Positions 1-64,000 of a DNA stretch of 64,000 nucleotides are shown one piece after another (position 1 is the first letter of the stretch; each line of letters starts with the position of its first letter). Below the pieces are notes generated by a model that saw nothing but the letters and a program-made list of their open reading frames with translations, was not told where the DNA came from and ran no database searches. This stretch comes from Tribonema minus (taxonomy: Eukaryota > Sar > Xanthophyceae > Tribonematales > Tribonemataceae), in contig JAFCMP010000165.1 of assembly GCA_017506865.1 (NCBI GenBank), positions 62,001 to 126,000 on the forward strand, written 5' to 3'. Position numbers and translations under genes: made by a program.

Positions 1-2
1 GT

Positions 3-1859
3 CAGCTGCGCCTCGAGTCGAGCGGTCGCCGCAGCGTTGCGCACCTGCTCTCCTTCGCGCAGGCTCCGTTGCTGCGCCGCCAGCCGTTCCGCACGAACTT
101 GCTCTGCCAGAGACCGGTCACGATCGGCCTCAGCAGCCCGCTTTCCCGCCTCGGCGGCTGCCAGCAGTTTTGTCAGTGCCTTGACCTGCTGCTGCAGCCC
201 CTTGCGCGCGGTCCTCCCCTCCATGATGGTCCCCTGCAGCTGCTGAATGCGCTGCTCCTGGCCCAGCTGCGCAGGGTCCGCGTCGGCCGCCGCCGGCGGC
301 GGCGAGGCGCCCGGCGACGCGCTCGCCCGCGCGGGTGTTGAGGCGGCGGCAGCGTCCGTCGCGGCGGCGCCGGTCGCCGCCGGCGCTGGGGGCTGCGAGG
401 CGGCGGCGCCGGTGGGCGCACGCTGTGTCGCGGCGGCTGCCGCCGCGGCTGGAGCCGCGGCTACCGCAGGGTCACCGGCAGCTGTGCCAGTGGCGACAGC
501 TGGCGTGGTGCAGATGGCGGGGAGCGTGGTGTGTGCGCAACGCGCTGCCCGGCACTGCTGACCTGGGCGCGTGAAGTGCCGTCGCAGGCAGGACGGGCAC
601 GCCGTCAGATTATCTGGGCCCAGCAGCCGCAGCGCTACTTCCGTGCCGTCCACCGTGCATAGGACCGAGTGCGCGAGTTGCCGCGCCACGCCGCGCGCCA
701 CTGTGAGCTCCCAAACACCAGCGGCGCCTGGCGACGCCGCCGACGCCGGCGCCGCGGATGAGGCCGCACCGCCAATGCCCACGCCGCAGGTCTTCAGAGC
801 GCTGGCCAGCAGCAGAAAGGCGGCGGAAGTACCGCCGCCGCCCGCCCGCAAGCGCACCGGCGCGATGGGCACGCCAGGAGCTGCGAGTGCGGGCGCAAGC
901 AGCATTGCAAGCTGCGCTGCAGACCACGCAGCTGGCGCGCCGCGCACAGTCACCGTGACCGGGGCGCTCATGTCACCAGCGCGGGCGATGCGCAAGCGGA
1001 AGCCGCTGAAGCTGAAGTCAGCGGAGTCGCCGGCCGCGCCGAGAGGCGCGTCAACGAGCGCAGCCGGCGCACGCAAGCATAGCACGCGGAAGTCATCGCG
1101 AGGCGACAGCGGCGCCAGCGTCTCTGCACCCTTGAGCAAGGATGCAAGCGAGGCAGCGTCTACGGCGCCCGCCCTCGCCGCCTCATGCATGTACGTGAGC
1201 GCCGTCGCTAGCAGCTGCTGGCGCCCCCGCGTGAGTCGGGCGCGGCGCTGGGCGGCCGCTGCTGGGGTGCTGCGCTCGCGCTCGTGAGGCTGACGGGCTG
1301 GCGCGAGCTCCGCTAACAGTGCGCGGACACTGGCCGGCAAGGCAGCCAAGTGCTCCCGGTTGTAGCAGGAGACGGAATCCACCGTAAAGGATGTGTAGTC
1401 CGCGCCAGCTGCCGCAGCAGGCGGTACAAACGGCTGTCCTTCTACTGTCTGGCGGCCCTGCAGGCGCGCTGCCGCTGCCATGAGGCGACCCGCAGCGGCT
1501 CCGCCCTTGTGCCCCGCCGCTGCTACAGCGGGGGGAACGAAGAAGTACTGCTCCTGATCAGCAGCCTGAAACATCGCGCGTGCCTGTTGGTCCAGTTGCT
1601 CCTGCATGGAGGCGGACGAGGCAGCAGTGTAGCTGCCTCGGGGCGTGAAGTAGGCTGCATCGTGGCCGTGCAGCAGCCGTGCCTCCTCCCGAAGCAGGTT
1701 GCTCTTCGCTGTAAGCGACGGGGCTGTTGTCGCGGGTTTGGCGGCTGTGGCCGCCCACGAGGCAGCAGCGGCGGGAGGGGTGGTCGCGCGACCAGTTGGA
1801 CCAGCTGGCGTGTCGCCAGTCGCCGCTGGCAGCACCACCTCCATCGCTTCAGATGCCAT
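3..1859 (-). CDS. Long ORF open at left edge; possible retroelement ORF1 (Gag-like)
   Basis: One reading frame stays open from an ATG at 1859 to the left edge (619 codons, no stop), in a strongly GC-rich island. The N-terminal third is Ala/Thr/Pro-rich. About residues 255-410 look like a globular fold. A Cys/His cluster follows at about residues 421-435 (CPSC, then His, then Cys; CX2CX3HX7C), close to a zinc knuckle. After an Ala/Pro linker the last ~90 visible residues are a Glu/Gln/Arg/Ala heptad-like coiled coil that continues past the edge. A globular domain followed by a CCHC knuckle and a coiled coil is seen in ORF1 proteins of LINE-type elements, but no polymerase is visible here. A host nucleic-acid-binding protein is equally possible. 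The ORF itself is secure; the family is a guess. Confidence 0.5.
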   Translation of the reverse strand, partial: MASEAMEVVLPAATGDTPAGPTGRATTPPAAAASWAATAAKPATTAPSLTAKSNLLREEARLLHGHDAAYFTPRGSYTAASSASMQEQLDQQARAMFQAADQEQYFFVPPAVAAAGHKGGAAAGRLMAAAARLQGRQTVEGQPFVPPAAAAGADYTSFTVDSVSCYNREHLAALPASVRALLAELAPARQPHERERSTPAAAAQRRARLTRGRQQLLATALTYMHEAARAGAVDAASLASLLKGAETLAPLSPRDDFRVLCLRAPAALVDAPLGAAGDSADFSFSGFRLRIARAGDMSAPVTVTVRGAPAAWSAAQLAMLLAPALAAPGVPIAPVRLRAGGGGTSAAFLLLASALKTCGVGIGGAASSAAPASAASPGAAGVWELTVARGVARQLAHSVLCTVDGTEVALRLLGPDNLTACPSCLRRHFTRPGQQCRAARCAHTTLPAICTTPAVATGTAAGDPAVAAAPAAAAAAATQRAPTGAAASQPPAPAATGAAATDAAAASTPARASASPGASPPPAAADADPAQLGQEQRIQQLQGTIMEGRTARKGLQQQVKALTKLLAAAEAGKRAAEADRDRSLAEQVRAERLAAQQRSLREGEQVRNAAATARLEAQL

Positions 1860-3138
1860 GAAACGACTTGAAGTTGAAAGTGGGGCGGGTGCCCCGCCCC
1901 TGAGACACTGTGGCGGCTGCCCCTCGCTGAGGGTGCCGAGCGTTGGCTGAACAGCAGGCACACAGGGTGGGATTCACCAACGTGGCGTCAGCAAAATCCA
2001 CCCTTGTTGCCTCTTGAAGGTGATGTTGAAGTGGGAGAGTCCATGCGAAAAGAATCAGTTGAAAGAACCAGTTGAGTTTGGGCAGGTTAGTGCTTGAACC
2101 ATGAACCACCTTGTCATGTGGTCGATATGCAGACTCGACGGGTTGTCAGAGTACAGTTGAACTTGCGCACTTCAATTGACCGAAATTGCTGCAGACATGT
2201 TCATGAACCTCGAAATGAATATTGCTGCTGGCCTGGACCCGACGATGTGCCAGGAGGGGAGGGGGGGGCAATGCTGCGTGCCACCAGACCGCACTGCGCC
2301 CGTGGTCTTCTCAAGGAATTGCAGCGCTTGCAAGCTGATAAAAAAAGCAACAATGATGATGCACATGCAGTAGCCTAGGCTGCATTTGTCGGCAGTGTAT
2401 CGCTAGAGGCCTGGCTCACGCAGTCTTTCTGCAAGCTAAAACATGAACTTGAAATGCACAAAGCTCAAAGCGCACAGATCAGCAGATTAGACCAAACACA
2501 ACGTGGTTTGTCTGGGCGTATCATTTGCAGCTGTTGAGGGTCCAAATTGCACAAGGCAATCCCAGCACATGAGACGTCAAATATGCACCGCAACTCCAGC
2601 ACAAAATATGCACCGCAACCCAGCACATATGCTGCGACTGCATGCTACACACACACCTTGCTCAGACCAGCACAGCATTGAGAAAGCCAACACTAAGGCC
2701 TGCTTGACATGTTGCAAGATCTGCCCCAACATGAACTCTGACCTTCCCCACCTCCCCTTTTCCCTCGCTGCATCGCGCGTCTACAGAACGAACTGTGCGT
2801 GAGACCATCGCTTCTGCAGTCTAGTGATGTGCGTCGTTGTGCACACGCAGGTATGTGGTGCCAGTGTTCGACCGTTGCCTGTGCCTACTTGTTCAACGCT
2901 TTCATGGCTGTGCCTCCAAATCCCCTGCTACGCCAGGCGGTGCTGTTCCCTGCTGCTCACACAAGACTCAACAGCACTACTCTGTCAACGCCCACATCCA
3001 CAGCATTGCCACGTCGCGATCAGAGCGTGACAGCGGTGGCGTGCAGCTGCATCCCCGCTGCGACTATCCTGTGACTCAAACCCCCAACTGCCCGTCCTGC
3101 CCCTGGCATCCCCCTGCCAACTGCCAACTGCCTCAGAA

Positions 3139-3405
3139 TCAAGTCATTTTTGAAGCGGTGGCGGCCAGGGGTTCAGGGTGCTCTGCTGCTGCCGAAGGCT
3201 TCGTACGGGCGCACACGTGAGTCTGCCACCCAGCCTCCACTCTCTGCTTTACGCTCTCAATGATGCTGACGGTGGCCTTCTCAGCCTGTGGGTGAAAGTG
3301 GATGTCCTTCAGGGCGTGCCGAATCACAGCAACCGCAACAATCTCGAGATCTGCCAGCTCCTGAGCACTGCTGGGCTTCCAGTTTCCCTCGGGCAGGAGG
3401 TTTTG
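3139..3405 (-). CDS. Putative internal or terminal exon, unknown protein
   Basis: A frame on the minus strand begins just after a pyrimidine-rich tract ending in CACAG (acceptor at 3406-3407) and stays open for about 89 codons. Its composition is balanced (Leu, Ile, Val, Glu, Lys spread through helices, for example ELADLEIVAVAVIRHALKD), unlike the neighbouring spacer. No family was recognised. It could be a distal exon of the MYB gene to its right or a separate gene, and chance cannot be excluded. Confidence 0.3.
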   Translation of the reverse strand, partial: QNLLPEGNWKPSSAQELADLEIVAVAVIRHALKDIHFHPQAEKATVSIIESVKQRVEAGWQTHVCARTKPSAAAEHPEPLAATASKMT

Positions 3406-4377
3406 CTGTGGGGGCAAATAACATGCAGTTACAGGTGGCTTTGATCAATTGCCAGAAACAGTCATCGTGCATATCAAATGCGCCTGTGCATGCTCCAGTA
3501 TCATCTGCAGCCCCCCTGATAGAGGGTCTGTGCGAATCAGCTCTTGTTGAACGTTTGCACTGCCTCTACCTACACAACACTACAGCAGCATTTTTCATAC
3601 CAAAGAAATGCCTATGAAACAGCACTTTACACACAACGGCACACCTATGCGATAGAAGTACAAAAAAACATGTGACATGATGCCAATGCGGTGCCCAAAG
3701 TAGCCGACTTTTGAAGTTGAAGTTGAACTTTGAATATGACTCAACGGAGCACCTGAGTTTCAACAAAAGACTCGGTTGAAGATGCTTTGCAATGACTGAG
3801 TTAAACCACCGTCATGTGACTCACCACCATTCCTGCAACATCTGCCCCTGCTGTAAAATACACCTCACACTTTGGCAACTGCAACTGCATGTCTGTACAT
3901 ATGCCACAACAGGCTCACAACAGCAACTACTGTATATTTAATGTATGCTCACCCGTGTGCCAGGGTAGACGTAATCGGCCATCATGCTGCGCAGGTATCT
4001 CGCCATGGCGGGTACTCGACACATTGGCGTTTTCACCCCAAGCCCCCTGTCACAGTTCAAGTTGAAGTTGTATAATAAACAGACAGGCACATCAGCAAGT
4101 CGCAGAGACATGGCACTGGCGAACCACTTGGTGACACCTTCCATCAACAGCATCAAGTGTGCCCAAGGTGCAACGACCCACACCAAAACCCTGAAATTCA
4201 ACTGCTAATCAACATGAGCATGTCAAATGCATAGTGTCTGCTTCTGTGCTGCACCTTTGCAACATGCACACCAAGCGTGTGAAACTGCAGTCATCCTGCC
4301 TACATGTTAACAGCTGTCTGACGCTTCAACTTGGTACATACTCGCAAGGGGTACAGTACCTTCAGCACCACACAGCC

Positions 4378-4648
4378 AACTATTTGAAGTGCTGCTGTGT
4401 GAAGGTACAGTGCGCACCACATGTCCATACGCTGACCACATTGCTGATATAACAGGAAGCAAGGCGTATTCGCTCTGCAACCAGCATGCCCTGTTTTAAG
4501 GCAAATCCCATCTAACTATTTGAAGTGCTGCTGTGTGAAGGTACAGTGCGCACCACATGTCCATACGCTGACCACATTGCTGATATAACAGGAAGCAAGG
4601 CGTATTTGCTCTGCAACCAGCATGCCCTGTTTTAAGGCACTCCCATCT
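4378..4648. repeat. Direct tandem duplication, 136-bp period
   Basis: The block starting AACTATTTGAAGTGCTGC at 4378 is repeated from 4514 with very few differences (one C/T change in GTATTCGCT against GTATTTGCT, and a short length change near the end). The near identity indicates a recent event. No open frame is shared by the two units and no gene is visible nearby. Confidence 0.9.
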
Positions 4649-5799
4649 TCTAGTAGTTGAGCTGTGAAACATGGGTGAAATTGCAGCAAGTGTGATGCTG
4701 CCGTAGCTGGTGCTATAAGCACTACAAATTGTGACCAATGCCTGATGGTCATGCAGTTTTTGCTGGCAGCGCTGCCCTTGTGCACCTTAATGCAGCCACT
4801 TGTCGTAATGTCATGTCTGGCATGAATAGCATCAAACACACTCTTTTCGGGTATTGATACGCTGAAACATGGGCCCGCTTTCTTGTCCTGATACTTCAAG
4901 TGATGATGTTATGCGTGACATCATGCATTAACTTCATTGGCATGACACTGTGACAGATGAGCATTGTCATGGCCAGCTGTCACGTACTTGATGATGACAA
5001 GAGTGGCCGCGAAGCCGTTGCAGGCTTCTGCTTTCTTCTTGATGGGAATGATCCGCGAGCCAGTCTTCAAGTTGGCTTTGCATTGTAGAACAGCTTCGTC
5101 AGCTTTGCTCATCTGCATCCATGATCAACAGCAATATGGGACAGTAAGCACTCAGATGATGCCTAGTACTCAATGGGCATATACTCACAATGCTAACAAC
5201 AACCTCTGAATGAGCATGACGGCGGATGGTAAGCAAACATTATACATCAAATTTAATTGCACGCCTTCTTGCTGTTAGTAAACCCGTTGTCAACACCAGT
5301 GACCAGCTCACTTGAGCTGGTATGCGTTTCTGCTTATATACTTGCACATTGGATGCCCCTGTGCTTTTGCTGTTACGGCTCCTGTTGATGCACTTAGGGT
5401 TTTGTTGAGGGTCACAAGGCATCCATGGTCATGTCATCAGCAGTACAGTAAGTAACTTGTGAAAGTTGCAGTAACAAACGTCACTGTGGTGCACTCTGCT
5501 TGTCTCAGAGCTTCTGCAGTGACATTCAGTGGCATTAACAGCGCAGTTGGTCAGCAGCTTGATGGATTGACGATCCAGTTTACGTGTATAAAGCGGGAAT
5601 ACATGCTAAAAAAAACAAGGGGGGGGGATTTGATGAGCACAGACACAGAATGAAGCTGGGCTGAATCCAGCAAAATGCACCAAAAATGGGCCCCACAATT
5701 CCAGTCATCGGCAACACAGCTCATTAATACTCAGGCTGAACAGCGCAATAAAGCACCCAGACAGCGCCGTGCACCGGGATACAAGCTCAATATCCTCAC

Positions 5800-6989
5800 C
5801 TGCACCCAACAGTACGATGGCTTTGTAATCACAAGATGCATGAGGTGGTTCTTGATGGTGTTCTCAGGCCTCCCAGCCAGGAGCAGCCTGGCAAATTCTG
5901 CAAAGCTGCCTCCAAAGAGTCTGTAAGCAGCGCACAGCACTATGTCCTCTTGCTTGGTCCAGCCATCCTGTACAGCCAAGCCATGCACAAGTGCAACAGT
6001 TAATCAATGTTAATGAGGTATTGGTGTTTATCTGCATCAAAGTCTCTGTGTATTACACAGTCAGGCATTGTGTGAAACAGCATAGCATGGCATCAGCAAT
6101 CATTGCCTGATGTCATAGGTCACATTACGGTCTTGTAATACCACGGTGGACATTATTGAAGTGCAGTGTGCATAACCACCTGTCTTGTCCCACAGGCTGT
6201 GCGCAATAGCCAAAAGACACATGTTGAGGTTGGAGTTGCAGATCTTCAGACCTGACTGCGCAGTGCAACGGATGGGGTACCTGAATGCTCTGCGCACCCT
6301 GTGTGGCGTCGAGAGTCTGATGTGTGCAGCAATATCAAGCAGGAGTTCATCACAAGGCAACAGGATAGCACCACGTTTACATAAGCCTTGTTGAAGCTGG
6401 GTGCACCTACAGCGGCATGTGATCAGGAAGAGGAGCAGATCTCCTGTTTCTACAGCTGACTGCAGCAAACCAAGATAAGTCATCCAATAACGTAACCATA
6501 GCGTGGCAGGTAGTCCAAGGATGAGCAGCAAACAACTGCTTAAACTTAAATCTTGTTCAATTTGTTGAGGCTGGTCACCTTCTTGATGTTCGGAGTGAGG
6601 TGGTTGGTCCACCTCTCCCTGATCTGCTTGGCTGTCCTCTGTGGCAGGCCTACATCGCGCATGAGGGCCCAGTCTCTGGTGCCATGGCGTGCCACTAGCA
6701 CTCGCACAATGGCATCTTCCTGAGGAGTCCTGCAGGGTGAGTCAAAGTCAAAGTCAGGATGATATGTCAATATTAGGTGAGGCACCAGCAGCCTTTGGCC
6801 AAAAATCAAAGCGGAAAATTGTGTCAAGGGTGAGTTGAGGGGTACATGCCAAGTTCAAATTGGAAGAATGCAGTGACTTCAAGTTGAATCATTGTTATTG
6901 TAATGCAGAGATAATTGGTACCATCAGCTCACTCACAAAACCATTCGCCTCTTTTCAACGACAGGCCAGTGATGCTGCATCGCGGGTCA
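5800..6989 (-). CDS. R2R3-type MYB gene, three consecutive exons (partial model)
   Basis: Three minus-strand exons join in phase: 6989-6942, 6729-6579 and 5967-5800. The first ends ...LKRGE plus TG, the second starts with G, giving LKRGEW-TPQED at the start of a MYB repeat. That repeat runs to RERWTNHLTPNIKK and continues directly into DGWTKQED, with a second repeat ending GRPENTIKNHLMH. These are the hallmark tryptophans, QIRERW helix and IKNH recognition-helix end of R2R3 MYB DNA-binding domains. All borders are GT-AG. The start codon, any first repeat and the C-terminal exons were not found; they may lie at 7.0-7.5 kb and below 5.8 kb. It lies directly downstream of a second MYB gene on the same strand. 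Role inferred: nuclear sequence-specific transcription factor. Confidence 0.75.
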
Positions 6990-7580
6990 CTGAAGAAGAT
7001 TAGGCCTGAATGACTTCGCACAACACGATAGAGAGAGCAATCTACAAAATCAACAGCAAGCAGCTGAGGCCTTCAATTGTGTTCTTATGAAGGGGCGACT
7101 GCCCATCAGCACTGCCTGCATCGTATTGACAACAAGCACACAGCGCAACCTTGACATATGTTTGTGTTCTGTCAGTGCCATGTATGTACACTAGATGCTG
7201 TCATGTTTGTGCAGTTGACATTTGCAGGTTCAACGGCTACCTAACCCTAACCCTAACCCTTACCCTAACCCTATAGCAGTCAAAAAGTGGACACACTCCC
7301 AAAATACTCAACAAAAACACTGCAGGATTATCATGACCTACTTTCACCAGCAAACTCTCAGCGACTTGTCAGTATGTCCTGTGCATAGTATCAACTCTTT
7401 ACATACCCAGCCTTACCCATCGCCTCTTCATTAGAGCACTGGCTGGCTTGGCCAAACGTCACCAAGTACTTGCTCTGACAGTTGACAGCACAAGTATGCC
7501 TGCTGCCGGAAGCAGCCCGGTAATTCAATGCAACCTTAGGGTTCAGACACCCTTATAATGTGAAACTAAATTCCAGCAGC
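6990..7580. other. Spacer between two MYB genes with telomere-like tract
   Basis: Contains a short CCCTAA-type tract at about 7239-7273. It should also hold the promoter and first exon(s) of the downstream MYB gene, none of which I could define. No other coding signal seen. Confidence 0.4.
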
Positions 7581-10500
7581 TTACCGGGTCGCACGCATCC
7601 CTACGCTGCTGCTTGTCACGCCAGCTTCATCTTCATCCCCAGGCGCGTCGTTGGTGCTCTGGCCGTTGCCGTCACCGCAGTAGTCATAATCGCCAAAGCG
7701 CGGCTTGCGCACTTGGCGGCCGCTCTTGGTGACCAGTGGCTCAGCAGCGGCGGCAACGGAGGCGGTGGCACTGGCAGCAGGGCGCGAAGTGTCGCCAGCG
7801 CTGCTGCTGCTGTTGCCGGATGTGCCCTGCACACGTCACGGAACATGTGGCACACTTGAGAGAGGTTGACGCTACCGTAGGAGCACTCGTGAGCAGGCAC
7901 TGCGGTGGCCTGAAGCAATTGACCGTCCTGCAACGTGCCATTATTTGACATATAGTGTCAATGGTGCATCATATGTGAGCTCATCATATGTGTGTTTAAC
8001 CAGCATGTTGTGCCTACATTTGCCGCCACCTATAATGGTATGAGTGTTACAGTAGTAGTAGCTCATGACAAGATGTGCATCCCCTTTCTGCTTTTTCGAA
8101 ACTTGCAAAGACACCCATGTTGGGGATCTGGCCTTCCTGGGCAAATCGTGCTCAAACTACAACGCAGCAGAATGCTCCTGCTCCAGCACCGCCATGCATG
8201 ACACACTTCAGCAAAAATGCTGCAGTGCTTAGCATGCAAAGATAGGGGCCATACACACTGCCCGCTGCCACTGACCTTGCCCTTGTGAGTGGTGCGCACT
8301 GACGAGTGAGATGAACTGGTGCGCAGTGCCTTGCTGGGTAGCAGCATGTCACTCATCCCCTCTTCACCATCACTGTCGCCATCTGTGCCAGCCATGCTGC
8401 TGATGCTGCTGCCAGCACGCTTGCGCTGAAGAGCAGCCTGAGGGTATGCCGTAACCTCCTCGTCATCATAGTCAGAGGCATCACTGCTCGGCGGAACATA
8501 AGGCCTGAAGCGCCACCGTAAGATGGCGGTGCGGCCAGTAATGTGGCCACCGCTGCCGCCACTGTTGATAGTGCCGCTGCCGCCGCTGCTGCCGCCGCCA
8601 TTGCCGACGCCTCCGCTGCCGCCGCTGCCACCGCTGCCGCCGCCAGGTGTAGCAGCAAAGCTGCCACCATGGTCGATGTCGCTGTCGCCAGGTTTGATGA
8701 TAGGGGCAGCACGCCACTTCAATATCGCGGTACGCCTAGTATTCAGGTTGCTGTTGCCGCTGTTGCTGCCGCTGCCGCCCCTGCTGCCGCTGCCGCCAGT
8801 GCCGGTGCCGCCGCTGCCGCCAGTGCTGGTGCCGCCGCTGCCACCACTGCCGCCGCCAGATGCTGCATCGAAGCTTCCACCATGGTCCATGTCGCTGTCG
8901 CCTTGCTTGATGATAGGGGCGGCACGCCACTTCAAAATCGCTGTACGCCTAGGTTTGCTGCTGCCGCTTCCGCCATCGACGTGTGGAACACCCGAACCAG
9001 TTGTGCTGTCTGCGTTGCTGACGGCAGGAGGAGCACGCCGCTTCTTAGCAGCACTGCGCTTGCCACTGCCACTGCCATGATCACTGCCACTGACACTGCT
9101 GCCGCCGCCGCCGCCGCTGCCAGCGCCATGTGCAGGAGCGAAGCCTGCAATCAGGTCATGCTTGAGCTCATGTTGAAGTTCTGCAACCTCATCAAGATCT
9201 GCGAGGTCTGCGGCATCGTCAGACTCGACAGGCTCAATGTCTACATCGCTGCCGTCTCCCTTTACCGAGTCAGTCTCCCCAATCTCCTCTATCTCCACAT
9301 CACTGGTATCGCCATCTTCAGAGCCCGGTGGGCTCGTGTCGGCCATAGCGGTGGCAGCGGCAGCGGCGGCAGCAGCACCGACTGCCTTCCTCCTGTTTTT
9401 AAGAATCTGGTAGCGGCCACGTATGGTGTAATCGATGCGGCCTGGCAGGTGCTTGCGCGCAATGTGCTTCCAGCGATTGCCAAAGCGCTTGAAGCCCTCC
9501 AGTATCAGAGCATCCTCTGCTGCGGTGAAGCTTCCGCGCTTGATGTCTGCAGCGGCGGTAGACCAAAGCGTGAGCGAATCGACGCTTGGTTAGGTGTTCC
9601 AGTATATTCAATAAATAGCAGGAAATGCCTGGTCTACTGCTGCGCAGTACAAATTGGCAGTACGTGACATGCACCCTCGGCAAAGGCAGCATCGCAGGCC
9701 CAAGCCATTGTGGTCATAAAAGTGCAATTATTCGTTTCATCTTTGGAATCAATGCCAACTGCAGCAATACACCCCATGATGACAGTTGCGGCAGTCAGTA
9801 CAAGCGAGGTTGAGACCTGATGCGGCACATGAAAGACCAGCTGTACTAGTAGCACGTGGTAATGAGCACTGGCAGTAGCAAGTAATCAGGCGAGTGATAG
9901 AGTCGTGCACTCTATGCCTGACCTAGGGATAAGGTTTTAAGTTCAAACCAATCCACCTGTATGCTTAACATTTCCAAAAACCAGTCACCCTGACGATCAT
10001 GACGACTTGTGCAATCAGGGTAGCGCAGCAACAGACGCAATCAAATATCACTATGGTATAATCTGACCCTTGCACCACCCTACTGTTTTGCCCAGAGCAC
10101 TCTCAGCCCAGGCTAGCATGGTGCAGAGTTGATACCCAACAGGAGATGCACCTGTCAGTGACATGAAGACAGGTGAGTGGTTCTAAAAGGTACCACAAAA
10201 CAGGCCACTTCCGCTATACTCTTATAGCTGATCAATCACCCACCACAGTCAGCATATACGCTGCAGTGCTGTGGTAGTCAGACATCAAGTACGAGTGAAC
10301 CATTTCTAGACTTCTTGGTACCAATGTTTCAGTGTTTGTACATTGCAACACAACCAGAGACAACGTGGTGCTTCCTGAGGTAAGGTGACAACACTTGCGT
10401 CTCAAAGCATGCACTTCAAATGGTGGTCATTGGCATTCCGAAGTCTGATGACTACAGCACGGTACCCTTGTGTATTTCGATAACTATGCCAGTATGCTAT

Positions 10501-11714
10501 TAGTAACTGGTATTCAGCAGAGTTCAAGTGTACTGTGAACGATAGTGCAGAACTCACCAGGGTCAAGGTGATGCTGCCACCTCAGCTGGCACTGCCGGTG
10601 CGTCCTATTGGGTAGGTGCAAGGCGACCTTGCCCCAGTTCTTGCAGGTGCCGCTCTGCACAGTGTCAGTCAGCAGTGCGTCTTCTTCCGGGGTCCAGTCC
10701 CCTTTCTTGAGATCGGGCCGAAGAACTTTCTTCCAGTGCTGCAAGCACTGAATGTGGTTACGTGTGCCAACCTGCTTGCAGTGAACGGAGGGCCAGTTGC
10801 GCGCTATGGGTGAGCTTCGTGCTGAGCAATGATATGCAGCGGTGCGCATGAATGTTTGAGCTTTGCTGAATGACTGAAAGTGTAGCAGTGAAGCACCCAA
10901 CAAACGCTCAAGGCACCGTACACATTTGCATGTCCCAACCACACTGCAGCAAACAGAGATGCAGAAGTTTGATATGCTTGCACTTACCGTCTACTTTTGA
11001 TGGCAGTGCAAAGCGCACTTTGAAATGTGTACAGGGCAGGGCTGCCATGCTGACACATCAGCATACCACACATGGTTCTAATTTTGACCGGGGCCAGCTC
11101 AAGCCTCACTCCAACTCTAGTGAGCTGCGGCACTGCTCTCAAACTGTCACTTCCACTTCTTCTCGTTGTGAGATTCTAGCTGGTACCATTGGCATTGATC
11201 ATGAGCTGTGCCAATTTGGTGTTTGTAGCGCAAACTCTACCCCTGTCTTCAGATCAGCCATGGTGTGTAGTACCTGCTGAAAGGTTGATTTGCAAAAAGC
11301 AGCAAAGCAGGACCCACAGCATAGCTCTCCCAACTAAGCTTCCGCATAGTTGTGATGGTAAGGGAATGATTGCCATGCGTCGGAATTTAACTATGCAGGA
11401 TTTGTTCCTTTCCGATCAAACCTTCAACAGCTGCAATGTTCCTGCTGTAACCAACTCGAGAAGCTTCTAGTAGTACTCAGAGCACTGCTGCAGTGTTGCG
11501 CAGGGACCTAGACTACAAGCAACCCTTGGGCTAGCCAATATGTTTGACTCAACCCTCCATTCCTCAGCATGACACTGGTAGCAGTGTGAAGAACGCTTAC
11601 CTGAGCTGCGATGCGCTTCCACTTGGTTGCACCGCGCGCCTGTGCAGCAGCGTTCAGCCGTTCATCCTCATCAGGGGCCCACTTGCGCGGAGGTGTGTAG
11701 CGCGGTGTCGCCAT
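7581..11714 (-). CDS. Three-repeat MYB transcription factor (R1R2R3)
   Basis: Four exons, 11714-11601, 10771-10558, 9546-8276 and 7826-7581, all GT-AG, total 614 residues. Repeat 1 starts near residue 10 (RKWAPDEDERL) and crosses the first junction as KWKRIAAQ-VGTRNHIQCLQHW. Repeat 2 (KKGDWTPEEDALL to RQCQLRWQHHLDP) crosses the second junction into repeat 3 (DIKRGSFTAAEDALI to TIRGRYQIL), so the DNA-binding domain fills roughly residues 8-165. An acidic stretch follows, then a long Gly/Ser-rich region with three copies of a motif beginning RTAILKWR (third copy RTAILRWR), and a C-terminal SGRQVRKPRFGDYD element. The ATG at 11714 is used because it sits just before repeat 1. The reverse strand of the Gly/Ser region gives long Pro- and Ala-rich open frames, which are shadows. 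Inferred role: nuclear transcription factor of the 3R-MYB or SNAPc-like group. Confidence 0.9.
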
Positions 11715-14700
11715 CTGCCTATCAGGTTGAGCCCGGTGCTAGTGCTTCAGCGGCAGTTGCTGCATTGCGATCTCAGGCTGCAGCACGGCATTGCGACACG
11801 AGGACCATGAATGATGAGCAACAGTTGTCAACAGACACACTTTGCAAGATAAGGTGAGACTGCATCATGGAGGGCGAGCCGTGAATGTGTTTTGTTCTGC
11901 CTTGGTGATACGCTGGTTGGTAGCGCAGAGACTCCTCAAAGGAAAGTTTGACGCTACCGATAGCGCGAGGCTGCTTTCACGGCACGTGAATCAGTCAACA
12001 ATCATTCACGAGAGCTGAGCATGAACGTGGAACATCTGATTCATTTCTGAATCAGAGCTCATCCACCGGCACAAACCTCACAGCAAATGCGTGAGCGAAC
12101 CAACAAACCACAGAAAGAATCTGAATTTGGTGTGCACTCAGGCTCCATATGGATCCATGGCCTTGTCATGGAAGATCCAAGGGCACACCAAAGTCACTGC
12201 ACACCAGTGGCATGCCAGCACTCTACACGTTGATAATCAAAGTTCGAGACACAGCAGCAATATACTATAGTACACTGTTGCAATCACTGGTGTTCCTAGT
12301 CAAATGCTGGAGGCACGGTGAATGCGGCACACTGTTTGTGCCAGTGGGGTGGTGTACACGAGGTGTTTGAATGATACCATTACAATAGTATAGTACCACT
12401 AGTAATCTACTAGCAGTAACAGTACTTGCTACTTCAAAGTAGAAATCTACCAGCAACTGGCCATCAAGGAGCAGCGTTCTTGACAAGGACTCGCCAGGGA
12501 TATGTTAGGCACTAATACCACATGAGATGCTCAACACAAAGGTTGAATGAAATTGCTTTGCAAGGAGGCGGCCTTTTCTCACAGTGCTCAATGGGTCATA
12601 AACAGAGGGCCGATTAGGCCTAGCAGCTGCAGCCAGAGACCCAAGACAGACCAGGGTGTAATGAAGGTGTGCATCAGTGCAACGGCACTTGTCATCTGCT
12701 TGCAACCATGTGCGACGTGTGCCTCACCAGCAAACCATGATGTGCATGCCATAATAGGTAGGGTGACCACAAAAAAAGGCCACCAGGCCTAGAAAGGAAT
12801 GCTCAATAAAACACCCAGGCCTAATTAGGATCGGTGCTCGGTACGCTCCTAATTCTTGACTGACGGCCTAATTTGGCACATGACGGTATGCACCTCACCT
12901 CAGCTTAGGCCATATGGTATATTTTTATGTTGTTGAACTCTGTCTCAACATGACATATATGGCCCACCTGCATCCCCTAGGGCCTGCATAAATACAAGAC
13001 CATAAGTGCACAGCAGCAACTCTGCTTGCTAATTTTATCATTGCAGCAGAGGCCGTATCAAAGCTAGCCTCAGGCTGTCTGTCAAAGTGGCTGCAGCAGA
13101 CTCTAGGACTCGGAGGACATGGCACCGGTCCAAGGCCGGGAGCCCCTACAGCCAACTTGAAGGCATTACCTCTGGCCCTTGTAGATTGGTATATGATCAT
13201 AATCAGCACAGTTCAGTGAAGTCTTGAAGGCACAATTGTGCCTTCTCCCGAATCCACGTCGATCTGAAGCCCGGCCACAATCAAGTCCCCCAGCACGTCC
13301 ACGTCGATCTCAAGCCGCCAACCCGCAGCTTACACACGGCGCAGCGCAGTCACACCCATTGCTCTTCGCTGCAAATACTTGTTATGCGCTCATGCACGAT
13401 GGCCATGGCCAAGCATCTCGTCTTCTTTGGTCCTCGTGCTCGTGGGGCTCAAGGCGTCCTGTTTCATTCAAGATGAAGTGTCCTCAATCGATGGCTCCTG
13501 CATGTGAAGATTCTACGGCGAAGTCAGAGACTATGGTGCAGAACCTGTCTGGCGAGCGTGGTTGCTGCCGATCGCCAGGTCGTACTCATGATGAGTAACT
13601 CATCCACACTCTCCAGAAGGTGCAACGGCAGAAACCCTAGTTAGCTCGACTGCTAGGGTTTGCCTCGAGGAAGCACTTATGAAGCAGGACCGGTGAGGCG
13701 TGGTTGTGGCGAGGTGGAGAGCTCCTGGGGTGCTGCTGCTGCTGTGGTAAGAAGCACGCTGTTTGTTGTAGGTTCCCTGGCCGCCAACATGCTTGTGTTC
13801 AGTTCGTGTACCTGTGCCATGATTTCGATTAGAGCCTACACACGCAGACTCTGTAGAGCTGCGATAACACTGAAAGAGAATACTCAACTGACACAGAGCG
13901 CTTCGCTCATTCATGACAGTGACACTGCTGTTGTATCCTACAGGTAAAACCTGTACGTGGGCTGCTTACTGGACAGCTGGAGCCTCAAGCCACCGGCTCA
14001 ACTGCTCTGACTGGCAGTTTTTCTGGGACTTGGCTAGGTGAGTACGTCCTCTTGGAGTCCGTTGCTGACTGCTGGCGAATGCTTGCCACCTGAGAAACAC
14101 GCATTGTAGGCCCAACGAGCTGGCGAGTCTCTTCTGAACCAAGGTTGGCGAGGCACCAACCTGGTTCTGAATCAGCTGCCTGGACCAGGTGCTGGATAGC
14201 AAACAGCCTGAGTTGAAGGAACATCATGGCAGGTTTCCGTTGGGGGTGTGGTTGACGAAGCAGCTGCACCGCGTCACTGCGCTACGAGTTTCACAGCTAC
14301 TGTTGAGATCAATCCAATCTTACCCCAGCCCCTGGGGTTCCTATAAGTTTCACAGTAAACTGGAAACAGTTTCAGTTTCGTGTAAGAAGATTTGAAATTC
14401 GCTCAAGGAGGGCCCCCCGGGGCCTAGCATTCTGCAGCTTCAAGAAGTCAAAATCTGAGTTTCTTCTCGGAGACAGAAGCAGAACACACGACTGCATGTC
14501 CCGCTTGACGGTCATGTACTGCCCTTTTGAAGGAGTTTTGAGGTCCCTGTCCTAATTGCGCCTGGTGCTTTTTTTGTGTATCCTTATTCAGTGTCCAAGT
14601 GCTTTTTTTGGCCATTCTAAATCTTTGACCGACAGGCTTCATTTGGCACATAACGGTATACTTACTCTAGTATATATAAGCTAGCTTCAGCTCTTCTGAC

Positions 14701-15058
14701 AATGACGTCCGACACACATGGAGCTTACACCAGTAATGCGATGCCAGGGATCTCCTCGTCTGAGAACTTGGTCAGGTTTGCGAATACAGTGCACTTGGAC
14801 GACAATACGCCCAGGGGGGCGCAATTGCACGACATTGTTTTGCAATGCCGCATGATGTCTCGCAATCAATTAAGGACAGTTGCACCTATATGCCAGTACA
14901 GGCCCCTGAATTCACGCACAGCTGTGTCACAGAATAGAAACAGGGCTCGCCATGGTTGCATCAGCACAGCTATGAAATGATGGCAATACTGAACGCTGCC
15001 TCACGCGCCTTGATGCCATTGATGGGGACTTGAAGGTCATGCATGCAGGATGACACAA
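11715..15058. other. Gene-poor interval
   Basis: No gene recognised. At about 12988-13012 a short piece (CCTGCATAAATACAAGACCA) resembles the 3' end of the retroelement described at 59403-61915, too short to call. The interval probably carries the promoter of the MYB gene that starts at 11714. Open frames here have no family resemblance and no matching splice chain. Confidence 0.4.
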
Positions 15059-15129
15059 CTATGCCATATCATTTTTGTCACTGTGCGCGCCCAGGTTCTT
15101 GGCGATACAACGCATGTCGGTACCTGTAC

Positions 15130-15503
15130 GACACTGCACTGCAGCCGCACTCTTAGCGCCAGCAGCGGCGGCGGTTTTATCGCTTTGCGCGTGCGCGATG
15201 AGGGCGCGCTCAACCTGCAGCCGCCGCACTTCAGCTGCACGCACAGCCCGGTCTACTCCAGCACGCACTGCAGCGGCAGCGGCGGCGCGTGCTATAAAGG
15301 CGGTGCACGGGTGCGGCGAGCTTGACGACGGCGGCTGTGCCAACGAGACCATGCACCGGCCGGCATCAGCGCTGCGCGCCGCAACATCATGCAGGCAGCG
15401 GATTCGGGCGGCCGCTCTCATGGCGGCAGCAGCATCAGCAGGTGTACTGGGCGGCGCATGCACTGGCAGTGCGCCTGAAGAGCAGCAACGCGTCCGCGAC
15501 TGA
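15130..15503 (-). CDS. GC-rich putative exon, unknown protein
   Basis: An isolated GC-rich island in AT-balanced surroundings. On the minus strand the frame is open from about 15610 to 15059; a plausible core runs from a CTGTCAG acceptor near 15504 to a CAG/GTACCG donor near 15130. The product is Ala/Arg-rich and helical (for example RAAEVRRLQVERALIAHAQ), suggesting a coiled or helical segment. The opposite strand also has an open frame, as is common in GC-rich coding islands. No domain recognised. Islands of this composition elsewhere in the window are real exons, which is the main argument. Confidence 0.3.
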
Positions 15504-15610
15504 CAGGCGCAGCATACGGTGGTGCTCAATTGGCGCACAAGCAAACGCGGGCGTGGCCATGGCGCGCAGCCACCGCACACATCAGCAGCAAGTGTGCATA
15601 ATTGCTCCAA

Positions 15611-17631
15611 GAGGCTACCTCAGCATTGCCATCAGCAATCAGGCTGCGTATAGCGCGTGTGCGCAAGTTGAACCATGCATGCTCTACTAGGCTAGTGCAG
15701 CATTTTGTCCCACCAGCTATCAGGACAGCTGCGGATAGCGCATGTTGCGCTGATGTTTGTAGGACGCAGACGGCAGCAGCTCTTCGATGCGCCATGTACA
15801 CGTGTCTTGTTATGAGCGCAGCTTGAGCAGCTTGGCTCATGGGAGGCGCTTTCAGCAGCTGTGACTGTTGCACATGGCAGTGCTCAGCCCATTGTTGCAT
15901 GGAGCTGCATACAGTATGATGTTTGCAGGGTCACCGTTGGGCCTGCATGCTTGAGACACAGCACCCTACTTGATAGCATCAGCAGTGTAGTGTCTGCTGG
16001 GGGCGAGTGTCGTACGGGCACTACCAAGACAGTTGTATCGACTACACCCGGGCGCACAACTTGAAACCTAACCGCCCACCCAACCTAACCGCCCACCCTT
16101 CTAGTTCATCCATACATGCGCAATTCTTCAGCGCGTGTTCCACAAGCGCTGGGGGGGAGACATATTGGGCAGCGCCATCATATTGGGTGCGCATACTACA
16201 GCACAATCGCTGAAGGAGATATGCTGCGCATGCTATTATGTCGGGGGCGAGTACATAATATCTAGAGTTAGCTGCATAGTGCCATCATGTCAGGTGTGCA
16301 GCCAGCAAGTATTGAAGTTGTTTGCAGCCACAGTGTAGCTGATAGACGTCAGGGTGCGCCTCAAACTTGCGCATGACTTACCACTTGAGTTGTGCGGGGA
16401 TGCGCCATGCAGGGGGCGTGTGTTGTGAAACGACTCAAGAGGGGACTATTTGACCATAATCTGCCACAGCAGATGCTGCATGGTAATCAGAAGACACCTT
16501 TACCCAAGCTATAACCTTAGCGCCTTGCTGCTGCTACGTTCTTGCCGGCCATGGGTGCACCTTCAGCCTCGGGCTATTTGTACGGAGTTATGGTGGACCC
16601 CCTTTCCCACGGCACACAGGAGGTTGCTGGGTCGAGGTAGGAGCAGGTCAGATAGTCAACAGCTACATATTTCACAGCATACACACATCAGGTGACTGGC
16701 GTACCCCACTACAGTCTCCACATCACATTACAAGTTCATGAATGTGCTGACACGCTGCCCCACAAACTTGAAGGGGAGACTCTCATGTACCACGGTTTGC
16801 CAATAGCCTCCAGCAAATCCATTGAGGAAAGTGTTGGCAACAGGTACTCCCTGTATGGGGTAGGATTGAAAGCAAGCTTAATCACCGAACCCCCTACAGA
16901 GGCCTCGGTGCAAAGGCGTGGCAATTAATTAAGCCGTATGCGCCCACTGCCGCGCGAGTGAGACAAGATGATTCATTGATGAAGCATGACTGTCATGACT
17001 GCAGTCTGAATCTGACTCTGCCAGTGACGACGTGCACGCTTGGCGACAAAACATTTCAAGCGCATGCACAGGCATACCATCTGCACACTAGTTACAGTTG
17101 TTTTGACTGGTACATACCTGAAGTACATGCGGCCGCTGCTTAACAATCTGCAGCTGCTAATGAGGAGCAGGCTGCCAGCGTGTCAAGCTGCAATACAGAA
17201 GAGGCTGAATCTGCAACGTCAGAGGTAGTTTGTGCGTACCATGTTGGGCTAGACAACGTCAGCAAGCGTTCCCTCCACTACCACCCCCTCAAGGTCGGCA
17301 ACCATCATCCAGGGGAGATTGAAATGCGAGAGACTATTGCCCTGATGAACCCTGAGCGTGCGCGCATAACCTTGTGACTGTAAGATCAACAATACAAGTA
17401 TCACCACAAACATGCAGTATTACTGCTGGGAGCCCTAGGGGCCAAGCCAGCGGCCCAAGTGGACATGCAGCAACAGCAGTGGTGATCAATGATGTGGTGC
17501 CTCACTGACAGTGATGCAGCGGTGATGCAGCAACGCACTTGCAAACCTCATGTCACTGCGTCAGCTGGTCAAATATATGTACATTGAAGTTTGAGGTGTG
17601 TGTACGAGAGCTAAGTAAGCTCGCAGCTGCC
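15611..17631. other. Interval without recognised gene
   Basis: A balanced minus-strand frame at 16924-16736 (containing SVIKLAFNPTPYREYL) could be an exon of the broken gene to the right but has no clear splice borders. A small tandem repeat of CTAACCGCCCACC lies near 16068-16099. Nothing else stands out. Confidence 0.3.
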
Positions 17632-18488
17632 TCAGACGCCTGCACCCGCAACTGTGCCTGCCACAACGCCATCATACGGGTGAGGGCACTCGTACGTGCA
17701 TGTCAGAGTGAACAGCTCTTTCACTTCCGCAAGAAACCAATTGTAGTCGGGGTGAGAGAACCTATTCGACACATAAACCCTGATGCCGCCTTTGAAGTCC
17801 ATCACCTCCAGTCTTAGGCCTGTCGCTTTATTCAACAATTTCATGCACCACGCACTCTTCCAAGCGTCTGCCCCTACGATCAAAAGGTCTTCCCCGTTGG
17901 AGCTCCAGTCAGCAGACATCAAGTGTATGCACTGCAAGCGATACAGCACGAGCGCGGAGCTGACAACATCCTCAATCTCTAAGTGATGCGTGCACAGGTC
18001 GAAAAATTGCCACAACACCTCAATTTCATCCGTGTGCCGATTGAGCGCTACGAACGCGATATGCAAGTCGTCCACGCGTCCCTGATATTTGAAGTCTTGC
18101 TGCCTCTGCCACTATCCGGCTCACCGCCACTGCCCGCTTGCGCTGCTCCTCGCCGACACGGTATGTTATCATCGGCGGTTTCAACAAATAGCTGCGGTCT
18201 TGCGAACGCTCTCGCTCCCACCTCCTCTCCCGGCGGTCGTAAATGCCCCTAAATGCCTCCGATGGTCTCGATGCTCCTCGTGGCGATCTGCAGCAGCGCC
18301 TGGTGAGGCAGGTCGCGAAGATCTGCTGTATCGCATTGATGGTACATGATCACGTCTAGGCACAGGTCCGCCAGAGTTTTTACCACGTAGTAGGAGCCGT
18401 CAGGTGCGCCATCGTTATCATCGCTCTCATCGCTCCCCGTCTCTGGAGCGCCTATGTCGACTACCATCACCTCCGGGACCACATTCAT
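17632..18488 (-). pseudogene. Hypothetical protein gene, apparently broken or finely spliced
   Basis: Reading on the minus strand, an ATG at 18488 opens an acidic N-terminus followed by a helical segment (KTLADLCLDVIMYHQCDTAD, then LRDLPHQALLQIA) and stops at 18249. A 10-base tandem duplication (GGCATTTAGG then GGCATTTACG) sits exactly there; reading through with one unit continues as IYDRRERRWERERSQ. A third balanced segment, 18075-17632, contains VDDLHIAFVALNRHTDEI and NGEDLLIVGADAWKSAW, and is reached after a further frame change that could be a short intron (GGATAG/TGGCAG acceptor). The LRDLP segment faintly recalls F-box-associated helices, but no family was identified. Either a pseudogene or a gene with small introns. 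Confidence 0.4.
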
Positions 18489-19949
18489 GCCGTGGTCAAG
18501 CGATGGCAGTTGCTGCTGTGGAGTTTGCTATGTATCAGGCGCCAGACAACGCTGCCTCTTTGCTGGGCCTGCGACTATGGTTACTCTGCTGCTCTCTCTC
18601 TCTCTCTTTTTTTTTAGTCTTCGTTTATTCTGGAGGAGAGGTACTTGGGGCTAGGGCTAGGGTTTGGAGTTAGACACCTCTTCGCTTCGCACCCACCAAT
18701 TGTGATGATAATCAACTTGGGAGGCAAAAAATCCTACAAAAGATACAAGTTATGCAGCTCTTGTAATTGTGCATTGTGCAGTACGTGTGCTCATTGCGCC
18801 TCTTCATGTACGCTCAGTCGAATGCACTGGCGGGCGTCCAATATGGCAGCCAGGCCAGTTGCGGTGAAAACTTACCAAGACTGGATCTTCCGCGTCTCTT
18901 ACACCTACATGGATCAAACCCCTCAAATGCTGACCCTGGAGTGTGATATTCCTATACCCGAGCGCCTTCAATGTGTGCCAGGTACTCTGTGATGACAACA
19001 TCACATAGTGCCTGCAAGCATCATGACATCCTTCCAGCCTGAGGCCATCATGGTTCGGTTCAGGGTTAGGCCTTCGGCCACAGGCAGGCATGGCTGTTCT
19101 TCCTGCTGCACATCCCTGATGATCTGATTGCATGTCCGGATTTGGCACTTTCAAGCATGACGTACTTTGTACAGCGGTTTCAGCAAGCGGCTTCGCATCC
19201 TAAGAGGTGCAGGCAGCACTTACATGCTATGATCACATACCACAGCACTTACCCTATAACTGAAGTAGAGCATGCGATTTCAGGGATTGCTATGCACTGC
19301 AGGTACACGACAAGGGACTGCCATTTGCCGTTCAGCAGACAACCGACAGACAATATGTGCTGTGAGAGACAGCACAGCAGCAGAATCGGCACTGGCGTTG
19401 TATTTGCTGCGATGCAAGCATATGTCGGCATGCAGTCGCGAACGTACTCAGGTACTACGTGCTTGCATGGGTTTCAACAGCACTTACAAAACTGAGTTCA
19501 CTGGCATGGACCCATGCAGTAGCATGTAACTGTGTCAAGACGGCTCGGCCGTCAGATGTTGTGTCAATTCAATTGTTTACCCAGCTCTTGGACCATGCAA
19601 AACTTTCTGCTTTCACCATGGCCTGAGGCAACGTGTGCCATATGTGCGATGTCCTCTGGTGAGCAGCTTGTGCACGTGTCCAACAGTACACTCGCTTTGT
19701 CCTGTACTATAGTATACAATATATGAGCACTGTTATCGCTTCGATACATGCCCATGCCACCCACGTCCCGCCCTGCCAGTGTTGCAACACAATTGTGTTG
19801 TACTGCATTTATTCAGCAGTTCTTGCAAGGTTTGCCTCTGCCCTCTCTGTCCTCAACACTACGTATATGTACGCAAGTACAATCCCGTCGCAGGACGCCC
19901 TGCATGCATACCCTTCACAGATTTTTACTCGAGCTTGGTTGCTACCTAC
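18489..19949. other. Interval downstream of the SET gene, no gene recognised
   Basis: Holds a TCTC-rich run followed by a T-run at about 18590-18616, a GGGCTAGGGCTAGGGTTT stretch at 18649-18667, and otherwise ordinary spacer. The 3' untranslated region of the SET-domain gene should lie at the right end. Confidence 0.4.
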
Positions 19950-21548
19950 CTACCTGCCAGCAGCCAGCTTCAGCTTGGCGCACACGTTCTTGAGGTGCCC
20001 CTTCCAAGCGCGCCTCTGGCACCCCCGCCCGCAGTAGCGCACACAGCCGCACGCCGTGCGCAGCCCCCCGCGCGGGACCCCCGTGCCACACACTGCGCAC
20101 TGCGGCGGCGGCGACGCAGCAGCGCTCACCGGCAGGCCGAACGCCACCGTCATCGCCAGCACATGCTGATCCTGCGACCCAAAGGACAGGGCCAGCAGCG
20201 GCACGTGGCGCGCCAGCTGGGCGCCCAGCGCAGCGTCCGCCACCGCCGGCGTCAGGTCCGCGCTTTCCACCGCGGCGCAGCCGCTCGCGTTGCGGAATGC
20301 CCAAAGCGCAACGTGCAGCGCGGCGCTGGCGCTAACAGGTGCGTGCGCACGCGGGCCGCACCTGCCAGGCTGAGTGCCAGCGCCGCTGCTGGCGGCGGCG
20401 GCGCCGCAGCAGCCCGCGTGCGCGCACTCCATCAGCTGCAGAGTGCTGCTGCCGGCGGCGGCGCTCTGGTTCTGGCGCAGGTGGAGCTCCGCCATGTCGA
20501 TGTCACCTTCGTCCGCGTCAGCTGCCGCCATCGGCGAGAGCAGCTGCGCCACCTGCGTGCCGTACAGGTTGGCAAGCGCACGCCAGGCCTGCTGAGCAAT
20601 GCTGTGTGCAGGACACAGCTCCTCCTGCGCTGCTGCGGCGACAAAGCGCAGCTGGGCGGCGGCGCCCGGCGCCATGCAGTTGCCCTGAATGCGGCGCTCC
20701 GCGTTGCGCAGCTGCAGCGACAGCGCACTAACAGTTGTCAGGCTGGGTTTCATGTCCTCGCTGGCGAAGGCGCGCGGGCACGTTGAGCACTGCCACTGTG
20801 CCGTCTCGATGCCCGGCACGTCACCTGTTGCAGGTGTGGCAGGGTAGGTAGGTAGGGCATAGCCGGTGCACCCCGTCCCCGGGCAGCGCAGGCCACCGGT
20901 GGGGTCTGGCGACGTGCATTGAGGGCAGACGCAGAGGTAGTCTTGCGTGCGTGCCAGCTCCTTGCGGCGTTCCTCTGTGGACTTGGTGGCGTCGACGTAT
21001 GCTATGGTGACCAGCTCGCCAGCTTTGATTGGGCGGATAGCCCTGAAGGTGAGGTAACCAAGAGGGGCCTGGGTGGTTTGGATGCAGTTGGGATCGCAGG
21101 AGTGGGCCGCCTGGGACTCCATGTGAAACAGCTGCGCAGAGCCTGTTGGTTTGAGGCTGGACGAGGGAGCTGCGAGCTCCGCTGCCGTGCTGGCGCTGGT
21201 GTGGAAGGCGTGCGCGTTGAAGGCGGCGATGCTGAGGACATTGAAGGTCGTCTCCAGGTCGACGACACGACGGTTGTTGGCGTGGATCTGGTGCGCCGAC
21301 TTCAGCAGGTCATCTAGCATCGCCTGACAGTCTTTGAGCTGAGGAGCCTCGCCATACCTCACATGGTCCATGTCAAGCAGCGCATTTTGTGAATCGGCTG
21401 GCATGGCCACATACTTACGGAGCAGGTCATCGTAGCTGCTGAACACCAGCAGCGGCTTCTCTCGATGTACCACGCCTCCAACGTCAACGTCAATGTCTTC
21501 GGCGGCGGTCAGCACTCGATTTGCACCCTGCTGCATGCTTACCGCCAT
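19950..21548 (-). CDS. SET-domain protein with C-terminal MYND-like zinc finger (SMYD-like)
   Basis: Intronless, 532 residues. The start at 21548 places the first SET strand (NRVLTAAEDI...VVHREKPLLV) at residues 10-35. The cofactor-binding and catalytic segments follow: AHSCDPNC (residues 148-155, the usual NHSCxPN with Ala for Asn), IKAGELVTIAYVD (174-186), and a post-SET zinc site DYLCVCPQC (203-211). The middle is helical and Ala-rich, as in SMYD C-terminal domains. The last ~45 residues carry CAVC, then CGC, YC, C, H and C in MYND order (CAVCGTGVPR... CVRYCGRGC ... HLKNVC), with one spacing (CxC) shorter than canonical. In animal SMYD proteins MYND interrupts SET; here it is at the C-terminus. 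Expected activity: lysine methylation of histone or other proteins. Long plus-strand frames here are shadows. Confidence 0.88.
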   Translation of the reverse strand: MAVSMQQGANRVLTAAEDIDVDVGGVVHREKPLLVFSSYDDLLRKYVAMPADSQNALLDMDHVRYGEAPQLKDCQAMLDDLLKSAHQIHANNRRVVDLETTFNVLSIAAFNAHAFHTSASTAAELAAPSSSLKPTGSAQLFHMESQAAHSCDPNCIQTTQAPLGYLTFRAIRPIKAGELVTIAYVDATKSTEERRKELARTQDYLCVCPQCTSPDPTGGLRCPGTGCTGYALPTYPATPATGDVPGIETAQWQCSTCPRAFASEDMKPSLTTVSALSLQLRNAERRIQGNCMAPGAAAQLRFVAAAAQEELCPAHSIAQQAWRALANLYGTQVAQLLSPMAAADADEGDIDMAELHLRQNQSAAAGSSTLQLMECAHAGCCGAAAASSGAGTQPGRCGPRAHAPVSASAALHVALWAFRNASGCAAVESADLTPAVADAALGAQLARHVPLLALSFGSQDQHVLAMTVAFGLPVSAAASPPPQCAVCGTGVPRGGLRTACGCVRYCGRGCQRRAWKGHLKNVCAKLKLAAGR

Positions 21549-22043
21549 ACCGCTATACTGCTCCTACACAGCTGTTCATGCTCTGCCATGAGCTTGGGCT
21601 CTTGCTTACTCGCCACGATGTGCTTGCACTTGCACTTGCTGCACTCACGTGAGCAGGTGACTCGCCGCACTGTGCTGTATCACGCATCCATGTAGGTCCA
21701 GAAGCACGAGACCCCCGCCGGCTGGTTGATGGAACAAGCAACCGCAAGATTCATATGTAAACAGCATGAGGAATGTTGCCAATGCCCATAAGCACAAGTG
21801 CCACACGGGACGTTGCAACAGGCTGGTCAAGACGATGATTGTGTACACGCCTACAGCATTTTGTCCTAATTGACTCTGTGAGCACCACAAGCATAACACA
21901 CGTCGGCCCATGAGCACATTACGACAACCATCGTAAAAACGTACTGCATCGTTGCCCCCTCCCCCCCAAAATCGCCTATCGCTTTTGTGTGTACGCGTGT
22001 GCGCCTCTTTGAGCAGTGCTCTCTAATCCCCCCTGCCCCCGTG
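21549..22043. other. Spacer between SET gene and carrier gene
   Basis: About 500 bp that hold the likely promoter of the SET gene (left side) and the 3' region of the carrier gene (right side; C-rich tract at 22085-22111 lies within its last codons). A minus-strand frame at 21660-21550 with clustered Cys/Lys codons reaches the SET start but is closed by stops in the phase needed to join it, so I did not extend the gene. Confidence 0.4.
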
Positions 22044-25000
22044 CTATTCATCCACAGGGATTAGCTCCTCAAGGGGGTCCTGCTCCTGAGGACCCCCCCG
22101 CCCCCCCCCCTGGCCATTCTGCCTCTTATCCAGCCACGTGTTGATCAGCTCGTAGCTCAAGAACATGATGGCGGTGTTGGGCACAACGCGCGCAACGTGC
22201 GTCCCCATTCCCGCATAGAGCCCCTTGCGCCCCTCCTCCTTCCCTATTAACATGATGCTCTGCCACATTCCAGTGTAGCGAAACACGCCGTTCTTGGCCT
22301 GTTCCCGGAGGCGCGTGCGGACCACTTCGTGGGGATATGTGGTAACTGTTGCTAGGAACTTGCACGCAGCTGCCCCTAGGAAGTACTGGTATGGCGGCAG
22401 TCTGTGTGCAACGAGCAAGGTGGCAGCAAGGGAGAACACATGTAGGAGATCAGCACACAATTTTTCAACTCAGTCGCCTGCACGACTTTTCGATTGGTGA
22501 AACACGGCAGATTTGATGTAGTCCTGAAGGACTGGGGTTTGTGCGTGAATGAAAAAACAGAAGCATGCAGCGTGTCCGTTTTCTTTGGCAGTGACATTCA
22601 TAGTCAGCCCTTCGTTGGCCGACGACCTCATAATGCTAGACACGGCTCATTGAATAGGTTGTCAACGACGAGACGCTTCATAGAGTTGTTGAGGATTGAA
22701 CAGTAGGGTAGACTCAAAATTGAGGGTTGGGTTAGGTTAAAGTTTTAGGGTAAGGGTCAGGGATAAAAAACTCACGAGGAGCATCGGGCACTCGGTAGTA
22801 GGGATATTGCAATGTGTGACGCTCACAATTACTGCTTCAATTTGGCCAACTTGAAGTTCTCGGCTGATCATGGTGCATCCGTCACCAAGCAGGAATGCGT
22901 TGCCATTCGCAAAGTAGGGGTCGTGCACGTACAGTGTCACCCTAACCCTATAACCCTAACCCTAACCCTAACCCTAACACACCTATCCATGACGGGAACT
23001 CCATTGGCGTTACAGTGCTGAGCGTGGCACACATCCACGTAGCACAACGCTTCACCTTCTCTGGGGTTACATTGGCGTAGGGTTCAGCATACATACATAG
23101 GGTTGAAGGTAGGGTATGTGCCTGTCGGTGGCAGGTATTCCATTGGCACGACAGGAGCGCCAGTGCTGAACACTGTTGGGCCAATGAAGCTCACCTGCTC
23201 AATAGTTGGGTTGAATTAATGAAGCATTGAGCATACTCCTAGTCTACGTGATTTTGAGTTGTAGGCTTGCTTGTACCACGCTCAATGAAGGTTCACCTTC
23301 AGTGTTGGGCATACTTGTGAGTAGTCTACATGGGTTAGAGCATGGCGCACCTCCAAGTAGCGCTTGACTTTGTAAGTGTAGGTTGATGTAGGGTTTGTTC
23401 ATGAGAAACCGCAGTTAGGGTACCGATCAGTGACGGGTACTCCGTTGGCGTGGCAGTGCTCAGCATGACGCACCTCAAAGCAGCACTTCATCTTCTCTAG
23501 GTGTGAACTGATGTACTTCGAAGTAGACCTACTCTATAAGGGATTGGAGCTAAGGTACCTATCGGTGACAGGTACTCCGTTGGCGTGGCGGTGCTCAGCA
23601 TGGCGCACCTCTAGGTAGCGCTTGACCACCTCTTACAGAAGGGTTCGTATAGTGTAGACTTGAGCAGTCCTCTGGTCTAGATTGGTTAGAGTCGTAGACT
23701 AAGTACTTGTAGTACCTATCTGTGACAGGTAATCCGTTGGCACGACAGTGCTCAGCATGGCGTGCCTCCAGGTGGCGCTTGAGCTTCTCATACGCCACAA
23801 ACTGTATGCACCCCTCGCTGCACCCCCAGTAGCTAGCGGACAACCCCTGCAATGACAGGTTGTGCAAGGACAGAGTGGTCGGCAAATGTCAGCAAAGCAC
23901 GGTAGCTATATAGCGGACAACCCCTGCAACGACAGCTTGTGCAAAGACATAGTGGTGGTGGGCACATGTCAGCAAAGCACAATAGCTACATAGCGGAACC
24001 CCTGCAACGACAGGTTGTGCAAAGACATAGTGGTCGGCAAATGTCAGCAAAGCACAGTAGTGGTGGGCACATGTCAGCAACTAAAAGTAGCTATATAGCG
24101 GACAACCCCTGCGATGGCAAGTTGTACAAGGATATAGTGGTGGTGAGCGCATGTCAGCAAAGCACAGTAGGTAGCGGACAAATTCTCCAATGGCAAGTCG
24201 TGCAAGGGTGTAGGGTGGGCACATGTCAGCATAGCACAGCACACCAAGTAGGTTGAAGGGGCCAAGTCGAGCGGATGTTGGCACATTGTCAACACGAGAA
24301 CTGACATGTTTTTACGAGCAGTGGCATGCGTCTAACAGTGTGGCTAGGGTTAGGGTCAGGGTTAGGGTTAGGGTTAACAACAGCCATCCACAACTTGAAC
24401 TTGCGCCGCCTGACAGCAGCACACAGAACTGAAGGTATGATAAGTTGGTGGGTATCTCAGCAAGTGAGCCCATGGATGCAATGGATGCAGCCATGGCTGA
24501 TCCTGTCATGGCGTAGCCTTCACTCACTTCTCATCCAACTTTCATGAGACACAAAACCTCTTGTCTGCCAGCAGGCCCAGCAATCCATTGATTGTGAAAA
24601 TAATAATTCAGCGCTATGCGCTACTTGTGCAGTGCAAAGTAATCAAAAGCATATCATGCCCCCTTTTCATCATTTTCAGCTGCCAGATGCCTGTACCTTT
24701 TACACGCCAAGGTACCCTGAGAGCACAAAACCCTCAAGAAAGATGCATACTCACCATGCAAGACCCACATCCTGGATAAGCCATGAACTGCATGCCCACT
24801 TCAACGCACTGTATTCTGTTTTGGCGCTGCTTGATAGCAAGAACGCATGCAACAGTCGGTGTAACTACCTTCTACCACATGCTAAATAAAGTACCTTCTG
24901 AATCATGCTAAATAAGACTTCAGGTCCGCGCTCGTACATACCTTATAAAACCCCCTCACACCCTCCTCCTTCAAGATGCTCTTGACAGCATGCCTGTAAC

Positions 25001-28000
25001 CCGTGTACGCCACCTGCCCCTTGGCCGCATTTGCCAGCAGCTGCATTCGCGTTTTCACCATCCTGCACACAGAGAGCGAAGAGGCAGTCGATTGTTACGT
25101 ACATGGCATAGAGTGAAGAAGCACTCATGCTAATCTGCATGGACCAGACAAATCCTTGTGACCGATGGCGCTTAAAGTTGAAGTACATTGTGATTATGTG
25201 ACACACAGTTTGTGAACAGATCTTTGCAAGAAGATATGCACATGGGCACCTGTACAAACCGGCACGCACAACACAAACTGTTGGTAAAGGTTTCAGGTCA
25301 AATGCACATATACTGTGGGCTGGAACATGACTTCTTTCATGGCATGCAAACTCGCCAAAAACAGTTAAACCAACCCTAACTCTACATGATTTCAGAACCT
25401 GCCCACACTAGAATGCAGATGTGGCCTGCCGAAGGACTCCAAGTGCAAATATGCCCTGATGACAACATGTACGTAGGAAGGTACATGCATCATCGATATG
25501 TACCTGATTTTTGCGAAGCTGTTGTATGTGTCTGTAAGCATAGTGAACTGGTCCATGTCGCTATATATCTATACATGCATGCACACAACACAAACGCCAG
25601 AAAAGCACCAGCAGCAGGCATACCGGCAAAGTCTACAAGCTCCAGCTCTCTCTTAGCCTAACCCTAACCCTAACCCTAACCCTAACCCTAACCCTAACTC
25701 ATGGCAAGACAGCATGACTGTCGTGTGATGAAACTACCTGAAGTATGCCAACGGGTAAACCAGTTCAAGTAGGGTGAAAACCAACTTGAACTTTGTGGTA
25801 AGTCAGGCACCAGGCTCACCATATAGGGTTAGTGATAGTGTTTGACACCATGCCCGCTGCAAACCCAGCCCCAATGTGTGTGAGCGTCCCATCGCCCAAC
25901 CTGCAATACGCCACGCGAAATCATGCATAGGCATGATTAACAAACAGGCATGCACACACACATCAAGTGTAGGTGTAGTTGAAGGTCTTGAGACCCAACC
26001 TGAAACACGCCATACGGAATCATGCACAGGCACCAAACATGCGTGCAACGAACACACAACATATAGTTGAAGATCTGAGTGTACTGCAATGAGTCGCCGC
26101 TTGCAGGTGTGATACTTCAGGTACAATTTGAAGTGCAATGCAGGCCCCAGCTACATAGTGAACACCAAGCACGACAAGCATCAGAAAGGACCAGAGCTTT
26201 GCGCTGATATATGGCCTCCGACTGCCAAGATAATACAGGGTCGTGCCTGACAGTGGTATGCAAATGCACTGCACCAATGAAAGCCGTGCGTCGTAGAATG
26301 TAAATTGCATGGGCAGATGCGTAGACCAGATGTCACACATTCATGTGTGAAAGCTCATGCAGCAACAGCAAGAAGATAACACCACAACACCTGTCCCTGA
26401 CCCAATGCTTGCCATGAAGCCGCTCTGTGACTGTTTCTTCGGACTCCAACTTTGATTGACGGAGTTTGCTGAAGTCAAAACCAAACTACACCGCACCACC
26501 TATCACGAAATATACTACAAGAGGTATCAATGTCAGCACTGAGGTCAAACACCAATCTCACTTACCTCGGTGTCAGGACCCGTTTTGTGCTCTCATATGC
26601 CCAAAAGTACGTGGCTCTGCTTGGGAAAATCCCCAGGAGAGTGGGACTGAGCCCCCTGAAAAAACCCTTTACCCCCTCCAATCGCGCAATGTCCTTCGCA
26701 ATGACCATGGGATTTGCCGAGCCGCCGTTGCTGGATTGAAGTTGCATTTTGACAACTTCAATTGGGCACGTGAGCGTGCTGCACAGAATCAAGAGCGGTG
26801 GCGGCAATAGCAACAGAATGAGGGCATGGGACGGCACGAAGTCAGAAAGCGCGTGTGACAGGTGGTCGAACATGGCGCTTTATTGTTGTCGACTTCATTG
26901 TCATTAGGTGCCTAGCGCTGCTTTGGGCAAATTTGTGGCCGTGAAGCTGCTTCTCAGCTGCTACGACAGATCACCAAGCATTCCCTGTTATTGCACTCGA
27001 CAGATGCTTGCAAAAGACTGAATGAGATCAGTGTCTCAGATCACACATCTCAGTGCACTGATGATGGTAAAATTCCCGCGCTGCATCCACTTACATTGGG
27101 AAGATGTGGTATTTTAGATACCGCTGTAAGGGACTTGAGGCTACTTCTACATAACATTTACTACTTGCTGAGTCCATTGACTTCACTACCTGTTTGAGTC
27201 AGATCTTGCCACAAGACATGATGCTTTGATTCGGAAGCATGATATTGTAATCAGTCGACAGATTTTGCATTGCAAGTTAATGATTTCAGCAACACAACCT
27301 CAGCTGAGCCTTGTCTACAGGTCTTGAACATGTGCTGGCACGTCTCAGCTTCAGACACTAAAGCATGCTGGACAATCAAAAAGCACATCTGGCTGCTTTT
27401 GAAGTCGGAACAGAATTGAATGCACATGGTCGACGTCGACGTCGACCTTGTACAACTTCAACATTGCAACTTTAACTGATACTGGCCGATATGCACGCGC
27501 CACAGTCACTCCGTGCCAACATGGTAGTCGTGACACTGATTTACATACATACCACATGTTCAGCAGGGCTGTAAAAATGCAAGACAAGGGTTGCCTGCAA
27601 ATAGTGGCTGATGCGCATGTTAGCCATGTGGTGACCGACGCAATGGCAAGTCGGAGAGAGTGCTTTTGTTAATCAAAGTGTAATGGCTCATGGTATGTCG
27701 CTTTGCAATGTAAGGCGCAACACCCAAGTTCTCTCTGATGCATGAATATCTGCAGGTGAGTCAAGCAACTGCTGCGGAAAATAAAGATGCATTGTTGCAC
27801 GCAAACATGTCATGCGATGCATGCATGATTCTAATACCTGCTTGATCACTGCGAAGTTGCCGAAAACCTTATTGTTAGTATCACTGCACTGTGAAGGTGC
27901 CATCAACCAGCCCAGATGGCTCACGCCACAAGCACACCAGCCAGGGAAACAGTAGTGCAGTTGAATCTGCGACGCAGCGACGGCCCACAATATCTGCCAC

Positions 28001-28564
28001 CTGTTAAGGCTGGCTTGACGGTTAAGCTGGCTTGGCGGTTGACATTCTTTTGGACATTCCTGCAACACATAAATGCCCCAACATATGCTATTGAGATGAA
28101 TCCATAATCGGTAGCCTCTGCCGTGCTCCGAGATTCGTGAAAGTGAAGTTGAAGAAAACTGGAACCGCACAAATGCGAACGCTTGCACATGAGCTCGGTT
28201 GCACATGAGCTCGGTGACTGTACCTGCTGATGCTGCCCGCCAATCCTCCGGCTATGAGCGAGTACAGCTGGTTCCTGTTGGTGCTTTGCTTTGCAGCCGG
28301 CGCCGCTGGTTTGCCCACCGCAGATCCAGAGCTCCTGCTCCTGCCACGCGCTGCCATGACCCTAGTGTAACCGGGCCCATTTGCAACAGAGCCAGGCATC
28401 CTCAGCCGTTCCCGCCTGGCTCCCAAGGCGCTGGTATGCCCTGTACGGACGCCTATCGCCTCTGACTTACAGCCCAGAAAGGCCAGGAGGGCCAGCGTGA
28501 CGCAGACCCGGGACAGCAGCAACGGGCGGGCTGCCGGCGCTTGCCGCCGGTGCGAGCTCGCCAT
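22044..28564 (-). CDS. Mitochondrial pyrimidine-nucleotide carrier, SLC25A33/36 (Rim2) type
   Basis: Six exons: 28564-28224, 26778-26566, 25900-25820, 25062-24942, 23846-23716, 22401-22044; 414 residues, all GT-AG, phases consistent. The three carrier signatures are CPIEVVKMQLQ, NPIWMVKTRMQ and YPHEVVRTRLREQ; the last two, together with GLSASYWGCSEGCIQFVAYE and VPNTAIMFLSYEL, match the pyrimidine-nucleotide carrier subgroup. The first repeat opens with QLYSLIAGGLAGSIS split across exons 1 and 2. The N-terminus has a ~100-residue extension with a hydrophobic segment (VCVTLALLAFLG) before the carrier core, unusual for the family. An upstream in-frame ATG exists at 28573. Expected role: exchange of pyrimidine (deoxy)nucleotides across the mitochondrial inner membrane. 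Introns 2, 4 and 5 contain copies of exon edges (separate entries). The gene is head to head with the ATPase gene at 28971. Confidence 0.92.
22938..22979. repeat. Interstitial telomere-like tract, CCCTAA type
   Basis: Six near-perfect CCCTAA units, one interrupted by TATAA, inside carrier intron 5 next to the junction-copy array. Confidence 0.85.
22980..23640 (-). repeat. Tandem copies of exon-5 end plus 5' splice site (carrier intron 5)
   Basis: The real exon 5 ends at 23716 with ...RHAEHCRANGLPVTDR then GTACT. Downstream in the intron the same exon end recurs at about 23640-23560, 23512-23428, 23165-23110 and 23060-22985. The two nearest copies are open and read RHAEHRHANGVPVTDR and RHAEHCHANGVPVTDR, each followed at the same position by GTACC. 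The two distant copies are shorter or carry an indel. Similarity falls with distance from the true exon. Only the 3' half of the exon plus donor is copied, not the acceptor. Confidence 0.85.
23920..24260 (-). repeat. Tandem copies of 3' splice site plus exon-5 start (carrier intron 4)
   Basis: The true acceptor at 23847-23848 is preceded by TTGTGCAACCTGTCATTGCA-type sequence on the coding strand and followed by GGGTTGTCCGCTA. Four further units follow upstream, centred near 23930, 24005, 24110 and 24190, with 75-105 bp spacing. Three of them keep the CTGTCGTTGCAG or close acceptor and the GGGTTGTCCGCTAT exon start; the farthest is most changed. Confidence 0.85.
24330..24378. repeat. Interstitial telomere-like tract, TTAGGG type
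   Basis: About five units of GGTTAGG with single changes, inside carrier intron 4, ending in GGGTTAACAACAG. Part of a family of such tracts through the window. Confidence 0.8.
25657..25699. repeat. Interstitial telomere-like tract, CCCTAA type
   Basis: The longest such tract in the window: about seven uninterrupted CCCTAA units inside carrier intron 3. Confidence 0.9.
25985..26040 (-). repeat. Copy of 3' splice-site region of carrier exon 3
   Basis: The plus-strand string CCCAACCTGAAACACGCC and the following ATCATGCACAGGCA at about 25996-26032 parallel CCCAACCTGCAATACGCC and ATCATGCATAGGCA at the real acceptor (25896-25935). The copy has lost the exact CAG because of a C-to-A change, so it should be inactive. 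Confidence 0.75.
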
Positions 28565-28970
28565 TTTTATCACCTATCAGCCGCTGTTGGCTCGCCGGCA
28601 GTACGTGTTGCGCTGTGCACGTGTACTGCACACACAGTTCATGTACTTCAACACAAAGTTGATGTTTGCATGCTGAGAACTCAGGCACTGGGCGAGTTCT
28701 GCAAGCTACCAGTTGTAGCGGGAAGGGATTCTGTCGCACGTGCGTGCGCCGCGCTGGAGCGGCGGCAGTAGAGAGGGGGAGACCATACGTGTGAGCAGGT
28801 CGACACGGAGCTTTGCGGTGCGGGAAAGGCTGGAGTTAGTGGTCAGCCGTGACTGTGCCGTGCCTTAGCCGTGCCTACGACCGCCAATTGAAAGGCACGA
28901 GCGACGCTCACTAGCAGCAGCATCTTCTTGAGACCCTCAACTGGCATCACAAACCGTGTGGTGTGTTTAG
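28565..28970. promoter_or_regulatory. Divergent intergenic region between carrier and ATPase genes
   Basis: Only 406 bp separate the two head-to-head start codons, so both promoters and 5' leaders must lie here or overlap. The middle is GC-rich (around 28745-28775). No TATA box is obvious. Co-regulation of the two genes is possible but not shown by the sequence. Confidence 0.5.
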
Positions 28971-31900
28971 ATGCAAGTAGCCAATGGGGCGACCCTGGCG
29001 GAGTGGCAAGAGCGCTTGCGGGCGGTCGTCTTGGCCGCTGGTGCCACCGGCATGTTCATAGCTACCGTGCCGGCGCATGTGCAGATCAGGGGTCAGCCTC
29101 TGAGCAAAGCCGCCTGCACGGAGTTGATCGGCACCAACATTTCAGGGTTCATCAAAAGAGACCCTCTCCTGGAAATCGTGGAAAACCACGTTGTCGTGCA
29201 CCGCAACTTCGTCGCAGGTCCTGCTGCGCTGCCGCCGCAGGCATCGCCGCCTCCCGTATCACAGTACTCAACCATCACCGCGCAGATCGCGCAGCTCAGC
29301 GCTGACGACGCAGCCGCAGCGCCTCTCGGCAATCCTGCACAGCAGCAGCAACAGTATCAGTACCAGCAGCAGCAGCAGCAACACCAAGCCGTCGTGGCGA
29401 TGCGCTCCGCGGCGGGCGCGACCTTTGCGCAGTGGCAGCAGGCGCTGCGCAGCGCTGCTCTCGCTGGCGGCCCCTCGGGCATCCTCCTGGCCAAGGTTCC
29501 GTCGCTGGTGCGCATCGGCGGCAGCGCGCTCAACAACAGCGTCGCCAAGCAGCTGCTGCTCCTGCCCGCCAAGAACCCACTGTCGGAGTTTGTGCGCCGC
29601 GATCCCATGCTCGATCTCAAAACAGGTGATGACGCTCAGTCAACGGCCAGCCGCATCGTCCACAAGCAGAGCGGCGCCGCGCCTGCTGCCGCGCGCGCAG
29701 CACCAACTTCAAGTTTTACTACTTCCACCGCAGACCCTCCGGCTGCGAGCGCTGCCCTTGCGGCCACGAGCCCGCCCAAAACTTCGCTTGTGAGCTACAA
29801 GGCGGCCGTTCAGCAGCAGCTGCCCATGTCGGCGCCGTCGGCGGCGGCGGAGGCGGCGGCGGCGGCAGCGGCGGTCGCACAAGCGTTCAGGCCGGCTGCG
29901 CAGCCGCCTGCGGTGGCGCCGCTGCCGCAGCAGGCGCCGCCGCCGCAGCCTGCGGCAGCTTTCAGCCCGTTTGCGCAGCAGGCTGTCAAGCCGCCAGCGA
30001 ACATCATGCCGCTGATAGCTGCGGTGGCGAAGAACCCGGGGAACATGAGCATTGCTGCCACGAAGCAGAAGATATTTGACGGCGTCGCGGCGACGGTGCA
30101 GGCAGCGGGCACGGCGGGGGTGACGGTGAAGGAGCTGCGGGGCAGGGGTATGAATGTATCGGTGGCGGCGTGTAACGCCCTGGGCTATGAGAACTACAAG
30201 GCGCTGCTGAGCGATCATCCCAAGTTGAGGTTAGTGCCTGAAGTTGGGGTTGAAGTTGCGGTAACTTGATGTTAGTACTTGAAGTTGTGGTGAGCTTGCG
30301 GCGGCGGCACTCGAATTTAGTATTTAGGTTAGGGTCTCTGGTAGAGACAGAGGCAATAGCATCAAGATCTAAATATGCATACACTGAGTCAAGGCCATGT
30401 AATGAAGACTGTATTACCTAGCGATCATTTGGTGGACACACCGTTGACTGTGCAAGTAAAAGAGTCAGAATTTGCTATCGTCTATGGTCATACATACCCT
30501 TGGCTGCCTACGGAAAAGAGTCAGAATCATATGGTTGTTGTTGTTGATGGGCCTGCAGTGTGACCACTATTGACTGACCAATATTGTCTTGTCAGCAATT
30601 TGACGAGGCGTCATTAATTGCGCTTCTCTTTGGCCAAATTGCAGTTAGGGAAGCATAGCTCAGAGATCTGAGCGAGGGTGTGGAACTGTGGTCGGCAATG
30701 AGTCCCTCGCTTGAGTCACTCAGGGTTGTGTCCTTAAGACTATGTTCAAGTTGAAGTTTTTGATCAGCAGCTTGCAAGTCAGCTGTGTCAACATGGCACA
30801 TCATGTACCATAGTACAGACTCTGCCTTTGTGATGCTGCATTTGAAGAGGTTGAGTTTAAATATGGCCTGTGTGTATTGACGGTCTGGATAGCAAGTTTT
30901 TACTTTGATACAACTTCAATTCTGTTGTGTTCAGCCATGACCTTGTGTGTAATCAGTGCATGCGGCTGCCACAGCCAGGGCATAATTGACCTTAATTTGT
31001 GAATTTGCATAAAGTACAAAAACATCTGCAATTCATTACTTGGCATGTTAGTGCTGATCGCAACTCAGCAACATAGCGCCACGTAGTTTTTGTGTGTCCC
31101 TCTGCATGCGGGTACTCGCTCGGCGCTCGTTCTGACAGCAGCTCCAGACACAATTGCAGCAGCGATTTCGTGATGACAGCGGATGAGGACCTCACGTCAT
31201 CCTTAATTGTCTTCCTGCGCATCATGCTCCTGATCCACCTCTTGCGGACCACATCTTGTTGGCGCCACAGAGCCACTCAGTAGAAATCAATCAGTGAGAT
31301 TGCCACTCAAGTTGCTGCACTTGAGGGGCAGATGTGCTACACTGCACCTCCTCATCACTTGCGGGTCAGGACTGATAAAGGCTAGGTTTTTCACATTAGG
31401 GGTATGTATGCTGTACTACACCTCATCACCGCACCAATGCGTGCCCGCCTTGCAGGGACGTTGGCTTCAACCGCTATGTGCACATCAGCACGCTGCCAAC
31501 AGCACCGCTGTTCCCTGCGGCTGCGCCCACCAACTTCAACAACGACTTCAATAGCAGCAGCACTCAGGCGACGGCTGCCGCAGCTCACACCCCGTCTCCG
31601 CCGTTGCAACCGGTGGCGCAGCCTGCCGCTGCTGCGCCTGCCGCTGCTGGTTATGCAATCAATGGCAGCAGCAGCAGCAGCAGCGGTGCTGAGCAACAGC
31701 AATCTAGCATTATCCATCAGCAGCAGCAGCAGCAGCAGCAGCAGTGGCAGCAGCAGCAAGAGCAGCAGCAGGAGCAGCAGCGGCAGCAGCAGGAGCAGCA
31801 GCTGCTGCTGCAGCTGCAGCAGGAGGGGCAGCAGCTGCTGCAGCAACAGCAGCAGGAGGGGCAGCAGCTGCTGCAGCAGCAGCAGTGGCAGCAGCAGCAG

Positions 31901-34900
31901 CAACTGCAGGAGCCGTGGAGCATCAAGGGGGAGTACGCGCAGGGGGGCGGCGAAGCGGAGGACGACACACGCGAAGTCAACTTCAACAGTGACGCTCAGT
32001 TCAACAGCGATCAGGACACGGGCTGGGCGTCCGATGACGAAGGCGCAGCGGGGTATGAGGGCAACAATGACAACGATGACGCCTCGCAGTTCTCGCTGGG
32101 CAGCTTTGGCAGAGTTGTAGGCGGCGGCGGTGGCAGCAGCGGCAGTGCAGATGGGGTTGGGCTCGTTCACTCTTTAAACGGCAGGCCAGCTGTGCTCATT
32201 GGCAAGAGCAACGGTGCTGCGAAGGGGCTATCGCAGGGCGCAGCGGCGGCGGCTGCGGCGGCGCGGCAGCAGCACCAGCTGCTCGCCACGATCCACGAGC
32301 AGCAGCAGCTGCTGCAGCAGGAGCGGCAGCAGCTGGCGCAGCAGCAGCAGCAGTTGCAGCAGCAGCAGCAGCAGCGGCAGCGCCAGTTCGTCCCGCAGTA
32401 CGTGCCGGCGCGCGCGGCGTACAGCACCTCTGCCGCTGTCGCAGACGGCGACAGCGAATTTCAACTTCAACGTAACAGCGAGCACTTTCAAGTCGATGTG
32501 CCCGACGCGCACGACAACAGCCCCCTCGCGGACCTGGTCCTCTCCAACGAGGACCCGCTTGACGGCTGTGCGCGTCGGCCGTCGCTGTTTGGCGACAGCA
32601 CGCGCCGCTCTCGTCTGGTGTCGCAGTGGGGGTTGCTGGGAATGGAGTATGGATACGCTTACACGGGCGGAGGGGGGGCGGGCGGGGGGGGGCAGCGCCG
32701 CGTGTACCTCAACACGGAGGATCCGTTCTGCTTGGTCACGGTGGGGGTGCAGGTGAGCTAACCCTAAACCCTAACCCTAAGTGAGGCGTGCGCAGCAGGG
32801 GTATGTATGTATGCACGTAACTCTGGGTGTATTTATCAGCATTTGGCGGCAGGTTGCGGCTGCGTCTGTGTGTGCGATTGTGCGCGAAGAAGAGGAAGGG
32901 ATTGGCGTCAGGTGCAGGCGCAGGTGAAGAATGCAACAGTATTCGTTTCTCAGTGCTGAAGACTCCTTGCAATGGGTGACAGCAGAAGTAGGGTTGCAAG
33001 TGCTAGGGGTAGGGCGGGGATTGGGAGGCGCGCTTGTCCCTGTTCAGGGTTAGGGTGAGAGCAAGGGTTTATGTTTCCAATGAGGATGGCCAGTGGTGCA
33101 TGCCACGAAGTCTGATTGCTGTGCTGCCTGGCACTGTGTCATATGTATGAACACACCAACCACATACTGCCATACCTACATGTGTGTGCAGTTTTTTCCC
33201 ATATACATAGCACGTCGGTTCTGCCCTTGATTTTCATCGACCCTTTGCTCTCTACGCCCGCCTCCCAGGGCTCCGGAAAAAGCCACTCAGTGGGCACCGT
33301 AGTGGAAAACTGCCTGTTGCAGTGCCCAGGCATTAGCCACACTGGCGGCCATCCGATGGCTACGCTGGTCATGCACTATGATCAGGATCCAGAGAGCGTG
33401 TGCGAGCTGACTACGCTCACGCAGCCTGACACGGCGCTCAACGTGCGGATGGGAGGTGAGTTGAAGTTGAAAGTGATGTTTTGCCAGTGACTCGCACGCA
33501 GTGACTCTCACGCAGTAACTCTCACGCAGCCTGACACAGCGCTTGACATGCAGATAGGAGGTGAATTGGAGTTAAAGCGAAGTCTGTGAACTGTTACCAG
33601 TGACTCTCACGCAGCCTGACACGGCACTCAACGTGCGGATGGGAGGTGAGTTGAAGTTTGTAGTTGATGGCTGTGAACTGTCAGCCACAACAAGCCAGAT
33701 TTGCGGACAATATTCGCCAGTGACTCTCTCACACGGCGCTCATTTTGCGTATGAGTGGTGAATTGAAGTTGAAAAGAAAGTGGTTGTGAAGTGTCGCCAG
33801 TGACTCTCACACAGCCTGACATGGCGCTTAACGTTCAGATGGGCGGTGAGTTGAAGATGATGTTGTGTCCGTGAACTGTCTTCAGTCACTCTCGTATAGC
33901 CTGACTCTGCGCTCGATGCGCGGATGGTAGGCAAGCATAACTTGAAGTTGACGTAAGGAACGTTTTGTCAGAGCGGATGACAACGCTCATGCAGCACGAC
34001 ACAGCGCTCAAGCCTACACACTCCGGCAAGTCAGAGGAAGTTGAAGTATGTAAGTGCTGACCTAAGCTAGTATCAATGGTGCAGCCCGCTGCAGTCCCAA
34101 CGTGCGAAACGGGAGGTCAGTTGGGCTACGTAACTGTCACGCTGCCATGTACGGCATTTAACATGCAGCGTAAGGTCTGCTGATGTTCAATTTGAAGTGT
34201 GCATTTGTCAGCGCCATCGAGCAGTGAGCCTGCGATTTGAAGCATGGCTCATATGTGCAGTTGTTGTACGCAAATGGTACACTTTGCTGGGGTCAGGTTT
34301 ATGAATGTGTGTGCTGTGTGGTCATGTTGAACTGTGATTGATGAACCGCAGTGTGCAGTGCGCTGTGGCTCATGTCTCAGTCGTCAACATCCCCCTTCAA
34401 ATGGGGTCTGCATGACATTAGAGACATGATTAAATGATGATTGCGCAGCGCAAAATGGCAGCGCGCTCAATGCACATAGGTTTGGCCATTCTAGCATTGC
34501 TAGCCATTTAGCCTATTCAAAAGCTATGAGGTGTCGTTCATACTTCGACGTATTTGTTCTTGTTGAAGTTTTCACCACTTGGGGTACAGTTGCGCTTCAC
34601 TCTACACATCAACTGGCAAATGATGGTGTCTTTGCAGTGTGGCTCTGCCTCTGCCGCTGCACTGCTGCAGTGGTCACTGCACCACCATATTGTCTCGTGT
34701 CCTTCACGTGGGTAGTGTGCATGTGACATGTTGCAGGACGCGGCATGCTCAACATGACCATATGCATGACCTTGAACGGTTTATGCAATACTTCGAATCA
34801 ATTTTTTCACCGTTTCTTGTCCCTCATGTGTGCGCGCTGACGTCGCAGAAGGCATGCCAAGTGGCATGGTCAGCGTGACCTACCCCAACCCTTAGTCTCT

Positions 34901-37900
34901 TTTTTTATCCCGATGCTCACTATGTCGTTGTCTCGTGTCCCTCATGTATGCTCACTCATGTCGTAGGAAGCGCGCCAAGTGGCAAAACGTAACCCACCCC
35001 TGCCCTTAAACTCCCAATGTATACCTATACATATTCACTACTGCGATTGTGTCTCTGCCCCTCATGTATGCGCACTCGTGTCGCAGGTAAACGCGCCAAC
35101 CGGCATGCTCAACGTGCCTTACCTCTACCCTTCAACTCTCTTGTTGTACATATATTCACACTATGCCTGTTGTCTCCTGCCCCCCTATGTATGCACACTC
35201 ACGTCGCAGGTAACGCGCCAACTGGCATGCTCAACGTGCGCGAAATCGCCGTGCTCGTATCACCAACGGCATTCATGCAGCGCCAGCGCCACTACCAGGG
35301 CCGCCCCGGCATCACCGTATACCCCCTCCTGTTTGACTGGAACGAGATCACGGCAAAGCAGTTGAAGGCACTTATGGGGGTGTCAGGGGGGTGCGGTGGG
35401 GGTGCGGCCCCCCTGTACATGCACGTGCTGCTGGGCATGCTTCGCGATTACCAGCGCCACGACCACAAGCCGTCTTTTGAGCAGTTTGCCAGCGTCTGCC
35501 TGAGCAAGGAGACGGGATTTTCTGGCACGCAGGTGAGCACTGACGTACTTGTCGCGTCAGGGTGCCTCGTCACTGTTGTTAGGGTTAAGGTTAGGGTTGG
35601 GGCTAACACGGGGGGTTCTCCGGCACGCAGATGAGCACTGCCACACCTGTCACGTCAGTACCTCATCAGAGTTGTTGAAGTTGCACTGATGCTGCTGGCA
35701 ACAGAGTGGCAGCGTTCTGAAATGAGCTGGCCCTGACCGTGCGTGTAGCATGGAAAGTGTGTGCGGGACTGTGTATTGCGGTCACAGTAGGACTAGGGTT
35801 AGGGTTGATGGTAGGGCAATGTAGTTTGCTTTAGCGTGGGATCAAGCTGCTGCGCGCATCATGTTGTCGAATTTGTTTGTAACCAGCTTATTGTCATACA
35901 GAACAGCAGCTGATGCTCCAGAATCACAACGGCCGCATACTGTTTCTGCACAAGATCATCATACATAGTTGACTTGTCACCGTTCTTGCCTGCATAATAT
36001 AGGTGCATGCGCAGATGAATTTTGTACATGCACGTGAAGTGTTTGCTACCAGTGATGCATGCAATATGCCCACTATGCATGCAGGCTTGACTCTCAACGG
36101 CCGCAGTTGTTGACATGAGTACGTACAGCACGTGCCAAAACTCATGCGTCTGAAGCATAACGCGTACTATGCCTCCAGCGCACACACTTCCATCTGTAGT
36201 CTATGCAGAAGTACATGAAATTTCCCTTCCTTGCATTTTGTACTTGATGCACTCGTCACGTTGTTGCCGCAGTTATTTACACGTGTTCTCGTACCTCACA
36301 AGGCACGCTTCCCATTTCTTGAAGCTGACATAAGCTGATGGCCTTGTGTCGCTTCAGGCAGGACCTCTCAAGCAGTGCCTGGGTCTGCTTGAGTCTATGT
36401 TTTCGAAATGCAGTAAAAAGTGCATTTTCGTCTCTTGTATGCACTTGTTGCACTCATCATGTGGACGCAATCATTTACATACCTATCAAGGCACGCTTCC
36501 CATTCCTTAACATGACATGCGCTGATTGCCTTGTGTCCCTGCAGGCAGGACCTCTCAAGCAGCGCCTAGGGCTGCTAGAGAACGTTGTGCGCATGTCCAA
36601 GAAGAACCAGCACCTCGAAATGCACTACACCAGTATCCAGGCCCTATTCCAGGTATGCAATAGCAGTCAGCGAACTGCAACAACCAACTGCAACAGAAAC
36701 GGCAGTACCGCATTAATTCATGCTGCTTTTATTTCAGCTATGGTGCTCTTTGTACATGCGACAGCTGTGTTTCAGCCATTGTGTTTATTTGCAAAGACAC
36801 TCACACAGTTGCTTTCCCACGCCATAGTCAAACTGCACGTGAATGGCTAGGGTTACGGTTAGGGCTAGAGTGCCGTCAGCTCATCGTTATCATGATTTGT
36901 TTGCCCATTATGCTTACTATGCTTTGCTTTGCTCATTTGCGCAAAAAGTATGACTTCACGCCAGGGTTCATGAAGTGCTTCAGCCAATTGTCATCCAATG
37001 AGTACAAGTGGCCAGCCGCCACACTTTCCCAGAGCACATCTTCAAGTTGACAGCACATCAGAATGCCATGATCACAAATGGACGCGTTCGTTTGATTGTG
37101 TTTGCATATTGATAGCTCAGCCTGCCCGCCGATGCAGGATGCACCAGCCCATGACCCATGGACCCGCAAAACTTGTCCAATTGGACAGATCGCAGGCCCT
37201 TTGCGATGAACTACAATAGCAACAGCCATTAGCTTCTTTCATTATTTTTGAATCGCAATAGGCCAGTTTGCCTGTGCTTATGGTGCTGATGTAGCTGGCA
37301 CCAGCCAGTGACCCATGGAGCCGCAAAACTCGTATGGTTGCAATGGACAGATCGCAGGCCCTTTGTGATGATGTACAACTGCAATAACCTCTAGCATGCA
37401 TCATCAACGCCTCCATCAACTGCAACAACCCTTGGCATGCGTCACCAATGGCTCCTAGGACTTCGATAATCATGCCGGGGTTGCCTTAGGCAGATCACAT
37501 TCTTCCTGCTATCCCCCCCCCCCCCCCCCCCCCCGTCCCATCAATCCCCTTGCCTACCTACCCCCTGCCCCCATCACACGCGCGCTTATCCCGCAGCCAG
37601 GAATGATGGTCGTTGCAGACTTGCAGACCCCCCCCCCCCCCCCTCAATTTTCTAACCTTACCCTCTCCTGTCCCGCGCGATTATCTACAGCGAGGAATGA
37701 TGCTCATTGCAGGCTTGCAGACTCCCCCCCCCCCTTAATCTCTAACCCCACTTACCCCCCTCATATTGCGCGCATATTTGCAGCGAGGAATGATGGTTGT
37801 AGCAGACTTGACAGACCCCATGCTGGCGCCGGATGAGGCCAACTGCATCTTCCAGGTGCTGCTGGAGCAGTTCCGCTGCGCGCCGTTCAACTGCAAGCTG

Positions 37901-39472
37901 GCCGTCTTTGATGAGGTGAGATTGTGTGTACGGTGTGTATGTACGGTGTGCTCTTGAACTTGAACTGGGAATGCAATGTCACATCACAGTGCCTTCAGGT
38001 AGAGATGGAATTCAAATCACGCGGTGAAGCTCAAAACATTCAATGGATCAGTTCCACTGCGCGCCGTTCAACTGTAAGCTGGCAGTTTTTGATGAGGTGA
38101 GACTGTATGTATATATGTGTGCTCTTGGACTTGAACTGGGAAGTGTCACAGTGCCTTCGGGTAAGGGTAAAAATCAGATCACACAGCGAAGCTCAAAGCA
38201 CTCACTGGAGCAGTTCCGCTGCGCGCCCTTCAACTGCAAGCTGGCAGTCTTTGATGAGGTGAGATTGACAACAGATTGGTGTGTGCGCATGAAAGATCAG
38301 GGCTGCCGTTGTTTATCGCCATGGTCAGATTCTCAGGCGCTTTCTTCAAACGTCACTGCAAGCTGACGGTTTTTGATGAAGTGAGGTTGTATGCTCTTGA
38401 CTTGGGATACGCATAACTTCACCACAGTGCCTTCGGGTTAGGGTTAGAAATCAAATCACGCGGTGAAGCTCAAAGCATTCGCCTGTGCCCTCGCCAGCGG
38501 CCACTTTCATGGTCAGATTCTGGGGAACTTACATCAAATATCTCGAGTTGAAGCCCAAACCAAGTGCCTGAACATATCCTTGCGATCAGATGAACTCCTC
38601 CACCTTAGCGCACAATCGCCTCAGCAAAACGGTAGTGGAAGACCGCAAACAGCCGATGAAATTATCATGTCAGAACCACACATCGCAGTTCATCATATTC
38701 GTTAATCTGCACCCTTGCCATGTATTTCGCATCCACCCTTGCGACCATCAACCTTGAGCTGAGATGTAGGGTTAGGTTTAGAGTTAGGGTTAGTGCGACA
38801 CCACCGTCAAGAGACTACTTCAAGACTGACATCTCCAGCTTCTTCAGATTTACACACCCAAGCCCACCAACACCTGCGCCTGCGCCTCTGGCATAACAAT
38901 CGATCACGCAGGCACACAAGGATATTTCTTGGTGAAAGACTGTGAATAAAGCTCCGCATACATGTTGAAGCTCACAGCATTCGCCTGCATAACCATCAAT
39001 CACGCAGGCACACAAGTACCTCGGAGACACGGTAGGCGGCAACGCGGGCGGCGGCCTAGCGGGAGAGATGGTCAACGTATTCCGCCTTATGAGGCACCAG
39101 GGCATGCGCATGGTCATCTCCACGCAGTCTCCCGCAGTGCTTCCAGAGGAGATGCTGGAGCTGGTGACGGTGGCCGTGGTGCACTCGTGTCAGTCGCAGG
39201 ACTGGCTGCGGATGCTCAACCGTAAACTAGCACTTCACCCCGACCGTTTCAACGAAGTCATGACTCTGGACCCCGGCCACGCTCTGGTGTTTGCACGAAA
39301 GGCAGTGCTAGGGCAGGGGGGGTTGGAACTGGCGACAGCAGCGGGGGGTTCAAGCCTTGCACCCTGGTACAGGATAGCGGTGCGGCGCCGGCTGACGCGA
39401 GATGGGGGGGTGTCTGTGACGCGCAGCACCGGCAGAGACAGGGGGTCGCTATCGCCGCCTGCCACCATCTAG
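28971..39472 (+). CDS. HerA-like P-loop ATPase with N-terminal LOTUS-like triple repeat
   Basis: Seven exons: 28971-30229, 31456-32752, 33269-33455, 35210-35532, 36545-36652, 37784-37915, 39008-39472; 1256 residues, all GT-AG, phases consistent. Three related ~70-residue segments (residues ~1-78, ~142-215, ~363-431) end in a shared pattern (KRDPLLEIVENHVVVH, RRDPMLDLK, HPKLRDVGFNRYVHIS) and resemble OST-HTH/LOTUS winged-helix domains; the third spans the exon 1/2 junction. A Gln-rich low-complexity linker follows. The ATPase core has Walker A GVQGSGKSHS at ~850-859, split by an intron, Walker B LAVFDEAHKYL at ~1097-1107, also split, and STQSP near 1139, an arrangement typical of HerA/FtsK-superfamily motors of eukaryotes. 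Expected activity: ATP-driven work on DNA or RNA, presumably hexameric; the substrate is unknown. Introns 3-6 carry exon-edge copies. Confidence 0.85.
31690..32385 (+). repeat. CAG-rich polyglutamine-coding microsatellite
   Basis: Two CAG/CAA-dense blocks (about 31716-31915 and 32263-32385) inside ATPase exon 2 encode long Gln runs with scattered Leu, Glu and Gly. They are prone to length variation. Opposite-strand frames that read as poly-Cys or poly-Leu are shadows. Confidence 0.9.
33410..34185 (+). repeat. Tandem copies of exon-3 end plus 5' splice site (ATPase intron 3)
   Basis: The real exon ends ...LTQPDTALNVRMG at 33455, then GTGAGTTGAAG. Copies follow near 33510-33560, 33600-33648, 33718-33762, 33798-33847, 33880-33930, 33975-34027, 34078-34115 and 34130-34175. 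The copy at 33600 reads VTLTQPDTALNVRMG and retains GTGAGTTGAAG; the one at 33798 reads VTLTQPDMALNVQMG and retains GTGAG. Copies past 33880 have lost the GT or the frame. Decay increases with distance, as expected of serial duplication outward from the exon. Confidence 0.9.
34735..35240 (+). repeat. Tandem copies of 3' splice site plus exon-4 start (ATPase intron 3)
   Basis: The real acceptor region (CTCACGTCGCAG at 35198-35209, then AACGCGCCAACTGGCATG) is preceded by similar units at about 34725-34760, 34815-34880, 34930-35000 and 35050-35115. The unit at 35050 retains CTCGTGTCGCAG and CGCGCCAACCGGCATG and would be a functional-looking acceptor. The unit at 34930 has TCGTAG. The units differ mainly in the pyrimidine tract and in the length of the following spacer. 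Confidence 0.85.
35615..35665 (+). repeat. Copy of exon-4 end (ATPase intron 4)
   Basis: CTCCGGCACGCAGATGAGCA at about 35620 repeats the true exon end TCTGGCACGCAG/GTGAGCA at 35521-35539, with the donor GT changed to AT, so the copy is dead as a donor. Confidence 0.75.
36230..36585 (+). repeat. Tandem duplication of 3' splice site and exon-5 start (ATPase intron 4)
   Basis: A ~165-bp block ending in the true exon start (GCAGGACCTCTCAAGCAGCG at 36545) is matched about 189 bp upstream, where CTTCAGGCAGGACCTCTCAA is followed by a diverged version. The upstream copy keeps a usable CAG acceptor and continues open for some codons. Confidence 0.85.
37590..37742 (+). repeat. Two copies of 3' splice site and exon-6 start, each followed by a poly-C run
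   Basis: The true start of exon 6 (GCAGCGAGGAATGATGGTTG at 37780) has copies at about 37594 (GCAGCCAGGAATGATGGTCG) and 37688 (ACAGCGAGGAATGATGCTCA). Each copy runs directly into a C tract (37628-37643 and 37724-37734) at the point where the real exon reads GACCCCATGCTGG. A further 22-base C run lies at 37513-37534 ahead of the array. Confidence 0.85.
38035..38400 (+). repeat. Tandem copies of the Walker-B exon end plus donor (ATPase intron 6)
   Basis: The true exon ends EQFRCAPFNCKLAVFDE/GTGAG at 37915. Copies end at about 38095 (DQFHCAPFNCKLAVFDE/GTGAG), 38258 (EQFRCAPFNCKLAVFDE/GTGAG) and 38379 (HCKLTVFDE/GTGAG). All keep the frame, phase and donor. The intervening intron sequence (CAGTGCCTTCGGGTTAGGG and CACGCGGTGAAGCTC) is copied too, so the unit is exon end plus proximal intron, period about 165 bp. 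Confidence 0.9.
38890..38935 (+). repeat. Copy of 3' splice site and exon-7 start
   Basis: ATCGATCACGCAGGCACACA at about 38899 repeats ATCAATCACGCAGGCACACA at the true exon start (39008). The acceptor CAG is intact and the following codons read AHKDIS before diverging. Confidence 0.75.
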
Positions 39473-41687
39473 CGGCGGCACACGCGTCAATTCTCACTTC
39501 AAGTTGAAGTACAATGGGACAAGCAGCAGGCTCAGTCGGAAGGGCGGGGCCACTATGACGCAGCTGGTGTGTAGGGAAAGGGAACCTTGTTGTTGCCTTT
39601 CCCTGCCAGTTGGCATGGGTTCAGAATAGGAGGGAGCATTGTTGAACTTGCCCTCGTCAGCGATGCTCCGAAATAGCGGACATACGTGCCTTCCTACCAA
39701 ACCATGAAGGGCAGCCATGGTACAGTGGTTGTCATGCGGCACTTGCACTAATGGCTGTCCTTGAGGTTTTCTCACAGCGGGGAGGGGGTTCATACGGCAC
39801 AGCACCAGCATTTGTTGCTCTATGACAGCAAATGCCCCACTTGGCTTGAGAGCCAGGTGATGTGTGCTGGGTACAAGCACAGTACAGCAGATGTCATGCA
39901 GGGGCAATGGGGCGCACGGGGGGGGGAGGGGGGGCGGAGGGCACCATGATGACACCGGTCAACCCAGCATGGCAATGCGTTCCGGATGTTCGGGTAGATG
40001 TCTACCTGAGAACTCTGAATGAAGTAGCATGTAGAAGTGCAAAGCAGAGGCTGCACATTGTCGCAGTAGCAGCATTGATTGTGAAACATACAAATCGCGC
40101 CCATATGATAGGGGCATGCCGGTTATTGCTACCTACATGGTAGCAACAACGCCTCTGTGCGAATCATAGTGGGCAGGCTACTTTGCACGGAATAAGTCTT
40201 GCCAAAGGTGCACTGTGCTCTGCACAGGGCTTGCTGTTGAATGGTCTGCATCAATAGTTCTGTTGCAGGCCAGAAGCAAAGCATGAGGGATACTCACATT
40301 TGCAGCGCAGACAGTTTGGCCATTGCAGGAAAGTGGCCATACACATGCAGCATTGACTTCACAGGCCAGTGCACCTAGGCCTTCAAGACTTCTGAATGGT
40401 GCTTGCCCATGCACATACAACAGTGTGTTCCATCTTTTTGCATTGTTGTCACAGCCTGTGTGCTATGAGCGTTTGAGTGGGTGCAGCAGTAACTCACCGT
40501 TCATGCCAGGACTGGTTGACTGGTTGGTCAACCTAGTCTGTGCTTGAATTGAAGCCTGCAGCTTGACTGAATGTCAGATCACGCTGCAAGTATACAAAAT
40601 GGTACAGGCAAAACAAATGCCTCGAACACGGACGGCTATGCTGCTGGGGTGGGGGAGGACGCGAAGGTCAAGCACCACACCGGCACCTTGACGTCATCTT
40701 GGGCTTTCGTGCCATTCGTGCAGGAGTCGTACGGACGGCTGGGCAAGCAGACAAGCCTTTCTGTTAAGGAGTTGGCAATGCACTCAGCACTGTGCTCAGG
40801 GGGGGGGAAGGCAGATGTGTTACGCAAGGCCGGGTTAGCTAAGCGTCAGATCCACATTGAGCTGAGCATATCGCTGGCGCGGGAGTTGGCGGAGCGCGTC
40901 ATGGCATACACACGTGGAGCGCGAATGCTGGGCTGTGTTGCGGCGCCGGTATCCAAACTCCTAGGGCACAGCGCAGACTAGGCTGCTGCGTTGACGCAAG
41001 CTTTTCGATTGCATAGGCAACCCGGCCTCCCTTGGGCCTTTATAAATACAAGTCCATACGTACTTTTATACAACAAGAAGTCGCAGCACGTACCTTACGG
41101 CGAGCTTTTGGATTGTTGTGCGGCAGCACTCGAGATGTGAGGCCGTGAGGCAATTGCCATGCACCGATCAAGCCTGGCTGGCAAATTTTTTGTAGCCTGA
41201 TTGCACAACGTTTTTGCAAGCTCCATGTCCCCTTCAGTAGCAACGCCTATTGCCAGCATGTGCTGCTGCTGAGAAATACAGTTCGATATGCTTCAGTCGC
41301 AGTCGCAGCTGCGAGTGCACTGTTTTGCTGCGCTGCGTTGACAAAACATCACAGACATGGACTGCATTGAGAATGCTGTACCATGTCCTCGCGCTTTAGG
41401 CAGTCAAATTTTTAGAAAGTGCAGGGCATGAGACTTTGCCTACCGGAGTTCTCAAGGTGCAGGGTATGAGACGTGCAAGGATGATGAGCATCCGCATGCT
41501 GCGAGTGTTATGTGTGATGACCATGCTGTGAGTATTAGACTACAGTGCTCAGCAAAAAAAATGTGCATGGCTCCTGAGAACACAAGACTGCCGTGAATGT
41601 ACCTGAAACAGCAGCAAGCAAAACGGATGATCTCTATACACTTCAGTGCTGTGTACTGAAGAAGTTGTGTGATTGTTATTAATGTCA
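39473..41687. other. Convergent intergenic region
   Basis: Lies between the 3' end of the ATPase gene (+) and the 3' end of the plastid-type gene (-). It contains the retroelement fragment at 40604-41064 and G-rich runs at 39918-39937. A minus-strand open frame of 153 codons (39955-39494) has no splice or family support. Confidence 0.4.
40604..41064 (+). mobile_element. 5'-truncated retroelement fragment (3' end)
   Basis: From ACAGGCAAAACAAATGCC to TAAATACAAGTCCATACGTA the sequence is nearly identical to 61455-61915; I see two base differences (a C/T near 40708 and a C/T near 40761, the latter Ser to Phe). It encodes the last ~122 residues of the element ORF, with the same stop, then ~80 bp of 3' untranslated sequence. 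TATACAA occurs just before the fragment (40591) and again just after it (41067), a possible imperfect target duplication. A truncated 5' end with a preserved 3' end is typical of non-LTR retrotransposition. Confidence 0.85.
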
Positions 41688-44600
41688 TTAAAGCTTGACA
41701 AAGTCGGCCAGCTCAGGCATGCCTGCTTCTTGGTACATGTCTGCTAGCCCTGCCCTCACGCTGTCCCAATCTTGGTAGCCAAATATGACGGCATCCATCA
41801 TGTGAGCCGCGCGATCCAACGCAATCTGCACAGGAAGCAGCGACAGGGAGGAGAGCATGTCAAACATTCATACATGTTGCACTGCCAAGGCATGACCACA
41901 ACTGATCAGGTACATGCATCGTCGAAGCTTTGCATGCTACTTACGTCCAACGAGTAAAACGAGGTCAACAGCCATATAGCGGGGCAACTCCACCGCCACA
42001 AGTGGATTTCTAGAATAGAAGTGCTTAAAAGTGCATTGGTTTACCAATACAGGAATAGCGTTACCCAGAGTATATGCATGTTGCTTGGTTTTGGACCAGT
42101 GTAATTTCTCTGCAAGTGTCAGGGTTCACTGAGCAGGGGTGTCAGTTGCTCTCATCAATAAAGCGCTCGTGCATTAAATTCAGGTGCTGGGGTATTCTAA
42201 TTGCTGGCCCAGACCAATTGTGCCTGCGCCTCATACTGTCAGCATAATGCCAGTACAATGAGTAAGCAGTTGATCTGCATAGCACAGTTTCCTGCGGCTG
42301 CCACCTATCAGCGATGCAGCTGATACAACAACGTCATGACTGCCGCTGTGAGAGTAACATGCTCTAAAAAGCACGAACGAGCCACCAACTGAAGCTATGA
42401 ACCAGTCATATAAGCGAACGCCGTATCTGCGCAAGCCCCTTTATTTCAGGCGTACGGCTGCTGCATCTGTTACCGCGTACACGTAGCACACCCCCAACCT
42501 AACCACGTGTGAGTTTCACACATTTTCAGTTGAAGACCACAAGAGCATCATAACTGCATGGGACGCTCCCCATTCGCTTCTTCCCCTCCTGCACCTCCCT
42601 TTCATCTGTCACCTGCTGTCAATAGCAATTTTTGCACCGTTCGCTCATCACTTCCACAGTCATTCCGCTACAGTAGGATGCCCCAAACAAACAAGAAACT
42701 ACCACCGTCATAGCCCAAGAGTACATAGCGTCCCCCCCACCCCAACCACAAGTGACGCACATGTTTCCATTCATCAAGCGGCAACCCAGTGCGCGATTGC
42801 GCCATAGGTAGAAGGTTTTTCGAGGTGTAGGGTTCTAGGGTTAGGGTTAGGGTTACACAAGCGAGCATTATAGTTGTTGCCTGCGCGGGAGCATGATAGT
42901 ATATTATCTGCGCAGGCTCCTGCCCCGTTGGCGCCATAGCATAAGAGTAGCACCCCCCTAACCCAACCACAGAGTGACAAACATACTTCCATCCACCAAG
43001 GCGTTTTCAACATCAAGCATCACAGCGTCATACCTGCGCAGGTGCCTTTCCCTCTGTCTTCTTCCCATGCTGCGGATCCTCCGCCAACCGCTGATACAGC
43101 TGCTTGACCTCCCCCATGTCGCTGTAGCCCGCAATGCGGCATACCGCTTCCAGCTCCGCAGCGTCGCGCGTTATCGTCCAACAGGGGCACCGCAGAGACA
43201 CCTTGGCTGCGTCCTTCGCCTCCGCATCGCGGCCGGTCATGCCCGCCAGCACCTGTTTCATTCAATAATCAAGTTGCAGTTAAAGTTGTGATGTTTCGCG
43301 CCATTGCGTCACAACCGACTGCTGAACAGCTAGCTACGAATGACTTTGAACGTAGGTGGAAGTGTCGATGTTAAAGTTGAAGTTGAGGTTGACACACTGA
43401 TCTTGCTGAGGTGGGAGACCCTGATCATCACCTCCCCCCCGGGCCCCGCACCACGGCCACGCATGAATCCTGTATGTGGCAGGCGCGGACAATTTCGGGA
43501 TTATGCAACGACTCTGCCACCATGCGCAAGACTCAAACACTTCAACATGTACTTCAATTCAAACTTCAACATTGCGCCAATGAACACACACAGTCCTATG
43601 TGGCACAATTTCTTTGGGCACTGTTGTGATGTCGTGTCGTCTCTGCCATGATGTGCACGCCGATATACAACACGAGCACCTGAAACTTGAAGTATGCTAT
43701 ACTTCAACAATGTGGCAATGAACGCACCTGAGCGGAGAATGCATACGGGTGCCCCAGCTTAAAAATATAATTCAAGTACTAAACTTCAACAATAAGCACC
43801 AGTGAATGCACCTGGGCGTAGAACGCAGACAGTGTGTACTGCAAGTCACACTTCAACAATGCGCCAATGAACGCACCTGGGCGTAGAACGCATATGGGTG
43901 CCCCCATCCCAGAAACACCTCATTAAACTTCTCTGCCGTCGCGAGTGCGCTGATCTGGTCGCCTTTGGCCAGGTGTGCGTCCACCAACCACTTGTAAATA
44001 TCGGGGAAGGGTGCCACCTTGAGCATTTGATACCTGCCTCAATAATAACAAGACATTGCAATTGCCGGAATTGTGAGGGACACAGTGATTTCATCAAAGT
44101 ACTTGAGCAGCACCAGTGGCGATGTGTGTCAGCAGCTGCCACCTTGAGCATTTGATACCTGGCTCAACAAGACATTGCATGTATCGGGTCAACGGGGGGA
44201 AACAGTGATTTCGGCAGAAGTGTACGCAGTGCCAGTGCCAACAAGTACATCAGCGGGACACGCGACAAGGGTTGGGGGGGGGCAAGCAAGTATACTGAGT
44301 CACATTTATTGCAATGTTAAAACTTGTTCTGTTGACCCCAACGCCCATGTGTGTGTCAGCATGACCCCAAAATAAAAAGTTTCAAAACTTATAATAAATG
44401 TGCCATGGGCCGCACCCACGCACAAAATGTGTGCAAGAACATTGACTTTAATTCAGCTGCAATCTGAAGTCCAGTTCATCCATCTTTGGCATCACAACAC
44501 GGTACTGTAATTGGCACAAAGACAGTTCTGACAAGCCTCGGCATCAGGCAGCTGGACTCAAAATTAGGGAACAGGTGACCAAATCAGCAGATCTGATGCA

Positions 44601-47600
44601 TACCTAGGGCTCTGTCAGTTCTGCTATAGCAGGTGTTGATGTTTCCATTATTAGGGCATGATGACCGTTACATGCTCTCATGGCCGCGATACGCCGGCGG
44701 TTGTGGCAGTTATGGCAGTTCCACATGCCAGTGGACAAACTACATACATCCACAATCTAGCAGCGGCACGATTGAAAGTCACGTTGATGTACTTGTATTT
44801 ATTTCACTTCGCAAGGGGCGCGAAAAGCCCTCTCTTTGGATGTGTACTAGTGAGCAGCAGCTTGCTAGGCTGCTGCCGCAGGCAGCAAATATACATGCAT
44901 ATTATTCAGAGCATATGAAAACATGCATGCGGGCTGCAGCCTAAAACTATTCCACTTGCCGCAGGGCACATAGCCACACATGGTAAAGAGGGGGAAGTCG
45001 CAGGTTGCGGTGTCATGTCTGGCATCTCAGGCAGACTGCCCAAGTCAGGCAAAGGGTTAGAGTTGAGTGCCTATACCTCGCAGTATATCAGGGAGGCCGC
45101 AGCCCATTCCCTTTACATTGTCTGCCACGAAAAAGTCTCCATAACCGGTGCTGAAACATAATTGTAACTAACTACATACGATCTGCCCAAACTCCAATCT
45201 CCACATGTTGCCCAGCTTCTTCACGCCGCCTGTTCAAATGCGTATATCACGTGAATGCACCACAACGATGTACTCAAGTGGTGCTTGACGAGTCACAACT
45301 TCAAATGCAGTGCCAAGCTTCAACTTCAGCAGTGCTCAGAGACTAGTGTTGTAAGCAGATATCAGCTCAGCTGACCGGTTTCGGTGGCCTTGTCTGGACC
45401 GGCTCAGCCTGTCAGTCCTCATGCAAGCCGGTTGGTCGCTTGGTGTGACCGGCTCAGAACACTGTCAGAGACACATCCACTTATTCACAACTTCAAATGC
45501 AGGGTATACCTTCAACTTCAGCAGTGCAAAGCCATCAATTGATTCACATACCTCTCCACGCCATAGCCCAGCTTCTTGACGCTACCAGCCACGTATGGCT
45601 CTTGGCTGTCCCACAACCCGTTGTTGGCGAGAGCAATCACTTCACGCGCCATTGGCGATCCCTGCAGTGGAGCAACAGGGCATTCGCACACGTGTAAAAC
45701 GGGATTTGATTCAGAGTGTACGTGTAGGTGGAAAGATGAGTTGGGGTACGAGATATCTACATACCCTTGCCGCATGTGCTTTCACTGCAGGTTTTTGAGC
45801 TTGCGTACTTGGGTAGCGTGTGCGATGATAACGAATGAGCAATAGAGTGGCAGCGCATGAGGTCCACTATGGGTATGTATGGTTTTGGCGGCGACTTTAA
45901 TCAGATGGATTTGAGCGCTGAGCAGGGCATCAGATAGATCGACAATTGAGCTGAAGTGTGGGGTTAATTATAAGCGCCAACTGTGCGTGAACTCCCGCAC
46001 TTGTTTGAATTGGGAGTTTTTTTCATAATGTCCTTCTGCACTGTCGGTCTGCGCACATGTAGTATGGTGGCATGCCGCCATGTCAACGCACATTTTTGAC
46101 TTCAAATACCACAACATCAATGACGTCTGTGAAATTCTTGCAAAAACACATGTCAACCACACCATATTTAACTATGACTGCTTACGTTAAGTGAACTAGG
46201 TATTCAGACTCGCATGTCTCACCGCGTCTGAACAGCTCACTAACACTATACATGCTCTCAGCTGGGTTATACGGGAGCAACTGTGGGCAAGATCCTGCAA
46301 TGCTCGCTAACAAGCAGCATTGCACGCCATATATTCACATTCTGAAGCGCATGCTGTTGTTCAAGCAGTCGTCGCCGGTCTTCAACATGAACTTGCGGAA
46401 CTTGAAGTCCTCATGTGCGTTTGATCTATTGCTCCCCACCTGTTGGCTACAACTCGGACTGCTGCCATCATTTTCATGGCTGCACTTCAATACGTGCGCC
46501 GTACCCCTGCTCAACACAAAACCTGTGCAAACCTGAGCGTGCACGTATATTGACCAACAGTTATCCCATTAATGAAATGTTATTTTACCTGACTCATGTA
46601 TATTCTTACAATGTTCGCGAGTGATATGTTTATGAATGTGATATGTTCATCTTTTATTGTTCCTTAGTCTCTCGTGCTGGTATTGGTGCAATTTCTCAAT
46701 TCGATGCCACAAAATCGTGCTTCTATGTATTTAAAGTTTTTTTGATGGTATGTACTGTGGTAGTTTTTCGTTGCGCCCCCTCATTAATTTTGATGCACAT
46801 ACTTGAAGTTTGAATATTCACCTTGAAGTCTTCCTCCGCCGCTATGCGCTTGATGTAGTGATCCACATCTGTTGCCAGCAGCTGCAGGCCACTGCTGGGA
46901 CTGCTGCCGCTGTTAGAGCGCACCAGTGGCATCGCCAGGTGCTCGGGAGCTGTGGGCCAGCGCAGCAGCCCTACCTTGGTGCCATCTACATCCTACATGC
47001 AAGAGAGCAGCAAGAGATAAAGCATTATTAGAAATATATATCATATGCTACAATTTTTTTGGAAACAGCTACAATTGTAGTCATTTTTGTATCTAGCTTA
47101 TTGTTAGGTGTAACCGAATAGTGTGTGTGTGTCGTTGTACACTTCCACTGCAAGCACATGTAAACTAGCGACAGGTGCTCGGGAGCTGTGGGCCAGCGTA
47201 ACAGCCCTTCCTTGGTGCCATCCACATCCTACATACAGAAGATCAGGCAAAGAGTAGGTTCAAGTTTCAGTTGTACACTTCAACTTGAAGCACATGTGTA
47301 AAGTAATGCCGGGTGAGGGTAAGGTACGTCAGGTGCACCAAGAATACCTACCTTGGTGCCATCTACACCCTACATGCAAAAGAGCAGCAAGGGATTTTCA
47401 TTAATTTTAAAAAAGAATTAAGTTACAAAAATGACATTTATGGAAACAGCAACGATAATAATCATCTTTGCATCTCATTTTTAGGTGTGACTGTTCAGTG
47501 CGTGTGTCACGTTCAAAACTTCAGTTGTACACTTCAACTTCAAGCACATGTAAACTAGCGACAGGGGCACGGAGCTGTGGGCCAGCGCAGCAGCCCGACA

Positions 47601-50600
47601 TTGGTGCCATCCATGTCCTATAGACAGAAGATCACGCCAAGAGTACCTTCAAGTGTCAGTTCGACACTTCAACTTGACGCACACGCAATACTTGCGCCTG
47701 ATTAGAGAAGGGGTAGGTGGATGCGCGTGAAAAAAACAAAAAAAAACGTGAAGTGCCATCCACATCCTATGGAGAAAACAACGGCATCAGAGCACCTGAA
47801 ACGCTGAATTGAGCTGTGCACCTCAAGTTCAAGCACAGCAACACAGCGCTAAGTTAGGGCAAGGCAGCAGCCCTACCCAGGTGTTGTTCACAGCCGCAAG
47901 CACAAGAGCAGCGTATTACGAGTGCATGGCATGGACTTTCATGATGTGTTCTGAGCTAGAAACTATCAGCGAATGCATGGGCGCCACGCACGGTGCAGCA
48001 TGACAGCAATGGAAATCACACAAGACAATATGCAGCAATAACTAGCCAGGCTGTTTCTGTTTCTGCAGCAGGGCAGAGCGCAGTGCTTAGCCGCCCCTGA
48101 GATGACAAAGAGGGTGCACTGCCTCAGACTCACAGCTTCGTCTTCAACTTTGAAATGGCACTGTTGGTGAACAGATGCACGATTATCACCACGATAGATG
48201 AGATATCGCATACTAAAGCAACAGCGACCGGTTGTGGATTCAGACGCAGTGGTAGACTAATGTGGCATGTCTCTTCAGAAGAAGGAAAAGCAACACAGCG
48301 ACTATCTGCTGCAACAGCATGAAAAGTTTTGAGATTGGGGCATAGCAGCGATGCTACACAGGGTGCACAGTAACCAACTGCTGTAACAGCCTTGCATTGT
48401 GAGAGTGGGCATAGCAGCGATGCTACACAAAGCAGTCAGGATGAGATGTGGTGGCATAGACTACATACATACCATGGCCACGGGGATGAAGAAGGGGTTG
48501 TGCCCCTTCCTGTCTCAACATACGGTTTTTGCCAGCCCTAGCAATCAGGATGGGATTTGGTGGCATGACATACATACATACCGTGGCCATGGGGATAAAG
48601 AAGGGGTTGGTGTGCAGTAACAATCTGCTGCAACAGCCTTGAACATTGTGAGAGTGGGGCATAGCAGCAATGCTACACAAAGCAATCAGGGATGAGGATG
48701 AGATGCGGTGGCATGAGATGCAGTGGCATGACATATGTCTTATACATACATACCGTGGCCATGGGGATGAAGAAGGGGTTGAGCCCCTTCCTGTCAGCGG
48801 GGTCGCAGGGCGCCATGCCCTTAAACTGCAGCAGCTGGAGCAGCGTTGAGAGCCTCCGGGGGGGATTGGCTGCCACCGCCTGCGGCAGTGCACAGCGCAG
48901 GAGCATACATTAGCTGAGATCAAACAGGTACTTGAAGTATAACAGTAGAGTTGGCTGCCACCGCCTGCAGCAGTGCACAGTGCAGGAGCACACACCAGCT
49001 GAGATCGAAGACACATGAGTATTTTGACTACTGTGGATGTGGTGCCACTGTTTGACTCGTGGCCAATGGCGGCAGCAGCGGCGACCACATGCATCGGTGG
49101 AAGGCATTAAATTTGACGACTAACCACACCTTCAAGTTGGCTGCCACTGCCTGGAGCAGCGCACAGCGCAGGAGCACACATCAGCCGAGATAAATCAAAC
49201 ATGTACAGCAGTATGGCGTGCGTGCTTGAGGGTCGGATGCCAAGAGCATTGTATTTACAAATGAGTGATTGATACATTCACAATTGCGAAACAAATGAAG
49301 TCAGGCGATGACCGGACAGATCATCAATTCCTGAGATTTACACCTCTTGTTGTTCTTGTGGATGTCAGGGTACAAACGAACATGGCCTGGATGACAGTAG
49401 CAACAAAAGTAACAGCCGCAGTGCCGCGTCGGTACATGCAAGCACACGTCCGCTACGCTTAGGTGAACCACGCAGCCAAGCAGATGGTCTGCTTCAGCCA
49501 TTACTTACAACCTGCCATAGCGGCAAAGTCAGCAAGAGCGCCACGTGATAAATTTGCACCAGCACATTTCATGACAGCATTGTGGAAAGAGGATCGCAGG
49601 GTTGGAGGCTCATGCAGTTGCATGACCTTTCACTGCATTGCCCACCATTGCTCGACAAGATGGACGTGCTTGACCAGCATGTCGTTTCAATGTACTTCTA
49701 TTTCTTTAGCGCTCACAGGGGTGTACAACTGTTTTTTGTGTCATCCATCACCACAGTGGAAACCAAGTTTGGTTTGTCGAAACTTGTGAAACCCACCTGT
49801 CACATTGTCATGTGTCGGAAGACTGGTCTTTCTCAATGCACAGCACCACAATCCACCACAACCTCGTTGAAACCGTGTTCGTAGATCATGTATCAAAGCT
49901 TGGTTGCTTTTTCAACCGTCGTTTATCACCTTACCCTTCAAAGGAGATAATGTTTTCAAGCCGAATGTATTGTTTCATTTTACCTTCAGGATCATGCTAG
50001 TCCTGGTACAAATAAATACACTTGACACAAAAAAATCGATTTCAGCAAATGGCAAAACTGTGGCATCATCCTACTTGACTCATCAATACCAGCTTGTATC
50101 AGAGACATTAAACGCTAGGTATCTTCGGGAATCAGAAATGGTGTTGGGTCTTGGAGTAGGGTGCGTTTTTGGTGGAGTAGGGTGCGTTTTTGATGGAGTA
50201 GGGGCTAAACCTAATCATAACATATACATCAGGATCAATTCGGTTTTTCAATTTTCATAGATTGGTACACTCATACACCGGCCGCCTTAATTTGCATAGG
50301 GACACCACAGAGCTTGGGTCTAAAAACGTGAATATTCAACAGACTCCAATTACTCTTCAAGTCTAATGCACTGTGGGCATGCAGCATGATACGCACCAGC
50401 CATGACCGAAGCTGACCCTGACACGGATCCCTGAAAAGGAAGCTCTCCATCAAGCACGACGCCAGCCTTATCTTTCAATTGCAGAGCCGCATTGCAGCAG
50501 TCCCATTGGCGCTTCACACATTCAGTGCCATCGCTTGAAACATGATGTCTGCCAGGCCACTGCACAGCATTGTCGAGCATAATCACCTGGCACTGCTTAG

Positions 50601-51051
50601 GCAGTTGGAGACAAATAAGCTGCGCAAGGACAAGGCAATGCCTTCCAAAGTTTCAGCGCCCTGCCATTGGCGAGTACATCAGAGCAGTGCGCTCGCACTT
50701 GCACAGGCCTTCACTGCTGCGACAGACGACAGGATAGTTTCCTTGCAAGTATACAACAAAGATCATGATGTCGGTGTCGCGTCATGCCAACCATGCTGCA
50801 CGGCGGCCCAAATCTTGTATAGGGATGCAAGAGCGCACCTTTTCGTTGAGAAACTCCAAGTAAGGAGACGCATCCACGTCCGAGAGAGTGCTCATCCTAA
50901 GCCGCTGACATGATCGCCTGGCTACTGCTGAGTGCCGCAGCTGCGCCATACTCCTGAAAGCAGCCGCCATCTGGACCAGCAATGCAAAGGCCACGAGCAA
51001 GGGTAGCAGGATACTGCTGTTGCCTGCAGCAGCTCTCCCTCGAGGTCCCAT
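41688..51051 (-). CDS. Conserved plastid-type protein with bipartite leader
   Basis: Eight exons: 51051-50839, 48879-48754, 46992-46822, 45661-45552, 45150-45077, 44037-43877, 43252-43034, 41825-41688; 403 residues, GT-AG, phases consistent. The N-terminus has a hydrophobic segment (ILLPLLVAFALLVQMAAAF) followed by a basic Ser/Arg stretch, a signal-plus-transit layout with Phe at the junction. The body includes GLNPFFIPMAT, GLLRWPTAPEHLAMP, VDHYIKRIAAEEDFK, FPDIYKWLVDAHLAKGDQ, WGHPYAFYAQVLAGM and AQIALDRAAHMMDAVIFGY. These recall, from memory, a conserved family of chloroplast proteins of unknown function in green plants and algae; no enzymatic motif is visible. An upstream in-frame ATG at 51078 would lengthen the leader. 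Exon 4/5 and 3/4 joins rest on phase and composition, so a small missing exon is possible. Six of seven introns carry exon-edge copies. Confidence 0.75.
42830..42857. repeat. Interstitial telomere-like tract, TTAGGG type
   Basis: Three to four TTAGGG units after GGGTTCTAGGG, inside the last intron of the plastid-type gene. Confidence 0.8.
43722..43830 (-). repeat. Copies of exon-6 end plus donor (plastid-type gene, intron 6)
   Basis: The true exon ends ...HPYAFYAQ/GTGCG at 43877. Copies end near 43815 (GCGTTCTACGCCCAG/GTGCATTCA) and 43726 (CACCCGTATGCATTCTCCGC then TCAG/GTGCGTTCA). Both keep a donor. Confidence 0.85.
44138..44170 (-). repeat. Copy of 3' splice site and exon-6 start
   Basis: On the coding strand CTTGTTGAG/CCAGGTATCAAATG at about 44167-44145 repeats the true border TTATTGAG/GCAGGTATCAAATG (exon start 44037). 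The pair also supports GAG, rather than GCAG four bases further on, as the acceptor that keeps phase. Confidence 0.8.
44788..44848 (-). repeat. Inverted copy of the 104-bp repeat found at 56548-56756
   Basis: The plus strand here (CACTTCGCAAGGGGCGCGAA and AGCCCTCTCTTTGGATGTG) is the reverse complement of the core of the 104-bp unit 12 kb to the right, so this is a dispersed element rather than a purely local tandem repeat. Confidence 0.85.
45185..45230 (-). repeat. Copy of exon-4 end plus donor (plastid-type gene, intron 4)
   Basis: The true end AGCGTCAAGAAGCTGGGCTA...GAGAG/GTATGTG (exon end 45552) recurs as GGCGTGAAGAAGCTGGGCAA near 45220, continuing open to a GTATGTAG at about 45182. Confidence 0.7.
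46385..46466 (-). repeat. Degenerate copy of exon-3 end
   Basis: GGCAGCAGTCCGAG ... GAGGACTTCAAG on the coding strand parallels GGCAGCAGTCCCAG ... GAAGACTTCAAG at the true exon end (46822), with an internal loss of about 20 bases. The GT donor is replaced by TT. Confidence 0.7.
47155..47775 (-). repeat. Tandem copies of 3' splice site and exon-3 start (plastid-type gene, intron 2)
   Basis: The true border TGTAG/GATGTAGATGGCACCAAG (46992) recurs near 47228 (TGTAGGATGTGGATGGCACC), 47372 (TGTAGGGTGTAGATGGCACC), 47620 (ATAGGACATGGATGGCACCA) and 47768 (ATAGGATGTGGATGGCACTT). The nearest unit extends through LLRWPTAPEHLS before leaving homology. The units also share CTTCAACTTGAAGCACATG spacers. 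Confidence 0.88.
48468..48612 (-). repeat. Copies of exon-2 end plus donor (plastid-type gene, intron 2)
   Basis: The true end GGGCTCAACCCCTTCTTCAT...GCCACG/GTATGTATG (48754) has copies ending near 48583 (CTTTATCCCCATGGCCACG/GTATGTATG) and 48471 (CTTCATCCCCGTGGCCATG/GTATGTATG). The whole ~140-bp unit, including CACTCTCACAATG-type intron sequence, is tandemly repeated. Confidence 0.88.
48945..49190 (-). repeat. Copies of 3' splice site and exon-2 start (plastid-type gene, intron 1)
   Basis: The true border CACTGCCGCAG/GCGGTGGCAGCC (48879) recurs near 48970 (CACTGCTGCAG/GCGGTGGCAGCC) and 49163 (GCGCTGCTCCAG/GCAGTGGCAGCC). All three would pass as acceptors. The shared upstream part includes CAGCTGAGAT-type sequence on the plus strand. 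Confidence 0.88.
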
Positions 51052-51063
51052 CTGCGAGGTGTG

Positions 51064-52500
51064 CCAATCCCTGTTCATGCCCTAGATGTGAAGTTCCCAA
51101 CTGGGGTTGAACTTTTTAAATTTCAGCTCATCTAAAATGAATGGTAGGAGTTGGAGACTCTGAGAAAAAAGCTGCTGGCGCGACGTGGAACAGATCAGAA
51201 CCTCGCGAGCCCTGTTCATGCCTAGATGTGAAGTTCTCAACTGGGGTTCCAAGGGGTTGGGAAACTTTCAACCAGCGCTTGTCTAGAAAACGTGGTTAAC
51301 CCGGGACTCAAAGCTGCAATGGCGCCACGTGTAAGCAACACCGATGAGAACAGCCAATGCAGAAAGCAGCATGCACACTCATGCATCATGTGGGCACTGG
51401 CTGCGCGCCAGCTGCCGCGGGAATCCAGATCTTACGCCCAATACCCATTCCTGCACCTCAACACGCTATTGGGACAGTGTGCGCGAGACAGCTCTGCCAG
51501 TGTGTGTTTTCGTATCTGAGGCTGCGCTGCTGGCGGTGTCGTTGGCAGTTGCATGCAGTGCAGACACTTTCGGGCCTGGAATAAGGTAGGTGAATTGTTG
51601 TTGACAGCAGAACTCGCCAATCCTGTTCATGCCCTAGAGAGGAAGTTCCCAACTGGGGTTGAACTTTTTAAATCATCGCTTGACTAAAGCGAATGGCTGC
51701 ACGAGCGATGCGTTGCTGCCGTAGGATCCAGATTTTACGCCTCAATACCTAGTGTCACATTGCCGGCACTTTGCATGCCTTGCAACTGTAATGACTTGTA
51801 AGTCATGATGATGTTATACACCATGCTGCACGGCAGCCCAGCTCCTTTATAACGGCACAACAGCGCACCTTTTCCTTGAGAAATGTCAAGTAAGGAGACG
51901 CATCCACGTCTGAGAGAGTGCTCATCCAAAGCTGCTGGCATGATGGCTGGCTGCTGAGTGCCGCAGCAGCGCCGTATTCCTGAAAGCAGCCGCCATCTGG
52001 ATCAGCAATGCAAATGCCCCGAGCAAGGCTAGCAGGATACTGCTGTTGCCTGCAGCAGCTCTCCCTCGAGGTCCCATCTGCTACGAGGTGTGCCAATCCC
52101 TGTTCATGCCCTAGATGTGAAGTTTCCAACTGGGGTTGAACTTTTTAAATCAGCGCTCGTCTTGTAGAATCTGCGTCTCTGAGAACCATGCCCTAGAGAG
52201 AAAGTTCCCAACTGGGGTTGAACTATTCAACTCAGCCTTCGTCTCAGCAGCTGAGACTTTGAAAGCTGGCACCACATCGCCACGTGGAAGCAGCACCGGC
52301 TGCACGCGATGCTGCGGCGGGAATCCATCCTCGCCATACTCCTGGTGTCCCATTGCTGGCACTGTCAATACACACTGTTGAGAGCGACGTTGTGCGAGTG
52401 GCTAGACCATAAGTTCAGCCAGGGTTTTGTAATCTCAGCTGTGCTGCTGGCGATCTTGTTGGCAGCTGCATGCGGTACCGTTAACACTTTTTGCGGCCTG
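51064..52500. repeat. Repeat family upstream of exon 1 (five copies here, one at 58.5 kb)
   Basis: A unit containing GTTCCCAACTGGGGTTGAAC recurs at about 51100, 51236, 51646, 52120, 52202 and 58523. Longer homology (GGGAATCCAGATCTTACGCC and following ~300 bp with GCTGCTGGCGGTGTCGTTGG) links 51211-51590, 52187-52500 and 58508-58810. Two of the copies lie immediately upstream of exon 1 of the plastid-type gene and of its duplicate. Confidence 0.85.
51868..52082 (-). pseudogene. Duplicate of exon 1 (signal/leader exon) of the plastid-type gene
   Basis: From the ATG near 52082 to GAAAAG/GTGCGC at 51868 this is a ~1.03-kb-distant copy of exon 1, with its upstream sequence. It still encodes the hydrophobic leader (ILLALLGAFALLIQMAAAF), but a net loss of 4 bases after CACTCAGCAG shifts the frame, so the conserved MSTLSDVDASPY end is no longer in frame with the leader. 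The donor is intact. Confidence 0.8.
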
Positions 52501-52589
52501 GCAATTGCTGCTGTGGCTGGCAAGGCAAGTTTCAATTGAGCAGCCATGCATGTCTCAATATTTCAACTGGTTTCAACTACAGTACATGA

Positions 52590-55170
52590 GTACACTGGCT
52601 GCAGGTATGTTGATTCAGGCAGTCACCATTATCCACCAAGTTGGCGAAACAGACAGAACAGGAATAGAGGCGCCCTGACTGCACTGCTTAAATTTACTTT
52701 GTTTATATTGCATCAGTTGATGTGACGTTGTAACTCCACCATCATAGGTACCGGACATTAACATCATGTACAAGTCCATGAGTACTGTTTGTTGATTGTC
52801 CTCATGAGTACACAATATATGATGCGTTGAAACCGTACAAGTTGAAGGCACAGACCAAGACTGCCTTCATGAACATCGTGGCAGAGCAACATGCTGCTGT
52901 GTGCAAGTAGTGCTATGCATGCGCACAGCGTGCGCAACGTGGAATGGTGGGCTGAAGCTGTGTGCGTGCAGCTCAGCTCGGACATCAAACAATATTAATG
53001 GCACCAATGCATGGTGCACCGACAGCGGGCGTCTACAGCGTCTTGTGGCATGCACTTGCGTAACAGAATACGAGGGCACAAAGTGAGGGTGATCGTCAAC
53101 AAACTGCAGCAAAGTATGGATGGACTCTCAGCGAGATTGATGCAAGGTACATGCCATTTGGCGATATCATTCAGAGTGAGTGTGCGCATTGAGACACTTC
53201 AGGTTTCCACAAGACACATATAAATTCTGGTGGCAAGCTGGCGAACCCCATATTGTCATCCATCATGGTCAAAATCTTCCCTTTCGTCAGCTACGAAGCC
53301 CGTTCAATTGAATCTCAGCTCCACCGACATGCAAGCAGCAGAAAAGCAACATGCATCAGAAAGCGGCTGCTGCCGAGGCAGACAGAGTATCTCGAGGGCA
53401 CAAGCATCAGCAACGCATGAATATGAATGTACATGAGGCCAAGACGTCCGTGTTGGCTACTTGAATGTGTGGAGGCAGGCTGCACAAGCACTTGCGGTGC
53501 TTTTTCAGGCGGTAGGAGATGTGCTGCTGCAAGTTTGACTGGCTGCACTGCGTTGCCCGACCGTGAGCACACCGCTACAGCGTGCAAGCGGCAGCATGAC
53601 AGTTGGCGCAACCAGCGTTTTGAGGGTGCACGTGCAAGGCGCCTCACCTGGAGCTGCAGCGAGTGGCACCGCATCGATGCAGGTTCCAAGCATGCTCCGT
53701 AGGCTCACGCCGTTCGCCCATCGCTCTGCTGGCGTGTTAGTGTCCTAGGGGCGCTTTGCTTGGGGCACAAGTGCCGCTTCGGTGCGGCAGCAGCGCAGTT
53801 CTAACCCTAACCCTGTACGGAAGGACAGGATGGAGAACATCTGTAAAGCATGCGCAGTGTGCCGCAGGGCTGCAGCGGCAGCCTGCACTGCAAGTTGTGC
53901 TTATTGCGATTGCGACCCCACGCCTTGCTAGTCAGGCGAATACATGCTGATTTGGGGGGGCACATGCGCTGCTCCCTCTGCTCCCTGACAGCAGGTCCCC
54001 TGTCCTCTCCCCTCACTTTAACATGCACCCGTGTAGGCATGAACCATTTTTGTCAGCGGTTGCGAGAGGTGTTGCATCGCATGTGCCAGCGTGTCCTTGA
54101 TCAAGTGCATGCTGGCCCAGGGACGCAATTCTCCTACCGCCTCTCACTGATCTGCCACAGGTTCACCAGTGCAGTGTGGTCACCGCACTGACGTCAAAAG
54201 GAATTGCTCACCTACGCGTAGCACCTGGTGTTGAAGTTATCTGTTGAAGTTAGCTGTTGAAGTAGCTGTTGAAGTAGCTACCATCATCTGTGCCCCCCCC
54301 ACATTTCCGCCAGGGCCTTGTACTTGCCCCCCATGCGCGCCAACACCTCAGTCCACAGCGCCGCCGGCTGGGATTCATCGGTGTACTGGTTGAGCACTGT
54401 CCCCATATCACATGCTGCCGCGGACCACGCCCCCAGCTTCACCTTCCGCGCCAGCTGGCCGGGGCCCCACCGCAGAAGCGCACAAAGAACTGCGTGCCGG
54501 GGGGGGGGGGGGGTGGGGGGGGGGGGGGTATGAAGGTATTGAGGTCGTGAGCGCGCGAAAGTGGAAGCTGGCTGGAGCATTGCGCAGTGGCAGCGATGCA
54601 TCAGCTTAAAAGTTGTGCTGCAGGGCATGTAGGTATTTGTTGTTCACAAACATTCTGGGACGATGTGGACCCTCATCATCAAGAGGCCTAAAGCACATGC
54701 CAGCGCGTAACACATGCAAAAGCTGCAATGATTGCCCAGATATCTGGACGTGCGAGCTGCGCACGTGCTGCTAGACAAGCGGCGCTGTACAAGGAGCGGG
54801 CTTCGCATGGGTTTATAGCTCGATCACATGAGCACACAACGCTAATCATACAAAAGAAATAAGTTACAAACGACATGATCGTCTGGCTATAAATGCAGCT
54901 CGGTCATATATATTGCTGTAAAGTTTGTGACGTGCGAATAAAGTGTGCATGGCATGCATAGAGGAATGCAGGGACGTTGGCTTGCACACTCAGTGTGTGC
55001 AAGTGCAGCTAAATGTAACAATACAGCATTCAGTGCATGCAGCCGCTGGACAACCAATACGCGATCGCACTGTGAGTGCAGATCACTCAAAGAGCCACTG
55101 CGTGGTTGAAATTGACGGAATGGGCACTTGTGCAGGGAATCCATGTTGCGGGCTAGCAAGGCAGCTGTTG
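52590..55170. repeat. Segmental duplication, copy A
   Basis: Matches 59215-63990 (copy B) in the same order and orientation: TATGTTGATTCAGGCAGTC at 52606 and 59228, GGCAGAGCAAC near 52879 and 61998, GTGAGGGTGATCGTCAACAA at 53082 and 62217, the UPF0301 exon at 54.3-54.5 and 62.9-63.2 kb, and GAGCCACTGCGTGGTTGAA at 55091 and 63909. Divergence is moderate with many small indels. Copy A has ~350 bp more than copy B between 53190 and 53800 and lacks the retroelement. Confidence 0.85.
54284..54489 (-). pseudogene. UPF0301/AlgH (DUF179) last exon, frameshifted copy A
   Basis: After an acceptor CACGCAG (54490-54491) the exon begins FFVRFCG as in copy B, but one C/G is missing at about 54470, so the remainder (WGPGQLARKVKLGAW to LWTEVLARMGGKYKALAE) is in another frame. 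The tail is also shortened (WGGHR then stop). An interrupted G run (54499-54528) sits in the polypyrimidine position of the acceptor on the coding strand. Likely non-functional unless the base loss is a sequencing error. Confidence 0.75.
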
Positions 55171-55336
55171 GCAAACAGAAGGGCACGGTGACAAAGTCAA
55201 ATCACAATGAAGCCCAAAATGTCAAGCCTAACCCGGTGCTGATACAAACAGCACCGTCGAACGACAAACAGGGTCGGGAGCCATTTATGGGCGAATTTTT
55301 GGTGTACTGGGGCAGCTCTCGACAAATTGAACTTTA

Positions 55337-55382
55337 GGGCTAGGGTTGCGCGCGCGCGCGCGAAGCGCGCAACCCTAGCCCC
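55337..55382. repeat. Long GC-capped inverted repeat (hairpin) with telomere-like arms
   Basis: GGGCTAGGGTTGCGCGC reads outward to an alternating CG run and is matched by GCGCGCAACCCTAGCCC on the other side, with GAA near the centre. The stem is perfect over about 18 bp. The alternating CG core is a sequence able to form left-handed DNA. Confidence 0.9.
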
Positions 55383-56547
55383 AGAAAAAGCATAAAATTT
55401 CACATGCTTTGAAGCACCATAACTCTTGACTGCTGTGGCTGCATCAAAGCTAGATTGTGGTGGTGGTAGATTATACGAGTCTCTTTGCCACTTACACACA
55501 CAGACCAGAATTTCATGCATGTTTTCGGTCATACTTTGCAACAGCAAGCTGCTGCGCATTGTGTGCAACAAGAGTATCATCATGTGACTGCAACAAGATA
55601 ATGGTATACTTTGTGCGCAACAGGCAAGATCAATCGAGTTCAGTTGCCAACTTGATATTTTGATATGTTTGTAGGACCAGTTGGTGAAGATGCGATAATC
55701 CATAGTGCAGAATCTGATACAGGTACATCTCCGCCGCCGTCCCTGCCGCCGGCGATGGTGCACGCCTTCAACCCACAACCGAACAAGGAACATTATCTTG
55801 GGGCCTCGCGGCACCCTTGATTGTTAGTCATACAACTCTGCGGAGTGTTGTCCAAGGAATGTGGTTAGAGAGCAGCGCCTGTGCGCGGCGACGGGGCAGG
55901 CGGCGGCAGCTGCTTGGCGGGAGCGGCGCGGAGGAGCAGGAGCAGGAGCAGCAGGAGAAAGGAATTCGCAGCAGGGGTTCTAGTGTGTGGCCGGGGATAC
56001 CGGGGGGGGTAACACTAGCAAACAGAAGGGCGGGTTTTAGTAGAATATGCTTGCTTGAGTGACAGCATCAGCCTTTGCAGCACCAGTGCCTGGCACTTAG
56101 TGATCCATGACCATTGTCCTCAGTTCTGGGCGCTGCTACCAGTAGCCCAGGCCTGCACAAAGCTGTTCACGGTTAGGATTATTCTGGCAGAGACACGGGA
56201 GGCCTCAAAGTGGGTCTGGTCGTGTAGAGGCAGTAGCTTAGGCACTTTGGTGCAGCATGATAGTGGGGACCAATCAGGGTTTGGGTGGGGGGTGTTGGGG
56301 TTGGGTCGGACTCTTCGTAGCAACAGCATTGATACCCTTAGCACCAGTACCTGGTGCCCAGTGATCATTTTGCCTAGAGGTGTGATTCAGACGTGTCAGC
56401 ATGGTCCTCAGTTCTGGGCGCTGTCAAAGGCGACCCAGGCCTGCATAAATCTTTTCCAAGACGGGACAAGTTTGCCTCGCGGCTGGGCAACCCCAAGTAG
56501 AGTTTGGTTATGGGGTGTTGGTGGTAGTGTGAAGAGGGGGAAGCCTG

Positions 56548-56756
56548 TTTGCGTTTGAGTCTCTCTTCGGAGAAGGAATGTTGCATTGAGTGCACATCCA
56601 AAGAGAGGGCTTTTCGCGCCCCTTGCGAAGCGAAATTAATAAAAGTACATCTTTGCGTTTGAGTCTCTCTTCGGAGAAGGAATGTTGCATTGAGTGCACA
56701 TCCACAGAGAGGGCTTTTCGCGCCCCTTGCGAAGCGAAATTAATAAAAGTACATCT
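56548..56756. repeat. 104-bp unit, two tandem copies
   Basis: The unit from TTTGCGTTTGAGTCTCTCTT to AAATTAATAAAAGTACATCT occurs twice head to tail with one visible substitution (CATCCAAAGAG against CATCCACAGAG). It includes a short inverted pair, GGGCTTTTCGCGCCCCTTGC. A partial copy in opposite orientation lies at 44788-44848. Confidence 0.9.
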
Positions 56757-58975
56757 ACAACGTAAGTGCACATTCCTTGAGCTGCACCTTGCCGTACGCT
56801 TGCTTCTAGCACCTAGAAATGTGGTTCATTACCTGCATAAGCATATTTATGAATGATTAAATGTAGCACATATCAGCAAACAGAGGGAATATTCTACTGC
56901 ACAAAGAATGTTTGCAGCACTGCATGCCAAAGTCAGCATACATTGTGTGATTCATTGAAGACGTGAACTGCCTTGTGAATGGACAGAGAGTGCATCCATG
57001 AATTGCTCTTTGACATCTGCAACAATTTGCTAAGCCCAGGGCCCGCAAAGGCGTGCTTGCATCTGCAATGAAAATGCTCATTCAATGCAACGAAAGATTG
57101 GAGGGTCATGTCATACAAATGAAAATTAAGATGATTCTAGCCAGTAGCGGGAAACGTGCTGCATGTGGTCATGATGTTGATGTTACTTAACAAGGTTCTC
57201 TCACACAGGGTCGTGCCAGCAGAAAAAATGCACCAGCGCCAGATCCATGCAGGAATGATCCATGTATGATACACAGGAGCAGGCACAGTCTTGCACAGCA
57301 ACAACAGGGCACCAGCACTGAACCAGTCCACCCACTTCCCAGCCAGCCAGGGCTCAGCCGTGTTCGAACAGCTAGCGGATGTCATGGGCTACGTGCGCTG
57401 CCGCCATTCGGTCTGGCAGGTGCGCGGAGCGCGCTGCCAGATAACAGCGCAGGCGCACATGACGCACCCACACCAGATTTGAGTGCAGGCATGCTTGGCG
57501 TGTCCTCCGTTAGAAGAGCGTAGATGCGCGACGCCGGGTCGCGCTTGCCACCCAACAGCGCACGCGCATGCGATGCAGGTGAGAAGAGTGCGCCTGATGC
57601 GCCCACGCACTGCCAGCCAAGAAAAATTCGCAGGCGCCCTTGATGTGTCCGCCGCGAAGCACAGCCTAGGCACGATTACATGTGCCCACAGGCAGAGCCT
57701 GGGCGTGCTGACGGGTGTGCCGTAATGCGTGCATCGCCAAAAAACTCTGACCCCATGTGATGAGCCCACTGTCAAAACAGCGCAGGTGAACATTGGCGCC
57801 CGCCGCCCGCGTACAGTCCGCATCTTGTAAGCGCAGATGTCAATCTCACTCTATGTGTGCACCAGACCCACAGCGCTGGCACAGCAGCAACGTCATCAGG
57901 GGTGCCACAGCCTGCTGCACGCCCTGCATTCAAAAAGCTGCGCGCGCGTGAGTTCACCCCCTTCACGGCTGCGGCTGGGCACTTCAATTACGCTACTCTG
58001 GACATGTGACCAAAGTCTGGTGTTTACCCATTGGTCCCATACATGATCTAATGGCGCTCCCATCCACGTCAACGAGATGGCATGCCTAAAACAGGTTGCA
58101 TATACTCCCAGTAAACTAGGTCCACCTTGATGAAAAGTTCTCACAGGGACTTGGGAACTAACAGCAACATAGAATTGTCAGGATCACATCAGAGAACTCG
58201 CAGTTGCTCAAAAGATGCCTGCTGCGCGAGACCGCAACGACAGTTCCTGGCTCCCAATGTTGGCGCTCCTGCAGAGTTCAGTGTGTATACAGGCTAGGCA
58301 ACTGACCCCATGAGATTACCTGCAGGCGACGCACCATCGCACCTCTTGATGCCACGACGCCCTGCTTTGCCTTGCAAAGCGCTTCAGATGTTGCCGCCAG
58401 CCACTTTTTTTGTGTGCACCTCGTCCCCCTCGCACTATCCTGCCGGTACCTGCGCACGCCTTTGAGTAGACTGCGCTGCAAGCTTCTCCTCGGGTTGCAA
58501 CAGAAGCCCTAGAAGGCGAAGTTCCCAACTGGGGTTGAACTTTTTGAATCATCGCTTGTCTAGAAAAGAATGGCAGCACTTGAGACTTTTGAAGTTTGAA
58601 GCGCGTCCGCCGGGGAGAATGCCAATCGCAGAAACATGCATTGCTGCTGCGGAATGAATCCAGATCCAACGCCTTATACAAGTAGCGCGGCGTTGGCACT
58701 CGAAGCACTATCAAGAGCGACGTTGTGCGAGTGGCACAAGACCACTGCTCTGCCAGTGTTTCGTATGGCGGTCTTTTCAGCAGTTTGAATGCATGCAGTA
58801 AACCTTGTGACAATTTTATGGCTGGAGAAGCTGGAGAGTGGTAGATAAGAGGGCACCTGCAAACATCTTCAATCATCTACTAGGAATTCCTAGTATTCTA
58901 TTTCTTGGAATTTGAGATTCACGCATGGAACACATGGAACAGCATTTCGCCATGCTACTGCTTCATGCAATTATT

Positions 58976-59167
58976 GTGGACTTGTATGTATGAAGGCCCC
59001 AAGGGAGCCGGGTTGCCTATGCAATTGAACGGTTTGCTTCAACGCAGCAGCCTAGCCTGCACTGCGCCCTAGGAGCTTAAATACCGGCGCTGCATTCGCG
59101 CTCCGCGTGTGTATGCCATGATGCGCTCCGCCAGCTCTGACGCCAACGACATACTCAGCTGCATCAT
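58976..59167 (-). mobile_element. Diverged 3'-end fragment of the same retroelement, inverted
   Basis: The plus strand reads GCCGGGTTGCCTATGCAATT and GCATTCGCGCTCC, the reverse complement of the element end at 61734-61912, with several substitutions and small indels. It lies directly before copy B of the segmental duplication. It is clearly older than the other two copies. Confidence 0.85.
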
Positions 59168-59336
59168 GCACTGAATAGCCCTGAACAGCCAACCTGGTGC
59201 ACTGCTTGAATCTACTTTACATGTGTGCACAGAATATGTTGATTCAGGCAGTCGTTATCCCTCCAGATAGTTAATAAATAGTTGGGAACAAAGGCTACTG
59301 CACTGCACAAGTTTTCTTGTTTGCAATGTATTCACA

Positions 59337-61832
59337 ATGAATGATGCTATGCCTCCACCAGCACGGGCATCACATGCATTACATTATGTACAAATCCATG
59401 ATTCGAATTCCTACACAGCTAGCAGCGCACCGGCTGCTGCTCCACTCCGAAGAAGCGCTTCAACGCCAGCTGCCAAACGCAGCCATTGTAGGGTACATTG
59501 GCTCATTAAGAAATGCCATGCCGATGGAGTGCATGTGGCGCTGCGACCGAAAACGGGCAAGTGCTTGTGTGCGCTGCGTGCCCTGCGGCAACTGTTGCAG
59601 GTTCGTCTCCACCTTATCTGCAAGACCGGTGGCGATGACATCTGCAAGCCCGCTCCAGGAGCGGCACCTCTGGCTACACGGCAGCTGCAGAGCACTGATT
59701 TCACCTGCTGGGCAGTATTCGCAGCTGCTGCAGAATCCAGTCAGGGCTTTACGTCGGTCGGGGTACCGGTAGGGCACCCAGCCTATGTGCATGCTGCCAT
59801 GAGCAAGCATCTTGTTGACGCAGGGACATGGCGATTGTCGTGGCAGCTAGCTGGGATGGCGCGGCATCACCTACAGGCAGCACAATTCATTCTGCGCAGG
59901 TCACTGACAAAGCGCATGGGCTTCTTAGCTCGGGTCGTTGACACGGCTTTGAGTGAGACATGGCTGCACGCATTTGACGGGTTCTGTGCATGGACGCTTG
60001 AACGCATGCTGCACCTGCACGGCTGCGCTACCGCGGCAGTCATGAAGTCACACCTGCTGGCCGCCTGCACTGCTGGTGACAATGAGGTAGCCAGCAGTGG
60101 CAGCGTGCTGGTATTGCCGCGCTTGGGCCCGCCAGAACTCACGGACATCGCAGTGCCACTGCGGGCGTCACGGTTGCCGGAGCGACGAGGCGGTCTGGGC
60201 ATGCCGCTTTTGGGGCTACTGGCACCAGCCGCATACACGGCCCAGGCATGCACAACACTGCGGCCTGCAATAATTCATGCCACTGTGGCAGCAGGGGCCC
60301 TGAGGCTCGGCACTGACGAACACGGCGCAGTCACCTGGTTCGCGCAGCACTCATGCGCAATACGCGAGGACCAGGGACTGCCGCCAATCATCGAGGCCGT
60401 GCGACGCTCTACGCGAGCGCTGACAGCTGATGGCGGCGAAAAATCACGCACAGCTGTGGCCGAGCAGCTCCCAGCATCGTTGCTACGGTGGGCAGCGGAT
60501 ACAACGGCCGCAGCGTCGACGCTCCCCACTGCGGTGCAAGCGATCTACGCCGCAACTGCCGTCACGGAGACGGGGACCACTGAGCCAGCCCCACACACCC
60601 ACGGCATTGTGCCTGGCGCCGAGGCGGCCGCTGCGGCGGCGACCGTACCTGGCCCTCAAGCCGCTGCCGCGGCTGCCTCTTCCACGCCCGCTAAAACACA
60701 AACTAGCGCGGAAGAAAGCAGCTGCAGCGGCGGGCAGGAGGACGACGACGACGACTGGGAGGCCTATGCTGACGAGATCTGCAGAAAGGTAGTGCCCCGC
60801 CGCCGGCGCGGTCACTTCACGCACGGACTACAAGCCGGCCTTTCAAATGTTCTTCGACGTCAATACGAGGACTGCCTGGTGGAGGACCTAGAGGCTGCCT
60901 CGGCTGGTGCCGTGGGCAAGCCGACGCAGGCTACACTTATTGGTGACTTGCGTGACACCAGCCGCCGCCGCCAACAGGCTAGCGCGCGGGTCCTGGCGCA
61001 GCTGCGCAGCCAGCGTGCGTCCGGGGCAATGGCGTGGATGAGCGTGCCACCCGCTGCCAATGACCGCCCGGGTGCGGCGCCCATGTCCAGTATGGCAGCA
61101 GCCACGATGATTATGGTTGCGATCTTTATAGACGGGTGGGGCATACAGGGCGAGGTGTGCCCATGGCGGTGCAGTGACGTGAGCCCCACCTCCACGCATG
61201 CGATCAGCTGCCCCAGCCAGCACATACGGGGGCACAACGCGACACACACTGCCCAAAAGCGGTGCCTACAGCGCATCTTGAGACAGCACCATGTCTCTAT
61301 TGTCCGCAATGAGGACGCTAGCGTCTTCAAGGTACCGGGGTATCGGGCGGACACAGTCATTGACCCAGGGTGTCTGCACTTTAGCAGTGCATACCGTAAC
61401 AAGGGAATAGTGCTAGACACAAGTGTGCGCGCACCCACAGCGAGCTCGTACCTGACAGGCAAAACAAATGCCTCGAACACGGACGGCTATGCTGCTGGGG
61501 TGGGGGAGGACGCGAAGGTCAAGCACCACACCGGCACCTTGACGTCATCTTGGGCTTTTGTGCCATTCGTGCAGGAGTCGTACGGACGGCTGGGCAAGCA
61601 GACAAGCCTTTTTGTTAAGGAGTTGGCAATGCACTCAGCACTGTGCTCAGGGGGGGGGAAGGCAGATGTGTTACGCAAGGCCGGGTTAGCTAAGCGTCAG
61701 ATCCACATTGAGCTGAGCATATCGCTGGCGCGGGAGTTGGCGGAGCGCGTCATGGCATACACACGTGGAGCGCGAATGCTGGGCTGTGTTGCGGCGCCGG
61801 TATCCAAACTCCTAGGGCACAGCGCAGACTAG
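59337..61832 (+). CDS. Retroelement ORF fragment: RT C-terminus, zinc-finger-like region, endonuclease-like C-terminus
   Basis: An 831-codon frame whose first ~22 codons come from flanking DNA. GFTSVGVPVGHPAYVHAAMS (residues ~138-157) matches the segment after the catalytic box of non-LTR reverse transcriptases; the catalytic aspartates are upstream and absent. LPERRGGLGMPLLGLLAPAA is the usual RT C-terminal motif. After an acidic linker, CPWRC...HAISCPSQHIRGHNATH forms a C/H cluster. Then YRADTVIDPG, VLDTSVRAPT, KVKHH and WAFVPFVQESYGRLG follow the order of a restriction-like (PD-(D/E)XK) endonuclease domain. This points to an RLE-bearing non-LTR lineage; assignment to a clade needs the missing RT. 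Probably not a functional gene. Confidence 0.7.
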   Translation: MNDAMPPPARASHALHYVQIHDSNSYTASSAPAAAPLRRSASTPAAKRSHCRVHWLIKKCHADGVHVALRPKTGKCLCALRALRQLLQVRLHLICKTGGDDICKPAPGAAPLATRQLQSTDFTCWAVFAAAAESSQGFTSVGVPVGHPAYVHAAMSKHLVDAGTWRLSWQLAGMARHHLQAAQFILRRSLTKRMGFLARVVDTALSETWLHAFDGFCAWTLERMLHLHGCATAAVMKSHLLAACTAGDNEVASSGSVLVLPRLGPPELTDIAVPLRASRLPERRGGLGMPLLGLLAPAAYTAQACTTLRPAIIHATVAAGALRLGTDEHGAVTWFAQHSCAIREDQGLPPIIEAVRRSTRALTADGGEKSRTAVAEQLPASLLRWAADTTAAASTLPTAVQAIYAATAVTETGTTEPAPHTHGIVPGAEAAAAAATVPGPQAAAAAASSTPAKTQTSAEESSCSGGQEDDDDDWEAYADEICRKVVPRRRRGHFTHGLQAGLSNVLRRQYEDCLVEDLEAASAGAVGKPTQATLIGDLRDTSRRRQQASARVLAQLRSQRASGAMAWMSVPPAANDRPGAAPMSSMAAATMIMVAIFIDGWGIQGEVCPWRCSDVSPTSTHAISCPSQHIRGHNATHTAQKRCLQRILRQHHVSIVRNEDASVFKVPGYRADTVIDPGCLHFSSAYRNKGIVLDTSVRAPTASSYLTGKTNASNTDGYAAGVGEDAKVKHHTGTLTSSWAFVPFVQESYGRLGKQTSLFVKELAMHSALCSGGGKADVLRKAGLAKRQIHIELSISLARELAERVMAYTRGARMLGCVAAPVSKLLGHSAD

Positions 61833-61915
61833 GCTGCTGCGTTGACGCAAGCTTTTCGATTGCATAGGCAACCCGGCCTCCCTTGGGCCTTTATAAATAC
61901 AAGTCCATACGTACT
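59403..61915 (+). mobile_element. 5'-truncated non-LTR retrotransposon
   Basis: Bounded on the left by the end of copy A/B homology and on the right by the same TACAAGTCCATACGTACT border shared with the fragment at 40604-41064. It holds the 3' part of one long ORF and ~80 bp of 3' untranslated sequence with no poly-A tail. The left border lies inside the reverse-transcriptase region, so the copy cannot encode an active polymerase. Confidence 0.82.
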
Positions 61916-62924
61916 GCTGCAGAGTACATCAATGTATGTATGACGCATCGAACCCGTAGAAGTTAAAGGCACAAAGACCTGCCTTAATGGACAACGTGGC
62001 AGAGCAACGTACTGCGGTGTGCAAGTAGTGCTACATGTGCGCATGCGCACAGAGCGCGCAACATGAAATGGTGGGCTTGTATGCCTTTGCTCAGCCATGG
62101 CCCTAACAGCTCAGCTTGTGAACGGAACGATGGCAGCTGCACTTGTGACTGGCACCGACAACAAATGTCTACAGCACACTTGTGGTGTACACGAGCGAAA
62201 CAGCATACGATGGGAAGGTGAGGGTGATCGTCAACAAACTGCAGTGTTACACATCTTGTGGCAAAGCATGGACTCTGAGCGAGAGTTGTTGCAAGTCACA
62301 TGGCGGGGTAAGAAAATGCTCAAGTGCACGCAAGTGCACTGCTAATTAGCAAGCGTTGATCAAATGAACATCACAGTACAAACAGCAAACTGATACTCAG
62401 ACACACCACAAGTGCCAAGATGGCATCACGCCAAATATATTCAAGGTATGCTGCATACATACCACTCCAGCCATACATACCAGTGCATACTATGCATGGC
62501 GGCCCCTGAGGGGGTACCTCTCGGTACAGCCTCACGCAGCACACAGTACGATGTGAAAAAAAAACGTACAGGATGGTGTACATCTGTACAGCATGCGCAG
62601 TGTGCCACAAGGGCTGCAGCAGCAGCCTGCACTTCAACTTGCGCTTATTGCGATTGCGGTCCCACCCAACCCCAGCGAGTCAGGCGAAGCATGCTGATTT
62701 TGAGGGCACAAGCGCTGCTCGCTCTGCTGCCTGACAGCAGACCCCCTGCCCTCGCCCCTCACTTTAACATGCACCCGTGTAGGCATGATTTTTCGTCGTC
62801 TGCAGGTGCAAAAGGTGTTGCAACGCATGTGCCAGCGTGTCCTTGATCAAATGCATGCTGGCCCTGAAGATGCCTGCCACTGATCTGCCAGAGGTGTACT
62901 GGTGCACTGGTCACCGCACAGACG

Positions 62925-63212
62925 TCAAAACTTGCTCATTGTACGCGTGGCACATGGAACGCCGCTGTTGCCGTTGAGGTAGCTGTTGAAGTAGCTACTG
63001 TCAAGATCATCTGCCCCCCCCCACTTTTCCGCCAGGGTCTTGTACTTGCCCCCCATGCGCGCCAACACCTCAGTCCACAGCGCCGCCGGCTGGGATTCAT
63101 CGGTGTACTGGTCGAGCACTGTCCCCACATCGCACGCTGCCGCGTACCACGCCCCCAGCTTCACCTCCCGCGCCAGCTGGCCGGGGCCCCACCCGCAGAA
63201 GCGCACAAAGAA
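62925..63212 (-). CDS. UPF0301/AlgH (DUF179) family, terminal exon (copy B, partial)
   Basis: After an acceptor TTGCGCAG (63213-63214) the exon reads FFVRFCGWGPGQL, then REVKLGAWYAAACD, then LWTEVLARMGGKYKTLAEK and a short tail to a stop at 62925. FFVGYAGWGPGQL and LWEEILxxMGGxY are the diagnostic C-terminal motifs of UPF0301, including the plant DUF179 proteins; here R and C replace the usual G-Y-A. The frame is intact, unlike copy A at 54.4 kb. Upstream exons with the N-terminal half were not found and may lie beyond the right edge. The function of this family is not established. Confidence 0.72.
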   Translation of the reverse strand, partial: FFVRFCGWGPGQLAREVKLGAWYAAACDVGTVLDQYTDESQPAALWTEVLARMGGKYKTLAEKWGGADDLDSSYFNSYLNGNSGVPCATRTMSKF

Positions 63213-64000
63213 CTGCGCAAGGGGGATGGGGGCATGTAGGTATTGAAGTTGTGAGCGCGTGCAAGTGCAAGCTGGCAGGAGCATTATGCAGCGGCGCAGT
63301 GCATCAGCTTTTGATATAATCAATAGTTGAATGATGCTGCAGGGCATATAGGTATTTGCTGTTGAAAGAAACCATTGCGGGACTCTGTGCAACCTGATCA
63401 TCAAGAGGTGACTGGCTGTTGAGCATGCTAGCATGCGTTTGAAACAGGGCGAGGGCTCGATAACGTCCCAGTGCGTAGCACACGTGCAGAAGCTGCCATG
63501 ATCACCAAGATATATGAAGTGCGAGCTGCACAGGTACTGCTGGGCAGCCACAAGCGGCGCTGCACAGAGGGCGGGAGTCGCTGGGTTTGAGAGCTTGATC
63601 ACATTAGTGCACTCAACCCTAACACTAGCCCTAAACTTAGGATCAGGGAAAGAGTCCACAGCGCTCATCATGAAAAATCAACATGTGTTCGTCCAGACAT
63701 AACTGCTGTCACGTCGATGGAGACTAAATGATGTGTGATAAGAACTTTATCATAAAGGTGTGCATGCCAACAGAGGTACTGTATATACCTAGGTTCTTGC
63801 ACATGGCAAACTCGGTGCATGCAAGTATGTAGGCCAGCAGCGGAAGATGCAGCTGACAGCGTGTGCAGCCGCTGTACAATACGCGACCGCAGTTAGTGCA
63901 GCAGACTCGAAGAGCCACTGCGTGGTTGAAGTCGACGGAATGGGCAAATGTGTATGGAAATCATGACATGCCGTCCAGCGAGCCAGCTGTGGGCTATGAG
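63213..64000. other. Right-edge interval, homologous to 54490-55170
   Basis: Diverged counterpart of copy A (GCAAGCGGCGCTG, GAGCCACTGCGTGGTTGAA). A minimal telomere-like string CAACCCTAACACTAGCCCTA lies at 63614. No coding sequence recognised; it should be intron or upstream sequence of the UPF0301 exon. Confidence 0.45.

Follow-up and report, generated by a model that had tools for sequence, protein, structure and literature searches.

Arrays of exon-edge copies in the introns of Tribonema minus genes

Three genes and the copies in their introns

The window analysed here is a stretch of 64,000 nucleotides, a 64-kb part of contig C165 (JAFCMP010000165.1, positions 62,001 to 126,000 of the forward strand), from the 158-Mb genome (554 contigs) of Tribonema minus. 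It carries three adjacent multi-exon genes. Their exons are predictions, set by eye together with a home-made gene finder which had been trained on domain hits, and those of the carrier gene were edited by hand. The genes, the exons used and the arrays in the introns are:

22044..28330, minus strand: mitochondrial carrier gene (Mito_carr hits; spliced protein matches PF00153, E 3e-65, in three stretches)
28224-28330, 26566-26778, 25820-25900, 24942-25062, 23716-23846, 22044-22401, minus strand: carrier exons used (splice flanks read)
22981..23793, minus strand: carrier intron 5, five copies (best score 86) of the donor with about 33-78 bp from the end of exon 5
23834..24239, minus strand: carrier intron 4, 77-bp unit in which the intron end with its AG is followed by about 20 bp of exon 5
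33330..39472, plus strand: putative ATPase gene (gene finder)
33330-33455, 35210-35532, 36545-36652, 37784-37915, 39008-39321, 39373-39472, plus strand: putative ATPase exons used
33413..33931, plus strand: end of exon 33330-33455 plus donor, 5 copies (self-BLAST, exon probe)
34812..35239, plus strand: AG plus start of exon 35210-35532 (exon probe: 1 copy; intron probe: 2)
36239..36580, plus strand: AG plus start of exon 36545-36652, one copy (score 52, 36 bp)
37523..37819, plus strand: AG plus start of exon 37784-37915, 2 copies (self-BLAST, exon probe)
37862..38480, plus strand: end of exon 37784-37915 plus donor, 3 copies, GT in all (96.8% over 63 bp)
41688..50895, minus strand: putative plastid-type gene (gene finder)
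50839-50895, 48754-48879, 46822-46992, 45552-45661, 43877-44033, 43034-43252, 41688-41825, minus strand: putative plastid-type exons used
43687..43904, minus strand: two short GT-bearing copies (scores 36 and 32) of the end of exon 43877-44033 with its donor
44012..44212, minus strand: AG plus start of exon 43877-44033, one copy with AG present (score 44)
46933..47683, minus strand: four copies (best score 95) of AG and the start of exon 46822-46992
48294..48795, minus strand: end of exon 48754-48879 plus donor, 2 copies with GT
48866..49206, minus strand: acceptor array of exon 48754-48879, overlapping the exon by about 14 bp (self-BLAST only)

The names of the two putative genes are those given by an earlier reader of the letters alone, whose account we call the sequence-only reading. 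The spliced product of the putative ATPase gene has one Pfam match, of 17.5 bits, under its cut-off of 20.3 bits, and the spliced piece of the putative plastid-type gene has none. A search of the window against Rfam gave no hit that reached its gathering score. TTAGGG-like tracts occur within the window; at three contig ends no telomere repeat was found in the 240 of 300 bases examined at each.

Self-BLAST of the window revealed dozens of local direct repeats within 22.9-52.3 kb, mostly at offsets of 72-630 bp. Local inverted repeats in the same region are few and consist of TTAGGG-like tracts and a short palindrome. The sequence-only reading had claimed that introns here hold extra copies of the neighbouring exon edge together with its splice site, and this is borne out: at a local score of at least 30, 11 of 32 edges have one or more copies in the adjoining intron and 9 of the 16 introns contain such copies, versus 1 of 32 edges in the reverse-complement control. 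One of the nine positive introns depends on a score of 31. The acceptor array of carrier intron 4 was missed with the exon probe and recovered with an intron probe, bringing the total to 10 of 16 introns; Tandem Repeats Finder (TRF) gives 2.9 and 1.9 copies of its unit, the intron probe four, and self-BLAST also reports the repeats. The repeat in carrier intron 2 likewise came from an intron probe and barely reaches the exon (exon identity 0.64), and for the acceptor array of exon 48754-48879 the exon probe finds no copy. Our 16 delimitable introns differ from the 18 of the sequence-only reading, so our count leaves its figure of 13 of 18 neither established nor contradicted.

Probes from the interior of the window exons gave copies in none of 56 cases at score 34 and in one at score 30. 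Similarity falls with distance from the exon, as had also been claimed (Spearman -0.48, p 0.002, within arrays; 40 copies in 12 arrays), and the best copy is the nearest one in 8 of the 12. The copies in carrier intron 5, where the control gave one reverse-strand match, decay in this way away from the exon.

Occurrence in other genes and anatomy of the units

Twenty multi-exon mitochondrial-carrier loci were fetched around domain hits elsewhere in the genome, taken from 146 such hits for their multiple exons (the intron-poor C147 was passed over), along with three kinesin loci, taken from among 14 of 132 matches for their several closely spaced hits. Both selections preceded any look at repeats. 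GC3 in the carrier domain hits is about 0.80, and the dynein heavy chain gives 17 matches at about 14 places in the genome. Over the 20 carrier loci and the window the local repeats number 229 direct versus 7 inverted; they cover 41% of locus L020 and 31% of L021, and nothing of L014 to L017.

The carrier edge probe was the first or last 60 bp of an exon, compared with the adjoining intron. At a score of 38 a same-strand copy is present for 24 of 128 domain-anchored edges (20 carrier loci and window), whereas the opposite strand yields 0 of 128; with the introns of other genes as a control 0.16% of scores reach 38. At least one exon-edge copy occurs in 13 of these 21 loci. The window's own six domain-anchored edges gave no copy in this 128-edge test, because its array-bearing carrier exons are absent from the anchored set. 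In the three kinesin loci 9 of 28 edges have a copy at score 38, with none on the opposite strand. The phenomenon therefore extends beyond the window: the earlier observation is confirmed, and it is broader than first stated, encompassing two gene families sampled elsewhere. That the copies are recurrent and tied to exon edges thus stands in all three samples, while the mechanisms proposed for them prove unneeded, as discussed below.

It is scarcely conceivable that chance similarity, low complexity or assembly error produced these results. Weak single matches may be due to chance, since at score 26 the opposite strand gave 7 of 128; at scores of at least 30, however, it gave 0 of 128, and the other-gene control at most 0.3%. 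The units moreover differ among themselves, unlike the products of a mis-join, and many contigs show arrays.

The anatomy of the units was studied at score 34 in a pooled set of 92 exons, 63 of them from carrier loci, 14 from kinesin loci and 15 from the window. In this set hand-set exons were substituted for the window's three domain-anchored ones, and four of the 19 window exons (carrier exon 1, 33330-33455, 39373-39472 and 50839-50895), one of which bears five copies, were omitted. Seventy of its 87 copies reach the junction and the other 17 stop short. Among those reaching it, GT is present in 36 of 46 donor copies and AG in 20 of 24 acceptor copies. The sequence-only reading had described the repeat boundary as following the splice junction. 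The units do not stop there but straddle it: at donors the exon part measures 25-81 bp (46 copies), at acceptors it measures 21-95 bp (24 copies), and the remainder is intron. The intron part of the copies extends past the splice site, as in L020, where 8163-8334 and 8476-8646 are 82% identical. In L026 the donor of exon 7563-7733 (gene strand) may sit 10 bp too far.

The units are direct and head-to-tail, with a spacing that is only roughly regular. In 37 arrays the nearest copy splice site lies 93-313 bp from the real one, never under 93 bp, and the spacer (this distance minus the exon part) is at least 55 bp in every one. Introns in the gene-finder models have a median length of 378 bp. Mean exon overlap in the same 37 arrays is 49 bp versus the 82 bp expected from uniform breakpoints, and so small a mean came up in 0 of 5000 draws. 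This limit on the size of the overlap is unexplained by plain duplication and is the one feature still pointing to the junction. Copies were found at 26 of 92 donor edges versus 19 of 92 acceptor edges in the pooled set, a difference which is not significant (p 0.30); if it is real, a plausible reason is that an extra upstream AG is more harmful than an extra downstream GT.

Decay of the copies and the age of their parts

Differences between exon and copy in the pooled set fall at third codon positions in 226 of 418 cases. In the 19 arrays with at least two copies the changes were divided by origin, those in which the exon is unlike all copies, or in which several copies have a common state without the exon, being counted as exon-side. 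Singleton changes in the copies are distributed 56/48/71 over codon positions 1/2/3 (third share 41%, p 0.045 versus one third, a sign of weak coding constraint at most), and exon-side changes 4/7/28, a synonymous bias. The two patterns differ (Fisher p 6e-4), with the reservation that copies within an array are not independent and the codon-position p values are consequently optimistic. Coding constraint on the copies, considered as the main cause of the third-position excess (226/418, and the case of L022), was rejected, the excess lying in the exon-side and shared changes. From the near-even singletons and the synonymous exon-side bias it follows that the copies are near-neutral and store the mostly synonymous history of the exon: they are serial snapshots of it at several past times. 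Exon states common to some copies only imply that the copies are of differing ages or are derived from each other, and not from a one-step array.

These data bear on the proposal of the sequence-only reading that selection keeps spare splice sites, and on the related idea that the copies serve as alternative sites or mini-exons. Such a role would agree with the GT and AG dinucleotides in most junction-reaching copies, and with copies that differ from the exon at third positions alone, such as L022 units 1 and 2 (57 and 56 aligned bases). Against it, the singleton changes are near neutral, L022 units 3 and 4 have suffered frame-breaking deletions, and in the carrier set the mean donor score of 30 copy sites is 2.6, well under the 4.9 of real sites (background GT, 1.3). 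The far ends of the copies show no enrichment of a complementary splice site (p 0.17 and 0.48; 46 donor-type and 24 acceptor-type copies), which leaves mini-exons unsupported. We regard retention by selection as highly improbable.

The exon part and the spacer of a unit do not always tell the same story. In the carrier set the 16 best copies, with exon identity of at least 0.9, have intron identities of 0.70/0.59 versus a predicted 0.87/0.82 (0 of 5000 draws); judged by exon probes, then, the adjoining intron has diverged further than simple duplication followed by decay would permit. Among 47 copy-copy pairs of this set, selected by their exon part, exon-part and spacer identities are uncorrelated (rho -0.04). 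L022 supplies the clearest mosaic: the exon edge of unit 1 is 98% identical and its spacer unrelated, and in a more distant unit the spacer is 86-88% identical but the exon part only 67-74%. Observations of this kind would be expected if the exon edge were a master repeatedly re-copied over the intronic copies, by short-tract gene conversion or template switching, with exchange maintaining the arrays. So would states common to several copies and lacking in the exon while another copy matches the exon, which are distributed 2/5/19 over the codon positions and are mostly synonymous. Yet a likelihood test on exon-probe pairs rejects a common age in only 6 of 52 at p<0.01, and in one after correction (summed LR 136.5), and the identity measures are sensitive to indels, with selection by exon part inflating the contrast. 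When pairs are found by intron probes, 28 of 29 are singly compatible with one common age at p 0.01, and the one that rejects does so in the opposite direction. In 19 of the 29 the exon identity, taken as the best of 11 shifts, is at least 0.80, with an intron identity of 0.73-0.94. The summed LR of the 29 pairs (63.7) is above expectation, mostly owing to 10 pairs with unlike exon sides, which behave as though their breakpoint were close to the junction or other sequence had taken the place of the exon part.

On the intron-probe evidence gene conversion was demoted as the main explanation, and an exon edge acting as master in the arrays at large seems to us possible rather than probable. In a minority of copies the sequence suggests a younger age for the exon part than for the spacer; we tentatively treat re-copying of the exon part as an addition to the main mechanism.

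Origin of the arrays and comparison with known systems

Complete tandem duplications total 71 in 281.7 kb, 47 of them with 70-79% identity. Near-identical ones number six in the same 281.7 kb (92-99% identity, offsets of 59-137 bp); none of the six lies on a predicted exon of at least 45 bp, the closest being 17 bp off, and none spans a junction. Local copies in the carrier set were found for 26% of donor edges, 12-14% of acceptor edges and an average of 6-12% of intron probes. Donor edges (15/58) thus stand above positions inside introns (2-8 of 56-58), and acceptor edges (7/58 and 8/57, versus 3-8 of 53-58) show no clear excess. In this set 40-mers starting at least 100 bp inside an exon gave no copies. 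In simulation an exon-edge copy is 1.9-3.7 times more detectable at k 0.12-0.16, because selection holds the exon half of the pair, and this detectability of a protected exon copy can explain a good part of the peak at donors.

The sequence-only reading had offered as its other mechanism a duplication process focused on splice junctions, which might for example be linked to transcription or splicing. The donor peak and the exon overlap, tighter than uniform breakpoints would give, are what such a process should produce. The acceptor edges without clear excess do not fit it, however, and detectability covers a 2-4 fold excess. That no young duplication out of six falls on an exon also speaks against it, though weakly, the rough chance expectation being one or two. 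A junction-directed process is not needed and appears to us quite improbable.

We propose that the arrays are fossils of ordinary short tandem duplications which straddled splice sites and survived where the exon edge was spared, a reading to which we assign a probability of about 0.65. Stretches of some 60-200 bp would occasionally be duplicated head to tail. A duplication wholly inside a coding exon would break the protein and be lost, whereas one spanning a junction would keep one exon edge intact and be tolerated, the other edge copy becoming intron. Further rounds would drive older copies deeper and lengthen the intron. The copies would decay neutrally beside an exon which selection keeps as a fixed yardstick, and junction-spanning copies should remain recognisable for longer than intron-only ones. 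Some units, a minority, may later have had their exon part re-copied from the exon, through gene conversion or template switching, although this step is tentative. We infer the order of these events, the tolerance step and the growth of the intron. Given an exon held by selection, and the detectability that follows, random duplication with loss of the exon-damaging events therefore predicts most of the picture. A stronger version, which we think rather unlikely but which the size limits and the mosaics of the L022 type keep in view, has exon edges acting as self-renewing seeds. They would be re-copied over the intronic copies within limits imposed by the splice site (about 50 bp of exon, a spacer of at least 55 bp); introns would then lengthen at their ends and preserve dated copies of earlier synonymous states of the exon.

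Several known systems resemble these arrays in part. Intronic tandem repeats and minisatellites are built head to tail from units tens to hundreds of bases long and of mixed age. The units described here are likewise direct and head-to-tail; the difference is that one unit is a coding exon edge under selection, copied at different times. In tandem duplicated or mutually exclusive exons, repeated exon sequence lies next to an exon. Here only an exon edge of 21-95 bp with one splice site is repeated and its decay is near-neutral; the copies do not each have both splice sites.

The closest known idea is intron gain by tandem duplication; in the potato RdRp gene, duplication of an intron-exon stretch is described as having given rise to a new intron (PMC4974935). 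Our arrays are similar in that a segment near or across an exon boundary is duplicated and brings extra splice signals; they differ in that an existing intron holds the copies, the real junction is untouched and recurrence yields arrays. In arrays with detectable spacer similarity the units contain intron from beyond the splice site, and the intron therefore came first; no new intron has been created by these duplications. Introners and introner-like elements are repeats tied to introns in some eukaryotes (PMC9860276). They form one family at many loci, whereas the array stretches that we searched are private to their own gene. About 4 of the 37 arrays lie in two stretches for which a search that skips very common words gave no further copy in the genome beyond three matches of 30-53 bp, and introners are excluded for these two. 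Nor was a second allele, which could have revealed recent changes, found in the assembly for either. The literature yielded no account of arrays of exon-edge copies inside introns, a weak negative with subscription papers largely uncovered, and the novelty of the arrays is accordingly provisional.

If the phenomenon is general, this one genome would hold many natural series of exon copies of differing age, each beside the living exon. Such series would provide a neutral clock together with past synonymous states of the same site, without recourse to any relative, and would put one route of intron lengthening on view. They also pose a question of splice choice, for in the nearest donor-type copies GT-bearing exon ends lying 116-313 bp downstream of the real donor would have to be ignored by the spliceosome.

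First exon of the minus-strand gene

Self-BLAST of the window revealed a direct repeat (335 bp, 89.6% identity) between positions 50790-51121 and 51820-52150. Since the former copy contains the predicted first exon, start codon included, of the minus-strand gene (50839-50895), this exon together with its upstream flank seems to have been duplicated approximately 1 kb upstream.

Interstitial TTAGGG/CCCTAA tracts

Four short interstitial tracts, among which both orientations are found, are present in the window:

7240-7273, TTAGGG/CCCTAA tract
22939-22978, TTAGGG/CCCTAA tract
24345-24376, TTAGGG/CCCTAA tract
25657-25698, TTAGGG/CCCTAA tract

Three of the four lie within or adjoin introns of the mitochondrial carrier gene, and one adjoins the far end of its intron-5 array of exon-edge copies. 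These tracts may have originated as scars of break repair.

Array load at other carrier loci

Repeat load differs strongly between the carrier loci fetched from elsewhere in the genome: among those searched for local direct repeats, none were found in L014-L017, whereas others (e.g. L020, L021 and L024) carry arrays at numerous junctions. Locus L012 (C301:87501-97000) is a paralogue of the window carrier, the starts of three exons being the same by translation; a single weak edge copy (score 41) was detected among the five edges tested, a count in which the counterpart of the array-bearing exon 5 is incompletely annotated. At L023 a carrier gene is present as two tandem copies within 10 kb (nine domain hits), and these could possibly serve as a clock for array turnover.
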